Source: Chloranthus sessilifolius
Taxonomy: Eukaryota; Streptophyta; Magnoliopsida; Chloranthales; Chloranthaceae
NCBI GenBank assembly: GCA_021018995.1
Contig: CM037588.1
Span: 39,181,000-39,244,999 of the forward strand
Reading direction: 5' to 3'
Length of the DNA: 64,000 nt
The stretch's first letter is position 1; the number at the start of each line of letters is the position of its first letter. The notes under the pieces were generated by a model that was given only the letters and a program-made list of their open reading frames with translations, ran no database searches and was not told where the DNA came from. The position numbers and the translations under genes are program-made. Shown piece by piece: positions 1-64,000 of the stretch.

Positions 1-249
1 TCTTCTTCAGTCTATGAAACTCCTCCATCCATTTCCTTACCACGCCTGTAAGTGGTGCCAAATTTAGGGCATATGTGTTTAACTATTATTCTACTTCCCT
101 CAATTTGCTCACTACATCTTGGAATGGCAATAGAATTGGTTCGTGTGTACGTTACCATTGTTCCATTGCCCTTAATCTCCTTTCTAGTTCGAGGATTGAT
201 GTGGTGGTGATTGGAGGGTTAACAGGGGGTGCTTCTTCTCTATTTAATA

Positions 250-1990
250 ATTATGTGAAACCCCCTCTTGGCACTTCAGAGCTTGGTCTAGCTTCTTTTG
301 CTTGAATCATGAGAGTCTGCTCTATAGTGGTTGAAATTGTAGGTAGAACATCAGACTCTATTGGTGCATGGACATGACTAGAAGTAGACATTTTAGCAAT
401 CTGTATATCTTCTGTTATTTCAATGTTTGGGCTCACAGTTCTGCCTGCCTTTCAGCTTGAAGGTGTATGTGTGCAAAGGGTCATATAGACTAGATTGGTC
501 TACAACTATGGCTGGTTCTAACTCGGCTACTATATCAGGTATTGGAGAGCCAATCTCTGCTCTCTCTTGAGTTTGAGTAGAAGTACTCACTCCCTCTTCT
601 ATGGCTGCTGCTTCTGGTACTATTATTTCTATTAATTGCTCCATGGCAGATTCTTCTCGGGTCTCAGGAATCTGTGGGACTTTTGGTGCGAGAAGTGAGA
701 GGTATTTTCTTTTTATTTTCGGCACCTAAAGTTCTCTTATAGGTAGTTACTGTTAAGCTTTCCTCTGTTCTTGGCAAACCCTTTTTTTTGGGGTCTATGA
801 TATACCCCACATTCATCAGCAAATTTGTGATAAGGCCTCCAAAGGGCAAGGTCAACTTCTTCGCCTGATATTTTTCTTGACTCAGTGTCTCTCTCACAGT
901 GGTGATTATTTCAAAAAGGTAAGAGGGCACATCGAACCAATAGCGATTCTCCATTAAGTACAATGCCTTGGCAAAAAGTGCCCTTCTCTATGTTCCGTGA
1001 CCCATGGGGTGGATAGTCTTATGAATTAAAACATCGAAGAAGTGAAGTGATAAACTCCTTGCTTCCAAATCTTTTCGAAGGAAAAAGGACCTATCCCAAG
1101 GAGGTTTTCCTAATAGCTCTATTGCCATTTGGATAAAGTCAAGAAGGGTTTTGGCTGGCATCCTTAGAATGTTAGCCTTTGGGATGTCCTAAGATACTTG
1201 TGGAATCTCTAAAGGTCCTTACATTACCCTGGCAACCATTTCCTTTGTAATTTGGACCGGTAGTCCATTGATACAGGTGGAGAGAATTGGGGATGGTTCC
1301 TGGCTGCTTTTGATATTATTTTTTATAAAACAGTCTCGCCAATCTAGGATAGACTGGTGTGACTCCTCGTTCTAAGAAGTATTGCAGCTCGACATCCTTA
1401 AAGTACTTGATGGCTTCCCCACTCATTTCCAACTTTTCCAAAGACTCGACATCTACTGTGATTTTGGCTCCCACAAGATGGTGTTTCATTGAATAGGGAG
1501 CCGGTCTAATGTTGTGGTAGAAGGCGCTGGCTTTTTGACTTTATCTATTTTTATACTCTTTTCAGGGGCAGGTATTGTTTCAATTCCCATTCCTTCAGAT
1601 TGAGGTTCTCTAACAACCACCCTCAAGGACGTAACTTTCTTTTTAGTTTGGTTTACTACTTTTGACTTAGCTTTGAGGGCAGCAAACCGAGTGATATGGC
1701 TTGTAAGAGGAGAGTTATCGAAACTGTTACCTTCCTCTCCTTCTTCCTCCCTCTATCGCTTGCCTGTGTCTCCCGACCTATTGCAATTTCTTTATCTGCA
1801 ATATGTAGAGAATATTATTTAGTAAATCACAACTTGCATATAAGCTTTCATAAACATTTGCAGAGATTCATCCATTTAAAGGTTGTTACCTTGATCATGA
1901 ATCCACAAACCCTAATTTTAGGATATTGCTTAGAACTTTAATAGGATTTCCAAAATCAAATAGGAGATACATGGAAAGATTTTATAAACA
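250..1990 (-). pseudogene. Env-like / putative plant transposon protein frame of AthA, with an intron
   Basis: Minus-strand coding remnant downstream of gag. The recognisable core lies around 664-963: a stretch reading VPSYLFEIITTVRE followed by LPFGGLITNLLMNVGY, typical of the C-terminal half of the plant transposon protein domain (PF20167-like). After it comes an acidic, Ser/Thr/Glu-rich tail (about 420-660). Upstream, around 1796-1889, a 94-bp stretch has a clean GT (CAAG/GTAACA) and AG (ATATTGCAG) on the minus strand, so an intron near the 5' end is likely; splicing of the downstream frame is known in Athila-type elements. The name of the domain is from memory of the family; function is unknown. 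Broken fossil. Confidence 0.55.
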
Positions 1991-2533
1991 AAAATGGTTG
2001 AGTCCTAGCCAATGAGTTTTTGAAAAATAGAGGGAAAATGATACCAAAAATGGAGGGTTCGAAAATGGGGCCGATGTATCCTCTCTCAAATATGTAGGCC
2101 CTATCTTAGTGATGACTTGCTGAACCGATCATCACGCGTGTGATAACCTAGAGTCGACAGTCGACTCTAGCTTTCAGCAATGATAAGTACGAACCCTTGT
2201 ATCAAGTGAATCGCAATGACTGCACTTTCACTGATAGACATGACTATACGACCAATCGTAAATCCTTACGATTGTTCGCTATAATGTATAGTAGAGGTTA
2301 CATTAAGATTCATCATTTTTCAACGATTTGAATCATAGTGTAATACCTAAACTTAAAAGGAAAAGAACATAGTTTACAATTGGTGCTACGGATGAGTTGG
2401 TAGCTCGACGATCCATGAGGTTTCTATATTTGATTTTGGGGAGCCGATGTCTCCCCCAAGAACACTTGTCCTCTAGGATTGGTGATTGGCTGCGTTGGCA
2501 ATTGACCACTCTCTCTTTTAGCCACTTGGGAAG
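1991..2533 (-). other. Noncoding stretch between gag and the env-like frame of AthA
   Basis: No coding block is visible. Around 2375-2405 the text (TACGGATGAGTTGGTAGCTC) matches the stretch just after integrase in AthB (about 8885-8920), so this is the post-pol region of an Athila-like element. Near 2240-2275 an ATCGTAA/TTACGAT dyad occurs, like those in the Athila LTR. No promoter could be assigned. Confidence 0.5.
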
Positions 2534-3833
2534 CTAGCTGGCCAATCTGGTTTTCCAGCTCCGTAATGAACTGAGTACGTGAATTAAGCACTTATGAGAA
2601 TTGAGGAAGCTGATGTAAATCTTTCGAATGCTGATGCGACTGTTGCTGCAAATCTCGGAGGATTGTAACAACTGTGGCATCAGGTGCATTGCTTTGTGGT
2701 CCATGTTAGGGCTGTGTAGCAGGCAATGGAGGTCATTGGTGGAAAATTTAAGTCTGGGAAAGTCAAGGTTACACAACCAATGGTGCTAGTTGTGCTCCTC
2801 TAGTGGAACTGTAATTAAATTCTAGATGGTTCCTCCATGCTAGATTATATGTGTTTCCATAATCTCCCCCCTGAAAAGCCATTACGTGTTCATTTTCCAC
2901 TACCTCCTGGTATGGTGGCACAGTTGGGTTTTCATTATATGTTTGAGCCTGACAATTAGAATAGTTTGCCAAAGATCTATCCAGAGTGCTTGATTTGGTA
3001 GCCAATAGTATCACAATTTTCTATTCAAGAGCTAAAACCTTTGCACTCATATCGTCCTCTTTCTTTATTTTATCTTTACTGATATCGTAAAGTCCACCCC
3101 TCGCGAGCGAGGTGTAACGAGTGATATCGAGATCAGATCTAAGCAAAGCTTATTTCTGCTTTGAGTTATCGGCCAGTTTCTCGAATAAGTTCTAGGACTG
3201 CTTGCCATTCTGAGCCATATGGGCTCCTTCGCTTACAACATCGACTGTAGACTGGTTAGTCTCAGTCAACCCTTGATAGAAGCTTTGTGTTATCGGCCAG
3301 TTCGACACATCATGGTGAGGGCACTTCCTCAGTAAGTCCTTCATGCGCTGCCAACTCTCATGAAATAATTCTCCAGGTTGTTGCCTGAAATTTTGAATTG
3401 CTTGCCTAATTTGGTTAGTTATGCCAATTGGAAAGTATTTATTTAAGAATTTGGATTGTAGTTCTTCCCAAGTGGTTATACTCCTGGCATGCAGTGAAGT
3501 CAGCCATGCTTTCACTCTATCCTTAAGAGAGAAAGAGAACAACTGTAACTTAGCTGATTCCTCATTAGCTGCCGACAGTGGTAACATAGTGCAGAGTTCT
3601 AGAAAATCCCTTAAGTGTTGATAGGAATCTTCTCTATGAAGCCCATGAAAAGAGGGTATAGTTTGAAGTGTATTGAGCTTGATTTCGTATTTTTGTCCGG
3701 CTACAACCTCTGGTATAACTATATAGGAGGGTGCAGTTAGAGCAACGGGGCTGAAATGTGCTTGAATTGAATGATCGTTAGCCATAATTAAGAATTCTCT
3801 TATGGGAGTACTGTGTGATGCTAAATTATGCAA
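2534..3833 (-). pseudogene. gag: Athila-like gag of AthA
   Basis: Capsid/nucleocapsid precursor that would assemble the element's cytoplasmic particle. The block 3192-3833 carries a retrotransposon gag domain: residues FHGLHREDSYQHLRDFLELC, then LQLFSFSLKDRVKAWL, then WEELQSKFLNKYFP, the order expected in Athila gag. The block 2769-3014 holds the C-terminal signature NTYNLAWRNHLEFNYS, equivalent to the YNPGWRNHPNFSW motif of the family. Upstream lie a leader of about 330 bp and the PBS. Broken fossil; no intact gag is claimed. Confidence 0.8.
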
Positions 3834-4160
3834 GAGAGTCCTTTCAATTTATGGATTGCACTCGAAGAAATCTAGGCTTCGAGATTGGGTGTGATGCATA
3901 CAAGAAGAAAAACTATATATATATATATATTTTATGTTTTTAACTTAATTTAATTTTTATTCTAGAAGGCAGGGAGAGAAACAAATCTGGGCTTCGAGCT
4001 TCTCTGATCAGGGAAAGTTGAAACTCTGATTCGTCACTCCGAATAAACCTATAAAAGATTTAAGTAGTGATCAAAGAAAATTAATAATATAAAGAAATAT
4101 AAAAAGAGAAAGATAAATACTTATTTTCTTTAATTAATATAGATACAACCTAAAATTCTA
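3834..4160 (-). other. AthA leader between PBS and gag
   Basis: AT-rich untranslated leader. It contains a short (TA)n run at 3916-3932 and text (CTTCGAGCTTCTCTGATCAG near 3994) that aligns with the AthB leader at 13578-13600. Nothing else is recognised. Confidence 0.5.
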
Positions 4161-4178
4161 TCCCTAGCAATGGCGCTA
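4161..4178 (-). promoter_or_regulatory. Primer binding site of AthA
   Basis: On the minus strand this reads TAGCGCCATTGCTAGGGA, six bases after the LTR end, close to the TGGCGCCGTTGCCGGGGA site (tRNA-Asp type) typical of plant Athila elements. It is a diverged version of the AthB site. It marks the LTR at 4185-5707 as a 5' LTR. Confidence 0.75.
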
Positions 4179-4184
4179 AAAACT

Positions 4185-5707
4185 TGACTTGTTTCATTAT
4201 ATGTATCTCTAATTAAGTCTTAACCTATTGCAAGCACACAATGGAAACTGTAGAGCTAGTATAGGATCATTCCCACGAAGATAGGTTTTATGTTCTATAT
4301 ATATATATATATATTAATTTTCTGAAAACTTATACTTATCTTTTAAGTTTCTAAGCTACTGGAGAAATATGAATAAAGAATAAAGAATAATTTCTTAAAC
4401 TATATTGCAGAAAATAAATCCTAAATCCTCCTACTTTAGATTATGGTCGTCAATCACAATCTTCAGCTATCGGATATTTACAAATTTAAAATACTGTTAC
4501 ACTATATTTCAGTCTTCTAGAATTTGGGCGTCAATAAAAAACTAGCATCCTTTAATATAGATTTATACTAATCTCTAATCAGCCAAAATTTGGGCGTTAA
4601 TCAAACTTTAGAAAATTAAAGAAGGAAAATAAAAACTATTACACTAATATGCAAATTTCAACTTGAGTCGTCAATTTAAATCAAAATATGAAGATGTTTA
4701 CAAAGTAGTAAATTGTAGTAAAATAAATCTAAATTAGAAAGTAATAAAATTATATCTTTTACCCCTTAGTCGTAGTCGTCAATTGCTTCTAAGAAACTAC
4801 AGATATCTATACTAATCTTCAGCTCTTAATTGCAGTCGTCAATTGCTCTTGAGAAACCTTGGATATCTAATCTACAAAGTAATAAAAATCTACTCTAATT
4901 TGATTGAAAGAAAGCCCAACCTCAGTCGTCAATTGATGCTGAGAATTTCTTCGATGGTTATTCCTATGTGCCGAGCCTCTTATTTATAAATCATAAGGGT
5001 CGGTTTACAAAACTCCTAATTCTAATAAAAGAAATTACTAAAACAAAAGTATCTTAATATAACTCTACGTCTAATCTTATCTTTCCTTCCTTTCAATCTG
5101 TTGATGTACTTCTGGATTTCTTCCTTTATTTCAGCAACAGAGTCCTTAAAGAGTCTTCATTGTCAATCTTCTTAGATCCGTGATTAGCTAGACTTCTTTT
5201 TTAAGAGATCTTCTAATTTTATGCATGGCAGTGTTAATCTTCACATGATCAACAACTTCGGAAGGTGTTCTTTTCTGGAAAATCGTAAATCACGATTTTC
5301 TTCTTTTATTGTAGCTTTCTTTGGAAAATTGTAAATCACGATTTTCTATCTTTAAGACAGCTTCCTATTGAATGATTCTTTATTACGATTCATCACTTTC
5401 TCTTGTATCGTTACTCTTTTGAGCGGCTACTCTCTGGAGAATCGTAAATTACGATTTCGCACTTTCTTTTATATTGTTCCACAAAATCGTAAAGCACGAT
5501 TTTTTATCTTTTCAGTAGCCGATGATTCATCTTTTAGTTCAATTGCCTTTTTATTGCTTTATGAGTTCCTTTTGACAAATATTAATACTTTGGTTCTCTT
5601 TTACTATTTTTCTTTAATTGTTGCACATCAGTAACTTATTAGTAGCAAACTAAGTCCTAGCATCACTAAGTTAAGGGTGGTAAAATGGTATATTATATGA
5701 CTGATCA
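4185..5707 (-). repeat. 5' LTR of AthA
   Basis: About 1523 bp. On the minus strand it starts TGATCAGTCA (5707 side) and ends AAGTCA (4185 side), directly followed by the PBS. It aligns along its length with the AthB LTR at 13768-15205 (for example the repeated 'TTTGGGCGTCAATCAAA' and 'CAGTCGTCAATTGC' phrases). The right boundary is placed where similarity between the two LTRs stops (shared GACTGATCA, then GTACC here versus CCTTG in AthB). It contains five AAAATCGT/ACGATTTT-type dyads at 5278-5505. Confidence 0.75.
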
Positions 5708-5767
5708 GTACCATACTGTCTTACATTTCAATTTGATATGAATTGTGCTAACAAACATGCTCTCGTC

Positions 5768-6189
5768 AGGTTGGAGATCATGTATTAGCGAAGATCTCAC
5801 CGATCAAAGGCGTGATGCGATTTGGCAAGCGAGGGAAGCTCAACCCTCGATTTATTGGCCCTTTTAAAATTTTGGGTCGTGTTGGTGAAGTAGCCTATTG
5901 CATCGCCTTGCCACCTTAGCTGTCTAGTATCCACGATGTCTTCCACTTGTCGATGCTCAGAAAGTACGTGAGAGATGTGTCACATGTGTTGGACTACTAG
6001 CCAATTGAAGTCCAGGAAGACTTGATGCTGGTTGAGGAGCCGATGAAGATTTTAGACCGAAAAGAACAAATTTTGAGAAACATGAGAATTTCACTGGTCT
6101 TAGTCCAATGGCAGGATCACTCCACTACTGAAGCGACGTGGGAACGGGAGGCAGAAATTAGAGAGCAATACCCATCACTATATAATTGA
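5768..6189 (+). pseudogene. Chromovirus (Tekay/Del-like) integrase C-terminus with chromodomain
   Basis: Plus-strand fragment of pol. It starts with VGDHVLAKISPIKGVMRFGK and GKLNPRFIGPFKIL, the post-core integrase domain, continues through the HDVFHLSMLRKYV linker, and ends with a chromodomain: QILRNMRISLVLVQWQDHS, EATWERE, then YPSLYN. Such chromodomains help steer integration toward heterochromatin. No RT, protease or gag of this family is seen. It is a 3' fragment, oriented opposite to the Athila copies on each side. Confidence 0.8.
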
Positions 6190-6763
6190 GGTGAGTCACT
6201 TGACAGTATGCTAGCGTATTGAAAATCGAATAAAATTTTCGCACATGTATAGTCAATGAAAATTTTGTAATAAGCCTAGAACTCAAGCGTCGCTATTGCA
6301 TTTATATAGCAGTCAATTGCGTGTATACTGATCAGCTGTTTAAACAACTACATCTAATATGTGTAATTAGCACCCATCTATTAGGGATAATGCACAATAT
6401 TTGAATGATGCCCACACACTTACATGTTCTCATAACGCATAAATGAAATGACCTTGAAATTCTGCACATACTAGCCTTAGCACACACCGTTAATGTCCAG
6501 TACAAGTCTAGAGTGCAGCCCACCCAAATCTCCCTGGCATTGCGAGCCAAAACAATAGAAACAAAACTAATTTTGGTTCTTGTACCCCTCACCGCAGTGA
6601 GAATGAAGCTCGCCGCGGTGAGAGCTTCAGATTGTGGCTCGCCACGACGAGAACTTATGGTCGCCGCGGTGACTTAGAAAAGGTTAAATAGGCTTGAAAA
6701 TCCCTAATTCTTATCATTTTCGAACTTTCGAAGCGTGGGACCCTTGCTCTTCTCCACTCTCGC
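6190..6763 (+). repeat. Probable 3' LTR remnant of the chromovirus fragment, with a GC-rich dyad cluster
   Basis: Sequence directly downstream of the chromodomain, where the polypurine tract and 3' LTR of a chromovirus should lie. No coding block is visible. At 6588-6672 four related 14-base near-palindromes follow one another (CTCACCGCAGTGAG, CTCGCCGCGGTGAG, CTCGCCACGACGAG, GTCGCCGCGGTGAC). I could not fix LTR ends. Confidence 0.4.
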
Positions 6764-7326
6764 GTGGAATTGAACCTATTTTCCTTTGAAAAAGGTGTTT
6801 TCTCATGCCAAATTTCTCAACCTTCAAGGATTGTAGCACATGCAAGCATGCCGGATCCAATTTTCCCTAAATTTCAACCACTCATTGAGGTAAAAATTCT
6901 AGATCCTTATATTTTCGTTCAATTTCTTTATGCATGGCTTTCAAGAAGAAAGCTGCCACTAAAATCCCTGTTTCAAGACCAAAACTCTTGGCTAGTGCCA
7001 AGGGCAAAGCCCCGGCTGCTTCTTTGCGACCACCATCACAATCACCACCACCACCAACAAACCATGAGCAACCTATGGCCTGGTGGTTAAATAAAGCTTT
7101 TGAACCAGAGTGGTTATTCAACCCGAAACTATTTGACGGTGATATGGCCACCTGGTCAATAAATCATATTAGACGGGCCAAGTTGGAACCCTTACGACGA
7201 CCCGCACACCCACACTTTTACCCTTGGTTAGTAAAACTCTTCTACCAGAACTTTAAGAAGAGTGACAATGATGGGCAGTTTACTACTGAGATTGACAGGC
7301 GGACCTTTCACATTAAGTCTTTATGA
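6764..7326 (+). pseudogene. Plus-strand fragment of an env-like / putative plant transposon protein frame
   Basis: The clearest part (6934-7326) begins with a basic, Ala/Pro-rich leader (KKKAATKIPVSRPK, then PPSQSPPPPTNHEQ) and continues WLFNPKLFDGDMATWSINHI and FYPWLVKLFYQNFKKSDNDG, the N-terminal half of the same domain class seen at 250-1990, but on the opposite strand. A GTAAAAATTC donor near 6888 and a TTTCAAG acceptor near 6958 could mark the same kind of intron as in AthA. The orientation opposes both neighbouring Athila copies, so it is a separate fragment or an inverted piece. Function unknown. Confidence 0.5.
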
Positions 7327-7739
7327 TATAGCCACCGCCATGAACTTCCAACCCATATATGACAACAACCTAGGATTGCAAGCCCCTTGACCCAAAGAAC
7401 CCAAGTTCCATCACATCACGACTAGAATGACCAAAACCCAATTGCCACTACTTATATAATTTTGAAACTATAATATAAATATTGCAATTTAAATCAAAGT
7501 ATAGTTTTAAACATTCAATATGATACAATGTTGAAAAGAGCTAGACATGAATCGTAATTGCTCTATTTTGATTATTGAACTTCTACTATGATGGATCATA
7601 AAGTTTATGGATTCATAAATTTTTTTTTATCATAACTCTCATAATGGTTAAATTTTTCTATTATCGATATTTCCAAAACTAATCTGAAATAGAAAAGAGA
7701 AAAAAAAAAATTTTCTTAAGAGAAGTATATAAAAAGTAA
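7327..7739. other. AT-rich stretch, nothing recognised
   Basis: About 410 bp with homopolymer runs (T-run at 7619-7628, A-run at 7698-7709). It lies between the plus-strand env-like fragment and the 3' part of AthB. I see no gene, LTR end or clear repeat. Confidence 0.5.
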
Positions 7740-7757
7740 ACAAACTAATATACACAG

Positions 7758-7800
7758 AAGTGTAACCCCCCCAAACTTGAATAGGACAATGTCCTCATTG
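7758..7800 (-). other. Conserved Athila post-pol motif
   Basis: On the minus strand this reads GCACAATGAGGACATTGTCC followed by TATTCAAGTTTGGGGGG. A GAGGACA..AAGTTTGGGGG signature of this kind is a familiar noncoding landmark downstream of pol in Athila elements, recalled from the family. It supports the strand and family of AthB. Confidence 0.65.
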
Positions 7801-8039
7801 TGCAAAAATAGGGGATACATCAAAATTTCTGGATCATACCTGTGGTGCTGTTGAGATGTCGGGCCTATAATCTGTAAACTTATTCAAAAATCTCTCTCAA
7901 AACTTGGGATAAATTACTTTTGACTTATTCAAACAGAAATTGTACTACAAAAATATTAGAAGCAATAATAATATTCAAAGAAAATTTCATATATTAACCG
8001 AAATTTATAGAGTACATTTAAAGGAAACAAAAATGATTA

Positions 8040-8520
8040 CATAAAAGATTAAACCTAGGAAAAATCTAGACATATCCTAACTACGACACTGGCAGCAACG
8101 CTCGAAGTAAAATTTTCCTTGATAAAGATCGGTCCTCGGCTTCTAACCACTGTCCTGCCAAAAAGTTGGTTCACCCTCTGACTTCGAGGTGTGCATCCAA
8201 TAGATGAGGGAAAAGGATGGTTTAAGAAGATGGAGGAGGTGGCGATGGGGAATGAGGTGTATGAGGCGGAGAAGATTTATGATGTTTGGTAGATGGAGGT
8301 GGTGTCATCAGCAGATTCTGGAATGGGAAGAGAGGAGAAGAGGGCAATGATTTCATTGATTATCCGTGCCCTTTCCTCTAGGAGCGCCGTGACTTCCTCT
8401 TCATGGCGTCAGAGAAGACAGTCAAATGCTTCACTGACCTCGGACAAACTTGGTGGTTTTACCATGGCGAAAGTGGTGATGGTGGAAGAAACCAAATGGA
8501 ATTGAGTGATTTGTCTAAAG
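8040..8520 (-). pseudogene. C-terminal remnant of the env-like frame of AthB
   Basis: On the minus strand a short frame reads RHEEEVTALLEERARIINEI and IIALFSSLPIPESADDTTS, followed by a Pro/Ser/His-rich stretch (SPPHTPHSPSPPPPSS). A charged helix followed by a low-complexity tail is what the ends of putative plant transposon protein frames look like. It sits between integrase and the post-pol motif. No function can be assigned; broken fossil. Confidence 0.4.
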
Positions 8521-8982
8521 ATTTGGATCTAGACTTATAATCAGTTTGGGACAGGGATTTGAAGAGTTGCCATAAATGTTCATTATGGGTTGGCGTTGAA
8601 GAATGCGAACCATTTGGTATTACCATTACTTTTTGGTAAGATGTGGCTGCACAGCGTAAATCGAGGCGATGCCTTGGTTATCGACGATTGTGCCTTTCCG
8701 ATAGCAAAATATGTGGCTCAAATAACATATTCTCTCATCAATCATAATCACTATGATTTCCTACGGGAGAACTCATGCGCTATAAGACATCGTACTCACT
8801 ACGATTCTTCGTATCAATAGAACAACTACATGACACACCTACTTTTGTACCAAAAAGTTTAAAAATAAATTAACTCACACCAAATTGCTACGGGTGAGTC
8901 GGTAGCTCAACAATGCCCGAGAGTATATTAGTCATACTCTGGGTCTTTTAGCGAAATTATGGTCACACACCCCTTTTTCTTC
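8521..8982 (-). other. Noncoding post-integrase stretch of AthB
   Basis: No coding block. It shares the phrase around 8885-8920 (GCTACGGGTGAGTCGGTAGC) with AthA at 2378-2405. Dyads of the ATCATAATC/GATT and ATCGTA/TACGAT type occur at 8740-8815, like those of the LTR. Confidence 0.45.
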
Positions 8983-10340
8983 TTATGTAATTATCAATTT
9001 TAATCTCTGCCCATTAACCTTGAATGTACGATCGTCTTTGAGATCTTGAACGGTTGCCCCTCGAGGATACGCTTCTATAACATTGTCTGGTCCATCCCAA
9101 CGACTTCGTAATTTCTCTGGGAAAAGTTTTAATTTGGAATTAAATAACCAGACTTGTTGGCCTAGCGTAAAACTTTTCATAAAATATGCATGTCATGGAA
9201 TGCCTTAGTTTTGGCCTTCTAGATTTAAGAATTTTCATACGCATTATTACAAATTTCTTCAAATTCATTGAGCTCATGTTTTTGTTGTTCACCAATTGCG
9301 TCCAACTCGAAATTCAGTGCTTTGATAGCCCATAGATCTCTATGTTCTAATTCCACAGGAAAATGGCAAGCTCTTCCGTATACTAGCCGGTAAGGAGACA
9401 TGCCAATTGGTGTTTTGGAGGCAGTTCTATATGCCCACAAGGCACCATTCAATCTCATGGACCAATCTTTTCTATCATGTCGAACAGTCATTTCCAGTAT
9501 CTTCTTTATTTTTCGGTTAGAGACCTCAACTTATCCACTGGTTTGCGGGTGATAAGGGGTTGTGATTTTGTGAGTAACCCCATATTTTTTGAGCAAGCCC
9601 TCAAAATATCTATTACTAAAATGGCTTCCTCCATCACTTATAATAGCTTGTGGAGTTTCAAACTGTGAAATATATTCTCTTTGATGAAAGAGATTACCAC
9701 CTTATGATCATTTGTTCTCATGGCTGCGGCTTTGACCCATTTTGACATGTAGTCGACAGCCACAAGTATGTACATAGATCTGAACGAAGGTGGGAAGGGA
9801 CCCATGAAATCTATGCCCCACACATCAAAGGGTTCTGCGACCAAAATTGGTTGGAGGGGCATCATGTTCCTTCGGGACATGGCTCCTGCCTTCTGACATC
9901 GATCACAAGCTTGACAAAAATTCTGGACATCTTTAAATAATGATAGCTAATAAAATCCTAATTGTAGTACTTTGGCAGCCGTTTTCCTTCCACCGAAGTG
10001 GCCCCCACAAGCATATGTGTGACAGAACTACAGAATATTATGGGTGTCACTATCGAGCACACATTTTTTAATTATCCGGTCTGGACATATCTTAAAGAGG
10101 TCAGGTTCCTCCCAAATATAGTATTTTATATTGAAAAAGAAAATATACCTGTCCTGATTGGACCAAGTCGGGGGAATCTTACCTGTTGCCAAGTAATTAA
10201 CGATATTGGCGTACCATGGTACTGTTGTTTGAATGGTAAAAAGCTACTCGTCTGGGAAGGTATTGCGCAGAGATTCTTTAATGATGGATTCAAGATTTTC
10301 AATTCTCGATAGGTGATCAGCCACCACGTTCTCAACTCCC
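8983..10340 (-). pseudogene. Athila-like integrase (pol) of AthB
   Basis: Integrase part of pol, which would insert the cDNA into nuclear DNA. In order along the minus strand: linker and zinc-binding part (ACGGHFGGRKTAAKVLQLGF near 9960-10030, then FCQACDRCQKAGAMSRRNMM near 9850-9930), catalytic core beginning PFDVWGIDFMGPFPPSF and VDYMSKWVKA (9638-9880), core end [20 protein letters not shown] and [18 protein letters not shown] (9225-9491), and C-terminal domain [20 protein letters not shown] with SRWDGP (8983-9180). Order and motifs match Athila pol. Broken fossil. Confidence 0.85.
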
Positions 10341-10369
10341 TTTTTATCTTTAATTTTGAAGTTAAATTC

Positions 10370-10700
10370 CTACAAAAGTAGGATCCACTTGATTAGTTTA
10401 GGCTTGGCATCCTTTTTGGTTAATAAATATTTCAATGCAGAATGATAAGAGAAGATGATAATCTTTGATCCCAATAGGTATTTCCAGAATTTGTCTAATG
10501 CAAATACGACGGCTAGGAGCTCTTTCTCGGTGGTGGTATAGTTCACCTGAGCTTCGATCAAGGTTCTACTTGCATAATAAATTACATGAGGAACCTTGTC
10601 TTTTCGCCATCCTAGGACTGCGCCTATTGCATGATCAAAAGCGCATCACTTCAAAAGGTAGGGAGTAGTCAGGAGGTTGGATGATTGGTGCAGATGAAAG
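10370..10700 (-). pseudogene. RNase H domain of AthB pol
   Basis: Would degrade the RNA strand of the RNA-DNA hybrid during reverse transcription. Visible residues NYTTTEKELLAVVFALDKF and YHSALKYLLTKKDAKPKLIK are the standard E-helix and the second half of the gypsy RNase H fold. It lies between RT and integrase as expected. Broken fossil. Confidence 0.8.
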
Positions 10701-10795
10701 AAGTGCTTGAAGCTGATTAAAGGCGTCAAGACAGGCATCATCAAAGTCAAAAGGTACATCGTTTGCTAATAGGTGGCATAAAAGTCTCGAGATTT

Positions 10796-12042
10796 TTAAG
10801 AAATCTTTGATAAAGCGGCGATAGAAGCCAACATGCGAAGGAAAGATCGAATCTGCCGTACCGAAGTTGGTGGCGGTAAATTTGCTATTATGTCAATTTT
10901 GGCCCTGTCAACTTTTATTCCTCTTTTAGAGATAATATGCCCTAAGACTATGCATTCTTGAACCATAAAATGGCTCTTCTCCAAGCTTAGCACCAAATTA
11001 GTTTCTTTGCATCTTTCTAAGACGAGGGCAAGGCGATCAAGACAAGAATCAAAAGTTCGACCGAATACCAAAAAATCATTCATGAAAATCTCAAGAAACT
11101 TGTCTATCATATCAGAAAAGATGGCCATCATGCATCTTTGAAATGTTGCTGCAGCATTACATAACCTAAAGGGCATACGTCAATAAGCAAATGTTCCAAT
11201 AAGACACGTGAAGGTAGTCTTCTCCTGATCTTTCAGATATACCAAAACTTGATTATATCCTGAATATTCGTCTAGAAAGTAAAAATATTCCTACCTACAT
11301 GTTTTTCCAACATTTGATCAATAAAGAGCAATGGAAAATGATCCTTGCGAGTCATTGAGTTGAGTTTCCGATAGTCAATACATATGTGCCATCTTGTGGT
11401 TTCGCGTAATGGCACCAACTCACCGGCTGCATTTTCCTTGAAGGTAATCCCATATTTCTTTAGGACTACATGGATTGGACTCACCCACTCACTATAAAAA
11501 GTCAGGTAAATAATACCTGCATCTAGTAGTTTCATGATTTCTTTTTGAACAACTTCCCTCATGTTTGGAATCGGTCGTCGTTGACTTTCTCATGAAGTCT
11601 TGGCAATATCCTCTAAATGAATTTGATGCATACATATCGAGGGATCAAGCTCTTTTAGGTTAGCGACAGTCTATCCTATTGCACACTTATGCTTCACAAG
11701 TATGGTTAACAACTTACTCTCTTGTTCTATGTTAAGAGCAGATGAAATGATTACTGGGAGAGTTTCGTTAGGCCTAAGGAAAGCGTATTTGAGGGTGTCG
11801 GGAAGAAGTTTCAAATCTAAAGATGGTACTTTTTTTATAGATGGTTGTAACGGTTCGTTGGATGTAACGAGTAAAGGTTCTATCGATGGCTTCCAAGTTT
11901 TGGATTGGGAATAACGAGAAGAAGTGTCCAGCAGATAAGCCACCTCCTCAGATTGTTGCTCAAATTCCCCCAAGTCCGTATACCATAGTGCAGTTTGAAG
12001 CGCATCCTTGGAAAAGACTAAAGGCAATGCTTCTTCTACCAA
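10796..12042 (-). pseudogene. Reverse transcriptase and preceding linker of AthB pol
   Basis: Three visible blocks on the minus strand. Linker 11671-12042 with LKLLPDTLKYAFLRPNETLP and VIISSALN. RT fingers 11272-11562 with KLLDAGIIY, WVSPIHVVLKK and WHICIDYRKLNSMTRKDHFP. RT palm and connection 10796-11176 with MPFRLCNAAATFQRCMMAIF, the region of the catalytic YVDD-like loop, and GHIISKRGIKVDRAKID. All match Athila pol in order and spacing. Broken fossil. Confidence 0.85.
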
Positions 12043-12220
12043 TTCTTAAATTTTGTCTATGCTGAAGCATTCCTCAATGTTAATTGAGGCCATCTGGTTG
12101 GTTGCCGATATGACATTTAGCTGTATTCGCATGTCTCCAAATGAAACTTTCATCACCCCGATTTTATAGTTTATGCAAGCATTGGCTGTGGCCAAGAATG
12201 GTCTACCGAGAATGACAAAT

Positions 12221-12556
12221 TTATGTTGGAAATTTCAAACTTGGTTCCATGTCCAGTACCAAAAAATTGACAAGAAAAAAAAATTTATCGACCCCAACCA
12301 TCACATCTTTGATAATTCCTACCAGCCTTCGTTTTGATCTATCGGGTAACTGAAGAGTTACCGCAGTAGGCCTCATTTCTCCAAGTCCTAATTTTTCATA
12401 GACAGAGTATGGTAGCAGATTTATGTTGGCTCCTAGATTTAGAAGTGCTTTGTTTATTGCATGATCACCTATGATACATGGAATTGTGGGTACTCCAGGA
12501 TCCTTAAGCTTGGGCGGAGTTCTAGCTTGCAAGACTGAGCTTACTTGCTTACTCAA
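12221..12556 (-). pseudogene. Aspartic protease of AthB
   Basis: Would cut the polyprotein. The minus-strand frame reads KLKDPGVPTIPCIIGDHAIN, then KALLNLGANINLLPYSVYEK, LGLGEMRPTAVTLQLPDRS and VNFLVLDMEPS. This is the Athila protease layout (substrate-side strand, active-site loop, flap region, LDMEED-like end). It lies between the gag tail and RT. Broken fossil. Confidence 0.8.
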
Positions 12557-13560
12557 GAAAACTTTTTGGGAGACATTATTTCATCGTTTTCATTTTTGCA
12601 TGCACATCTCTTTTAGGAATCGTGCATAGGTTGGGACTTGCTTGATTACCTCCCGGAGGGGCAAGTTAATCTTCACTTCTTTGAAGATTTCGATGATTTC
12701 TTCCAACACTTTGGGGTTTTTATCAAAAGGTGAAGGTGCACCGAAAGCATTAGGAAAGGGTAACTTTGGTACATAAGGTACTTTGGTTACAGATTTGGGT
12801 GCACTATCTTTATTATTATTATTTTTTTGATGTTCTTTTTCTATTTTTTTGGTTTTTCTGGCAGTGGAACTTCTTCTATGGCTTCCCTTTCTTTTTCACA
12901 GGTCTGAGGGACGGCTACTTGTGTAGGCATCTCTACCCTATTGTCAATAGTTCTGCCACTTCTTAAGGTCTGAACCGCTTGAATGTGGGATGGGGAAATT
13001 GGTGTATTTCCCTCACTAAATTTCCCTCCAAAGTTGTTCACTGTTAGTGGACGCACTTGGTTATTTTCCTTCTCTACCTATTGTATGGCTACTTGCCCAA
13101 TTTGGGTTTCTATGTTTGTAATGGATTGAGTACATTAATATAAGTCCTGGGAGATTCGGGTAAGTCGAGATAGCTCCTTAGAACGTTGATGCGCTTGTTG
13201 TTATAGATCTTGGAGGATCTGAACAATAGTAGCATCATTATCTTCCTTGGACTGTTGATCAAAAGATTGGTTTGAGGCATATATCTGTTGACAATTCTGA
13301 GGATATTGTGGGTATGCATATGATAATTTTTCCTGAGTTACCCTTGGGAAGTCATAGTAGTTTCCCCACTGGGGATTATAGGAATTCTCAGGACTACCCC
13401 ACTAAGAGACAAAATTTGCTCTGTTCCCGTTGGATAACAAGAGGTGGTCGGCTATTCCATTGGGACATAAGTCGATTGGTAACATGGTCAAAATGGCTTG
13501 TCATGGCCTTGCATGGCTGTCTATTTATTATACATATATATTTTTAAAGCAAGGATTGAA
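12557..13560 (-). pseudogene. gag: C-terminal part of gag and gag-protease linker of AthB
   Basis: Visible minus-strand pieces: YNPQWGNYYDFPRVTQEKLS and YAYPQYPQNCQQIYASNQ (about 13260-13385), the gag C-terminal Tyr/Asn/Pro-rich signature; then VNNFGGKFSEGNTPISPSHI and QAVQTLRSGRTIDNRVEMPT (12841-13056), the linker before protease. The main capsid domain seen in AthA is not visible here. Broken fossil. Confidence 0.65.
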
Positions 13561-13743
13561 GACAAATCTGAGCCTCTAGCTTCTCTTATCAGTAGAAGAG
13601 TTGGGACCTCCGATTTGCTATTCCGAATGAACCTGCAAAAGCTTAAGAAGTGATCAAAGAAAATTAAAAAGATAAAGAAAAATAAAAAGAGAGAAAAATT
13701 CTAGTTTTAAAATAACATGAAAATATAGAAAAGAAAATCCGCT
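13561..13743 (-). other. AthB leader
   Basis: Untranslated stretch after the PBS. It resembles the AthA leader (phrase GCCTCTAGCTTCTCTTATCAG versus the AthA equivalent). No other feature. Confidence 0.45.
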
Positions 13744-13761
13744 TCCTCGGCAGCGGCGCCA
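13744..13761 (-). promoter_or_regulatory. Primer binding site of AthB
   Basis: Minus strand reads TGGCGCCGCTGCCGAGGA, six bases inside the LTR end. This is the tRNA-Asp type PBS of plant Athila elements, better preserved than the AthA copy. Confidence 0.85.
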
Positions 13762-13767
13762 AAAACT

Positions 13768-15205
13768 TGATGTGCTCTAAATTCATACTAAAGTCTTAAC
13801 CTATTGTAAGCGCATAATGGAAATTGCAGCACTAGTATAGGATGGTTCCCACGAGGAAGCGATTTCTTCTATATTTTATTTATCCTAAAAACTTTTATTT
13901 ATCTTTTAACTTCCTAATTTACAGGAGAAATATGAATAAAAGAATAGTTTGTTTAAACTAATTACAAAAAATAAATCTAAATCCTCCTCCTCCTAAATTA
14001 TGGTCGTCAATCACAATCCTTCAGTGCTCAGATATTTACAAAATTAAAGTGCCGTTACACTGTATTTCAGTCCTCTAGAATTTGGGCGTCAATCAAATAC
14101 TAAAATTCCTTAACACAAATTTAATCTAATCAACAATCTTCCTAAATTTGGGCGTCAATCAAACTCAAGAAAATTGAAGATGAAAAAATATAAATCATTA
14201 TACTAATCTGTAAATTTTCAATTTGAGTCGTCAATTCAAATGAAAAACTTTTAGATGTTACAAAGCAGTAAAAGTGCAAAAAAATAAATCTAAACAAGAA
14301 AGCAATTAAAAGATCTTTCATCCCTCAGTCATAGGTGTCAATTGCTCCTGAGAAATTAGAAATACTCTAATCTAATCTTCCAACTCCCAATTGCAGTCGT
14401 CAATTGCTCTCGAGAAATCATGGATATCTAAACTAAACTAAACTAAAGTTGATCGGAAGAAAACCCAAGCTCAGTCGTCAATTGATGATGAGAGTTCCTT
14501 CGATAACTCTTCTCCTTTGTCGAGCTCTCTTATTTATAGATCAAAAGGAGTCGGTTTACATTATTCTAATCTTAATAGAAGAAACGACTAAGAACAAAAG
14601 TTTCCTAATATAACTTTACTTCTAATCCTACTTCTTCCTTACTTTGAATAGTTGATGCGCTTAGGAATTGCTCCTTCGTTTTAGCAGAAGAGTCCTTTAG
14701 GAATCTCTCTTCATCAATCTTCTCAGATCCGTTACCTACCAGACTTCTATTTAAAGATATCTTCTAAGCATATGCACGACGATGTAGATCTTCACGTTCA
14801 ACAACAACAAGAGTTTGCTATTTTCGTAAAATCATAATCACGATTTTCTTTATACAACTCATAAGTCTCAGAACGATTTGGCACTACGAACGATCGTAAT
14901 TCACTTTTGTGTCGCACTCTGCTTGAAGTGTATTATGAAGAATCGTAATTCACGATTTCTCATTTCTCTTTTACTACGTTCCATCGCAAAGTACGAATTT
15001 CTGGCTTTAAACATGCGTCGAATCATCTTTTACGCTCGATTGTCTTTCTTACTGCTTTATGAGTTCATTTTGATGAAGATTAATACTTTGGTTCTCTTTT
15101 GCTGTTTATTCTTAATATTTGCACATCATCAACTTGTTAGTAGAAAACTGGGGTCTAGCATCACTAAGTTAAGGGTGATAAAATGGTATATTTTGTGACT
15201 GATCA
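13768..15205 (-). repeat. 5' LTR of AthB
   Basis: About 1438 bp. Minus strand begins TGATCAGTCAC (15205) and ends CACATCA (13768), followed by the PBS. Similar over its whole length to the AthA LTR. The right end is confirmed because Tat1 sequence (CCTTGGCAAGG) starts at 15206. Dyads of the AATCGTAAT/ACGATT type occur at 14826-14850 and 14939-14960. An inner 7-base inverted pair (TGATGTG at 13768, CACATCA ending 15128) is also present. Confidence 0.8.
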
Positions 15206-15255
15206 CCTTGGCAAGGCTGGTCTCTCTATATACACATAGTATTGTTTGCCAAGGG
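15206..15255 (-). other. Conserved hairpin of Tat1 (copy A)
   Basis: Arms CCTTGGCAAGG / TTGCCAAGGG enclose a loop with TATATACACA. The same structure occurs at 32098-32145 in Tat4 and 46326-46374 in Tat3, always between the G-patch/protease part and RT. AthB inserted at its edge. Confidence 0.6.
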
Positions 15256-15805
15256 CTAATTTCACTTTTTATTGGTTGTTTTTTTTGGGAAGTGCGTGCC
15301 AAATTTTTGGCCACCCGAAGCTTCCAAGGTTAGGGGCATTGACGCTCAATTTCTTACTTGCAGTGCCATGACCCTACCAGGTATTACAGAAAGAGCTATT
15401 TGAGATGGCTTTTGATGGTCAGCTTCCATCATGTTTACCACTGGTTTTGGCTGATCTGGGCCCTCAGATGATACCACGGGTTCGGGGGGAGTTGATACAG
15501 GTGGTTGTACTGGCGGGGCCCCTTCCTCTTCAAAGAATGACAAAGAGGGTAAGTCTATCTCGAGCTTCGGGGGGATTCATTTGGTGGATGGCAACCACTT
15601 GTTTGTGCGGGGTTAATTGTGTTGCCTTGTTATGATCAATCTTAATGACCCTTGCCCTTACAAAGGTGCTTCGAATGTGAGGTCAGTGGCGGGGATCATC
15701 TTTCAGGACTATCCCCCTAGATTTGGAGACTGCGATGGTTCGAGCCTTTTCTTTGGCTTCTCAGTTTTCCTCTTCGGTAGGCTTATAGCCTAAGCAGAAC
15801 TTAAC
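15256..15805 (-). pseudogene. Post-G-patch linker of Tat1
   Basis: Minus-strand coding remnant between G-patch and hairpin. A Pro/Glu-rich piece (FFEEEGAPPVQPPVSTPPEP, 15346-15543) is visible; it occupies the place of 31500-32000 in Tat4. No domain recognised. Broken fossil. Confidence 0.45.
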
Positions 15806-16015
15806 CTATTGACTCCCCTTTGCTTGAACTAGGTCCCACCGGGCTTGTAAGCGAGGGCCCAAACCTTTGCCTCTCTGGTAGCCCCATTTTTTGAGCATAG
15901 CTACTGCTGCTACCATTCCTCTGCCAATTTTTGAGGTGCCCTTTCCAAGGGGTTCTATTGTTGTCGTGGGTGTCTCATACTGAAAGCTATAAAGTTCAGT
16001 ATCCTCTGTCTTATG
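15806..16015 (-). pseudogene. G-patch motif of Tat1 gag-pro
   Basis: Minus-strand reading GRGMVAAVAMLKKWGYQRGK followed by GLGPRLQ is a G-patch, a glycine-rich motif found after the protease in several plant Tat-lineage elements and usually linked to nucleic-acid binding. The same motif lies at 31420-31500 in Tat4. The solo LTR separates it from its protease. Confidence 0.75.
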
Positions 16016-16020
16016 CGGCA
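16016..16020. repeat. Target site duplication CGGCA (left)
   Basis: CGGCA directly before the solo LTR; repeated at 18456-18460. It fixes both LTR ends. Confidence 0.85.
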
Positions 16021-16612
16021 TGTAATATCCTAAAAATTTTGCGTTAAACAATGACCTCGGGATCCGTACCCGACTGGTCATAGGTTTGACCGAGTAAGAG
16101 TTCAGAAACCAACTCGAGGTGTGATGAACGAATGTGATGAGAAAACAGAGTGAGTGTGTGTGGAATGTGACACGAGATCTGGAGCCACATACACCTATCT
16201 TGGGTGTGTGTGCTCAACACATAGAGAAGGGGTATATATGGGTTCAATAACCCTAAAATCAATATTGAGTAGTTGAAAGAGAGTTAAGAAGAGAGAGAGA
16301 GAGAGGAGTAAAGAAGAGTGTTGAGCAAGAAGTTATTGTGGGTGATTGGAAGGGGATTCAAGCATTTAAAAGGCCGATTCGACACGAGGGATCCGTTCAA
16401 GCCAAAGCTGGAACCCTAGCCCTTCCAACCCCTTGACCTAATCAAATTGAGATTGATTGAAGGTAAAATTTTGTAAATTAAATGCATAGGTTCTAGAGGT
16501 TTAAATTCAGTCAAGAATGTTTAAAATGATAGATTAAGTGCTTAGAAAAATGAAGGAAAAAGAGTAGGAAAAGATTTGGAAGAACAACCTAAAAGGGGGC
16601 TGAATTTTGCCA

Positions 16613-17000
16613 AATCGATTAATCGAAATTGAGATTCGATTAATCGATTTTCGCCAAGAAGTTGAAAAGTCAAAGAAACCCGAATTCGATTAATCAAACT
16701 GAGATTCGATTAATCAACTTTGGATTTCGATTAATAGATTTAGATGTCGATTAATCGACTGGGAACCTCCAGTGGCTGGAGGAAAGTGGTTTGGGGAAAT
16801 TGACTAATCGAATTGGGATTTCAATTAATCGATTTCGAATTTCGATTAATCAATTTGGGATCGATTAATCGGTTTTGGGAATTCGATTACTCGAATTGAG
16901 AATCAAATTGATAGAGTAGAAAATTTTGATTAATCGAATGGGGACCTCGATTAATCGAATTAGATTCGATTAATCGACTTTGGAGTTCGATTAATTGACT
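16613..17000. repeat. Irregular array of TCGATTAATCGA palindromes
   Basis: About 16 full or near copies of the self-complementary word TCGATTAATCGA, spaced irregularly (roughly 15-35 bases) by short G-rich or A-rich linkers such as AATTGGGATT and GGGACC. Part of the solo LTR. Confidence 0.85.
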
Positions 17001-17320
17001 GACTTAGTTTTTGGTTGACTTTTAGTTTGACTTCGAGATTCTCGGAGGGCCTTGGACCTTCTTTGTTACATCTTTATTGATGTATTGCATGTGTTATGTT
17101 GTACCATAGGGGGTACGTGTGAACTTGGGCACAAGGAGCCACGTGGGACCTTGATGCATGATTTATCAGAGACTTGAGGTAGGGAACACCTTGAACATGT
17201 ACTTTAATTTGCAAGAGCATGTATGTAGTGATATAGAATCAAATTGAAAACTGTTTAATTGCTTAAAGTTTTGTGAAAAGTGTGTGTGTGTGACATCAAT
17301 AAGAGCATCTAATAATGAGC

Positions 17321-17676
17321 CATCCCCAGGGGATGAGGAAGTGAAGTAATAAGAGCATCAGGTGTGATGCAAGTGAATAGATACATCCCAGGGATGTATC
17401 TAAGATTGAATAATGTTTGATAGGGCCTAACTGATATAAGATACCACACTTATACGGTGAATAACTATATGTAAAGCACCTGATATTTTTGCTATTTGAG
17501 GTTTGATAGGATACCCCACGGACGTGGCGGGATACCCACAACTGACGCGGTAGGATATCCGTGACCGATACGGCGGCGAAACCGTAGGCCAGTGCAGAGG
17601 CGTATCTGTACACAGTAAGGACATCCCAGGGATGTTGTGATATGTTTGAAACCCCGCCACTGATCCCCAGGGGAAA
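17321..17676. repeat. Cluster of CCC(A)GGG-centred palindromes in the solo LTR
   Basis: CATCCCC/GGGGATG at 17321-17335, ATACATCCC/GGGATGTAT at 17381-17399, ACATCCC/GGGATGT at 17621-17635 and a weaker ATCCCC/GGGGA at 17663-17676. Each has a single A at the centre; the arms differ between copies but stay complementary. Confidence 0.75.
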
Positions 17677-18455
17677 GGGGCTTGGGTACTATTTGTATTC
17701 CTAGAGAATACGTTTAAAACTGTCTATATAGATGACGATGAAGGGTATCTCATCGGGTCTCGATGCTATATTGCTCGGGAATTACTTAAGTTGAAAGGTT
17801 AAGTTTTGCTTTAGGCCTATTCAGTGTCATTCATGATTAATTAAAAGACATGTGTAAACTACCAGTAAAATGTGATTCTTTTCAACTATTTTTCTCAGTA
17901 ACTGCATAGACACATCATGCATGGCATATCATGGAATATATGTGAGTTTTAATTTATATGATCACTGTGTTTTGTTCCCTATTGAGCTAGGATGTAGCTC
18001 ACCCTAGTCCACTGTTAGTGTTGAGACTTGTATGTGGACCCCGGTGAGTCGACTAAAGACTGGTGATGAGTTAGAGCCACCTCCAGAGGACTTCTTCTAG
18101 AGGACTCTGCTGTGCATTCTTGAGAGCTTTTTGTGAGATTCTTAGTTCGGCTTGGTATGTCAAGCCTTGTTTTGTAAACAATGTAATTAAATGATGGGAT
18201 TATTCTTTTGGGGTGAACCATCAGTGATGATCAGCTATCATCGATGGTTCGGATCGGTTCTCCATTCATGCAGGGGCATGAGGGTAGAACTGTCTTTTGG
18301 TTATGTTGATAGTGTGATTCCGCATTTATATTAAATGTTTTCTTTTATCATATTGTTGCTTGATATACCAATGTTCCGTGCATAGCTAAGGGGCACGGTT
18401 AAGATGATGGTGTTGATGGCACGAGTTTTGGGGTGCTGAAATCTGGGTTGTCACA

Positions 18456-18460
18456 CGGCA
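18456..18460. repeat. Target site duplication CGGCA (right)
   Basis: Second copy of the CGGCA flank of the solo LTR. Confidence 0.85.
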
Positions 18461-19050
18461 TGTCTATCACTTTGAGATTCTCGATGCTATGGGCCACTCT
18501 TTCTTTTTCTTCTTGCCCTTCTCCCAAGATAGCTATCACCTTTTCTCTTGCGATGAATTTGAGCTGTTGGTGCAGGGTGGAGGGTACTGCCCCAATTTCA
18601 TGCAACCTGAGGTGTCCTAGTAGCAAATTAAATGTCTATTTAATGTCCATGACCTGAAAAGGGACGGAGAAGGTAATTGGACCAACTGTCAGCTAAAGGT
18701 CTACCTCTCCTATCACCTCTTTTCTGGTATGGTCAAACCCCTGAGCTCCTATCTTGGAGGGTCTGAACATGGATGGGCCAACCCCTATCTGGGTTACCAT
18801 TCTTAGCGGGCACACATTTAACGTTGAGCCATTATCTATTAGCACTAGTGGTATCACCAAGTCCCCAATTCCGACTGTGATATTGAGGGACATAGAATGG
18901 TTCCGTCCTGCTGGGAGATCGACATTGGAAAATAAAATGGCATTAGGCGCCAACACTTTGCCAATCATTTGTCCTACTTCATCTGGGGAGACTTTTTTCT
19001 AATACATGCGCATCTTTTAGGGCCACCATTAGATCTTTGAAGTGTGGTGA
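18461..19050 (-). pseudogene. Tat-type aspartic protease of Tat1
   Basis: Minus-strand reading: IGKVLAPNAILFSNVDLPAG, then IPLVLIDNGSTLNVCPLRM (active-site loop in the Tat form), RPSKIGAQGFDHTRKEVIGE, then LLGHLRLHEIGAVPSTLHQQ and LKFIARE. The last part corresponds to the LLGRPWLHEVGVIPSTLRQK segment of Tat4. Upstream (18980-19050) is the gag-protease linker. Broken fossil. Confidence 0.8.
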
Positions 19051-19879
19051 TGACTGTAGACACCCCCTTTTCGCCCTCCCGGAATATACAATCCCGTTCG
19101 ATCAACCTTTGACCATGCTCACAACTCCTGGAAAGGGATCCGAAAGTATCAAAACCCTAAATAAGGGGACTATATACTAAGCATGCAGTATATGGTTGAG
19201 ATATGGGCTGAAATATCCACCCAGAACCTTGGACCCAACAAAGCCCGAAAGTCCCTAAATTTCACGTGTGAAACTGCATGCGCAATTAAATCACATGCAG
19301 AGATACTTGCAAGTAATTAGTCCAACTTGGACTAGGAACACACTTTCGTCCACCGCCTGAAGTTTCAAATCTGGCACTTCTATGGTTGTGCGAATTTCGG
19401 TTGCACGCGTCCTCGAATGCGCGAAATTGACCCAGACATGGATTGGAACTCTAAATCCCCAGACTGCTCGAACTACTCGATTACGCACACATTCCCCTAC
19501 ACGTAATTGAATTTCATGTATGCTCCCATGCAAGAAATTAGTTTAAGACATAATGGAACTAGGACTCCCCGGCTGAGCGGATTAGCCAGTCATTCTCGAG
19601 TCCGTGACTGACTCAAACTAAATTGCACGCATAGAATCCTGTGTGAAATTCAATCCCAAGCTTGTTTCTATGCATGTAATTGGCCAATTATGCATGTGGC
19701 CAAACGCGCAGAATTAGCTTGATACCTATAAAAAGACTCCCTTACCTCCCGAATTCGAAACAAATTCATTAATTTTTTCTCCTGTCTGAAGCATAGCTCT
19801 TTTTAGGAATTTTGAGGCTCTCCCCACAACGTAGGAAGGAGGAAGAAGCGCTTGGCTTCAGGCAATTGCTCCCTAGTTT

Positions 19880-20160
19880 TCAATCCTTAGTCTTTTCAGT
19901 TCTTAATGCTTAGTTTTTTAGATCTTAATTTTCAGTTTTTAGTCTTAATTCTTAGTTCTTTTAGTTCTTAATTTTTAGCAGTTCTTGATTCTTAGTTTTA
20001 ATCATTAATTTTTATTTATAGTTCTAATTCCTAATTCTTTATTCTGAATTCTTAGTTCTAGTTCTAAATTTAAGCTTGATTCTTAATCCTCAGTTCATAA
20101 TTCTCAAGCTCTTGATCCCTAATTCTTAATTCTTAATTCTCAGTTCTTAGGTCAAATACT
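19880..20160 (+). repeat. TTCTTAATTCTTAG-type low-complexity array
   Basis: About 20 degenerate copies of CTTAATTCTTAG/CTTAGTTCTTA in the presumed transcribed part of the Tat2 LTR. Probably an amplified simple repeat. Confidence 0.7.
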
Positions 20161-20223
20161 GTCCATAATTCCCAATATTTATTAAATAGCCTTTAGCTAC
20201 TTGATTTGCCCAAGGGAGCTTAC

Positions 20224-20228
20224 GGAGG
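20224..20228. repeat. Target site duplication GGAGG (left of Tat3)
   Basis: GGAGG immediately left of the Tat3 3' LTR; same five bases at 52942-52946. Confidence 0.85.
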
Positions 20229-21707
20229 TGTGCAATCATGGATTTTTATCAAACCCGTCGTGATGATGCGCTTGTGTGAAAAATATAGAGTCACCACCCG
20301 GAGCTTTTAGTGTCCCGGGAAACCTAAATCAATATTGAAAGCACCAAAGTGCAAAAATATGACTCTGATTTTGGTCTATGCCAAAGGCTCTTGGGTAGGG
20401 GCTTCGATTATCAATCGGGAAGGTGTTAAGCACTAGACCAACCCGCTCGTAAGCGGTCCCTACTATGATTGTTTGGATGTGTAAATAATATATATATATA
20501 AAAGGAAAAGAAAATGAGTGGCACTTTCCCTTGCCCGAAGGCACATTGATCCTATTGAGCCCCTCCTGCTTGCCAAAATTTGGGGAGCGTAACGGCTCAA
20601 TTCTAGGATAGAGGAAAAGTAAAGAAGGTAGAGGAATAGAGGGGAGAGCCGAAGCTCTCGGGCCCTTATAGCATCGCTGTGGTCCTTTGTGTGAGAGCGA
20701 TGCCGGTGAGCTTTCGATAGCAAACAGGTTGTTGGATGGGTTCTAAACTCTAAGTCTAGGAAGCTAGAGGGTAAGAGAAGAGGACTACGACCTAGGTCCT
20801 ACCAAAACTGGGAGATTGATGATGGAAAATGAGATTGAAAGAGATGAACTCAGTTATGGAATTTTATGGGTTTAGTGCTAAAATGGGAGGTGGGGGATCA
20901 CTTACTCTTTTCTCTCTTTAGGAAAACTTTTCAAGCCATTGTAAAGGGAGGGGTGCCTCTCAATTTATAGGAAAAAAGGAGGTTAGGAGGGTACTTAAGA
21001 GCTAATTAGGGTTAACAATTAGATAATCTTCTAATCTAAGGTTTCCTAGGATCTTAAGGCCATGGAAAAGTGGGCAATGGTCTTCAATGGTAGATGATAG
21101 GGTAGGGCTTCAAATGACTAGAGGGCTGCAAATAGGGTAAATGAGGGTGCAACATTTCTAATAAAACCCACCCTAAATATTGGGACGGTCAAAAAGTCAA
21201 ACCCTAAAAGTGAAATTCAAGTAAAAACCAACAGTTACTGTAGCTAAGCCTGGCTCAAGTATTATCCACACCAAGCATATGTACAGTAACAGAGAAGTCC
21301 AGAGCCCACTGGGGTACCCATCCATGCTTGGCGTGTATAATATACACGCCAGGCAAATTCAGCCAAAAAATGGCTTGGCGTGTATATTATCCACGCCAGG
21401 CAATACAGCTCTAATTGAGGCAATTCTTAGCTCGTTGGAAATATGGGGAAGTGCTTTTTTCAATAGTTTATAACTAAACTCCAGTAAAGGTCTGTGTAAA
21501 CATTGGCACTCCTCCTTCCATCCACTGCTCATAAAGGTTTAGAAATTAGTCCGAGACAGGTTAATTCCTAAGGGTTTGGGATGATTCCTGAGGGGTTTTG
21601 ATATGATTCCTAATGGTGGAAGATGCTATCGGAAGCTCAAGGGGGGGGGGGGCAGGTTTCTTGAAGTATGTTTCGACCGGGCCTTGGGCCAAATTTGGGT
21701 GTCTATA
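20229..21707 (-). repeat. 3' LTR of Tat3
   Basis: About 1479 bp; minus strand starts TATAGACACCC (21707) and ends ATTGCACA (20229). Aligns with 51404-52941. Contains two strong dyads (21329-21351 arms TGGCGTGTATA/TATACACGCCA; 21375-21400) and one weaker (21248-21276). A (TA)n run lies near 20485-20500. Confidence 0.85.
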
Positions 21708-21722
21708 GATGCTCCTCTTTGG
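21708..21722 (-). promoter_or_regulatory. Polypurine tract of Tat3
   Basis: Minus strand CCAAAGAGGAGCATC directly before the 3' LTR start. Tat4 (near 43240: AAAGAGGGGCAT) and Tat5 (59360 onward: AGAGGGGCATC) have the same tract, supporting its role as plus-strand primer. Confidence 0.65.
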
Positions 21723-24016
21723 TATCTGATCACTAATGATTGAATGACAAAGACAACAGACATCCGAAGAGGCCCAAGGCAACACTAACGGGTTCGCTGT
21801 ATTTAGAACGAACCTCAAGAATCAGGTGGATAACATGGTGAGTAAATAGAAGCCCTATATGTCTGGAAAAATGTCCGTTCCTCAAGGCTAATGGTCCCCA
21901 AGCGCTTAGCGACATTACTGGGCATAACCGAGATGGAGCGAGTTGCGAAAGCCCAATATGCTGATAAAAATGTTTGCTTCTCGAGATGATTGAAGATGTT
22001 CGTTGTTCGAGTTTCATTCTGAATAAAGCAGCCCCACGAGTGGGAGGGTGATCGACCCATACCTAAAAACTGGTGCGATGCAAAGACGCGAAGATCCACA
22101 GTTTGTGTCTAGTCGTATGAGGCATTGATTGCCTCATTTGATGGGCCATGGGTGCCCCTGCGTGAAGCAGGGTTTGAAGTCTTTGGGCGAACCCATTGAC
22201 CCTGATGTTATTTTAGCACAACTACCCGACCAGAGCGAATTGAGGTGGCAACGCTTTTTGGGAGTGTGTGTCAGTTTTGATAGTGTGTCCTAAATCAATA
22301 TGACCTAGAGTACTCAACTTCAAATAATACTCGAAAGATCCGACAAATATTGGGTGCCTATCGAAGGAGGCACTCAATCTTGGTCTTCGTTAATGATGAT
22401 CTTATTATCGAACAATTATGCAAAAACATGCACTCATTAGGGGTAGATAAAAACAAAGGGGAATGGAAGTCCCAACTCAGAACTTATCTGAGTATAATTT
22501 ATAAGAACAAACGACCACCCAACGGATGCCCAGACATAAGGCGTACACTTTATAGGGATACCGTACAAATGCAGGTTTTAAGCCTGCACCCTAAAATGAG
22601 CCCTTCGGAATGCATATTTGAATATAGTCGTTCGATAGATAATTTTCTTTTTGACTGGTTGGTTTTAACCAAAAATTGACCTTTTTCTGAGGAATCTGAA
22701 GCTTAAGACACTTAAGTTCATGTGAATCTAAAAACAGAGTGCTTGGCGCAAGGATTTAGCAGTGGGATCAACCTGATCGAAACATTGACCGTTTGATCAT
22801 GATTGACATTATTGCTCCTACTCTAAAATAGGATCTAAAGATCCACAGTGAACCTTAGACTCAGGACGTTAATGTACCACAGCTGTGTTGCCGATAAAAT
22901 ATTGACATTTTGTCGCATTGGAGCACGCATGTGTATAGCTGTGCATGAAAAAAAGTACCATGAAAACTCATCTATCTTTTTCCTTTTTCAAATGATTACT
23001 TCTTTTATTTAAATTTTTTTTTTTTTTGAATAGATTGGACGTCGGTGGTTAGATGCTTTATCTGATTTGTCCATCACTGAGAGGTTGCCTGCTTCGAGGC
23101 TTTGGACCATTTGATGTCCCGACACATTCTCAAGAAAACGTCAATCTCTTTTTTTATTTATATAGGTGACAATATGCGTCCCAAGTAACAGAAGGAGAAG
23201 CAACCTTTACCTACACATTTTTAATTTTCAAGATTTATATATTTTTTAGATTTTTGTTTTCAGAGATTTTTTATTCTTTTTCTTCATTTTTGAGATGGAA
23301 GTACGATACAGTAAATACGTACATGTAAGGAGTATATATTTTTTGAAAATTTTCAAATTTCTTATTTTTGTTATTTTTTCTTTCTTTTCTTCTTCTTTTT
23401 TTGTTTGATGCCTTAACAATGAGGTGAAGTAACGAGTCCCATTTTGAGAATAGTCGAACCCTTTCATATGGTCGGACTTGAGTGAGGTTCAAAAATTTTA
23501 CCAAGGTCGGAACATCCATCCCTTTGAATCGAATTAAACTTTTATCCTTACCTCAGGTCGTACGTTTGACGGTGTAGTCTAAAAATATATCTGATCAGGA
23601 CTTGATTTGAGCTAACATGAGGGGCTCGATTGGCGACCAGATAATTCAAAATTGTAACCAAGGAAGTACCTGAAGATTTCTTCTCCTTTTTTTTTTCTTA
23701 ACTTTTTTACTCAAAACGCCCAAGATGGGTTTTCGTCGTGCCTGTTATCGTCTTCTTTTTTACTCGTAGCACCCTTTCGGGTTTTTTATTACGTTCATGG
23801 GTTTTTGCATTTTTACCTAAGGCGCCTTTCCAGGTTTTCACCTAGTTCGCCCAAGCTCGCTGTTTTTACCCATGGCTCTCTTTCGGATTTTCATCACGTC
23901 CTTTTTGCTTTGAGCTTGTATTTTATTATTAATTTTTTTTTTCAAAGGCCATAAAATGGATGTTGACTCCATCATAGCTGGCTTGATCAAATTCATATGT
24001 TTGTCTCACAACTTGG
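21723..24016 (-). other. 3' untranslated region of Tat3 (distal part)
   Basis: Noncoding region between pol and the 3' LTR, with parallels in Tat5 (59360-61500) and Tat4 (42660-43260 and 35340-36110). Visible landmarks: the phrase around 22120-22180 (ATGAGGCATTGATTGCCTCA, itself a dyad), T-rich stretches at 23000-23030 and 23220-23400, and at 23700-23910 an imperfect repeat of CCCTTTCGGGTTTTCACC. The right end (24016) is the Tat4 insertion point. Confidence 0.7.
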
Positions 24017-25596
24017 TGTAGCCACCCAAATTTGGCCTAAGGCCTGATCAAAACACATTTTGAGAAAGGCGCACTTTTGAGCTTTTGATGGCATGTATGG
24101 TACCCTTAGGAACATTTTTAAAACCTTAGGAACCATTCCAAACCCTTAGGAATCACCCTAGATCCCTTAGAAGCCTTCTCGAAACCATAGAAACCCATCC
24201 CGACCCTTATTAACCATTCTGGACCTAAACCTAGTTTTCCCAAGTAATGGATGAGGAATGGTATACTAGGACAAGCTATGACCTTCCACTATGATCAAGT
24301 CTCATACCATTGAAAAGTAGAAGTCTCCAGCTTTCTAACAGGCCAAGGATCACCCCAATTAGAGCTGTACATCAAAAGTTACGATGTTTCAAAGTATAGG
24401 GGCAAATTGGTAATTTAGTGGAGTTCCCTTAGGGTTTTGGCACAAGTATTACTTGCGCCAAGCCATTTCTCTCCAGAAATGGTTTGGCATAACTAATACT
24501 TGTGCTAGCTTTAAGGTGGGCCCCACCTCGGGCAGCCAACTTCCAGGCCACTATGGAACACTATTTTACTGTACATATGCCTGGTGCACCTATTAGTTGC
24601 GCCAGGCTTATAAATAGTAACCCTGTGTTTTTGCCTTGAATTTTGAGATTGGGGTTTGACTTGTTGACCATCTTAATCTTTGGGGTGTATTTTGCTAGTT
24701 CTGTTGCTCCCATTCACTACCTATTTACAACCCCTTAAGTGGTTTAAAGCCTTAACCTATCATCCACCATTAGAGCATCTTTTCACATATTTCAAGGCTC
24801 CAAAAACCCTAGGAAACCTTAGATGGAAAGATTACCTAATTCCTAACCTAGTTTAACCTCTAAACACGCTCCTAACTCCTCTTTTTCCTATAAATAGAGA
24901 GGCATCCCTCTCTTTACAAAGGCTTAAATTTTTTTGCAAAACAAGAGATTAGGAACTCCCTCTCTCTCTCTCTCTCTCCTTTAGTGCAGCTTTTCCATAC
25001 AAATTCTAGAATTCTAAAACTCTCTTTGAGACCCAGCCTTTCATCCAAAATCTCTAGGTTAGGTGTGTGCTACCCCCTAGCCTTCTCTCTCTACCTCTTA
25101 GCTATCAAGCCCTAGGAGCTAGAACCCCATTTCTCACCATACAAGCCATTGAAGCTCACCGAAGCAAACCTACGTAAGGTTCCACAGTGGTGTAATAAGG
25201 GCCCGAGAGCTTTGACTCTCCCCTCTATTCCTCTACCTTCTTGATTCTTCCTCCATCCTCTCATTTGTGCCGTTATACCACCGAATTTTTGGTAGGAACG
25301 GAGGAGCACAAATAGGATTTTAAGGCCCTATGGGCAAGAGGAAGGATTTTTTATTTCTTTTATATTATTTTATTTTGGCCATAAGTAGAGACCGCATTAA
25401 GAGGGTTGATTGGATTCCTAACACCTTCTCAATCGATAACCGAAGCCCCTACCGAAGAGCTCAATTTTTGGCACTTCGGTACTCTTTAAATTTGATTTGT
25501 GTTTCCCAGGACACCAAAAGCTCCAGGTGGTGACTCTTTAATTTTCATGAGTGCACGTCGTCATGATGGGATCCTCTCGATTCTCATGGTTGCACA
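24017..25596 (+). repeat. 5' LTR of Tat4
   Basis: 1580 bp, TGTAGCCACCC to GGTTGCACA, then PBS after two bases. Matches the reverse complement of Tat3 LTRs, so same subfamily. Dyads at 24437-24461, 24483-24507 and 24580-24606. A TATA-like box (CCTATAAATAGAGAGGC) lies at 24889-24905, and a (CT)n run at 24959-24979. Confidence 0.85.
24889..24905 (+). promoter_or_regulatory. TATA box of the Tat4 5' LTR
   Basis: CCTATAAATAGAGAGGC about 705 bp before the LTR end; the same box occurs in the 3' LTR (about 44109) and on the minus strand in Tat3 LTRs. Expected start of the element transcript about 30 bases downstream. Confidence 0.65.
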
Positions 25597-25598
25597 GA

Positions 25599-25616
25599 TG
25601 GCGACTCTGCCGGGGA
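25599..25616 (+). promoter_or_regulatory. Primer binding site of Tat4
   Basis: TGGCGACTCTGCCGGGGA, two bases after the LTR. This resembles the tRNA-Arg type site reported for Ogre-like elements. The Tat3 equivalent at 51384-51401 is a diverged version. Confidence 0.8.
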
Positions 25617-26960
25617 GTAGCTAGTAGAGCTTCCCCTTGAATTTTGGCTATTTATTTTTATTTTTCTAACCATTTTATTACTATTTTTTTACTCACCCCT
25701 CTGATTATGTCGCTTTCTCACTCCTACTTTTATGTCATTTACGAGCCTTAGCCGATTGGCGGGCCTACTTGCGCACCATCTTAAATTTCTTTACATTTCC
25801 ATCATTTTAAGCACCTTGGCTGATTGGCGGGTCTACTTGTGCATTGTCATTTAATTTTTTTACTTTTACGCCATTTTAAGTACCTTAGCCGTTTGGCAGG
25901 CCTACTTGCGCCTTTAATTTCCCCAATCATATTACAAACAGTGGATGCCGGCCCATAGAGGTGGCACGGGATCATCACTTGCGGTCTTTGAACTTAAGAA
26001 AACTCTCTTAAAAGTGAAAAGTAAAATTGAACCAATAAAGGAGACTTAAATTAATTTTTACGGAGTAAATTTTTACGGGTTGGGCTATTTAGGCACACAT
26101 ACAATCTCCCGGGTCTTAATATGGCGGCAGCCCCTAGTGGTGATGATCTAGAAAAGTCCCAGCCCACCTAGTACCTGAGAAAGTGCTTGCACTTGAGGTA
26201 TATCAGGTGGGTAACCTTCTCATTTCCAAGCTTAAAAATTGGGAAAAAAGTGAGCATTAGCAGACCCGCACCGACCTTTAACCCTTCGGTTCGGTGAGGA
26301 AGAGAGCTGATTCGTTAAAATAGTCAATCCCCGGAAGTCCCGCTTCCAGAAAAAACTAGTTAGAAAAACTCATTTCGAGCTAGAACCTCTGCTGTCAAAC
26401 TATCTGGAAGCCCTCTTTTGCCTGGTGCCACTATTACTTGCGATAAGTAAAAAAGCCCCAATATTACTCTGGCGCATGTATTAGTTGCGCCAATATAAGA
26501 GTGGGCACTTTTTGGTCTGGCACACCTAATAGTTGCGCCAGCTTTGGGTTAGACAGCAGCAGCCCGAATCTGTGGCTTGCTTCACATCCCGCCCCAATTA
26601 GTGTCTTTAGTGCCTTTGTTTGGGCCTCGCAATCTCCGACACCCAATACGCCCTCGCCGGTCAAGAGAAGGTGATTTCGTTTTTACTCATTTTGAGGGAT
26701 CGAGTTGTTTACATTGGTTTCTGTGCCTTCAATAGATCAAGGGGTTACCCTTTGATTCTTCTGAAGCGCTTCGGAGCCTTTGCCGCGGGACCTATTTAGG
26801 GTACGAGAGCCACCCGAAAAGGGAATTCAAAAGGCCTCAAAATCCTTAAATCTTTTCACTTATAAAAATTCAGAAAAATCAAATAATTAAAAATCTCAAA
26901 AATAGAGTTTTATTGGTGCCGGCACAACGACATCATCGTACCCTACCCAACACCAAGCCA
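25617..26960 (+). other. Leader of Tat4 with repeats and dyads
   Basis: Long untranslated leader. Three copies of a GCCGATTGGCGGGCC repeat at 25744-25774, 25812-25842 and 25881-25912 (about 68-bp period). Conserved block around 26110-26200 (GGCGGCAGCCCCTAGTGGTG), shared with Tat3 near 50800. Three dyads of the LTR type at 26421-26447, 26469-26493 and 26517-26541. No coding block seen. Confidence 0.7.
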
Positions 26961-28560
26961 TGTCGTAGGCTGTGGATCCGGCCTATGCCGATCCCGACTC
27001 ATCCCCACCGCATTCCCCAACCCATTCCCATGTAGAAGAAATTTTCACATCCATCCCCCTCACCCAATCACCCTTCACCATTTTCGACTTGTTCGACTCC
27101 CCCATCTTTCCATCTACCACCTCCCAAAATATCCAAAATCCAACCCCCCATTCCCAATTTTCACAAGCCATGCCTTCATCCATGGCCATTCCCAATCCAT
27201 CTCACCTTCCATCCACACCCATTTAAAACCCGGTCCAAACCTCCACCTTCACCAATATACCCTATTTTTATCCGCCCGATGCATACCCAATCCACACATC
27301 CATCCATGCCGCATCCAATCCCCATACATCCCTTCATCTACCTTGGTCATGCCCATTTTTATCGGGGCCATGTCCAGCTTTTCTCACTCATCCTCTACAT
27401 CTATGCCCCATACATCCTCTCCATACATGTCCAATCCATCCCCATTCACCAATACCCCACCTCATTTCTCCAACCCACACCATATCCCACCACTTGCCCG
27501 GGTCATGCCCGATTTTATCGGGGCCATGCCCGATTTTACCGGGGCCATGCCCAATTTTTCTTCCTCATCTACCCCATTCATGCCCCTCCAACCCTTAAAT
27601 ACCCTATTTCCATCCGATCCCCCTTCCATGGCCATGATGGAGGAGATGGTCTAAGCTTACAATAGGTGGAAAGCTTCCCAATACATCCCCCTCTCATCCA
27701 CACCACACATCCATGGATCCATCCCATACCCTTTCAAGCCTTCATGCCTCATTCCCCCATGACCCCCATCAACCCCCATCATCCATGCCATCCAAACCCC
27801 CATCACCCACATACCCCAAGGCCCAATAGCCCAAAATCCCATCATCCATACTCATCAGGGGCCCATGGCCCAAACCCATCAAGGGCCTATGACCCAGACC
27901 ATCAAGGGCCCATGGCCTAGACCCATTAAGGGCCCATGACCCAGACCCACCAAGGGCCCATGGCCCAGACCTATCAAGGGCCCATGATCTAGATCCATCA
28001 ATGGCCCATGGCCCAAACCCATAAAGGGCCCATGGCCTAGACCCACCAAGGGCCCATGACTCAGACCCACTAAGGGTCCATGGCCTAGACCCATAAAGGG
28101 CCCATGGCCCAAACCCACCAAGGGCCCATGGTCCAGAACCATACCTAGACCCATCAAGGGCCCATAACCCAGATCCATCAATGGGCCATGGCCCAGACCC
28201 ACCAAGGCCCACTGGGCCAGACCTATGACCAAGGCTTTATGGCCCAACCTCTCTAAGGACCCATGGGCCAGACCATTATAGCCCAACCCTCCTAAGGCTT
28301 CATGGCCCAAACCCAAGCCCAGCAAGGCCCTGACCTTGGAGCCTCACACCCGTACCCTTCACAATTCCTCCAAACTTTCACTCACCCACAACCCTCATAC
28401 CCGGCTCAAACCCATACCCTACATCAACCTCAATTCGCTCATATCCCTACATCCCAAAGTCAGTTCCAAACTTTCTCCCATACCCAATGGCCTCATCAGA
28501 CCCTACCCCAAAATCTGACTTCCACTCATCCCATCACCTAACAAACCTTCCCTCACATTC
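26961..28560 (+). pseudogene. First frame of Tat4: Pro/Ser/His-rich protein with octapeptide array
   Basis: Extra frame upstream of gag, as known in Ogre-like elements. It starts near 26972 (DPAYADPDSSPPHSP) and is rich in Pro, Ser, Thr and His. Around 27500-27560 a MPDFIGAMPDFTGAMPNF repeat is visible; from 27880 to 28212 an octapeptide (THQGPMAQ in its best form) repeats about 14 times; then a Gln/Pro/Thr-rich tail (28302-28541). Tat3 has the same frame on the minus strand. No domain recognised; possibly disordered. Start codon not certain. Broken fossil. Confidence 0.6.
27880..28212 (+). repeat. 24-bp tandem array encoding an octapeptide
   Basis: Unit ACCCATCAAGGGCCCATGGC plus CCAG, about 14 copies with point variation. 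In phase it encodes THQGPMAQ repeats. The same peptide repeats about five times in Tat3 (48880-49010). Confidence 0.85.
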
Positions 28561-28619
28561 AATGGACTCACCCAACCTCCATTCAGACCATTCCCATCCA
28601 GTCCATGCAGCACTAATAA

Positions 28620-29660
28620 GAGAATCCCACCCTCACTTCACCTTATATAGACCAGCAGTATGAAGAGGATGAGATTAGGAATTGTGGTGCTTATGTTGGG
28701 GCATTGGCCAGCATAAATCCCCCTCCTATAATTACCCACCCCTTGGTAGCACAGAGCGAGTCCCGATCGACTGCTGAGAAAGTGGCCCCCATGTTTAAGG
28801 AATCAGAGCAGTTGAAAGAACAATTAGAAAAAATTTAGAAGCACTTGTTAAAGATGGGTGGTGCTGAAATCCACGTCACGGACTTCTCAAATTTGTGTTT
28901 GTTCGCTGAGGTCCCATTGCCTTCAAAATTTAAAATGTCAGCTTTTGACAAATATAACAGCACCGACAATCCCATAGCACACCTCAAGTCTTATTATGGG
29001 GACATATGACAATATGGAGGGGATGAAAGACTATTGATAAAGGTCTTTCAGAAAAGTTTGATTGGTCCGGCTTTGAGATCATTCACGTCCTTAGAACTAT
29101 CTATGATAAAGACCTGGAATGACTTGACGCATCTATTTCAAGAACAGTATGTCTACAATATAGACATTGAACCACGCAAGTCAAACTTGGCCTGTTTGAA
29201 GCAAAACCCGAATAAAACCTTTAGCGATTATTTGGGGCATTGGAAAGCATTGGCAGCTTAGGTTAGAAATAGGATACCTGATGACGAGCAAATAGAGATG
29301 ATTTCAAAGAACACTTTGCCAGTGATCTTGGACTTTCTAGTGTACTAGCAGCAGTCCAACTTTGCTGATCTGGTAAAAAATTTCAATCACTGTGAAGATG
29401 CTATCAGGAAAGGTCGCTTGAGTAAAAATGTGCCTAGTGGAGCCAGTGGAGTTAGGAGGTTCTCGGAGAAGAGAAATGAGAAGAGAGCGGGGGCCGATGT
29501 TCAAAACATTACCAACATCGAGCCCAATAATAATATAACCCCATTCCAATTTAAGGTGGCCCAGCCAGCACCAGTCATAACTGATCCGATGAAGAGAACA
29601 GGAAATGGATAGGGGATGCAGATGACTCCGGAGCAAAGGAGAGCCCACTACGATCGAGTT
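28620..29660 (+). pseudogene. gag: Tat-type gag of Tat4
   Basis: Capsid precursor. Visible: QYEEDEIRNCGAYVGALASI (about 28650), then KFKMSAFDKYNSTDNPIAHL (about 28930), then LLIKVFQKSLIGPALRSFTS, KTWNDLTHLFQEQYVYNIDI and LACLKQNPNKTFSDYLGHWK (29034-29261), and FADLVKNFNHCEDAIRKGRL (about 29360-29420). This is the order of the retrotransposon gag domain in Tat elements. Broken fossil. Confidence 0.8.
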
Positions 29661-30779
29661 TTTATGCCCTTGGGGAAATCTTTGAATGTACTTTTACCTT
29701 TGCTAATAAAAAAGGGACTAGTAACCACCCTCCAACCATGACCTCCTCCTAATACAATCCCGAAGAATTATGACCCCAAAACTCATTATAATTTTTATCA
29801 GGGTTCGGGTCATCCGACTAATCACTGCTTCCCATTGAAGCATGCTATACAAGATTTAATTGATACCAGAAAAATCATTCCACCTGCACCTTCCCAAGTG
29901 AACCAACATGCAAATATACATCAGGTGCCATTACCCCCACACCCTACTGGAGGAGCAGGTCTCAGACTCACCATCAGGATGATAGAGGAATGTGAGGAAG
30001 AGTTTGAGTTTGACTCGTCAGACTATATTAGTGACCGAGAGAATTATGAGGTACCTTTGCCAAGAAGCCGTGAAGACAGGAGTATTAGGGTGATTGAACC
30101 CTTGAATTTATCTGATTATTTTCCCAACCCAGTACCCCATATTGAACTCCTAGATCTTAAGGCCTATTTCCCATCACCCACTCTCATCAATTATGTGCAA
30201 ATAAATGTGTATCAACCATATACTGCCACCCCCATCAGTTACCCAATATCCCATCAAGTCCCCCATCCCCCACCATCACCTATCAACTATCAATGGTCCA
30301 CTCCTACCCCACTACCCTCAGTGCAACCACTCTCAAGCCTGGCCCAATTTTACCACCCAACCATTTATCATTGAGGTGAACCAAGTATTACCCACCCCTC
30401 CGGAGCTAACAATTCAAGTACATCAGTTATCGGCAGCCACTTCATTTTAGATTTCAGGACCAACTTACAATCCTCATCAAGTCCTGCTGAGTTATGAGTA
30501 GATAGATGCCAATGCTGGCAGTAGTAGAGAAGGGGTAGTAGACTTTGTCACGAGATTTGAGAAGATATCTAAGCAGGTGGAAGCACAGCAATAGCATAAG
30601 CCCAAATAGAGGGAAAGAAAGATAGTGCCGTTAATCTTTTTGAAAAAATGAGTCGGGAACATATACTAGAGACTCAGTTGAGAAGGATGCCATCTCACAT
30701 TACTGTATGGGATCTATTGATGGCGTCCCCACTCCAATTTCAAGCTTTAATGGGGGTGTTAACGAACATGCACGTTTCA
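29661..30779 (+). pseudogene. Gag-protease linker of Tat4 with Cys/His remnant
   Basis: A zinc-knuckle-like remnant (GHPTNHCFPLKHAIQDLIDT, about 29810-29870) begins the block, followed by ECEEEFEFDSSDYISDRE (about 29990) and a Pro/Tyr-rich stretch (YPISHQVPHPPPSP), then LMASPLQFQALMGVLTNMHV (about 30715-30770). The segment leads directly into protease. Broken fossil. Confidence 0.65.
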
Positions 30780-31220
30780 CTTCAGGTGAGCCCAGATGAA
30801 GTCGGGTAGATTATTGGACAAGTGATGGCTCCAAATGCCATTTCATTTTCAAATGCCGATTTACCAGATGACGGAAGTAGTCACTCAAAATCCCTCAACA
30901 TTATTTTGGAATCAGGAAATATAATAATCCCTTTGGTATTAATTGACAATGGGTCTGCTCTTAATATATGCCCACTGAGAACTGCCACAAAGATCAGGGT
31001 AGATCCGTACATGTTGAGACCCATGAGAACTAGTGCCTGAGGTTTTGATAATACAAGAAGAGAGATAATGGGAGAAGTTGACCTTGAGCTATTGATTGGG
31101 CCAATGACCTTCTCCATATTATTTCAAGTAATGGATATCAAATCTTCATTCAATCTATTGTTAGGACGCCCGTGGTTGCATGAGGTCGGAGTGATACCAT
31201 CAACACTGCGTCAAAAGCTT
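30780..31220 (+). pseudogene. Aspartic protease of Tat4
   Basis: Visible: MAPNAISFSNADLP, then IIPLVLIDNGSALNICPLRT (active-site loop in the Tat form, about 30940), GEVDLELLIGPMTFSILFQV, then NLLLGRPWLHEVGVIPSTLR and QKLKF (to about 31225). Would process the polyprotein. Broken fossil. Confidence 0.85.
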
Positions 31221-31389
31221 AAGTTTGTGTCCGGGCATAAGATTATCACTATCATTGGTGAGGGGCATGGTGAGAAGGAAAAAGCCACCAATAACGTTGA
31301 GAAGCCAAAAGTGCTGGATATACTGCACACAGTTGAGGATGTTGACCACCATAGTTTTGAGTACGAAGTATCAACAATACTCCCGGAGC

Positions 31390-31640
31390 CCATTGAGGGC
31401 ATCATTCCAAAAACCGGAGGTGGAATGGTAGCGGCAGTGGCCATGCTACAAAAATGGGGCTATCAAAGAGGAAAAAGGCTGGGACCCTGATTACAAGGAA
31501 GAAGAGAGCCCATCATAGCCAAAGGCCAGAAAGTCTGATTCGGGTTAGGTTACAAGCCCACTAAAGAAGAGGTTCAGGAGGCTAAGGAGAAAGCCCGGGC
31601 CACGACAGCTGCAAGAGCCAGAGGGATACACTTAGAAGAG
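31390..31640 (+). pseudogene. G-patch motif of Tat4
   Basis: Reads PKTGGGMVAAVAMLQKWGYQ and RGKRLGP, followed by a charged linker (EEVQEAKEKARATTAARARG). The G-patch sits after protease, as in Tat1. Usually a nucleic-acid binding or helicase-cofactor motif; role in these elements unknown. Confidence 0.75.
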
Positions 31641-31997
31641 AAGCCTCATCCCAGGTCTCACATTAGGGATTCATTCGTGAGTGTCGGGATCGTTAAAATC
31701 GATCGAAACGGGGCAGCTCAATTAAACCCACATCAACCTGCAGCACTAGTTCACCCCACCAATCCCCAAATCATCCTGACTGGCCTGGAAATAGATTTAA
31801 CTGCTCTGTCCCTATTTGAGGAGCAACCCTTCATACCTGCACAATCTCCCCCTATGGTAAATCACCACAGAATTCTATTGACATTTGAGGACTGAGTCTC
31901 AGATGAATCTGGGATCAATATGATGGAAGTTGACTCCAATGAGCCATATTAGTCAGCATCCTTCATCCAAGCAGGTAAAGGAGCGGCCCCTCAGGTA

Positions 31998-32293
31998 TGC
32001 AATTGGGAGTCTATGCCCTAAACTCTGGAGGCGGGGATTGGCCTAAACTTTGGCACTCATTTCTCTAAAAAAATAACCTATAAAAAGTGAGATAAGCCCT
32101 TGGCAGGCAATATCTTGTATATACATAGACTCGCGCTGCCAAGGGTCCGTCTCCGAAGAAAATAAAAATCCCAAAAACATTGAAAAAATATAAAACCCAA
32201 AAATATTGTCATTTAAAATTCTAAATAAAATCTCATAAAAAGATGCCTTAATTGAAATACCCGTCCCACATAAAATCAACCCCTTTCCTATAG
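31998..32293 (+). other. Probable Ogre-type intron between gag-pro and RT of Tat4
   Basis: Ogre-like elements are known to remove an intron between gag-pro and RT. Here a CAG/GTATGC donor at about 31998 and a CCTTTCCTATAG acceptor ending about 32293 flank a noncoding stretch that contains the conserved hairpin (32098-32145). Tat3 has the same acceptor on the minus strand near 46176 (CATTTCCTGTAG, then AAATATAAGAAGAGG). Donor choice is my inference. Confidence 0.45.
32098..32145 (+). other. Conserved hairpin of Tat4 (copy B)
   Basis: Arms CCCTTGGCAG / CTGCCAAGGG with a GTATATACA loop region. Inside the probable intron. Counterparts at 15206-15255 and 46326-46374. Confidence 0.65.
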
Positions 32294-32309
32294 AAATATA
32301 AGAAGAGGT

Positions 32310-33430
32310 AGGAGTTACGAGTCTGGACGAGGATGCCCCTGCTGAGGAGCTCCCCAATGAGCTCCTCAATCGGTTTGCCGACTTTGAGCATGGCCCTACC
32401 CCTATTGTCGAAGAAACAAAGGATATCAATCTAGGGATGGAGGAGATTCCCTGAATTACCAAGATTGGAATGTCATTGTCTCCCGAAGAAAGGAAAAGCA
32501 TGATCGATTTCCTTTGGTCATACTATGAGATTTTTGCCTGGTCGTACGAAGACATGCCCGGTCTAGACACCGATTTGGTCGAACATGAGTTGTCCTCTAC
32601 CCTGATGTGAAGTAGGTCAAGCAGAAGCTGAGACGTCTCCGACCCGAGTAGATGCTGAAAGTCAAAGATGAGGTCATCAAGCAGTATGATGTAGGTTTTC
32701 TCATGGTATCCAAATACCCACAGTGGCTAGTCAATATTGTGCCTGTACTGAAGAAGGATGGAAAAGTCCGCATGTGTATCGATTTCCAAAACCTGAGCAA
32801 GGCTAGCCCGAAAGATGATTTCCCATTGCCGCACATTGACATCTTGGTCGATAACACTGCTAAGTGCGGGATGCTTTCATTTATGGATGAATTCTCAGGA
32901 TATAATCAGATCAAGATGGTGGAGGCTGATCGAGAGAAAACAACATTTATCACCCCTTGTGGAACCTTTTGCTATAGAGTCATGCCATTTGGGCAGAAGA
33001 ATGCTTGGGCAACGTACCAGAGAGCTATGACTGTGCTATTTCATGACATGATTAACAAGGAGATTGAGGTGTATGTCAATGATATGATAGCCAAGTCACC
33101 GGAGTGAAGCGATCATCTGATAAACCTCCAGAAGCTGTTTGAGAGGCTAAGAAAGTACAGGTTATGTCTGAATCCACAGAAGTGAGCATTTGGTGTTATG
33201 TCTAAAAAATTGTTAGGATTCATCGTCAGCAAGAGAGGTATCGAAGGCGACCTAGCCAAAGTAAAGGCCATCACAGAAATGCCACCGCCATCTACTGGGA
33301 AAGAGGTCATAGGGTTCTTGGGCAAGATACAATATATCAGTCGGTTCATTGCACAGCTAATGCCTATCTGCACGTCGATCTTTAAGCTACGCCAAAAGAA
33401 CTCTCCCGTTGAATGGAACGACGATTGTTA
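32310..33430 (+). pseudogene. Reverse transcriptase of Tat4
   Basis: Linker with FAWSYEDMPGLDTDLVEHEL (about 32530), then KVRMCIDFQNLSKASPKDDF and PLPHIDILVDNTAKCGMLSF, DEFSGYNQIKMVEADREKTT, CYRVMPFGQKNAWATYQRAM (32652-33107, including the catalytic loop region), and the connection KLLGFIVSKRGIEGDLAKVK (33198-33431). Copies element RNA into DNA. Order and motifs match Tat RT. Broken fossil. Confidence 0.85.
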
Positions 33431-33930
33431 GGCAGCATTTGATAAAATCAAAAGCTACCTCCTCAGCCCATCTATTTTGGTACCACCTAAGCTAGGGAGA
33501 CCACTCTTAATGTATCTCTCCATGACAGAAGTCTCGATGGGATGTGTCTTAGGGTAGCATGATGAGACGGGAAGAAGAAAGCAGGCCATCTACTATCTGA
33601 GCAAGAAGTTTACTGATTACGAGACACGCTATTCTCATATGGAGAAAGCATGCCTAGCTCTTGTATGGGCCACTCAGAGGCTTCGCCACTACTTGCTATC
33701 CCAAGTCGTTCTACTCCTAGCCCGAATGGACCCGTTAAAATACCTGTTCGAGAAGTCGGCTCTCACTGGGTGGATTGCACGTTGGCAGCTTTTATTATCT
33801 GAGTTTAACATCATGTACGTGACTCAGAAGTTGATCAAGGGGCAGGCACTCGCCGATCATCTTACTGACAATCCTTTACCAGATTATGAGCTTTGGAGAA
33901 CCAAATTTCCTGATGAGGACATCCTGTTTA
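33431..33930 (+). pseudogene. RNase H of Tat4
   Basis: Visible: FDKIKSYLLSPSILVPPKLG, LYLSMTEVSMGCVLG-like start of the fold, YYLSKKFTDYETRYSHMEKA, CLALVWATQRLRHYLLS and ALTGWIARWQLLLSEFNIMY. This is the standard gypsy RNase H after RT. Broken fossil. Confidence 0.8.
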
Positions 33931-34345
33931 TGACGGAAGACGATAAAGAAGAAGTAGAAGAATCATGGGTAATGCACTTTGATGGGGTAGCAAATGCCAA
34001 AGGTCAGGGAGTTGGCGCCATTTTGATTTCACCGATAGGATCCCATGTACCGATTTCTATCAAGATCAACTTCCCTTGTACTAATAACATGGCTAAGTAT
34101 GAAGCTTGTGCCACTGGCCTGCAGGCGGCTCTCGATCTAAACGTAACTCACCACCCAGCATTTGGCGATTCGTAGTTGATCATATGCCAGACAAATAGAG
34201 ATTAGAAGACAAAAGATGAGAAATTGATCCCCTACCATGAGCACCTTATGGATTTGATAACTTGCTTCAAAGATGTGACATTCTCATATGTCTCACGGAT
34301 AAGGAATTGCTTTGTCGACGCATTAGCCACTTTGGCGTCAATGGT
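33931..34345 (+). pseudogene. Second (archaeal-type) RNase H of Tat4
   Basis: Reads WVMHFDGVANAKGQGVGAIL and ISPIGS, then NMAKYEACATGLQAALDLNV, then RIRNCFVDALATLASM. A second RNase H after the first is a known trait of the Tat lineage; it supports the family call. Broken fossil. Confidence 0.75.
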
Positions 34346-34449
34346 AGAAATCTTGTATGGTGTTGAGATGAAGCCAATCATGATCGAGCAGAGAAACGAG
34401 CCAGCCTTTTACCTACAGATTGAGGAACTCCCAAGACGTCGATCCATAT

Positions 34450-34888
34450 CGCTATAGGGCCAACACCATTCTCCCTTGTGTATGGAACCAAGGTCGTCCT
34501 ACCTGTAGAGGTTGAAGTACCCTCGCTCCGAATCCTCCTTGAATCAGGCTTACCCGAAGCAGAAGGAGAGAGATCCCGCTTTGATCAATTGAATCTGCTG
34601 GATGAGAAAAGACTCCTAGCCTTGTGTCATACTCAGGTTTACCAGGGGCGAATCACACGCGCTTATAATAAATGTGTCCGCAGTCGAGATTTGAAGGTAG
34701 GAGACACTGTGTTGAAAGAGGTCTTCCCATCCCTCCACGCCGATCCAAGAGAAAAGTTTAGGCCTAATTGGGAGGGACCATATGTCAAGGAAGTACTACT
34801 GGGATATGCCATCTGCCTCGCCACTATGGATGGAGATCACTTTTCTGAGCCCATCAATGCTGGATATGTCCGACGGTTCTACTCTTAG
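34450..34888 (+). pseudogene. Integrase C-terminal part of Tat4
   Basis: Visible: FSLVYGTKVVLPVEVEVPSL, FDQLNLLDEKRLLALCHTQV, YNKCVRSRDLKVGDTVLKEV, FRPNWEGPYVKEVLLGYAIC and INAGYVRRFYS at the end. Matches the C-terminal part of Tat integrase. No zinc-binding or catalytic core block is visible upstream. Confidence 0.8.
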
Positions 34889-35483
34889 TCTCACGGCAAG
34901 GTAAGTATTGGTGAAATAGATACGTGACTTCTTAAGAACCACACAAAAGAGGCCATCATTCAAAAGCCAGTAGCCAAAAAGCGCCCCTAAAATGATGATA
35001 TCCTTTGCTACCCCATTTGAGCCTTGGCCTTTCTTTTAATAAACGCCTTCCCCGAAAAAGAAAAAGTGTGTGCATATACCAAAAACAAAAGAGAAGAAGA
35101 AGGGAAAATAGGCTTACTATCAAAATAAAAAAAATCAGAAAAGCAAAACATCAAAAAGAGATTGCCTGAAATATAACAAAAGAAAAAGAAATAGAAGAAT
35201 CATGGGGGCTTGTATAGTAAAGATCCCCCAAGGAAGAAGTGTGTTGTGAAAAACTAAAATCGAATCAAGGAAACCCCTTTTGATCCCAACATACCTTAAA
35301 TCCTAACCTGACCCATGGCCAAGCTACACCTCGAAGAAAGCCCTTTTTTTAGGTTCACAAGTAGTCATAGTATCTGTTAAGTCAACACGAGCCGAGTTGT
35401 GAGACGACACCAGAACCCCATCTAGCCGGCTATGATGGATTCGACGTCTATGTCGTGGCTTTCGATAGAAGAAAAAAGAAAAA

Positions 35484-35555
<72 letters not shown>

Positions 35556-36399
35556 CTCAAAGCAAGATGGACATGGTGAAAACCCGAAATGGCGCTACGG
35601 ATAAAAACAATGAGCTTGTGCGGACAAGGTGAAAACTTGAAAGGGCGCTTGGGGTAAGAGAGCTAAACCCATGGCCGTGGTGAAAACTCGAAAGGGCGCC
35701 ACTGGTAAAAAGAGGGAAAAAATGGGCACGACGAACCCACCTTGGGCATTGTGAGTAAAAGGTATTAAAAGGAAAAAAATTGAAGAAGAAAGGTTTGAAA
35801 TGATTGGTAAGATTGATGTTCGAGGAACCCTTTTGGTTACTCTCCATGTTACCCTTTTTTCGAATGGCCGCGCGTGTTTGTTCAAATCGGGTCCTCACCA
35901 GAATTGTCTTTGTGAAACTACTTTGTCAAAAGTATGACTCGAGGTAAGGAGAAAGGTTTGAATCAATCCGAAGGGATAGATGTTTCAGCCTTGGCAAAAC
36001 TGCTGAGCTTTATTCAGATCTAGTCACAAAGGAGGTTCGGCCATGCTTAGAAGAGGACCCATCATCTCACCACGTGACTAAGGCATTCAAAAAAAAGAAA
36101 GAAGAAGAAAAAAGAAAAGAAAAGAAACCATACTTTTTGTAAGATAATAGATTTTCCTTTTCCCTTCACAAACTTATATCTTTGCTTACACCACATCTCA
36201 AAAAAATAATCAGTGTGGTGTCTAGCTTTCTTTCTTTTTTACAAAAGCAAAAAAATAACAAAAACATAAATAAAATATGTATACCAAAAAAATTTGTGTG
36301 GGGGTTTCTTATGCCCCTTGCTGTGAATCTGATCTGTGTAAAAAGACATATGTGCAGGAGGGAATCAACGGCCTAGCTCACGCTTCAAGGCACTAATCT
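34889..36399 (+). other. Proximal 3' region of Tat4 with repeats
   Basis: Noncoding. Matches the minus-strand 3' regions of Tat3 (44790-45330 and 23200-24016) and Tat5 (60880-62150). At 35480-35553 lies an A-run followed by (AT)n; at 35570-35760 an imperfect repeat of GGTGAAAACCCGAAAGGGCGC appears about three times. A-rich text at 36087-36130 and 36230-36275. Confidence 0.65.
35480..35553. repeat. Poly-A followed by (AT)n microsatellite
   Basis: About 22 A residues then about 26 AT units. Simple repeat, likely length-variable. Confidence 0.95.
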
Positions 36400-37720
36400 C
36401 CGTACGAAAACCATCCTCCCGGACATTCCGCTCGGTTAGCCAGCGGCCATGAATGCTCTGATACCTCTTCCGAGAAGCATCGATAGCCCTAAGAGCAACA
36501 TTCAAGGATCCTTTCAGACGAAGGACCTCGCTCTCAGCTGTGCCAGATCTGGTCTCTGCTACCTCTACTCTAACTTTCTCTTCTGATAAAAGCTCTTACA
36601 GAACCCTCTTCTCATCCATCAGCAGCTCAATGTGAACTCGAAGCATCGTCTCTTTCTTCAGCTAGGGGGCATCCCATATCACTGCTCTCTACCTGATCCA
36701 AATGGTCAACGACAGGCTACTCAGCTGAAAGCCAAGCCTCATACTCGAGGAAAGACTGAACTGAATCTCCCTGCTTCAAATCACACATCAGCGTCGACTG
36801 ACGCATCTCCCAAAGAGCAGCAATCTGATTCATGTCCCCGAAGGACCCCCTAGAAAGATCAAATCACATAGAGTGGATTTCACCTCGCAAGGCACCTGCC
36901 GAGAACAGCCAAACTGACGCAGCACCCGGAATGGGAAGTAGAAGGTGCTGCCAGTCAATCCTAGGAGGGTGATGCCCTCATGATCTCTCGAGCGAACTAT
37001 TGGAAAGGTCCGATCCAATCAAGGAAGTCTCCATACCAGCTCTGCATTAGTCAGCCAAAGCTTTAACTCTGACTAATCTCCCTATGGAATCATGTGACAC
37101 CAGCCCAGAAAGCATCAGACCACCTCACCTCGAACGACATAAAAGTGAGGCACGGGTCCCAAGATAGTGAGGTACTCACATAACCAGACCTGACGTAGCA
37201 AAGGACATCCCCTGAGGCTCTCCACCTTGCTTAGAGGCACCGGTATAGTTCAATAAGGACCAGATGCATCACTGATCGGCCTTCTTCCAACTCGGTCAAA
37301 ATGTCACAGAGAAGCTCTCTCCCCCAGTGAAGAAAAGGACTTCTTAGATGAGACTGAGAGTAAAGGCTTTCACATTGAAGATATTCCTAATCAGCAATTT
37401 TCGAAGACTTTCGTCACCGAAAAGTTCTTTGAGGAATTTGATCGAACACCTTGTGGCCCCCTAATGAGACTTTTCCCATAATCAAATTTTTTCAAACCTA
37501 GGGTAAGGTGAATGACCTTAACATAACCTGCTTTGGCGTGATTCTTGCAAGGCCTCTGTGGAGCTTCAAGCCGGACAAATTGGATAACTCTTCAAGAGTG
37601 GGAGTTAGCTCCCGCTTCCCAAAACGGAACATATGGGCATTTGCATCCCAAAACGAGGTCGCCGCATGAAGTAGGTCCCACCGTGGAGGAACCTTAAGAA
37701 AGAAGGGAAGATGGGATAAT
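36400..37720 (-). pseudogene. Antisense PMD-like downstream block in Tat4
   Basis: Minus-strand coding traces in the 3' region of Tat4. The clearest part (36830-37018) reads RDHEGITLLGLTGSTFYFPF then RVLRQFGCSRQVPCEV; the PFRVLRQFG phrase resembles the C-terminal part of plant mobile domain proteins. Upstream on the same strand (37140-37200) another coding-like piece reads LCEYLTILGPVPHFYVVRGE. It may be the 3' continuation of the gene at 38717-40942 or a second related frame. Moderate support only. Confidence 0.4.
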
Positions 37721-38716
37721 CCAAGCTGCTCTAGATCAACGAGCTCGCTCTCATTTAGGCTCCCAAGCTAACTTCTTAGAAAATTGGGCCCCAAGCCCAA
37801 AGAAAGGAGTAAATTGGTTTCGGGCCCTCCATATAAGGGAGGGTTGGAAAGTAGGTCCATGGAGATATAATGATCTTTCAAAAATATAAACTTCGATGTA
37901 TGTCAATGGACCCACCCTTGGGAAAGTAAGGAGAGGAAAAAACAGCTGCAAAAGCCAAGTCAAACTATAAAGAGAGAGAAAATGGCCTTTCTTTGGCATA
38001 TAAAGGGCCCACTACCCCCAGGCTAAATCTGGTGCATGTAATACATGCGCCAGTGTAGATCCCCCCAGGATTGGCCTGGCACATGCAATACATGTGGCAG
38101 ACCAATCTGGCCCTTGTGCATGTAAAAAATGGATTTTTTAAGGGGGAATTTGTGTCTTTGCTGGCCCCCTTACCTAGTTTTCCTATTCACTCGTGGTTCG
38201 TGGCTTGACTACATTCACAAACATAAAAATTTGAAATGCACCTAACATTAAAATCATTTAAATTTTGTGCAGGAAAAACCCACACCAAGGCATGCGACCT
38301 CAAGGGTCATTTTTACGAGCAATCGTCAAAACCATCCTGCAAGCAATCAGATATAATGCAAGGGAAACATAGCATGCGATCAAAGAAAGAGCACTAAACA
38401 TGTCAAAACAAAAGATCATCCAAAAAGTGCCACAATTATCCATCACAATTTGTTTAAATCTCAAATTATCATCTCAAAGTGTTTGAATGAAGAAACTAAG
38501 CCTAGTCCTCTTGTCCGCCTTTGATTTCTTTCACATGCGAGGAGCTTGAAAGGTCCGACATATCTCCTACGGGACCACGCCAGAAAGCTTACTAAGTAAA
38601 GAGCATGACTCCTTGTCACGTGCATGCTACAAGCCATAGCCAAGGTCACAAATCAAGACCAGTTGAGAGATAAAAATGGTAAAGCAGTGAGGGAAACCGG
38701 TCTTCATGATACTCAC
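37721..38716. other. Stretch between the two antisense blocks of Tat4
   Basis: No clear coding block. Two LTR-type dyads lie at 38029-38053 (arms CTGGTGCATGTA/TACATGCGCCAG) and 38075-38100. A minus-strand TATA-like ATATGCC box near 37998 is too weak to call. Confidence 0.4.
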
Positions 38717-40942
38717 GATTTCCACATCCCGGAGATTAGCGATGTTGCGGTAGTACGCGCCATGGTCCATGGCCGACTCAAGGTTCTACATTCAGAGGAA
38801 GAAAGGTATCAGTTATAGGGATTATTAGCAAACACATGCATTTATCAAAGGAGCCAAAATAAAGGAGGATTAGTCATGAAAAATTTACCCCGGAACCACC
38901 TCAGGAGGAACCTGAACCGCATCGACTGAAAGGCGGGCCTACCTATCTACATCAGTGCATAGATCTGAAAGAAAGCCATCGATAAGGTGCCTAAAGGTCC
39001 CATGAACAATAGTAGGTACACCACCCAAGGCACCCATGCGACAAGAGCCTGAAGGACCAGCACCTGAGGAACCAGCAGCTGAGGGACCCACACCTGAAGG
39101 ACCAGCATTTGAGGGACCTGCCCCTAAAGCATTAGCAGCACCTGTCGCCGCTCCACCTTCATCATTTGAATCACCTCCCTGGACAATCTGTGAAAAAGAT
39201 AGAGATTCACTCAATAGAAACAAAAGTTGAATTAAAGCCGGAGGGGGACCAATCTAAAAGAGAAATGAGAAATACCTGAGAGTGTGGGCCGTCAAAAGCT
39301 AGGAAATTAACTTTAGGGACAAAGCGCGGAAGAATAAACTGATAGGGCAAAGACTCGTACCACAACTGATAGTCTCCAAGCATAAGAAGGGCATTGATGG
39401 GGATCCCATTTTGAAGGAAGGCCGCAATAAGCTCCCCAATACTACCCACGAGATCCATAACATCTGCGGGAGGATCTGAGGGTATGGCAAGATAGCCTTG
39501 GTATTGATGAACTACCCGCTCTCCCAGGTAGGAGGCCCTGGCCCATGCCCCATAGAAGAAGACGACGCGGCGATTGTTGAAGAGGCGAGATGGACCTACA
39601 GCAGCCCGATCCTAAAAAAGAGAGCCAATGTATGGGTCGTATATGATCTGCCAAAGTCAAGAGGTGGCCAATCAGTCAAGAATGCAACATAATAACAAAG
39701 GAGAATTTTTGAAATGAAATAAACAGAGGGGAAAAGGCCTTACCTGCTCAGGGATCATCAGATCAAATTGGGACCTCAGGCCCATCTCCAGATGCTTCAT
39801 GCCCACATCTCGGTGCCGATGTTTGTTCCAGTTGCTCAAAAGGGGGTAAGTGTATATTTTCGAGTGAAGAAGTGGGCGTCCAGGTTGAAAATGAAGATAC
39901 CCCCATGCCTGAAGGGGAGCAACGCATAAAAGATAAGTCAAAAGTAGACAACGACTATCCAAAGAGACTGATAAAAGCAAAAGAGTTGAGAGATTACCTT
40001 CAGAGTAGGCCAAAAGCCAACAACATACTTTGCAATTCCCATGGAGGCTCTGACTAGTCTGTAGGTCAACACAGCATAACCGGCCCCGCCCTAGTCGTAT
40101 CTATGAACGTTGAGCCAATTGTCCATCAGGTTAAGTAGGCCCAGGTTGACCTGTCCGCCACTAGCATTAGCGAAGAGGGTTTTGCCCAACATTATGAGGA
40201 GTGTGATGTAAGCCAATATGATCACACGCTTAGGCTCAATATAAATCTGCACATCTGGCTGCCCCAGATCTACTAACTCATATCGCCAAATAAGATAAGA
40301 TAGCCAGGTTATCTTGACCTCGGCACCATGCCGACTAGAGGAGGGGGGATAATCCCCTATCAATCTGATGATCTCATCTAAGCTAGGCACTGCTAAGTTG
40401 GCTATGGGAACGCCCCCTACCCTGATACCTGTAATCATAGCCCAATCCACGGGCATAAGGGTCATCTCAGAAAAGGCCATATGGAAGGACATGGTCTCTG
40501 GGCGAAATCTCTCAACCAGAGCTCTCAGATATGCTGCATCTGCCCTCATAGCAGGGCATGACAAGAACTCTCCAAAGCCACCCTGCTCGAGCAAGTACTT
40601 CTCGATGTGTGGGATGTAGTGATAAAAGTCTTGAAAGTCTAGCCAGCCCCCTCGAAATACAATATGGGGTAAGTCCTGCGTCAAAAGAGAAAGATGCATC
40701 AGGTTCTAGAAATAGAGTAAAATTGCATAGGAAAAAAAACTAAACTTATCTTTTACCTTGCCCGCAATACCAAAGTTGGAAATGTGGATGTGTTGCTGTT
40801 AGAGAAGGCATACTCGGGCAGCCTCACCCTGCATTTCAAGCCATGGACTTGCCTAACGTTGCACTACAGAGAATTATTCCCCCCGAGGATCATAAACCAC
40901 GCCCTATCCTTCCTTCGACACGTATTCCTCATCACCAGACAT
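38717..40942 (-). pseudogene. Antisense, intron-containing plant mobile domain (PMD) gene inside Tat4
   Basis: Minus-strand gene-like region, opposite to Tat4. Exon blocks with GT-AG borders: 40758-40942, 39998-40707, 39744-39908, 39276-39647, 38889-39187, 38717-38785; the introns are 50-103 bp. The second block carries the PMD signature: LRALVERFRPETMSFHMAFS, EMTLMPVDWAMITGIRVGGV (the FHLPCGEMT..DVAMLTGL motif of MAIN/MAIL proteins), then WLSYLIWRYELV. The third continues AWGYLHFQPGRPLLHSKIYT, the fourth ARASYLGERVVHQYQGYLAI, and the fifth is Gly/Ser/Pro/Ala-rich. In host plants PMD proteins act in silencing and meristem maintenance, and PMDs are also found inside plant transposons. Whether this copy is functional is unknown. 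Confidence 0.65.
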
Positions 40943-40989
40943 TCTGAGGCAAAGGCAAGCAGTCATATCAGAGCGGATCAATGATAAAG

Positions 40990-41750
40990 AACAATTTTTC
41001 TATAAGCCAAGGGAAGGTAAGTATGCTCATCCCTTTCTTTTGTTTTCAAAAAAATATATATATACAAAAAAAATCCCTTTCCTTTTGTTTTCAAAAATAG
41101 AATAAAAATATAAAAATTCCTTTCTTTTAATCTTCAAAAATAAATAAAATAAAACAAAATTTTCCCTTTCTATCTTCAAAAATAAAGCAAATTAAAAACA
41201 AAAAAATCCTTTCTTTATGCTCCTATAATAAAAAAAAAGAGAGAGAAATCCGTCCTTTATGTTTGTAAAATCAAACAAAAACCCCAAACGAAAAATCCCT
41301 TCTTTTATGTCCATAAAAAAAAAAAAAAAACCAACAACAAAAAATAAAATTCCTTAGTTTTCAAAAATAAAAACAAAAATCGAAAATAAAAATTCTTTTC
41401 CTTAATTAATAGAAACCAAAAAAAAATTCTTTCCCTTAGTTAGTTTTCAAAAATAAAGACAAAAAAAAATCCTTTCTTTATGTTCAAAAATAGAAACAAA
41501 AAAAATGAAAAATAAAGTCCTTTCTATGTGCACAGATAAAAATAAAATAAAATATATAGATTATGTATTAATAAAAGCCATAAAACAATAAACATTGGGC
41601 ATCATTCATGAAATATCATCAACTCATCATCAATAAGCATGCTTACAATGAAAATAAATCATTTATGATATAAAAATACAAGATCATGATCACATTTGCA
41701 AGAAAAATTAAAAAAAATCAAATAAAATGGGTTTTAAATGGTTACCTTTG
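40990..41750. repeat. AT-rich low-complexity stretch in the Tat4 3' region
   Basis: Repeated variants of TCAAAAATAAAAACAAAAAA with TCCTTTCTTTATG between them, unit roughly 35-45 bp and strongly degenerate. Nothing coding. Confidence 0.75.
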
Positions 41751-42206
41751 AAGAAAAAGGGTCTTTGATCTAGCATGGAGCGGGCGATCAATCGGCGCAA
41801 GCAAATGCCGGCAATGAAGCACTCTTAGAGGCAATGTATAGGAACCCTAGGAGGAGGTTTATTTTTTGTTTAGAGAGGGAAGAATTTTTTTTGAAAACAC
41901 ACCCCTTTTGCCCAAACTCGGGCTCTTTAAAATTGATCCCCAGCCATGCTTACATGCGCCATGCAATTTTGGGCCCCCAGTTGGTTTGGCGCAACTAATA
42001 GTTGCGCCAAGTCAGTTATGGGCTGGGTTTTGACCTGGTGTGGGTCATATACTCACAACTCGGTACCCCTTCTCTTTGTTTTGTTATCCTCAGCAGGTGC
42101 ACATGCTCCCAAATGGTATGTCGATCTTGATTCGGCTTGCTCGGGAAGCTGTGCTAGAGTAAGTAGATCGAGATCAATGAACACGCTCAAAGAATCCCTA
42201 TCAGAT
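41751..42206 (+). other. Tat4 3' region with a perfect dyad
   Basis: No gene. At 41986-42010 a perfect palindrome: arms TTGGCGCAACTA / TAGTTGCGCCAA around a single A. The same motif class is in the LTRs. Confidence 0.6.
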
Positions 42207-42625
42207 ACATAAAATGATAACTTTGAAAAACCAAAAAATCACATAAAATAATAGCTTTGAAAAACTAAAAAATCACATAAAATGATAGCTTTGAAAAACT
42301 AAAAAGTCACATAAAATGATAGCTTTGAAAAACCAAAAAATCACATATAATGATAGCTTTGAAAAACAAAAAAAAATAATATAAAATGATAGCTTTGAAA
42401 AACCAAAAAATCCACATAAAATGATAAAGAAAATCCCAAAAATAATTCACATAAAATAATAGAATAAAGTCACATAAAGTGATAAAATAGAATGAAGTGA
42501 TAGATTTAAATCACATAAAATGATAACTTAAAAATTAAAAAAAAAATCACATAAAATGACAACTCAAAATCCAAAAAATCACATAAAATGAAAAAAAAAG
42601 TAAAAAATTTCCCACATAAAATAAC
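42207..42625 (+). repeat. 34-bp tandem repeat (minisatellite)
   Basis: Unit ACATAAAATGATAGCTTTGA followed by AAAACCAAAAAATC: about six well-preserved copies from 42207, then about six shorter, decayed copies that keep ACATAAAATGATA. Inside the 3' region of Tat4. Confidence 0.9.
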
Positions 42626-43264
42626 AAAAAATACGTGTTTCAAAAAGACAGCACATACTCCCAAAAAGCGTTGCGACATCTATTTGCTCCGCTCGGGTAG
42701 TCGTGCTAAATAAACTTCGGGATCAATGGGTTCACCCAAAGACCTCAAACCCTGCTTCATGCAGGGGCACCCGTGATCAGTCAGATGAGGCAGTCAATGC
42801 CTCATATGATTGGAAACAAACTGTGGAACCTTGCATACTTGCTTTGCACCTATCTTTGAATGTGGGTCGATCACCCCCCTTACTTACGAAGCTATTGTAT
42901 TCAGAATGAATCTTGAACATCAAAATCCTTCAAATCATCTTGAGAAACGAACATTTTTTCTGACTAACAGGCTTTTACAACTCGAGAAGCGAACGTTTTT
43001 CTCAGCTATTGGGCTTTCACAACTCATTCCACCTCGGTTATGTCCAGTAATGTCGCTAAGCATTTGGGGACCGATTACCTTCAGAAACGACCATTTTTCC
43101 TGACATACAGGGCTTTCGTTCTATCACCATATTACTCGTCTGATGTTTGAAGTTCATTCTGAATGCAGCGGACCTGTCACTAATGCATAGGCCTCTTCGA
43201 ATGTCTCTTTTCTTTGGCATTTAATCATTAGTGATCGGATACTAAAGAGGGGCATTTGATCATT
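42626..43264 (+). other. Distal 3' region of Tat4 and polypurine tract
   Basis: Matches (in opposite orientation) 21708-22250 in Tat3 and 59360-59960 in Tat5. The AAAGAGGGGCAT tract near 43242 is the PPT equivalent. The repeated phrase CGAACGTTTTT / CGAACATTTTT near 42948 and 42988 is also in the other copies. Confidence 0.65.
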
Positions 43265-44776
43265 AATGATCAAAACACATTTTGAGAAAGGTGCACTTTC
43301 AAGGTTTCGATGGCATGTATGGTACCCTTAGGAACCTTTTCTAAAACCTCAAGAGCCATTCCAAACCCTTAGGAATCACCCTATATCCCTTAGAAGCCTT
43401 CTCGAAACCTTAGAAACCCATCCCGACCCTTAGAAACCATTCCGGCCCTAAACCTAGCTTTCCCGAGCAATGGATGAGGAATGGTGCACCAGGACAAGCC
43501 ATGACCTTCTACTATAATTTAGCCTTATACCATTAAAAAGTAGAAGTCTCTAGCTTTCCCACGGGCCAAGGAACACCCCAATCGGAGCTATACATCAAAA
43601 GTTACGATGTTCCGAAGTGTAGGGGCAAATTGGTAATTTAGTATAGTACCCCTAGGGTTTTGGCGCAGGTATTACTTGTGCCAAGCCATTTCTTCCTATA
43701 AATGGCTTGGCACAACTAATAGTTGTGCCAGCTTTAAGGTGGGCCCCACCTCGGGCAGCCAACTTCCAGGCTATTGAGGAACATTATTTTACTGTACATA
43801 TGTCTGACACACCTATTAGTTATGCCAGGCTTATGAATAGTAACCTTGTGTTTTTGCCTTGAATTTTGAGATTGAGGTTTGACTTATTGACCATCTTGAT
43901 CTTTAGGGTGTGTTTTGCTAGTTTTGTTGCACCCATTCACTACCTATTTGCAACCCCTTAAGTGGTTTAAAGCCTCAGCCTATCATCCACCATTGGAGCA
44001 TCTTTCACATATTTCAAGGCTTCAAAAATTCTTGGAAACCTTAGATGGCTAGATTACCTAATTCCTAACCTAGTTTAGCCTCTAAACACCCTCCTAACCC
44101 CTCTTTTTCCTATAAATAGAGAGCCACCCCTCCCTTTACAAAGGCTTGAAAAAATGTACAAAACAAGAGATTAGGAACTCCCTCTCTCTCTCTCCTCTAG
44201 TGCACCTTTTGCATGCAAATTCCAAAATTCTAAAACTCTCTTTGAGACCCAACCTTTCATCCGAAAGCTCTAGGTTAGGTGTGTGCTGTCCCCTAGCCTT
44301 CTCTCTCTACCTCTTAGCTATCAAGCCCTAGGAGCTAGAACCCTATTTCTCACCATACAAGCCATTAAAGCTCACTGAAGCAAGCCTACGCAAAGTTCCA
44401 CAGCGGTGCAACAATGGCCTGAGAGCTTTGACTCTCCCCTCTATTCCTCTACCTTCTCAGTTCTTCCTCCATCCTCTCATTTGTGCCGTTACAACACCGA
44501 ATTTTTGATAGGAATGGAGGGGCACAAATGGGATTTTAAGGCCCTTTGGGCAAGAGGAAGGCTTTTTTATTTCTTTTATATTATTTTTATTTTGGCCATA
44601 AGTAGAAACCGCATTAAGCAGGTTGATTGGGTGCCGAACACCTTCCTAATCGATAATCGAAGCCCCTATCCAAGAGCCTTTGGCGCAGTCCAGATTCAGA
44701 GCCAACTTTTGGTACTTCGGCGCTCTTTAAATTTGATTTAGGTTTCTCGGGACACCAAAAGCTCCGGGTAGCGACT
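43265..44776 (+). repeat. 3' LTR of Tat4
   Basis: Aligns with 24017-25596 from GATCAAAACACATTTTGAG to GCTCCGGGTAGCGACTC; its outer ends are not seen. Dyads at 43659-43684, 43706-43731 and 43802-43830 match positions in the 5' LTR. Confidence 0.8.
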
Positions 44777-45383
44777 CAACATATATTGTGACTGCTCGTG
44801 GACCTTAAAGAGGGCTTTATTTAGGGATGTATCTTGGCCAAGGGTAAGTTTAGGAATTTTGAAGGTATTCTGGGTTTAAAAGATTTCCTTGATTAGGTTC
44901 TAACTGCTGTAATACACTTCTTCCTTGGGGGATTTTGATTGTACGTGTCCCACTTTTTCTTTTCTTATTTTTTGTTCTTTTTGCTTTCTTCTCTTTTTTC
45001 AGACAACCTCTTTTTGAGATTTTGCTTTTCTGATTTTCTTTTTTTAAGAATTTGATGGTAACTCTCTCTCTTTTTATTTTTTTGGTTGGTATGTACACTT
45101 TTTCCGTCTTCTTTTCTAGGGAGGGGTTTAATGAAAGAAAGGACAATGGCATAATGGGTGTAGCAAAGAGTATGATCATTTAGGGACCCTTTTTGGCTAC
45201 TTGGATTTGAAATAATGGCCTCTTTTATGGTGTCCTTACACAGTCACATATCCATCTTATCAATACTTACCTTGCTGTAGAGACTTAGGAATAGAATCGT
45301 CGGGTGTATCCAACATTGATGGGCTCAGGAAAGTGATCTACGTCCATGGTGGTGAGGTGGAGTGCGTATCCAGGGAGTGCTTC
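44777..45383 (-). other. 3' untranslated region of Tat3 (proximal part)
   Basis: Continuation of Tat3 after Tat4. Aligns with Tat5 61515-62150 (GTGACTGCTCGTGGACCTT versus ATGACTGCTCATGGACCTT). T-rich at 44955-45090. No gene. Confidence 0.7.
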
Positions 45384-45964
45384 TCAGATGACAAAGGGCC
45401 CTTTCCAGTTGGACTTAAATTTTCTGCTTGGATTGACGTGGAGAGATGGGAAGATTTTCTTGAGTACGGTGTCTCCCACTTTCACATCTCGACTACGAAC
45501 ATGCTTGTTGTAAGCACGTGCGATGCTTCTCTGATAGGCCTGGGTGTGACACAAGGCTAGGAGCCTTTTCTCATCTAGCAGGTTCAATTGCTCAAAGTGA
45601 GACCTTTCTCTTTCGGCTTTGGTAGACCCGAGTCGATGAGGATGCAGAGTGAGGGTACTTCAACTTCGACTGAGAGGACGGCTTCAGTTCCATACATAAG
45701 GGAATATGGTATTGCTCCTATAGCGGTACAGATTGACATTCGGTAAGCCTATAGTGCAAGTGGTAATATTTCTCCCTAGTCGTGGTTTGAGACAACCATC
45801 TTCTCAAGGATACAGACGACTATTTTGCTAGCCGCTTCTACGACCCCATTAGTTTGTGACCGAAATAGAGGCAGCTCGTGCTTGACCAAATCGGTATCTA
45901 AATCAGGCATGTCCTTGAATGACTGTGTAAAGACGTCTTGGTATGACCGAAGAAAATCAATCAT
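45384..45964 (-). pseudogene. Short pol-derived part of Tat3
   Basis: Minus-strand pieces of pol: the pre-RT phrase DMPDLDTDLVKHELPLF and an integrase-like VVCILEKMVV (45776-45964), and integrase tail NLLDEKRLLALCHTQAYQ with RSRDVKVGDTVLKKIFPSLH and WKGPFVI (45384-45587). RT and RNase H are not visible. With so little pol, Tat3 looks non-autonomous. Broken fossil. Confidence 0.7.
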
Positions 45965-46325
45965 GCCTTTTCTTTCCTTGGGAGACAGCGACGTTTCGAA
46001 CTTACTGATTCTAGGAATCTCCTCGGTACCCAGATTAACATCTTTAGTCTTTTCAACGATCGGCGTAAAGCCATGCTCAGAATTGACGAACCGGTCAAGG
46101 AGCTCATTGGGGAGCTTCTGAATAAGGATTTCCTCATTCAGACTCGTAACTCCTACCTCTTCTTATATTTCTACAGGAAATGGGTTGATTTCACGTGGGA
46201 CGGATTTTTTATTTAAAGCATCATTTTTCTTGATTTTATCGAGAATTTTGAAAGACAATATTTTTGGAATATTTTGTATTTATTTTATTTTTTTTTAAAG
46301 ATTTTTCTTTTTCATTGGAGGTGGG

Positions 46326-46374
46326 CCCTTGGCAAGGCGGATCTCTATATACACAGGGTATTGCCTACCAAGGG
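46326..46374 (-). other. Conserved hairpin of Tat3 (copy C)
   Basis: Minus strand arms CCCTTGGTAGGCAA / CTTGCCAAGGG around a GTGTATATAGAGA loop region. Same position relative to the probable intron acceptor (about 46176) as in Tat4. Confidence 0.65.
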
Positions 46375-46375
46375 C

Positions 46376-47391
46376 TCTTAAAAATATCACATGACCTGAC
46401 ACATTTTGATCTAGGTAAAGTGCCTCCTAGATGATGAGTGGAACAAATTCCCCTAACGGAACCATACCTTTGCTACCTACCTGTGGGAGATTTGGCATTG
46501 CAAAGGCGTGGCCATTTATTTGGATAGGAAGGGCTCGACGAACTGAGTGGTGTTTGCGAGCATTGAACCCTCGCATAAGATTCCTGATACGACCTATTGG
46601 TTTACCCATAAAAGGGTGATACAACATGGAAAGCTTGGTCCATGAGTTATTGAAAGAAAGGTTAAATGACCTTGACTTTAAAATAACCATTGATGATGGG
46701 AATGACATCACGGGTCCCAGGTTCATAATGGTGAATGAGGATGATTTGCATAGCTTTGAGAGGATGGATGTGAACGATTTTAGGCTGCTGAGTGCAAATG
46801 ATTTCATCCTTGGGGGGATGAATAACCTTGAGTTTATTGAGCTGACTAATTTTGGATTAGTGGGAATGGTGGATTTTAGCTTATGGGGAATGAATGACTT
46901 TGGATGTTGGGAACTGGATGGGTGAAGGAATGACCCCCAAGGATTATGGATAACGCAATTAGATGTTTGGTGGCAAGTTCCTCATCCCAAACCAAAGGTG
47001 GGGTCCTGACTATTTCTTTAGAGCACAATTGCCTCCTTTGCAAAATAGAAGAAGGCACATTGATTTTCAACTTTGGGGATCCAATGGTCAATTGGGCATT
47101 GCTCTCTTTGTTTTTCAGTACTTTCGTACTCATAATTGAGGCCCACCACACGGTAAACCCAAATTTTGAGTTTATATTGGTGCAAGAGATACAGGCTTTT
47201 TCATCATTTATCATTGCCTTTTCATCATTTATCATTGCCATATCATACCATCCTAACCTTTGGGCCATCACTTGCTCCTTTTTATTGAGTAGAGAATTCT
47301 TCATCAATAAGGTATCCTTTCCCAATCCCGTCAAAGCCTCGACATTAAGAGTGACAGAAAGACTCTTGGCATGGTATGTAGATGAGATGCT
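46376..47391 (-). other. Unassigned internal stretch of Tat3
   Basis: Minus-strand frames with no recognised domain: one reads PIQINGHAFAMPNLPQVGSK (46427-46807) and one contains a duplicated MINDEKA (46876-47334). There is no similarity I can see to gag, protease or RT of Tat4. It may be captured sequence or a strongly changed element-specific region. Confidence 0.35.
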
Positions 47392-48495
47392 CTAGGCATT
47401 GCAGGCCCACAGATGGTCTGAATGTGGAGTGAGCTTAATGATCATGATTGACATGGGCTTGACATGAAGCTTGATATCAATATCACCCACTATCAGTCTC
47501 ATTGGGCTTCTTGGTGCCCCGGTGCATGGTTCCATAGACAAGTTGAGACTGATAAAAGACATGCTGAAAGTTAATCCTGATCCTTCACTACCCTTTTTTC
47601 TGGATTGGAGGGGTTCAAAACTGTTCGGGCCTTTATGTGAAACCATTTGGCCATTGGGGGCAATGGTATTTTTCTGCCTTTTCACCACGAGAGTTGAGTC
47701 TCTAGTTAGGAGATTTTCTTTGACCAACATCATGGGTATTTCCAAAGGCATTATTGGCAGACTTTCAACGGCCACCTCGATCTGCAATGCTTTTGACTCT
47801 AGTGCCTCTCGACTTTTGAGTAACCATTCTAAAGAGGTCGTGAGGTGTTCATTGACTTGCTTCTTTATTTTTCTATGAGGGTAGAGGTACGCCTCTCCTT
47901 GGGGATGACTTTGCCTTGGTCCTTCATCCACATCTCGATCTAATGCCTCCCCGAGCTCATCCGATGATTGCAGATCATTGGATAATTTACCACTTTCGTG
48001 GGGCTTTCGATTAGATGAAGGCAATGGGTCTTTGAATTGGCGTCTCCAAGTTTTCTTGGGTTGCACACTAGTTGGCATAGATGAGAGACATTTGAGTAGG
48101 TCCAGGGTTGAACCTTCATATTGCATCGATTTTGAGAAGTGAGGACTCGAATATGTTAGCTTATAATCCTCACTTTCAAATGTCTCGTCCTCATCCTCTT
48201 GGTCATCAAAGAACCAGTTACCATCAACGATGTCTCCATCGTTCGACAGCCCGATAGCTTGACCTTTTGAGGGTGAGGGATTGAAACTAACGACCGCCCC
48301 CATGTAGGCTTCTCTATTTTGGACCTCATCCTCCTCATACTGATGACTTGCATCGACAAATGGTTGGGGATTGAAATTGGCAAATGCTCCCATGTAGACC
48401 CCACTATTTCTGGCTTCCTCCTCATCATATTGATTATCCGTATCAACGAATGGGGGAGGAATGTGGTCATCTTGTTGATTCTGAGTGGGCTGCAT
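47392..48495 (-). CDS. Open frame of unknown function in Tat3 (367 codons)
   Basis: Minus-strand open frame. It begins QPTQNQQDDHIPPPFVDT and has a duplicated segment: QYDEEEARNSGVYMGAFANF and QYEEDEVQNREAYMGAVVSF. That segment matches QYEEDEIRNCGAYVGALASI just before gag in Tat4, so the frame is in register with the element's first frame. After that it departs from gag: acidic stretch (DDQEDEDETFESED), basic WRRQFKDPLPSSNRKPHES, then LTTSLEWLLKSREALESKAL and a C-terminal part with MRLIVGDIDIKLHVKPMSI. No domain recognised. No function is claimed. It stays open over 1.1 kb while its surroundings are decayed. Confidence 0.5.
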   Translation of the reverse strand: MQPTQNQQDDHIPPPFVDTDNQYDEEEARNSGVYMGAFANFNPQPFVDASHQYEEDEVQNREAYMGAVVSFNPSPSKGQAIGLSNDGDIVDGNWFFDDQEDEDETFESEDYKLTYSSPHFSKSMQYEGSTLDLLKCLSSMPTSVQPKKTWRRQFKDPLPSSNRKPHESGKLSNDLQSSDELGEALDRDVDEGPRQSHPQGEAYLYPHRKIKKQVNEHLTTSLEWLLKSREALESKALQIEVAVESLPIMPLEIPMMLVKENLLTRDSTLVVKRQKNTIAPNGQMVSHKGPNSFEPLQSRKKGSEGSGLTFSMSFISLNLSMEPCTGAPRSPMRLIVGDIDIKLHVKPMSIMIIKLTPHSDHLWACNA

Positions 48496-48499
48496 GGGG

Positions 48500-49929
48500 G
48501 TCTGATTGGGCTATTGCAGATAGGGAAAGCTTTGATGAGTAGCTTGTGGGGTAAGGGGGTGGATGAATGGCGGGTTTTGGGTGGATTGAGTGGGTGCCAG
48601 ATGGGACAATTGTGTATTTTGGGAATTTTGGAGAGTGAGTAGATGGGTAATAGGATGTGAAAATTAGGGATTTTAGATGGTTGGAGATGGGTTCCCCTAT
48701 TGGGATGGGTATGATGGACATGGATGGATGGGGTTCATGTCCGTTTGAGAAGTTGGGAATAATGGGTTTGTAATTTGAGGAGGAATGGGGACTTGTTGGG
48801 TGTAAGTGAATGTGGGATATTGGGGGAGTGATGGAGGGTTTGCAAATGGGGCTCCCTGGTGTGGGCCTTGATGTGCTTGGGGGTAGGGCATGGAGCTTAG
48901 ATGGGCTTGGGCCATTGCGCTTTGGTGGGTCTGAGCCATTAGGCCTTGGTGGAACTGGGCCATTAGTCCTTGGTGGGTTTGGGCCATTAGGCCTTGTTGG
49001 GTTTGGGCCATTGGGCCTTGGTGGGCTAGGGTATAGGGTGTTGGACCTTGAGGCCCACTAAAATGGCCCCATGGTTGGTGGGTGCCTTGGGGGGTATGAA
49101 CAATGGGGGTTGATTAGGGTTGGCATTTTGGGGGAATGACACATGGAGGTTTTGGAGAGTATGGGATGGGTTTGGAGATGTGTGGGATGGATGGGGGAGG
49201 CTTTGAGAAGAGTTCCAAATTGTATAGGCCTTGACCATTTCATCCATTATGATCATGGGATCGGGTGTGGGGGTGGATGTAGATGGTCCATCTGATAAGG
49301 GGGGAGCATGGGACATGGATTCGATGGGTGTGACGACAAAATTGGGCATGGCCTAGGTAAAATCGGGCATGACTTGGGTAGATGGGAGGGAATGTGGTAG
49401 GTTTGGATTGGATGTGGGCATGGTTGGCATGGATGGAGAAAATTGGGACATAGTTTGGGTGGAGGTGTGGGGGAAATGGTGTGTGTGTGTTGGAAAAATG
49501 GCAAATTGGGCATGGTTTTGGGAAAGTTGGGCATGACCTGGGCAAAGGAGGGAGAAAAATGGGGTGAATTTTGAGAGATGGTGGATGGGGAAAAATTAGG
49601 GTTATTTAGATAAGATGTGGAAGGAAAATTTGGCAAGATTTGAGTAGATGAGGGGAAGTGTGATGGATTTCAATTGGATGTGGAGGGAAAATGGGAAGTA
49701 TGTTGGTTTAAAATCTGGGGGGTATTTTGGATTGGTATGGGAGAAAAATGGGATGTATGTGAAAAATTGGGTATGGTGGAAGTGGAAGGAAAATGGGGTA
49801 TATTGGATGTGAATGGGGGAAAATTGGGCATGATGGATGGATTGGGTATGGATGCCTCGGGTGGGGCCTGAAAAGTTTTCTCCTCCCCCTACGGGACGAT
49901 GGAGGGTAAGGCGATGCCGTTGTGTCGGC
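48500..49929 (-). pseudogene. First frame of Tat3 (Pro/Ser/His-rich, octapeptide repeats)
   Basis: Counterpart of 26961-28560 in Tat4. It holds MPNF/SPSFAQVMPNFPKTMPN repeats (49253-49636) and MAQTQQGLMAQTHQGLMAQ repeats (48697-49011), then a Pro/Tyr/Thr tail. About five octapeptide copies versus about 14 in Tat4. Function unknown. Broken fossil. Confidence 0.6.
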
Positions 49930-51383
49930 ACCACAAGTCTTTTTGGATTTTGATTTTTATTTATTTTTTGATTTTTTATTTTTTTAGTTTTTGGATAAAG
50001 CAAATGAACCTTTATAGGATGAGTTCCAAGGCCTTTGGAATTCCTGTTTCGGGCGGCGTTCGCACCCCAAATATTTCTCGCGGCGGGATCCCGATACACT
50101 TTAGAAGAATCAAAGAGAAAACCCCTTGATCTATGTGAAGGCACAGGAATCCATGCGACAACTCGATCCCTCAGAAAAAGTCAATAAGAGGCTGACCTTT
50201 TTTTACCAGCGAGGGCGTATTGGGTGTCAAAGAGTGCGGGATTTATCAGAGATGCTAAGCTGCTAAGTGGGGGACTCGGGGAAGTGAGAAAGGCCTCAGA
50301 TTCGGGCTGCCTAGCCCAGAACAAGCTTGGCGTGTGTATTATATGCACCAGGCCGAAATCTAGAGATTTTGCCTTGACGTGTATATTATACATGCCAGAG
50401 TAATTCTGGGAAAAAGAAGCATGGCGTGTGTAATATACACGCCAGAACAGTTCTAGAAAAAAGTGGCTTGGCGTGTATTTTACATGCGCAATAATATTCA
50501 ATAATATTGAATATCCCTAGGATCGACAAAAATAAGGTATATATTCATATTGACAGCTGAACAGCAAGCCCAAAATTGGTCTCTTTTTTTGGTTTTCTAG
50601 CAGCAATACTTTCGGAACTGACTTTCTTGTTATAACGGGTCCCTCCTCTCTGATCCTAGGGATACAAGGTTGATTCGGGGCAACTAAACGTACTCTCTTA
50701 GGGTTTGAAGCTTTGTAACTAGCTTGGTCACCCATCCAATATACCTCCAACGCAAGCGCCTTCTCAAATACTGGATGGGGTGGTTCTTTTCGGGATCATC
50801 ACCACTAGGGGCTGCCGCCGTAATAAGAATCGGGACGTTTGTATATTTACCTAAAATTTCCAACCCTTATAAAATCTACCCCCACAAAAACTCAATTAAG
50901 TCCCCCTCTTGGTTCAATTTTAATTTCAATTTTAAGGGAGTTTACTTAATGTTCAAAAATCGGGGGTGATGGTCCCGTGCCGCTTCTACGGGCCTGCGGC
51001 CACTGATGGGATATGATTAAATGTAAAACAATGCACAAGAAGGCTCACCAATCAGTTAAGGCATATAAACGACGGAATTTAAATGCGCAAGTAAGCCCGC
51101 CAATCGGCTAAGGCATGTAAATGACAGAATTTAAATGCGCAAGTATGCCTGCCAATTGGCTAAGGCATGTAAATGACGAAAAATAAATGAAAGTAAAGAA
51201 AATGCTCAAGTAGGCCTGCCAATCGGCTAATGCGTGTAAATGACAGAAAAATAGGGGTATGTAAAAAATGATGGAATCATAGGGGTGAGTACAAAAACGA
51301 AAGAGAAATAACAAAAGTTAGTAAAAACAAGAAAGACACATGCAAAAAACAAAGGGCCAACATCAAGTAGAAGCTTTAAAGTA
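49930..51383 (-). other. Leader of Tat3 with repeats and dyads
   Basis: Noncoding. Dyads at 50326-50352, 50372-50398, 50421-50445 and 50467-50490; conserved block near 50795-50815; four copies of the GCCGATTGGCGGGCC-type repeat between 51031 and 51240 (about 52-70 bp apart). Confidence 0.7.
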
Positions 51384-51401
51384 TCCCCCGTAGAGTTGCT
51401 A
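51384..51401 (-). promoter_or_regulatory. Primer binding site of Tat3
   Basis: Minus strand TAGCAACTCTACGGGGGA, two bases after the LTR; diverged form of the Tat4 site. Confidence 0.7.
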
Positions 51402-51403
51402 TC

Positions 51404-52941
51404 TGTGCAATCGTTGATTTTTATCAAACCCGTCGCGATGATGCGCTTGTGTGAAAAATATAGAGTCGCCACCCGGAGCTTTTGGTGTCCCGAGAAACCT
51501 AAATCAATGTTGAAAGCATCGAAGTGTAAAAATATGAATCTAATTCCGATCTACGCCAAAGGCTCTTGGGTAGGGGCTTCGGTTATTGATTAGGAAGGTG
51601 TTAGGCACCCGACCAATTTGCTCGTAAGCGGTCTCTACTATGGCTGTTTGGATGTATATATAAAAAATATATATATAATTATATATATAAAAAGAAAAGA
51701 AAATGAGCGGCACTTCCCCTTGCCCGAAGGCTCACCGATCCTATTAAGCCCCTCCCGCTTGTAGAAATTTGGGCAGCGTAACGGCTCAATTCTAGGATAG
51801 AGGAAAAGCAAAGAAGGTAGAGGAATAGAGGGGAGAGCCGGAGCTCTCAGGCACTTGTAGCACCGCTATGGTCCTTCGTGTGAGAGTGACGCCGGTGAGC
51901 TTTCGATAACAAACAGGTTGTTGGATGGGTTCTAAACTCTAAGGCTAGGAAGCTAGAGGGTAGGAGAAGAGGACTAAGGCCGAGTTCTTACCAAAATTAG
52001 GAGATTATTGATGGAAAATGGGATTGAAAGAAATGAACTCAATTATGAAATTTTATGGGTTTAGTGCTAAAATGGGAGATGGGGGATCACTTATTCTTTT
52101 CTCTCTTTAAGAAAATTTTTCAAGCCTTTGTAAAGGGAGGGGTGCCTCTCTATTTATTGGAAAAAGGGAGGTTAGGAGGGTATTTAAGAGCTAATTAGGG
52201 TTAACAATTAGGTAATCTTCTAATATAAGGTTTCCTAGGATCTTAAGGTCTTGGAAAAGTGGGCAATGGTCTTCAATGGTAGATGATAGGGTGGGGCTTC
52301 AAATGACTAGAGGGTTGCAAATAGGGTAAATGAAAGTGCAACAGTCTTAATGAAACCCACCCTAAACATTAGGATGGTTAAAAGGTCAAATCCCAAGAGT
52401 GATTTTCGAGCAAAAACCAACAGTTACTGTAGCTAAGCCTGGCGCAAGTATTATCCATGCCAAGTATATGTACGGTAACAGAGAAGTCCAGAGCCCGCTG
52501 GGGGACCCATCCATGCTTGGCGTGTATAATATACACGTCAGGCAAATTCAGCCAAAAAATGGCTTGGCATGTATATTATCCATGCCAGGCAAGATCCTGT
52601 AAAACTGCCCAATTTTCAAATCACCATGACGTTTGATATACAACTCCGATTGAGGTGATTCTTGGCTCGTTGGAAAGCTGGGGAAGTACTCTTTCCAATG
52701 GTATATAACTCAGATCCATTAGAGGTCTGTGTAAACTTTGGTACTCCTCTTTCAATCCACTACTCATGATGGTTTAGAAACTGGTTCGGGATGGGTTCTA
52801 AGGGGTCCGAGAAGGTTGGGGTTGATTCCTAAGGGTTTGGAATGATTCCTAAGGGTTTGAGAGATGCTATTGGAAGCTCAGGGGGGGGCCTTTCTTGAAG
52901 TATGTTTCGATTGGGCCTTGGGCCAAATTTGGGTGTCTATA
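51404..52941 (-). repeat. 5' LTR of Tat3
   Basis: 1538 bp; minus strand TATAGACACCC (52941) to GATTGCACA (51404). Dyads at 52439-52463, 52517-52542 and 52564-52589. (TA)n run at 51655-51690. In about 240 bp compared by eye with the 3' LTR I count about 28 differences, nearly all transitions. Confidence 0.85.
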
Positions 52942-52946
52942 GGAGG
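52942..52946. repeat. Target site duplication GGAGG (right of Tat3)
   Basis: Second copy of the Tat3 flank. Confidence 0.85.
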
Positions 52947-53523
52947 GTATCCGGGAACATGGCCGATCCTCCTTGGCATAACAGGCCACAACCCCTTTTT
53001 AATTAGAGTAGCAGTAGGAAATTAAAATACTTAAAGTTAGAGTAGTGATAGGAGACTCATAGCTAGTTAGATTCAGAGTATGATCATAAGATAAAATCTA
53101 TTAAACTTATAGCAGTAGGAAATTAAAATAATTAAAGTTAGAGTAGTGCTAGAAGACTCATAGCCAGTTAGATTCAGAGTATGATCATAAGACAAGATCA
53201 ATTAAACTTATAGCAGGATTAGGAAGTTAGACTAAATAGACCATAGACTATTTTCAGCTGCTGGAGTCAGTCGGTCGACGTTCAGTGAAGGAGTCAGCCC
53301 GCATCTCTCCGCATGTGATCAGTGACGTGTTACAGTGTCGAAAAACATTTGCAGCTGGCAATTACATCACCTAGGTACTCTCCATTTAATATTCGCCTCT
53401 TCCTTTCAGCATTTAATATTTTATAGTTTATTATTCCATTGCGCTTATCTAGAGTCCACTCGAACCGAATTGGGCCACTTCTTCTGGGGACCAAAAGGAA
53501 CTCAAAAAAAGTGCGTACCAACA
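52947..53523 (+). repeat. Second part of the Tat2 5' LTR
   Basis: Continuation of the LTR begun at 19055; with Tat3 and one duplication copy removed the LTR is about 1.75 kb. It ends near TACCAACA (53523). It contains a 101-bp tandem duplication (53010-53211). The end is inferred from the CA terminus and the PBS-like text just after. Confidence 0.55.
53010..53211 (+). repeat. 101-bp tandem duplication in the Tat2 LTR
   Basis: Two copies (53010-53110 and 53111-53211), each starting AGCAGTAGGAAATTAAAATA, differing at a handful of positions; a third copy starts at 53212 (AGCAGGATTAGGAA) and breaks off. Confidence 0.85.
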
Positions 53524-53526
53524 GAC

Positions 53527-53544
53527 TGGTGATCACGATTGGAC
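53527..53544 (+). promoter_or_regulatory. Possible primer binding site of Tat2
   Basis: TGGTGATCACGATTGGAC three bases after the inferred LTR end. It begins TGG and partly matches the Tat4 site, but I cannot assign a tRNA. Confidence 0.35.
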
Positions 53545-53689
53545 TCTTTTTGGTAAAGTAGTTTCTTCTAGCTTAACATTATTTTCCTACTTTATCTTAG
53601 TTAGTTTTACTTTTCTACTTTGTTTAGTTTGATTTCTCACTTTATCACTTGGCTACACACGCTCACCCTCTCGAGAGCTCCCCGAGAGT

Positions 53690-54900
53690 CTATGAGCATC
53701 TACCAAAGGTTAGAGATGTCAGGGACACGTAGAATAAACCTGACTAGTAGCGGCAATCCACCATTATGGGGATACCACAACAACCCCATATATGACACCT
53801 AACCGTCCTATGATTCACCCTCGTGTCACCCCGAAATTAACATGGCCGGTAGCGAGGGGAATCCCTTCACTCCCCCGAGCACTAGCAACCGTGAAGACCT
53901 GGGAGAAAATACTAGGTAGAACTTCACAGCCCGGCAACTTGTGGAACTTAGTGTCCAAAAGCTACAAAAGGTAGGAGACGAAGCTGAAGAGTTACTCCGA
54001 GGCATGGTGGCTGCATACGAGAGCGTTAGTGATAAACAAGAGTAGGATGAGCAACAACAAAGGCAAGAGGAGGGGCCTCCTCCAACTCCAAAATCCACGT
54101 CTCCTCGTATGACTCCGCCTAGGCAGATTGCCCATACCTTCGTCAGCAACAACCGACAAGGTAGACTCCATCCTTAGACCACTAGAAAAGATGCCACCAT
54201 AAGAATAGAGGATCTCCCTAGACCCAATATTCTCAACGATTAATGGCTAAGAGAGACTGTCCCAGATTCTCATTTGGATTAAACAAATTTTGTCGGGACC
54301 TCGAGTTTAACTTACTTACAGGGTTCAAACTGCCGAAGTTCAGCAAGTACAACGGCACCGGGAATACGAATCGCCACTTGGCATTATTTTGCAACAATTA
54401 TTAACCCATTTGCGATAACCAAGGGCTCTTGATCCACTATTTCTAGAGATCGTTAGAAGGAGAAGCCTTTGATTGGTTCGTCGGACTACCACTTCACAAA
54501 ATTGACACATTCGAAGATCTCGCCAGCCAATTCCTGGACCAGTACATGCACTTGGTATAAGAAGCAGTCAGTCTCAGTGACCTCATGGCGATGAAACAAG
54601 AGTTTGATGAAGACATTGTGGCACGTTTGAGGAAGCTTGCACCTCATACTGGAAACCAAATGAAGGAGAATGATGCGATCGACATCATCATAGATGGCAT
54701 CAAGGAGCCTCTTTGAAGCACCCTTATTATAAGCGATTGCCCAAACTTCGCTATCCTTCACCTGTGCACTAACCGCATCCAACGACACATCAAGGGAGGA
54801 GACCTTGCCTTTTCATTATTAACATCAAAGGTTGCCTCTTCCAGTGACTCGAAGCTAAAAAATAATAAGAAAACCTCCGACTAAGAGCAAGTCAACATTG
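53690..54900 (+). pseudogene. gag: Tat2 gag region
   Basis: Starts near 53692 (MSIYQRLEMSGTRRINLTS). The gag domain is visible at 54325-54700: FKLPKFSKYNGTGNTNRHLA, RSLEGEAFDWFVGLPLHKID, FEDLASQFLDQYMHL and LSDLMAMKQEFDEDIVARLR. Capsid precursor of a Tat-like element distinct from Tat4. Broken fossil. Confidence 0.75.
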
Positions 54901-56120
54901 TTGTAAATCAGGGATAAAACTCCAGAAATGGAAACTATCAACCGAGGAATTCTGGGCATAACTAATACCAGAATCAAAATCAACAACGGTATCCGAACCA
55001 AAATTAGAACCAAAATCAATATCAGAATTAGAATCGATACCCTAATAAGAACACTTATCAGAACTAGAATACAACCCAAAATCGGCTAGCTAACCCTCAA
55101 AATTACAACATGCCCCCACCCTAGAACTTAAATCAGCAAACCAGGGGCCCTTACCAACTAAAGCGTGAACATTACCCTCCATTGCCTGACACCATCTCCA
55201 ACATATTTTGCCTCCTCAGTAATATAAACCTCATTCGATTCCTACCAAAACGATGTCGGCCCTGGCCCGCAAACCTTGATTACAGTAAGTTCTGCGCTTT
55301 TCATTGATTCGCAGGCCATAACTTAGAAGACTGCAAGGTTTTACTAGACATGATCTATGACATGAATGATCGAAACCAGATTGACTGGGAATCTCTTCAA
55401 AATTCCAACCCCAATAACAAACAACCCCCATAGAACCTGGGGATCATTACCAACCCGATACCGAACCATATCCAAGGACCTATGTCTCACATTACCACAA
55501 TCGATCTCCCTAGCCAACTCCCCGTTAATCTTTCGACCCTAAACACCTGCATTAATCCTCCTGATACCCAGTCGGTCTAGCTGAACAACCCAGAACCCAC
55601 TCCCTCAACATTACACCTCTATGACACTGAGCTCGAAGATGATGAAACCCCCATCCAAGATTTGCCGCAAGTTAGTGACACGTCTGACCAAGGACCTGAA
55701 GCAATACCTCAATGCAAGCCGACCACCAAAGTAGATCGGTAGGATGAAGAGTCAACTGAGAAAGAAGAACTAATCTCCACATATTGGGAAGAAGAGGATT
55801 ACACGCAATACCTCCTCCCTTGGAATGGCATAGCCCTGGTACGCATCCCTACCTCCAACTTTACCCCGTTTGCAGAAAATGCTCGAGGGAGTTCATCAGG
55901 ACAAGCTATTGCATGGCTCAAGGACCGACAACTGGCATGCCCCATTCTTAAGTCGGGGACCAATTACCCGCCTCTGCTGTTCCCCCGAGAGAAGCAGAAG
56001 GTGGGCGCTCAGCCAGCAGAAAGGATAATAAGAGAAAGGGAAGCAAACTTACCTCCCCCGCCTCATCTGATTCCTCTGCCTCCAGCCCAAACACTGGTAC
56101 CTCAATCACCGTAGCCGAAA
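54901..56120 (+). pseudogene. Tat2 gag-protease linker with zinc-knuckle remnant
   Basis: A repetitive Asn/Gln/Ile-rich part (54930-55080, built on NQNQNQ-like words), a knuckle-like CAFHWFAGHNLEDCKVLLD (about 55290-55345), then an acidic stretch (YDTELEDDETPIQDLPQVS, about 55620) and WEEEDYTQYLLPWNGIALVR. Leads into the protease frame. Broken fossil. Confidence 0.6.
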
Positions 56121-56936
56121 GTGAACAAAGCACATAAAACCAACAAAGAGCCAACACTCGAGACATGCCAGGAGTACGTTCTCCTACGACACCTAGAGAA
56201 AGTCTTGGCACAGATATCAATACTTCAGCTTATTAAGAAATTGTCCGAGCATCATCGACTACTAATGAATGTGTTGGATGAGGCACGCATGGATGAAGAC
56301 ACCACTTGGGATGAGTTACACGAAATCGCTTCAGTTATGATGCAACCACCAACACTTACTTTCACAGACACTGACATGCCAAAGGAATTATTACGGGGAA
56401 GTTCAACCTCCATATATTTAACAGTCATGATCAAAGGATTTTCAGTGCCTCACGCACTTGTCGACAGTGGTGTAGGACTCAATATTTGTTCTATAACGAC
56501 GCTCAAGATGCTCAAATATACTAAACAAGACATAAGACCATCATCGTTATCCCTCATCGCATATGATGGCTCTTGTAGTTTCATCAAAGGAACTATCAAG
56601 CTTCAAGTCCATCTCAGGCTGGTAACTAAAGACATCATGTTCCACATCTCTAATTCCTCTAGTACCTACAATCTGATCTTAGGAAAAAAGTGGCTAGAAT
56701 CCATGAAAGCCGTAGCATCCACATACCACCAGTGCGTCAAGTTTCCCCACAAGGACTCCATCATCAGGATATACGCTGACACACTCCTCAAAGAAATGGA
56801 TACCGACTACACGACAAGCATTCCGATGGCTCATGATTCTGTGCTAAATACCGGCCACATCAAGAAGACAGGGATTCCCCACGACACATCGATAGCAGAA
56901 ATCAGACACTCGAGGTCTCCTCCAACACGACAATAA
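56121..56936 (+). pseudogene. Tat2 aspartic protease region (271-codon open frame)
   Basis: Helical N-terminal part (LLRHLEKVLAQISILQLIKK), then the retropepsin domain: LRGSSTSIYLTVMIKGFSVP, active-site loop HALVDSGVGLNICSITTLKM with D115-S116-G117, and YNLILGKKWLESMKAVASTY with HQCVKFP at about residues 183-209. That is the Tat protease layout. This is the longest open protease frame in the window. It is only part of a polyprotein; the start codon here is internal. The element as a whole is a fossil. Confidence 0.8.
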
Positions 56937-57003
56937 AGACTGACCAAGAGAGTGACAAGTCCCGACCTCACACGACTATATGACATAAACCCGACCCCAA
57001 TGA

Positions 57004-57811
57004 AGGGGTGGGACCTCATGTACTAGCTGGGATACACCCTGCACACGGGACTTGGCAAAAATAGCCAAGGGAGAATATTGTGGTCCCCAAGAAGGTTCAC
57101 AAGCTCACTAGATTAGGCTATCGACTAGACACCAAACAGGTTGACTTCTTCCCAACCTACCCAAGTGGTCACTCTACACCCATTTTGTGTACAAAACTAC
57201 TAAGAAGGCCGATGTGTCAAAGAGAAAGGAACCCCTCACCAAACCCCAATCACGGAGATTGAGCAAATGGCTGAAGCCTTCGCTGATCTAACGAACCTGA
57301 ATCGAGACGATGACAGAGATAGACTACTCGAGGGAGTTGGACCACTATTCAGGACCGAAGAACCGGTTGCTACAGAAAGTCAGAAGTCCCCCAGAACCTA
57401 AGCCACATATAGAAGATTGGGAATCAACTAACAAAGAAGACTTCCATATCGCAGCTCTAGGGACTGAAGAAGAACTAGTACCAAATACCTCATGACGATT
57501 TAGCTACCAACACATACTAGACAATTGGCGATGCCCATGCCGATGTCCATACCCAAAATCACCCTACTATAGCCTTTGCACATTTATGATGCAATGATGC
57601 AAGAGAGCTATCCTAGATGAGATCCATCGAACGACTGGGGCAAAAGATTCACACATTATCGCTATAGAGGTCAAAGTGGAACTAGAATTAGACACTCCCC
57701 GATCTCCGAGATCACCTTAGCTTCAGATATTCTAGAAGTCGTTAGAGGAAGAGTGGCAACCGCTCCCAAGCGACGACGAAGACTACTATATAGATCTCCA
57801 CTCTCTAGTTA
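57004..57811 (+). pseudogene. Tat2 G-patch-like motif and linker
   Basis: At 57004-57075 a G-patch-like series (GWDLMY, LGYTLHTGLGKNSQGR) follows protease, as in Tat1 and Tat4 but of a different subtype. The linker after it holds charged pieces (EIEQMAEAFADLTNLNRDDD near 57260). Broken fossil. Confidence 0.55.
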
Positions 57812-58575
57812 GTGAAGCAACTAGACATAGACCTCCAAAGCCCATCTGATGAAGAAGATGAGTCTCAGCAAGATGACTCCAGCTCTAGTAACAGTGGCCC
57901 CGACCCCGATTTTGAGGGATGGGAATGCCCATGGGAGTATCCTTGCATATCTCAACCATACCAGCCACGCTGCCGGGTATGCTCCTTTATCCTGACATAC
58001 CGTGAAACCTAAGGAGAAGAATCCTCCAGCTTATAGGGTGATCAACCAGGCTTGCCAGAAGAAGGAAGAGCCAGAAGATCTCCGAGCCCTCTTTGAAGAC
58101 CAAGCCATCCTTACGATAGATGAAGTCGAATCATCAATCAGACTGCCACCTTTGTCACTCATCCAAAGGATTACGTTAGATGAGGGCTATAAAAAAACCA
58201 TTGAATTTAGAATGAGTCCACATCATCCGAAGGCTCGCACAAACGGCTTCAATAGTCGTTACACTTCCTCAACTGAGAGAGGTGCCCCCATCGATTCCTC
58301 TTCAGGAAATCGACCTTGTACCATACTTATTATCAAAAATAAAAAAATAGAAGACCCTAAAACCCTTAAAAATCAAAAAATAAAAAATCCAAAAAGCTAT
58401 TAATCAGTGCAACGCTTAACCCCAAAGAGTGATAATAGATTATCCAAGTCCTTCAAGATCACATCAGCTCCTTCGCATGGTCCTACGAAGACATGCTTGG
58501 TCTGGACCCAAGCTTAGTAGAACATCGTTTAGTCCTGGAACCTGATTAGAAACCTATCAAGCAGAAATTAAGATA
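57812..58575 (+). pseudogene. Tat2 pre-RT linker
   Basis: Acidic Ser/Asp-rich piece (PSDEEDESQQDDSSSSNSGP, 57812-58012), then LRALFEDQAILTIDEVESSI (58002-58403), then SSFAWSYEDMLGLDPSLVEH at about 58460-58520, the pre-RT phrase of Tat pol. Tat2-like text stops at about 58575. Broken fossil. Confidence 0.6.
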
Positions 58576-59359
58576 GGGTGTTAATTGGGTTAGAAATTAG
58601 GTAATCTATAATCTAAGGTTATTGATTTGAAGGCTTGGAGAAGAGGGATTTAGGTTTTAATGGTGGATGATAGGGTGATGGGTTGGATGGAAAAAGGGTT
58701 AAACTTAAGGTGGGGAAGGGCATAAGGGTTCTAAAAATATATACCTCAATCTCTGGGGTGGTCCACAAGTCAAACCCTAAAACAAAATTATGCCATTTTT
58801 CCCGAAATTCAAGGTTTTAAGTTGTGCGTACATCCAATGTATGCATAGCTTAGGAGCAGTGCACCTAAGAAGTTCAGAGTCCATTTCGGAGCTCAATCTG
58901 AAGTAAAAACACCAAATTTGGCTATGCATACATCCATTGTATGCATGGCCATTTTCTACAAAAAATTGCTCATGCGTACATTGGATGTAAGCATTTGTAA
59001 TTTCCTGCATATTTATTCTTTTTTCATATCGCCCTAACTTTTGACGTATAACTCTGAATTTTGTGATTCTTGGCTCGTTGGAAACCTAGGAACCTCTAAT
59101 TTCCAATGGTATAGGCCTCAGCCTCAGAAGATGTCCATGTAAATTTTGGCACTCCTCTTTCCATCCACTGTCTTGATTGAGCTTCCTAAGGGTCCGAGAA
59201 GGTTTTTAAGGGTTCGGGTTTATTCCTAGGGTTTGGGATGATTCCTAAGGGTTTTCGGATGAATCCTAAGGGTTTGGGAAGTGCTCTTGGAAGCTCAGGT
59301 GCACGCCTTTCTCTGACGTATGTGTCGACCGTGCCTTGGGCCAAATTTGGGTGTCTACA
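58576..59359 (-). repeat. LTR part of Tat5
   Basis: Minus strand starts TGTAGACACCCAAATTTGGC at 59359 and aligns with the first half of the Tat3 LTR. Dyads at 58823-58847, 58922-58949 and 58972-58994 use a different word (TGCGTACAT/ATGTATGCA) from the Tat3 and Tat4 LTRs at the matching place. Confidence 0.8.
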
Positions 59360-62206
59360 GATGCCCCTCTGTGGTATTCGATCACTAGTGATCGTATACC
59401 AAAGAAAGAGACCTCCAAAGAGGCCCAAGGAAAATTCTCTTAGATTTTCCATATTCAAAGCGAACCTCAAACATCAAAATGAAAGAATGAAAAAATGTAA
59501 CAAGTAGCCAAAGCCTAGTATGTTGGAAAAATTTCTGTTCCTCGAAAGGAGAGTAGTAGAAGCCTAGTATGTTGGGAAAATGTCTGTTCCTCGAATGGAG
59601 AGTAGCGAAAGCCCAATATATTGGGAAAATGTCAGTTCCTCAAAGCTATCAGTCCTCAAGCTCTTAGAGACATTACTAAGAAAAATTGTGAAGGCGTGAT
59701 TGATGGTGCATGATGTTTGAGTTTCATTTTGAATAAGATAGCACCACGAGTAGGAGGGTAATCGACCCATACTTAAAGATTGGTGTAAAGCAATAATGCG
59801 AAGATCCAACCAACTTGTGCCCAATCTCATGAGGCATTGATTGGCCACTTTGATTGGTCACGGGTGCCCCTACACGAGGTAGGGCTTGGAGTGTTTGAGC
59901 GAACTCATCGACCACGAAGTTAATTTAGCACAAATACCCGAGCGAAGTGAATATTAATTTACAATGCCTTTTGGGAATGTGTGCCATGTTTAACAATGAT
60001 CTTACAAATAGATCAACTATGCAGAAACATGGACCCATTAGGGGCGATACATAACAAGGCGATGGAAGTCTCCTCCTAGATCCTGTCAGGGTACAATTTA
60101 TGAGAACAAACGACCATCCAACAAATACCCAAACGTATGGAGTACACTTTATAGGAATATTGTACAGGTTTTTAAGCCTGTAACCAAGAATAAATACGGG
60201 AAAAGATCCCTCTACATCCATGTTTGAACAAAGTTGTCCGATATATAATCTCATTTAGCGATGGAATCAAACCGATCGAAACATTGACTGTTTGACGAAG
60301 ATTGGCACTACCGCTCCTACTTTAAAGTAGGATCCACAGATCTAAGGTGAACCTTAGACTTAGGACATTAATTTAGCATAACTGCATTGCCAAAAAAATA
60401 TTGACATTTTACTGCATTGAAGCACACATGTGCGTAGTTGTGCGTGAAAAAAAGTCCAACAAAAACACAAATTTCTTTTTCTCTTTTCCAAATGATTGCC
60501 TTTTCTATTTTTTTCTTGAATAGATCCACGTGAGTTGTGAGATGCTTCCTTTGTTCTGCCCATCGCCGAGAGGTTGCTTGCCTCGAGGCTTTGGGCCATT
60601 TGATGTTTCTGCACATTCTCAAGAAAACGTCAGCCCCTTTTTTATTTATACAGATAACCAATGTGCTTTCTAATTAACAGAAGAAGAAAACTTTTACATA
60701 TATTTTTTGATGATTTTTTTTTTCTTTCTTTAAAACTTATATTTTTATACTTTTTTTGGTTTTTTTTTTTTCTCTCTCTTCTTTGAGATAAAAGTATGAT
60801 GTTGCAAATATGTGCATGGACATAAAATAGAGTATATATTTTTATATTTTTTTAGATTTTTTTCTTTCTTTTCTTCTCTTTTTCGTTTGATGCCTTAACA
60901 ATGAGACGAAGTAACGGGTCCCATTTTGGGCATGGTCGAACCCATTCATGCTGTCGGACCTGAGTGAGGTTTAGAATTTTTACCAAGGTCGGAACATCCA
61001 ACCGTTTGGATTGAATCAACCTTTTATCTTTACATTGGGTCATGTGTTTGACAGTGCGGCTGTGAAGATATACCTGATCAGGACTTTATTTGAACTAACA
61101 TAAGCGACCCAAAGACAACTAGAAAACCCAGAAATGTAATCAAAGGGGTAACTAATGATTTTTCTTTCTTTTTCTTCTCTCTTTTTAGCATTTTTACTCA
61201 CAACACCCAAGATTGGTTTTCGCCATGCCCGTTATTATCCTCTTTTTTGCTCGTAGCGCCCTTTCAGGTTTTCACTACATCCATGGGTATTGCATTTTTA
61301 TCCCAGGTGCCTTTTCAAGTTTTCACCTGGTTTGCACAAGCTCACTGGTTTTACCTGTGGCGCCCTTTTGGGTTTTCACCATGTCCATATTGCTTTAAGC
61401 TTGTATATTTTCTTTTTCAAATTCAAAGACCACGACATGAACATTGATTTCGTCCTAGCCGGCTGGATGGAGTTCTTTTGTTGTTTCTCAACTTGGCTTG
61501 TGCTGACTTAATGGATATCATGACTGCTCATGGACCTTAAAGATGGCTTTCTTCAGGGATGTATCGTGGCCATGGGATAGGTTAGGAATTTTAAAGGTAT
61601 TCTTGGGTTTAAAGGTTTTCGTTGATTGCGTTTTAGATGCCGTAACACACTTCTTCCTTAGGGGATTTTTACTATACTTGTCCCATGATTTTTCTATCTC
61701 TTTTCTTTTTTCTTTTTTATTCTTTTATTCTTTTTTCAAACATCAACTTCTTAGGATTTTGCTGTTATGAATTTTTTAAATATTTTGATGGTAACTCTTT
61801 TTCTCTCTTCTTTTTTTTTTGGTATATACACCTTTTTTTTTAGGGGTTTATGAAAAAAGGTTATCAGCTCAAGTTGGACAGTAATAAGTATGATCATTTA
61901 AGAGCCTTTTTTGGCTATTTGGCTTTGAAATGATGGCCTCTCGTAAAGGATCCTTAAGTTGTCACATATCCGTTTCCATTAATACTTACCTTGTCGCGGA
62001 GACTAGGAGTAGAATCGTTGTACGTATCCAACATTGATCAACTCAGGAAAATGATCCCTGTCTATTATAGTGAGACGAAGTATGTATTCAGGTAGTACCT
62101 CTCGGATTACGTAAGGTCCTTTTCAGTTAGACTTGAATTTCCCTTTCGGATCAGCGTGGAGAGAAGGGAATATCTTCTTGAGTACAATGTCACCCACCTT
62201 TAAATC
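59360..62206 (-). other. 3' untranslated region of Tat5
   Basis: Noncoding. PPT-like AGAGGGGCATC (minus) beside the LTR. Two copies of a 53-bp phrase containing GCCTAGTATGTTGG at 59512-59600. Repeat of CCCTTTCAGGTTTTCACC at 61195-61400, as in Tat3 and Tat4. T-rich stretches at 60690-60870 and 61690-61830. No PMD gene. Confidence 0.7.
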
Positions 62207-63095
62207 TCATACACAGACACACTTATTGTAAGCATGTGCGATCCTCTTCTGATAGGCCTGGGTGTGACATAAGGCTAGGAGCCTTTTCTCATCGATTATG
62301 TTTAGATATTCAAAACGAGACCACTCTCTTTCAGCTTTCAGTAGATCGAAATCAATGAGGATACAAAGTGAGGGCACCTCAACTTCAACTGGCAACACTA
62401 CCTCGGTTTCATACACTAGGGAAAATGGTGTTGCCCCTGTAGCGGTGCAGATCGATGTTTGATAGGCCCATAGTGCGAAAGGTAACATTTCACTCCAACC
62501 ACGATAGGTGACGACCATCTTTTCAAGGATACGGATAATTTTTTTATTGGCAGCCTATTGTACTGCTCGCATAAGGCTCTAATGTGCTTGTTCACAAAGT
62601 TGGTGCCGTTATTCGTGATGATATCCTTGGGCATGCCGAATCGATAAATGATGTTGTTCTTGATGAACTTCTCAACATGACTGGTCGTGATGCTTACGTA
62701 AGATGCTGCCTCTACCCATTTGGTGAAGTACTCAATGGCGATGAGGATGAACTGATGTTCATTAGAAGCCTTTGGATTGACCTTTTCGATGACGTCGAGG
62801 CCTCAGGTGGTGAATGACCATGGAGTAGTCATGCTGTGGAGATCTATGGCTAGAGCATGTATCAGACTAGAGTGTTCTTCACATTTATAACACTTTTGTA
62901 CGTGCTTGCAACAATCAGTTTTCATGGTGATCCAAAAATACCCTTGTCGTAGGATCTTCTTGGCGAGCATGTGCCCATTGATGTGGGCCTTGCATACTCC
63001 TTCATGGATTACTTTCATGATATTGGTTGCGTCGCTTTCAGTTAGGCATCTGTTAATTACTGATTTATGCCACTTTTCACTTCCTAACATAGACT
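62207..63095 (-). pseudogene. Tat5 integrase
   Basis: Minus strand. Zinc-binding part 62803-63090 (IHEGVCKAHINGHMLAKKIL, then YFWITMKTDCCKHVQKCYKC: the H-H-C-C pattern), core part 62416-62720 (PKDIITNNGTNFVNKHIRAL), and end of core plus C-terminal part 62207-62518 (EMLPFALWAYQTSICTATGA, TPFSLVYETEVVLPVEVEVP, NIIDEKRLLALCHTQAYQ). The most complete integrase of this subfamily in the window. Broken fossil. Confidence 0.8.
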
Positions 63096-64000
63096 TTAAT
63101 AGACCTTAGAGCTGACTAATAATTACCATTTGAGTATGTTTTTGTAGTTATAAATAAACTGCAGCTTAGTGCAACAACCCATCTAATGAATGCCAAGAAG
63201 AGAGAATTTAGAGTCAAGCCTTGAACCTGATGGAAAGACAGATAATGCACCATGTTGACCACACCAAAAGAGCCATTTAACATGCCCTGGGCCACTAGAA
63301 GCCCTGCAGTAAAGAGAAGTGGGGCCCATACTCAATGGAGTGTTGTAGCAGAGTGGATAGAACAGAGCAGCAAAGCAACATTCTGGCTCTCGAGCAACTC
63401 TGTGCCTTCAAAAGTATCCACTCGAGCTGTCTTGAGTGGAACACAGCTTCAGAAGCTTTACCTCAAGTAGCTGTCGAGTAGTTACATCTTCATAAATCCC
63501 ATGTCTAGAAGCTCTCGAGAGGATCAGCCTTCAGAACACTCAAGCTCGAGTGGTTCTCGAGCAGATTGCACCTCCAGAAAGTCAATCTCGAGCAGCTCTC
63601 AAGCATTTCATAGTTGAAGCAGTGCGATTGTTGAGTAATTCAGATTTTAAACCCATCGAGACATTCAAATCCAACCTGTCGAGTAGCTCTCTATCATAAG
63701 AAACCATCCACTCGAGCTATCTTCAGCTTCATACTTGAACCTCATGAGCTGCCTTTTGAAGCAAACAACCACTCGAGAACCTCTCGAGATTTGCTGCCTG
63801 AAGCTCCATCCACTCGAGCATCTTTATCCATTCTGAATCCAACCACTCGAGCAAGCTTCAGAAGTCTCCCAACTATTCGAGAACCTCTCAGGATATACAT
63901 TCTAAGGCCTCAACCACTCGAGGCTCGGGTTCTTGTTTGCACTTGTAGACTTCAAGGGTATTTTGGGACTTGCACAACACCTAGGGCACATTTTCCAATG
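63096..64000. other. Unassigned CTCGAG-rich region at the right edge
   Basis: No coding block recognised. From 63388 to 63925 the self-complementary hexamer CTCGAG occurs about 12 times, often as CCACTCGAG, with AGCTTCAGAAG-like phrases between. It is probably LTR or other repeat sequence of an element continuing to the right. No ends seen. Confidence 0.55.

Follow-up and report, generated by a model that had tools for sequence, protein, structure and literature searches.

Two nested dyad-bearing retrotransposons

We analyzed a 64,000-nucleotide stretch of the Chloranthus sessilifolius genome (the window) that holds two nested Ty3/gypsy elements, A on the plus strand and B on the minus strand, both of which carry short inverted repeats, or dyads. 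A third family, C, contributes one dyad-bearing LTR. The LTRs of element A lie at 24019..25596 (5′, with a TATA box near 24889) and 43240..44760 (3′, its presumed partner), and those of element B at 51400..52930 (5′) and 20229..21712 (3′); all these ends are approximate, those of the A 5′ LTR having been placed by eye. Targeting of dyads by the nested insertions was considered and rejected, since no dyad was seen by eye near the insertion point of A, the one point inspected.

Element A contains a plus-strand reverse transcriptase fragment (32652..33107; PF00078, RVT_1, E = 1.7e-14) of the Ty3 type found in the Tat/Ogre class. Among at least 120 relatives listed, those with an organism name all come from plants and one is labelled Ty3-G polyprotein; scans of IMG/VR and GTDB for further copies confirmed no relative of this fragment. 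RT_RNaseH is the sole RNase H domain detected by Pfam in element A. Between pol and the 3′ LTR, where Tat/Ogre elements have an extra ORF, lies an antisense ORF with a plant mobile domain (PMD; 40091..40699, minus strand; PF10536, E = 1.4e-12). The available text of one survey gives a PMD-bearing extra ORF for 57% of Ogre elements (PMC6317226).

Dyads recur at corresponding places in the LTRs and beyond them

The dyads of A and B are 23 bp long, with caps TGGC/GCCA, a core TA-W-TA, and five inner bases in each arm that differ between families and are mostly still complementary. Each of the five window LTRs examined has three (d1 to d3), which align at homologous columns and have conserved flanks, as the original prediction of corresponding places had it. 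Its count of two or three dyads per LTR becomes three in all five, with the third dyad of B poorly paired. In the 5′ LTR of A the dyads lie at 24438..24460 (d1, 10/11 pairs), 24485..24507 (d2, 8/11, 47 bp after d1), and 24582..24604 (d3, 9/11), and in its 3′ LTR at 43661..43683 (d1, 9/11), 43708..43730 (d2, 11/11, also 47 bp after d1), and 43805..43827 (d3, 8/11), all on the plus strand. Those of B, on the minus strand, are found at 52565..52587 (d1, 10/11), 52518..52540 (d2, 10/11), and 52440..52462 (d3, 6/11) in the 5′ LTR and at 21376..21398 (d1, 10/11), 21329..21351 (d2, 11/11), and 21251..21273 (d3, 5/11) in the 3′ LTR; in both copies of d3 the left arm is like that of B d1 and the right arm is of the A type. 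The family C LTR, also on the minus strand, has d1 at 58972..58994, 48 bp from d2 (58924..58946) and with a CCA/TGG core inverted relative to it, and d3 at 58823..58847, which reads TGCGTACAT CCA ATGTATGCA on the plus strand.

All four dyads initially proposed are present in the window. Namely, 21329-21351 is fully paired (11/11), 24437-24461 has one mismatch, and 58823-58847 encloses a palindrome at 58825-58845; the fourth, given as 43706-43731, really starts at 43707, one base later, and is fully paired within 43708-43730.

The phenomenon is larger than predicted, since the motif, correctly placed in LTRs, also occurs outside them, at 26.4, 38.0, 42.0, and 50.3-50.5 kb. The leader of A has dyads at 26423 (decayed), 26470, and 26518 (26423..26540, plus strand; spacing 47 and 48 bp), and that of B has four, at 50328, 50375, 50422, and 50469, the last decayed (50328..50491, minus strand; spacing 47, 47, and 47 bp). 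Two more follow pol in A, at 38030 and 38077, with inner ATG/CAT (38030..38099, plus strand; spacing 47 bp), and the antisense PMD gene has a perfect dyad (11/11; 41987..42009, plus strand) upstream of it, with a TATA-like stretch, read by eye, some tens of bp away. The non-LTR dyads, the 47-bp period, and the common caps and core were absent from the prediction.

Neighboring dyads lie about 47 bp apart, though their 24-bp spacers have diverged; spacer length is 24-25 bp in all 11 genuine neighbor pairs tabulated, a half-dyad near 41940 being left out of these and of the long-range totals below. Dyads of the same element are on average about 0.80 identical and its spacers 0.38-0.48, and one element's dyads are mostly close variants of a single word. 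The initial claim that the structure and not the word is kept therefore needs qualification: the arms do change in pairs, but caps and core are words common to A and B, and most dyads inside one element share a word.

Symmetry exceeds that of controls

The frame TGGCN5TAWTAN5GCCA, searched with at most one mismatch, occurs at 19 window sites, where 20 simulations of a first-order Markov model predict 0.1; the dyads in the window are not a product of chance. Because this frame contained both caps and core, these parts of the dyad catalogue are partly ascertained. As for the inner bases, 71 of 100 pairs are complementary versus 42.8 in arm-shuffled controls, and 0 of 5000 shuffles reached as high a value. 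The decayed dyads at 26423 and 50469 were left out of this count, as of those of arm identity, core orientation, and A/B paired change. For element B alone, arm shuffling costs almost nothing (28 versus 26.8 pairs; 1552/5000). Neighboring LTR sequence, represented by the U3 background outside the dyads, attains 8 of 10 pairs at 1.9% of 2260 positions and 9 at none.

Across the genome, 33,492 sites match the frame and 15 match the reversed control. At the outermost pair, T-A (33,492) and G-C (4,760) predominate over T.C (1,167) and G.A (1,154), with an odds ratio of 118. Among the first 50 genome sites listed, 10 of the 12 neighbor pairs under 60 bp are spaced by 47 or 48 bp and the other two by 37 bp. 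An asymmetric word, GCAAC with CATGC, recurs at 3 of these 50 sites, and its exact form fills at least 10 genomic places among the matches listed; therefore, dyad pairing is not absolute. In viral contigs, where at least 120 matches to the frame with an extra T/A on each side were listed, two had four of the five inner pairs and none had five, and the pattern TTGGCGYRNNTAWTANNYRCGCCAA had zero matches in IMG/VR.

Arms change in pairs between families and mostly singly within them

Paired changes on both arms, the core of the original prediction, appear in the window, at homologous positions of four families, and, for the outermost pair, throughout the genome. Between the four families we counted 46 two-sided paired changes, 41 one-sided changes, and 26 others, the last being two-sided yet not paired in both (26 of 113 changed pairs); D2 d3, with its 1-base deletion, was left out. 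Within families, the counts were 2, 19, and 3, respectively. The contrast between one-sided and two-sided changes is not significant for A and B alone (Fisher p 0.10-0.39) and reaches p 0.0004 when families C and D are added, in comparisons that are not independent. Since the dyad sequences are related by descent, independent change events are few. Between A and B, identity is 13-20% in the inner arms versus 66-67% in the rest of U3 and 62% in the spacer; in comparisons with family C, the inner arms do not stand out (A-C 37%, B-C 37-50%; rest of U3 58-61%).

Homologous dyads of the four families retain 44 of 60 inner pairs as Watson-Crick pairs at an arm identity of 0.38, while neutral simulations of similar identity gave means of 20-25 pairs of 60 and a maximum of 38. 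This shortfall disfavors the view that the dyads are left over from a palindromic tandem repeat of an ancestor and now have no role, their shared words reflecting descent only. Spacers are alike in some arrays (15-16/24), and these arrays therefore share an origin; likewise, some Silene satellites have only a palindrome in common, according to the available part of their description (PMC3212565). Yet dyads and spacing persist where spacers have diverged, and we consider a mere relic very improbable.

Mutation, rather than function, could also keep the symmetry. The main rival to the protein-site reading developed below is that the nascent strand, in reverse transcription or in replication, jumps from one arm to the other as its template, so that one arm is copied onto the other and the core may be inverted. 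Such homogenization of inverted-repeat arms and inversion of their spacer are documented in the available sections of two studies (PMC8604942, PMC8794818); there, arms change together, as in our dyads, and the core inverts, as it may have done here, but the repeats come from rRNA genes and yeast coding DNA and are not a periodic transposon motif. In this regard, all 20 A and B dyads have W at the core (although the search frame required W), core orientation differs between A and B at all three U3 dyads (3/3), and, of the three family C cores, one reads CCA and two read TGG. Mixed-arm dyads also occur (B d3 and the A leader dyad at 26470); they stay uncorrected, however, the arms of B d3 remaining unmatched, and template switching leaves the constant 47-bp period, the common caps, and the element-wide word unexplained. 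When A and B were compared for inversion of the whole d1-d2 block, the two directions gave similar scores. The arm-to-arm conversion first suggested is unsupported in inserted copies, because within-family changes are mostly one-sided; template switching would for the same reason need to act mainly during retrotransposition, and arm conversion during reverse transcription is possible. On balance, we judge template switching rather unlikely, if the most serious competitor.

The dyads might instead belong to an RNA structure, in which d1, spacer, and d2 would pair into a single long hairpin close to the 3′ terminus of the element RNA and serve in its export, its packaging, or the making of small RNAs. 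Compared with shuffled sequences, each of the five U3 d1-d2 segments tested folds far more stably (RNA z −4.3 to −9.7). Watson-Crick pairs make up 16-22 of the 23 long-range pairs in each of the 11 genuine dyad pairs, and the core of d1 is inverted relative to that of d2 in A, B, and C. Against this, mismatches in the element sense reveal no wobble preference, whether local (G.T 15, A.C 14) or long-range (G.U 12 versus A.C 15 in 11 units), although post-insertion decay weakens this test. Moreover, the after-pol dyad pair folds locally instead, the ninth pair of the A 3′ LTR suits local and not long-range pairing (by eye), and 0 Rfam families reached the gathering score. An RNA hairpin is improbable in our estimation.

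Dyads as candidate sites for a dimeric protein

We tentatively favor, at somewhat less than an even chance, the explanation that the dyads are DNA-level recognition sites for a predicted dimeric, sequence-specific protein. Each arm would be a half-site read by one subunit, and multiple sites, with neighbors about 47 bp apart, would occupy non-coding parts, namely U3 upstream of TATA and the leader and, in element A, also the interval behind pol and the sequence upstream of the antisense gene. Specificity for the element would be set by the five inner bases of each arm, caps and core being common to A and B. Because both subunits would read the same half-site, a lineage changing its word would have to alter both arms at all its sites, so that the word may drift while symmetry stays. 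Any effect of binding would presumably be on transcription or silencing.

Several results count in favor of protein sites: paired changes beyond arm shuffles, dyads that keep identity and spacing while spacers diverge, inner arms far less alike between A and B than the rest of U3, pairing among four families above neutral simulations, mostly one-sided change within families, and no wobble preference. Others count against them, including the recurring asymmetric words, the asymmetry of B d3 in both LTRs, the 26 of 113 unpaired two-sided changes, the unexceptional family C arms, the shuffle-insensitive pairing within B, the partly ascertained caps and core, and the few independent events. In addition, most copies of the U3 d1-spacer-d2 block fold into a single long hairpin, which protein sites do not need.

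The protein might be a host dimeric transcription factor whose sites are exploited by LTR promoters. The U3 dyads do sit upstream of TATA, and dimers of plant NAC factors bind palindromic sites, with CGTN7-8ACG given as the palindrome in the available text (PMC4081100). This palindrome, from the sole factor family compared, is unmatched by A or B words: a NAC site was rejected on spacing, the B word being CGT N11 ACG and the A words having neither half (by eye). Element-specific words across leader and post-pol regions also seem unusual for host sites, and we regard a host factor as quite improbable. If dyads are protein sites, an element-encoded factor, such as the antisense PMD product of A, would best explain element-wide words. 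It counts against such a source that relatives of the PMD ORF, sought at E 1e-10, were not found and that Pfam gave no match for the single B ORF scanned (47392-48495).

Relation to known systems and significance

An extension of the protein-site reading, doubtful but worth stating, is that these LTR retrotransposons have a counterpart of the VANC system, in which a dimeric factor encoded by each family would recognize that family's symmetric word at sites phased by 47 bp, both in the LTR promoters and in non-coding internal regions. Factor and word would diverge together; therefore, related families in one genome would not cross-activate. VANDALs are DNA transposons, and in the VANC system an element-encoded protein binds the motif and removes methylation. 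In Arabidopsis they encode VANC anti-silencing proteins (PMC5735166, PMC10398659), whose targets, according to the available parts of these papers, are short motifs, specific to the element and lined up in non-coding regions, that differ between related families and change together within a family. The dyads likewise form rows of a short family-specific motif in non-coding regions of the elements. Unlike them, VANC motifs are not described as palindromic in the available text of PMC5735166, where the term “palindrom” occurs 0 times. The published motifs YAGTATTAY and AGTTGTCC/AC were not found in the A/B dyad catalogue (by eye), the best match to YAGTATTAY being 8 of 9 bases, in A d1 and B d3.

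Literature searches found no description of such dyads, as the original prediction had supposed. Retand and Ogre/Tat elements resemble element A in having a long internal region and, downstream of pol, an antisense ORF that precedes the 3′ LTR and, like the dyad elements, have family-specific tandem repeats; these differ from the dyads in lying between pol and the 3′ LTR, and paired U3 and leader dyads with a 47-bp period were not found in the available sections of the two reports (PMC11963269, PMC6317226). The “DOWN” motif offers a possible parallel, in that PMD proteins (MAIN and MAIL1) are associated with a short motif of promoters, their direct recognition of it being unproven in the accessible text (PMC7156037, PMC9899485); its example CATGCAGTTT is unlike the dyads in being non-palindromic and has no dyad match (by eye).

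For the extra antisense genes of Tat/Ogre/Retand elements, the available portions of the literature examined give no established function. A symmetric, covarying, periodic site with tens of thousands of copies in one genome is a concrete target for finding its reader. If template switching keeps the dyads, they would be a case of reverse transcription maintaining palindromes without selection. Overall, the dyads bear on how LTR elements keep family-specific control and recognize themselves. If the VANC-counterpart reading is true, Athila-like elements whose word is unrelated and whose spacing is 45-46 bp would extend such arrays to a general device of plant Ty3/gypsy elements.

Dyad arrays in nested elements

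The window carries nested LTR retrotransposons in plant nuclear DNA, a plant origin being indicated by plant names among the RT relatives and by a plant mobile domain (PMD). Element A (plus strand; LTRs at ~24019-25596 and ~43240-44760) contains fragments of RT and RNase H, and an ORF with the PMD runs antisense to it at 40091-40699. Insertion of A split element B (minus strand; LTRs at ~51400-52930 and ~20229-21712). LTR ends were set by eye and from the repeat table, and we inferred the pairings from orientation and ~90% U3 identity. Family C is represented by a single minus-strand LTR (~58.56-59.35 kb). At corresponding places, A and B contain 24-bp tandem repeats (27846-28313 and 48902-49025).

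The original prediction held that LTR dyads change sequence while their arms stay paired, and all four dyads that it quoted are present. The frame derived from them, TGGC-N5-TA-W-TA-N5-GCCA, has 11 exact sites in the window, against 0.0 expected under a first-order Markov model, and 19 with at most one mismatch (0.1 expected); the constancy of caps and core in our catalogue is partly ascertained, since the search frame itself contained both. Three frame dyads (d1, d2, and d3) occur in the U3 of each LTR, and others lie in the leaders of A and B, after A pol, and upstream of the A antisense gene. Directly downstream of a perfect dyad, we noted by eye what may be the core promoter of that PMD gene and the splice donor of its first exon (minus strand, 41747-42009).

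Neighboring dyads in A and B are 47 bp apart (48 once), and the spacer measures 24 or 25 bp in 11/11 genuine neighbor pairs tabulated, family C included; a twelfth row, whose guessed partner is no dyad, was left out. Within elements, spacer identity averages 0.38 in A (3 comparisons) and 0.48 in B (6), compared with 0.26 for shuffled spacers; dyad identity averages 0.80 and 0.81, respectively.

Genome-wide distribution

The 2.17-Gb genome scanned (32 contigs; the window sits on C5) contains 33,492 exact frame matches versus 15 for the backward-read pattern, counts that reflect copy number rather than events. Of the sites listed by coordinate on contig C1, the first 50 distinct ones have 201/250 inner pairs matched, compared with 171.7 after shuffling (0/5000); their 30 distinct words gave 108/150 versus 85.0 (0/5000). 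The 12 neighbor spacings below 60 bp among these sites were 47 (six), 48 (four), and 37 bp (two). The 37-bp spacings (C1, 2721565-2721602 and 2736750-2736787) are about one helical turn shorter than 47.

Caps vary as well. GGGC...GCCC has 4,760 matches versus 7 for its control, with 204/250 inner pairs Watson-Crick in the first 50 listed (raw count), and matches to the mixed cap TGGC...GCCC number 1,167 in forward and 1,154 in reverse orientation. At the outermost cap pair, the paired fraction is thereby 0.943 versus 0.751 expected (odds ratio, 118); these counts, too, weigh copies and not events. The 200 kb flanking the window hold further arrays with new paired words, neighbors again being 47 bp apart. 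In a further LTR family, D, the word is GTATA, and most dyads have the cap GGGC/GCCC or AGGC/GCCC.

Pairing of the arms

After two decayed dyads were dropped, the inner five pairs of the 20 dyads of A and B were Watson-Crick in 71/100 cells, compared with 42.8 when right-arm words were exchanged among dyads (reached in 0/5000), which supports the predicted pairing. With one LTR per element, 51/70 cells were paired versus 30.8 or 32.0 (0/5000 for both sets). The excess in A alone is real and smaller (43/55 versus 35.0, 124/20000; with one LTR, 32/40, reached in 144 or 352 of 20000 shuffles). B alone showed no excess over arm shuffling (28/45 versus 26.8, 1552/5000), because most B dyads are close variants of one word.

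A pair counter likewise gave 89.1% paired cells versus 80.3 shuffled, 33 two-sided cells versus 16.4, and covariation of 0.365 versus 0.216 (each 0/500), a signal abolished by sliding the partner arm; it found no excess of pairs with two-sided change (5 versus 4.8) or of pair types (13 versus 13.6). Among 120 frame matches listed for a viral-contig control, none had five inner pairs and two had four.

Changes between and within families

Alignment of U3 from A and B and from two copies each of C and D shows conserved blocks around d1, d2, and d3. Between families (LTR copies A3L, B3L, C3L, and D1; 18 dyad comparisons of 11 pairs), 46 pairs changed on both sides and were paired in both, 41 changed on one side only, and 26 changed on both sides without pairing in both. 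The corresponding counts within families (A and B as LTR pairs, C and D as separate insertions) were 2, 19, and 3. Two-sided paired versus one-sided changes differ between the two sets (Fisher p 0.0004, from nonindependent comparisons); limited to A and B, the contrast was not significant.

Across the four families, 44/60 inner pairs are Watson-Crick at 0.38 identity, compared with an average of 20-25 and a maximum of 38 in neutral star-tree simulations (3000 at each of two settings, 0.33-0.41 identity). Two-sided paired inner changes numbered 28 versus about 4 (maximum, 17) in the simulations, and one-sided changes 25 versus 40-44. Inner arms of A and B are 13-20% identical, the remaining U3 66-67%; in comparisons with C, these values are 37-50% and 58-61%.

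Other dyad families

Dyads with an unrelated word, AAATCGT...ACGATTT, belong to a family that we take to be Athila-like. They occur in LTRs (AAATCGTAAAT.ACGATTT) at 5280-5502, where they are 45-46 bp apart, and at 14940-14958; the 46-bp spacing recurs at loci L129 and L130. In 264 kb, window included, 143 dyad centers have at least 9/11 pairs, compared with 49-65 in four second-order simulations, and their spacings peak at 47 (18 pairs). Off-frame dyads, which include C and some D dyads, contribute 26 pairs at 44-49 bp versus 11 per 6-bp bin elsewhere.

Further recurring words, e.g., TTCGCAAAGAACCTTGAACTTTGCGAA and GATTGATCGATTTCTCAAATCGATCAATC, occur on C5 at 39090983 (L125), 39118308 (L128), 39135831-39136029 (L130), 39252179 (L135), 39267605 (L137), 39286225 (L139), and 39296666 (L140), and perhaps represent other families with their own words. 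We also observed an array of palindromic TCGATTAATCGA-type words at 16605-16995 (period, ~21) and a perfect dyad, CTAGAGTCGACAGTCGACTCTAG, at 2148-2170, ~1 kb from a gag ORF.

What maintains the symmetry

Some dyads are asymmetric. The word GCAAC with CATGC accounts for 3 of the first 50 frame sites listed and for at least 10 exact copies among the mixed-cap TGGC...GCCC matches listed. B d3 (52440-52462 and 21251-21273) is a hybrid of the B d1 left arm and an A-type right arm in both LTRs, and this combination is therefore presumably older than their separation. Given the recurrent asymmetric word and B d3, symmetry appears to be preferred, not required. B d3 looks like an arm exchange between dyads. 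Template switching during retrotransposition, which would keep the arms symmetric, fits arm exchange and core inversion; we rank it second and consider it rather unlikely.

The U3 d1-spacer-d2 block can form one long hairpin in 5/5 cases under RNA parameters (4/5 under DNA parameters) and therefore may act at the RNA level. Selection on RNA should favor G.U, yet local non-Watson-Crick cells included 14 A.C and 15 G.T (element sense, 11 pairs), and long-range d1-d2 pairing gave 12 G.U and 15 A.C (11 genuine units); the test is made weaker by the neutral decay of inserted copies.

We tentatively favor, at somewhat less than even odds, a reading of the dyads as recognition sites of a putative dimeric protein. 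The closest analogue by behavior is VANDAL/VANC, membership in which we do not claim. Among the papers listed in our literature searches (titles, abstract openings, and passages, with subscription papers mostly outside their scope), we found no description of the motif. The motif is real, widespread, periodic, and symmetric, and its arms covary between families.
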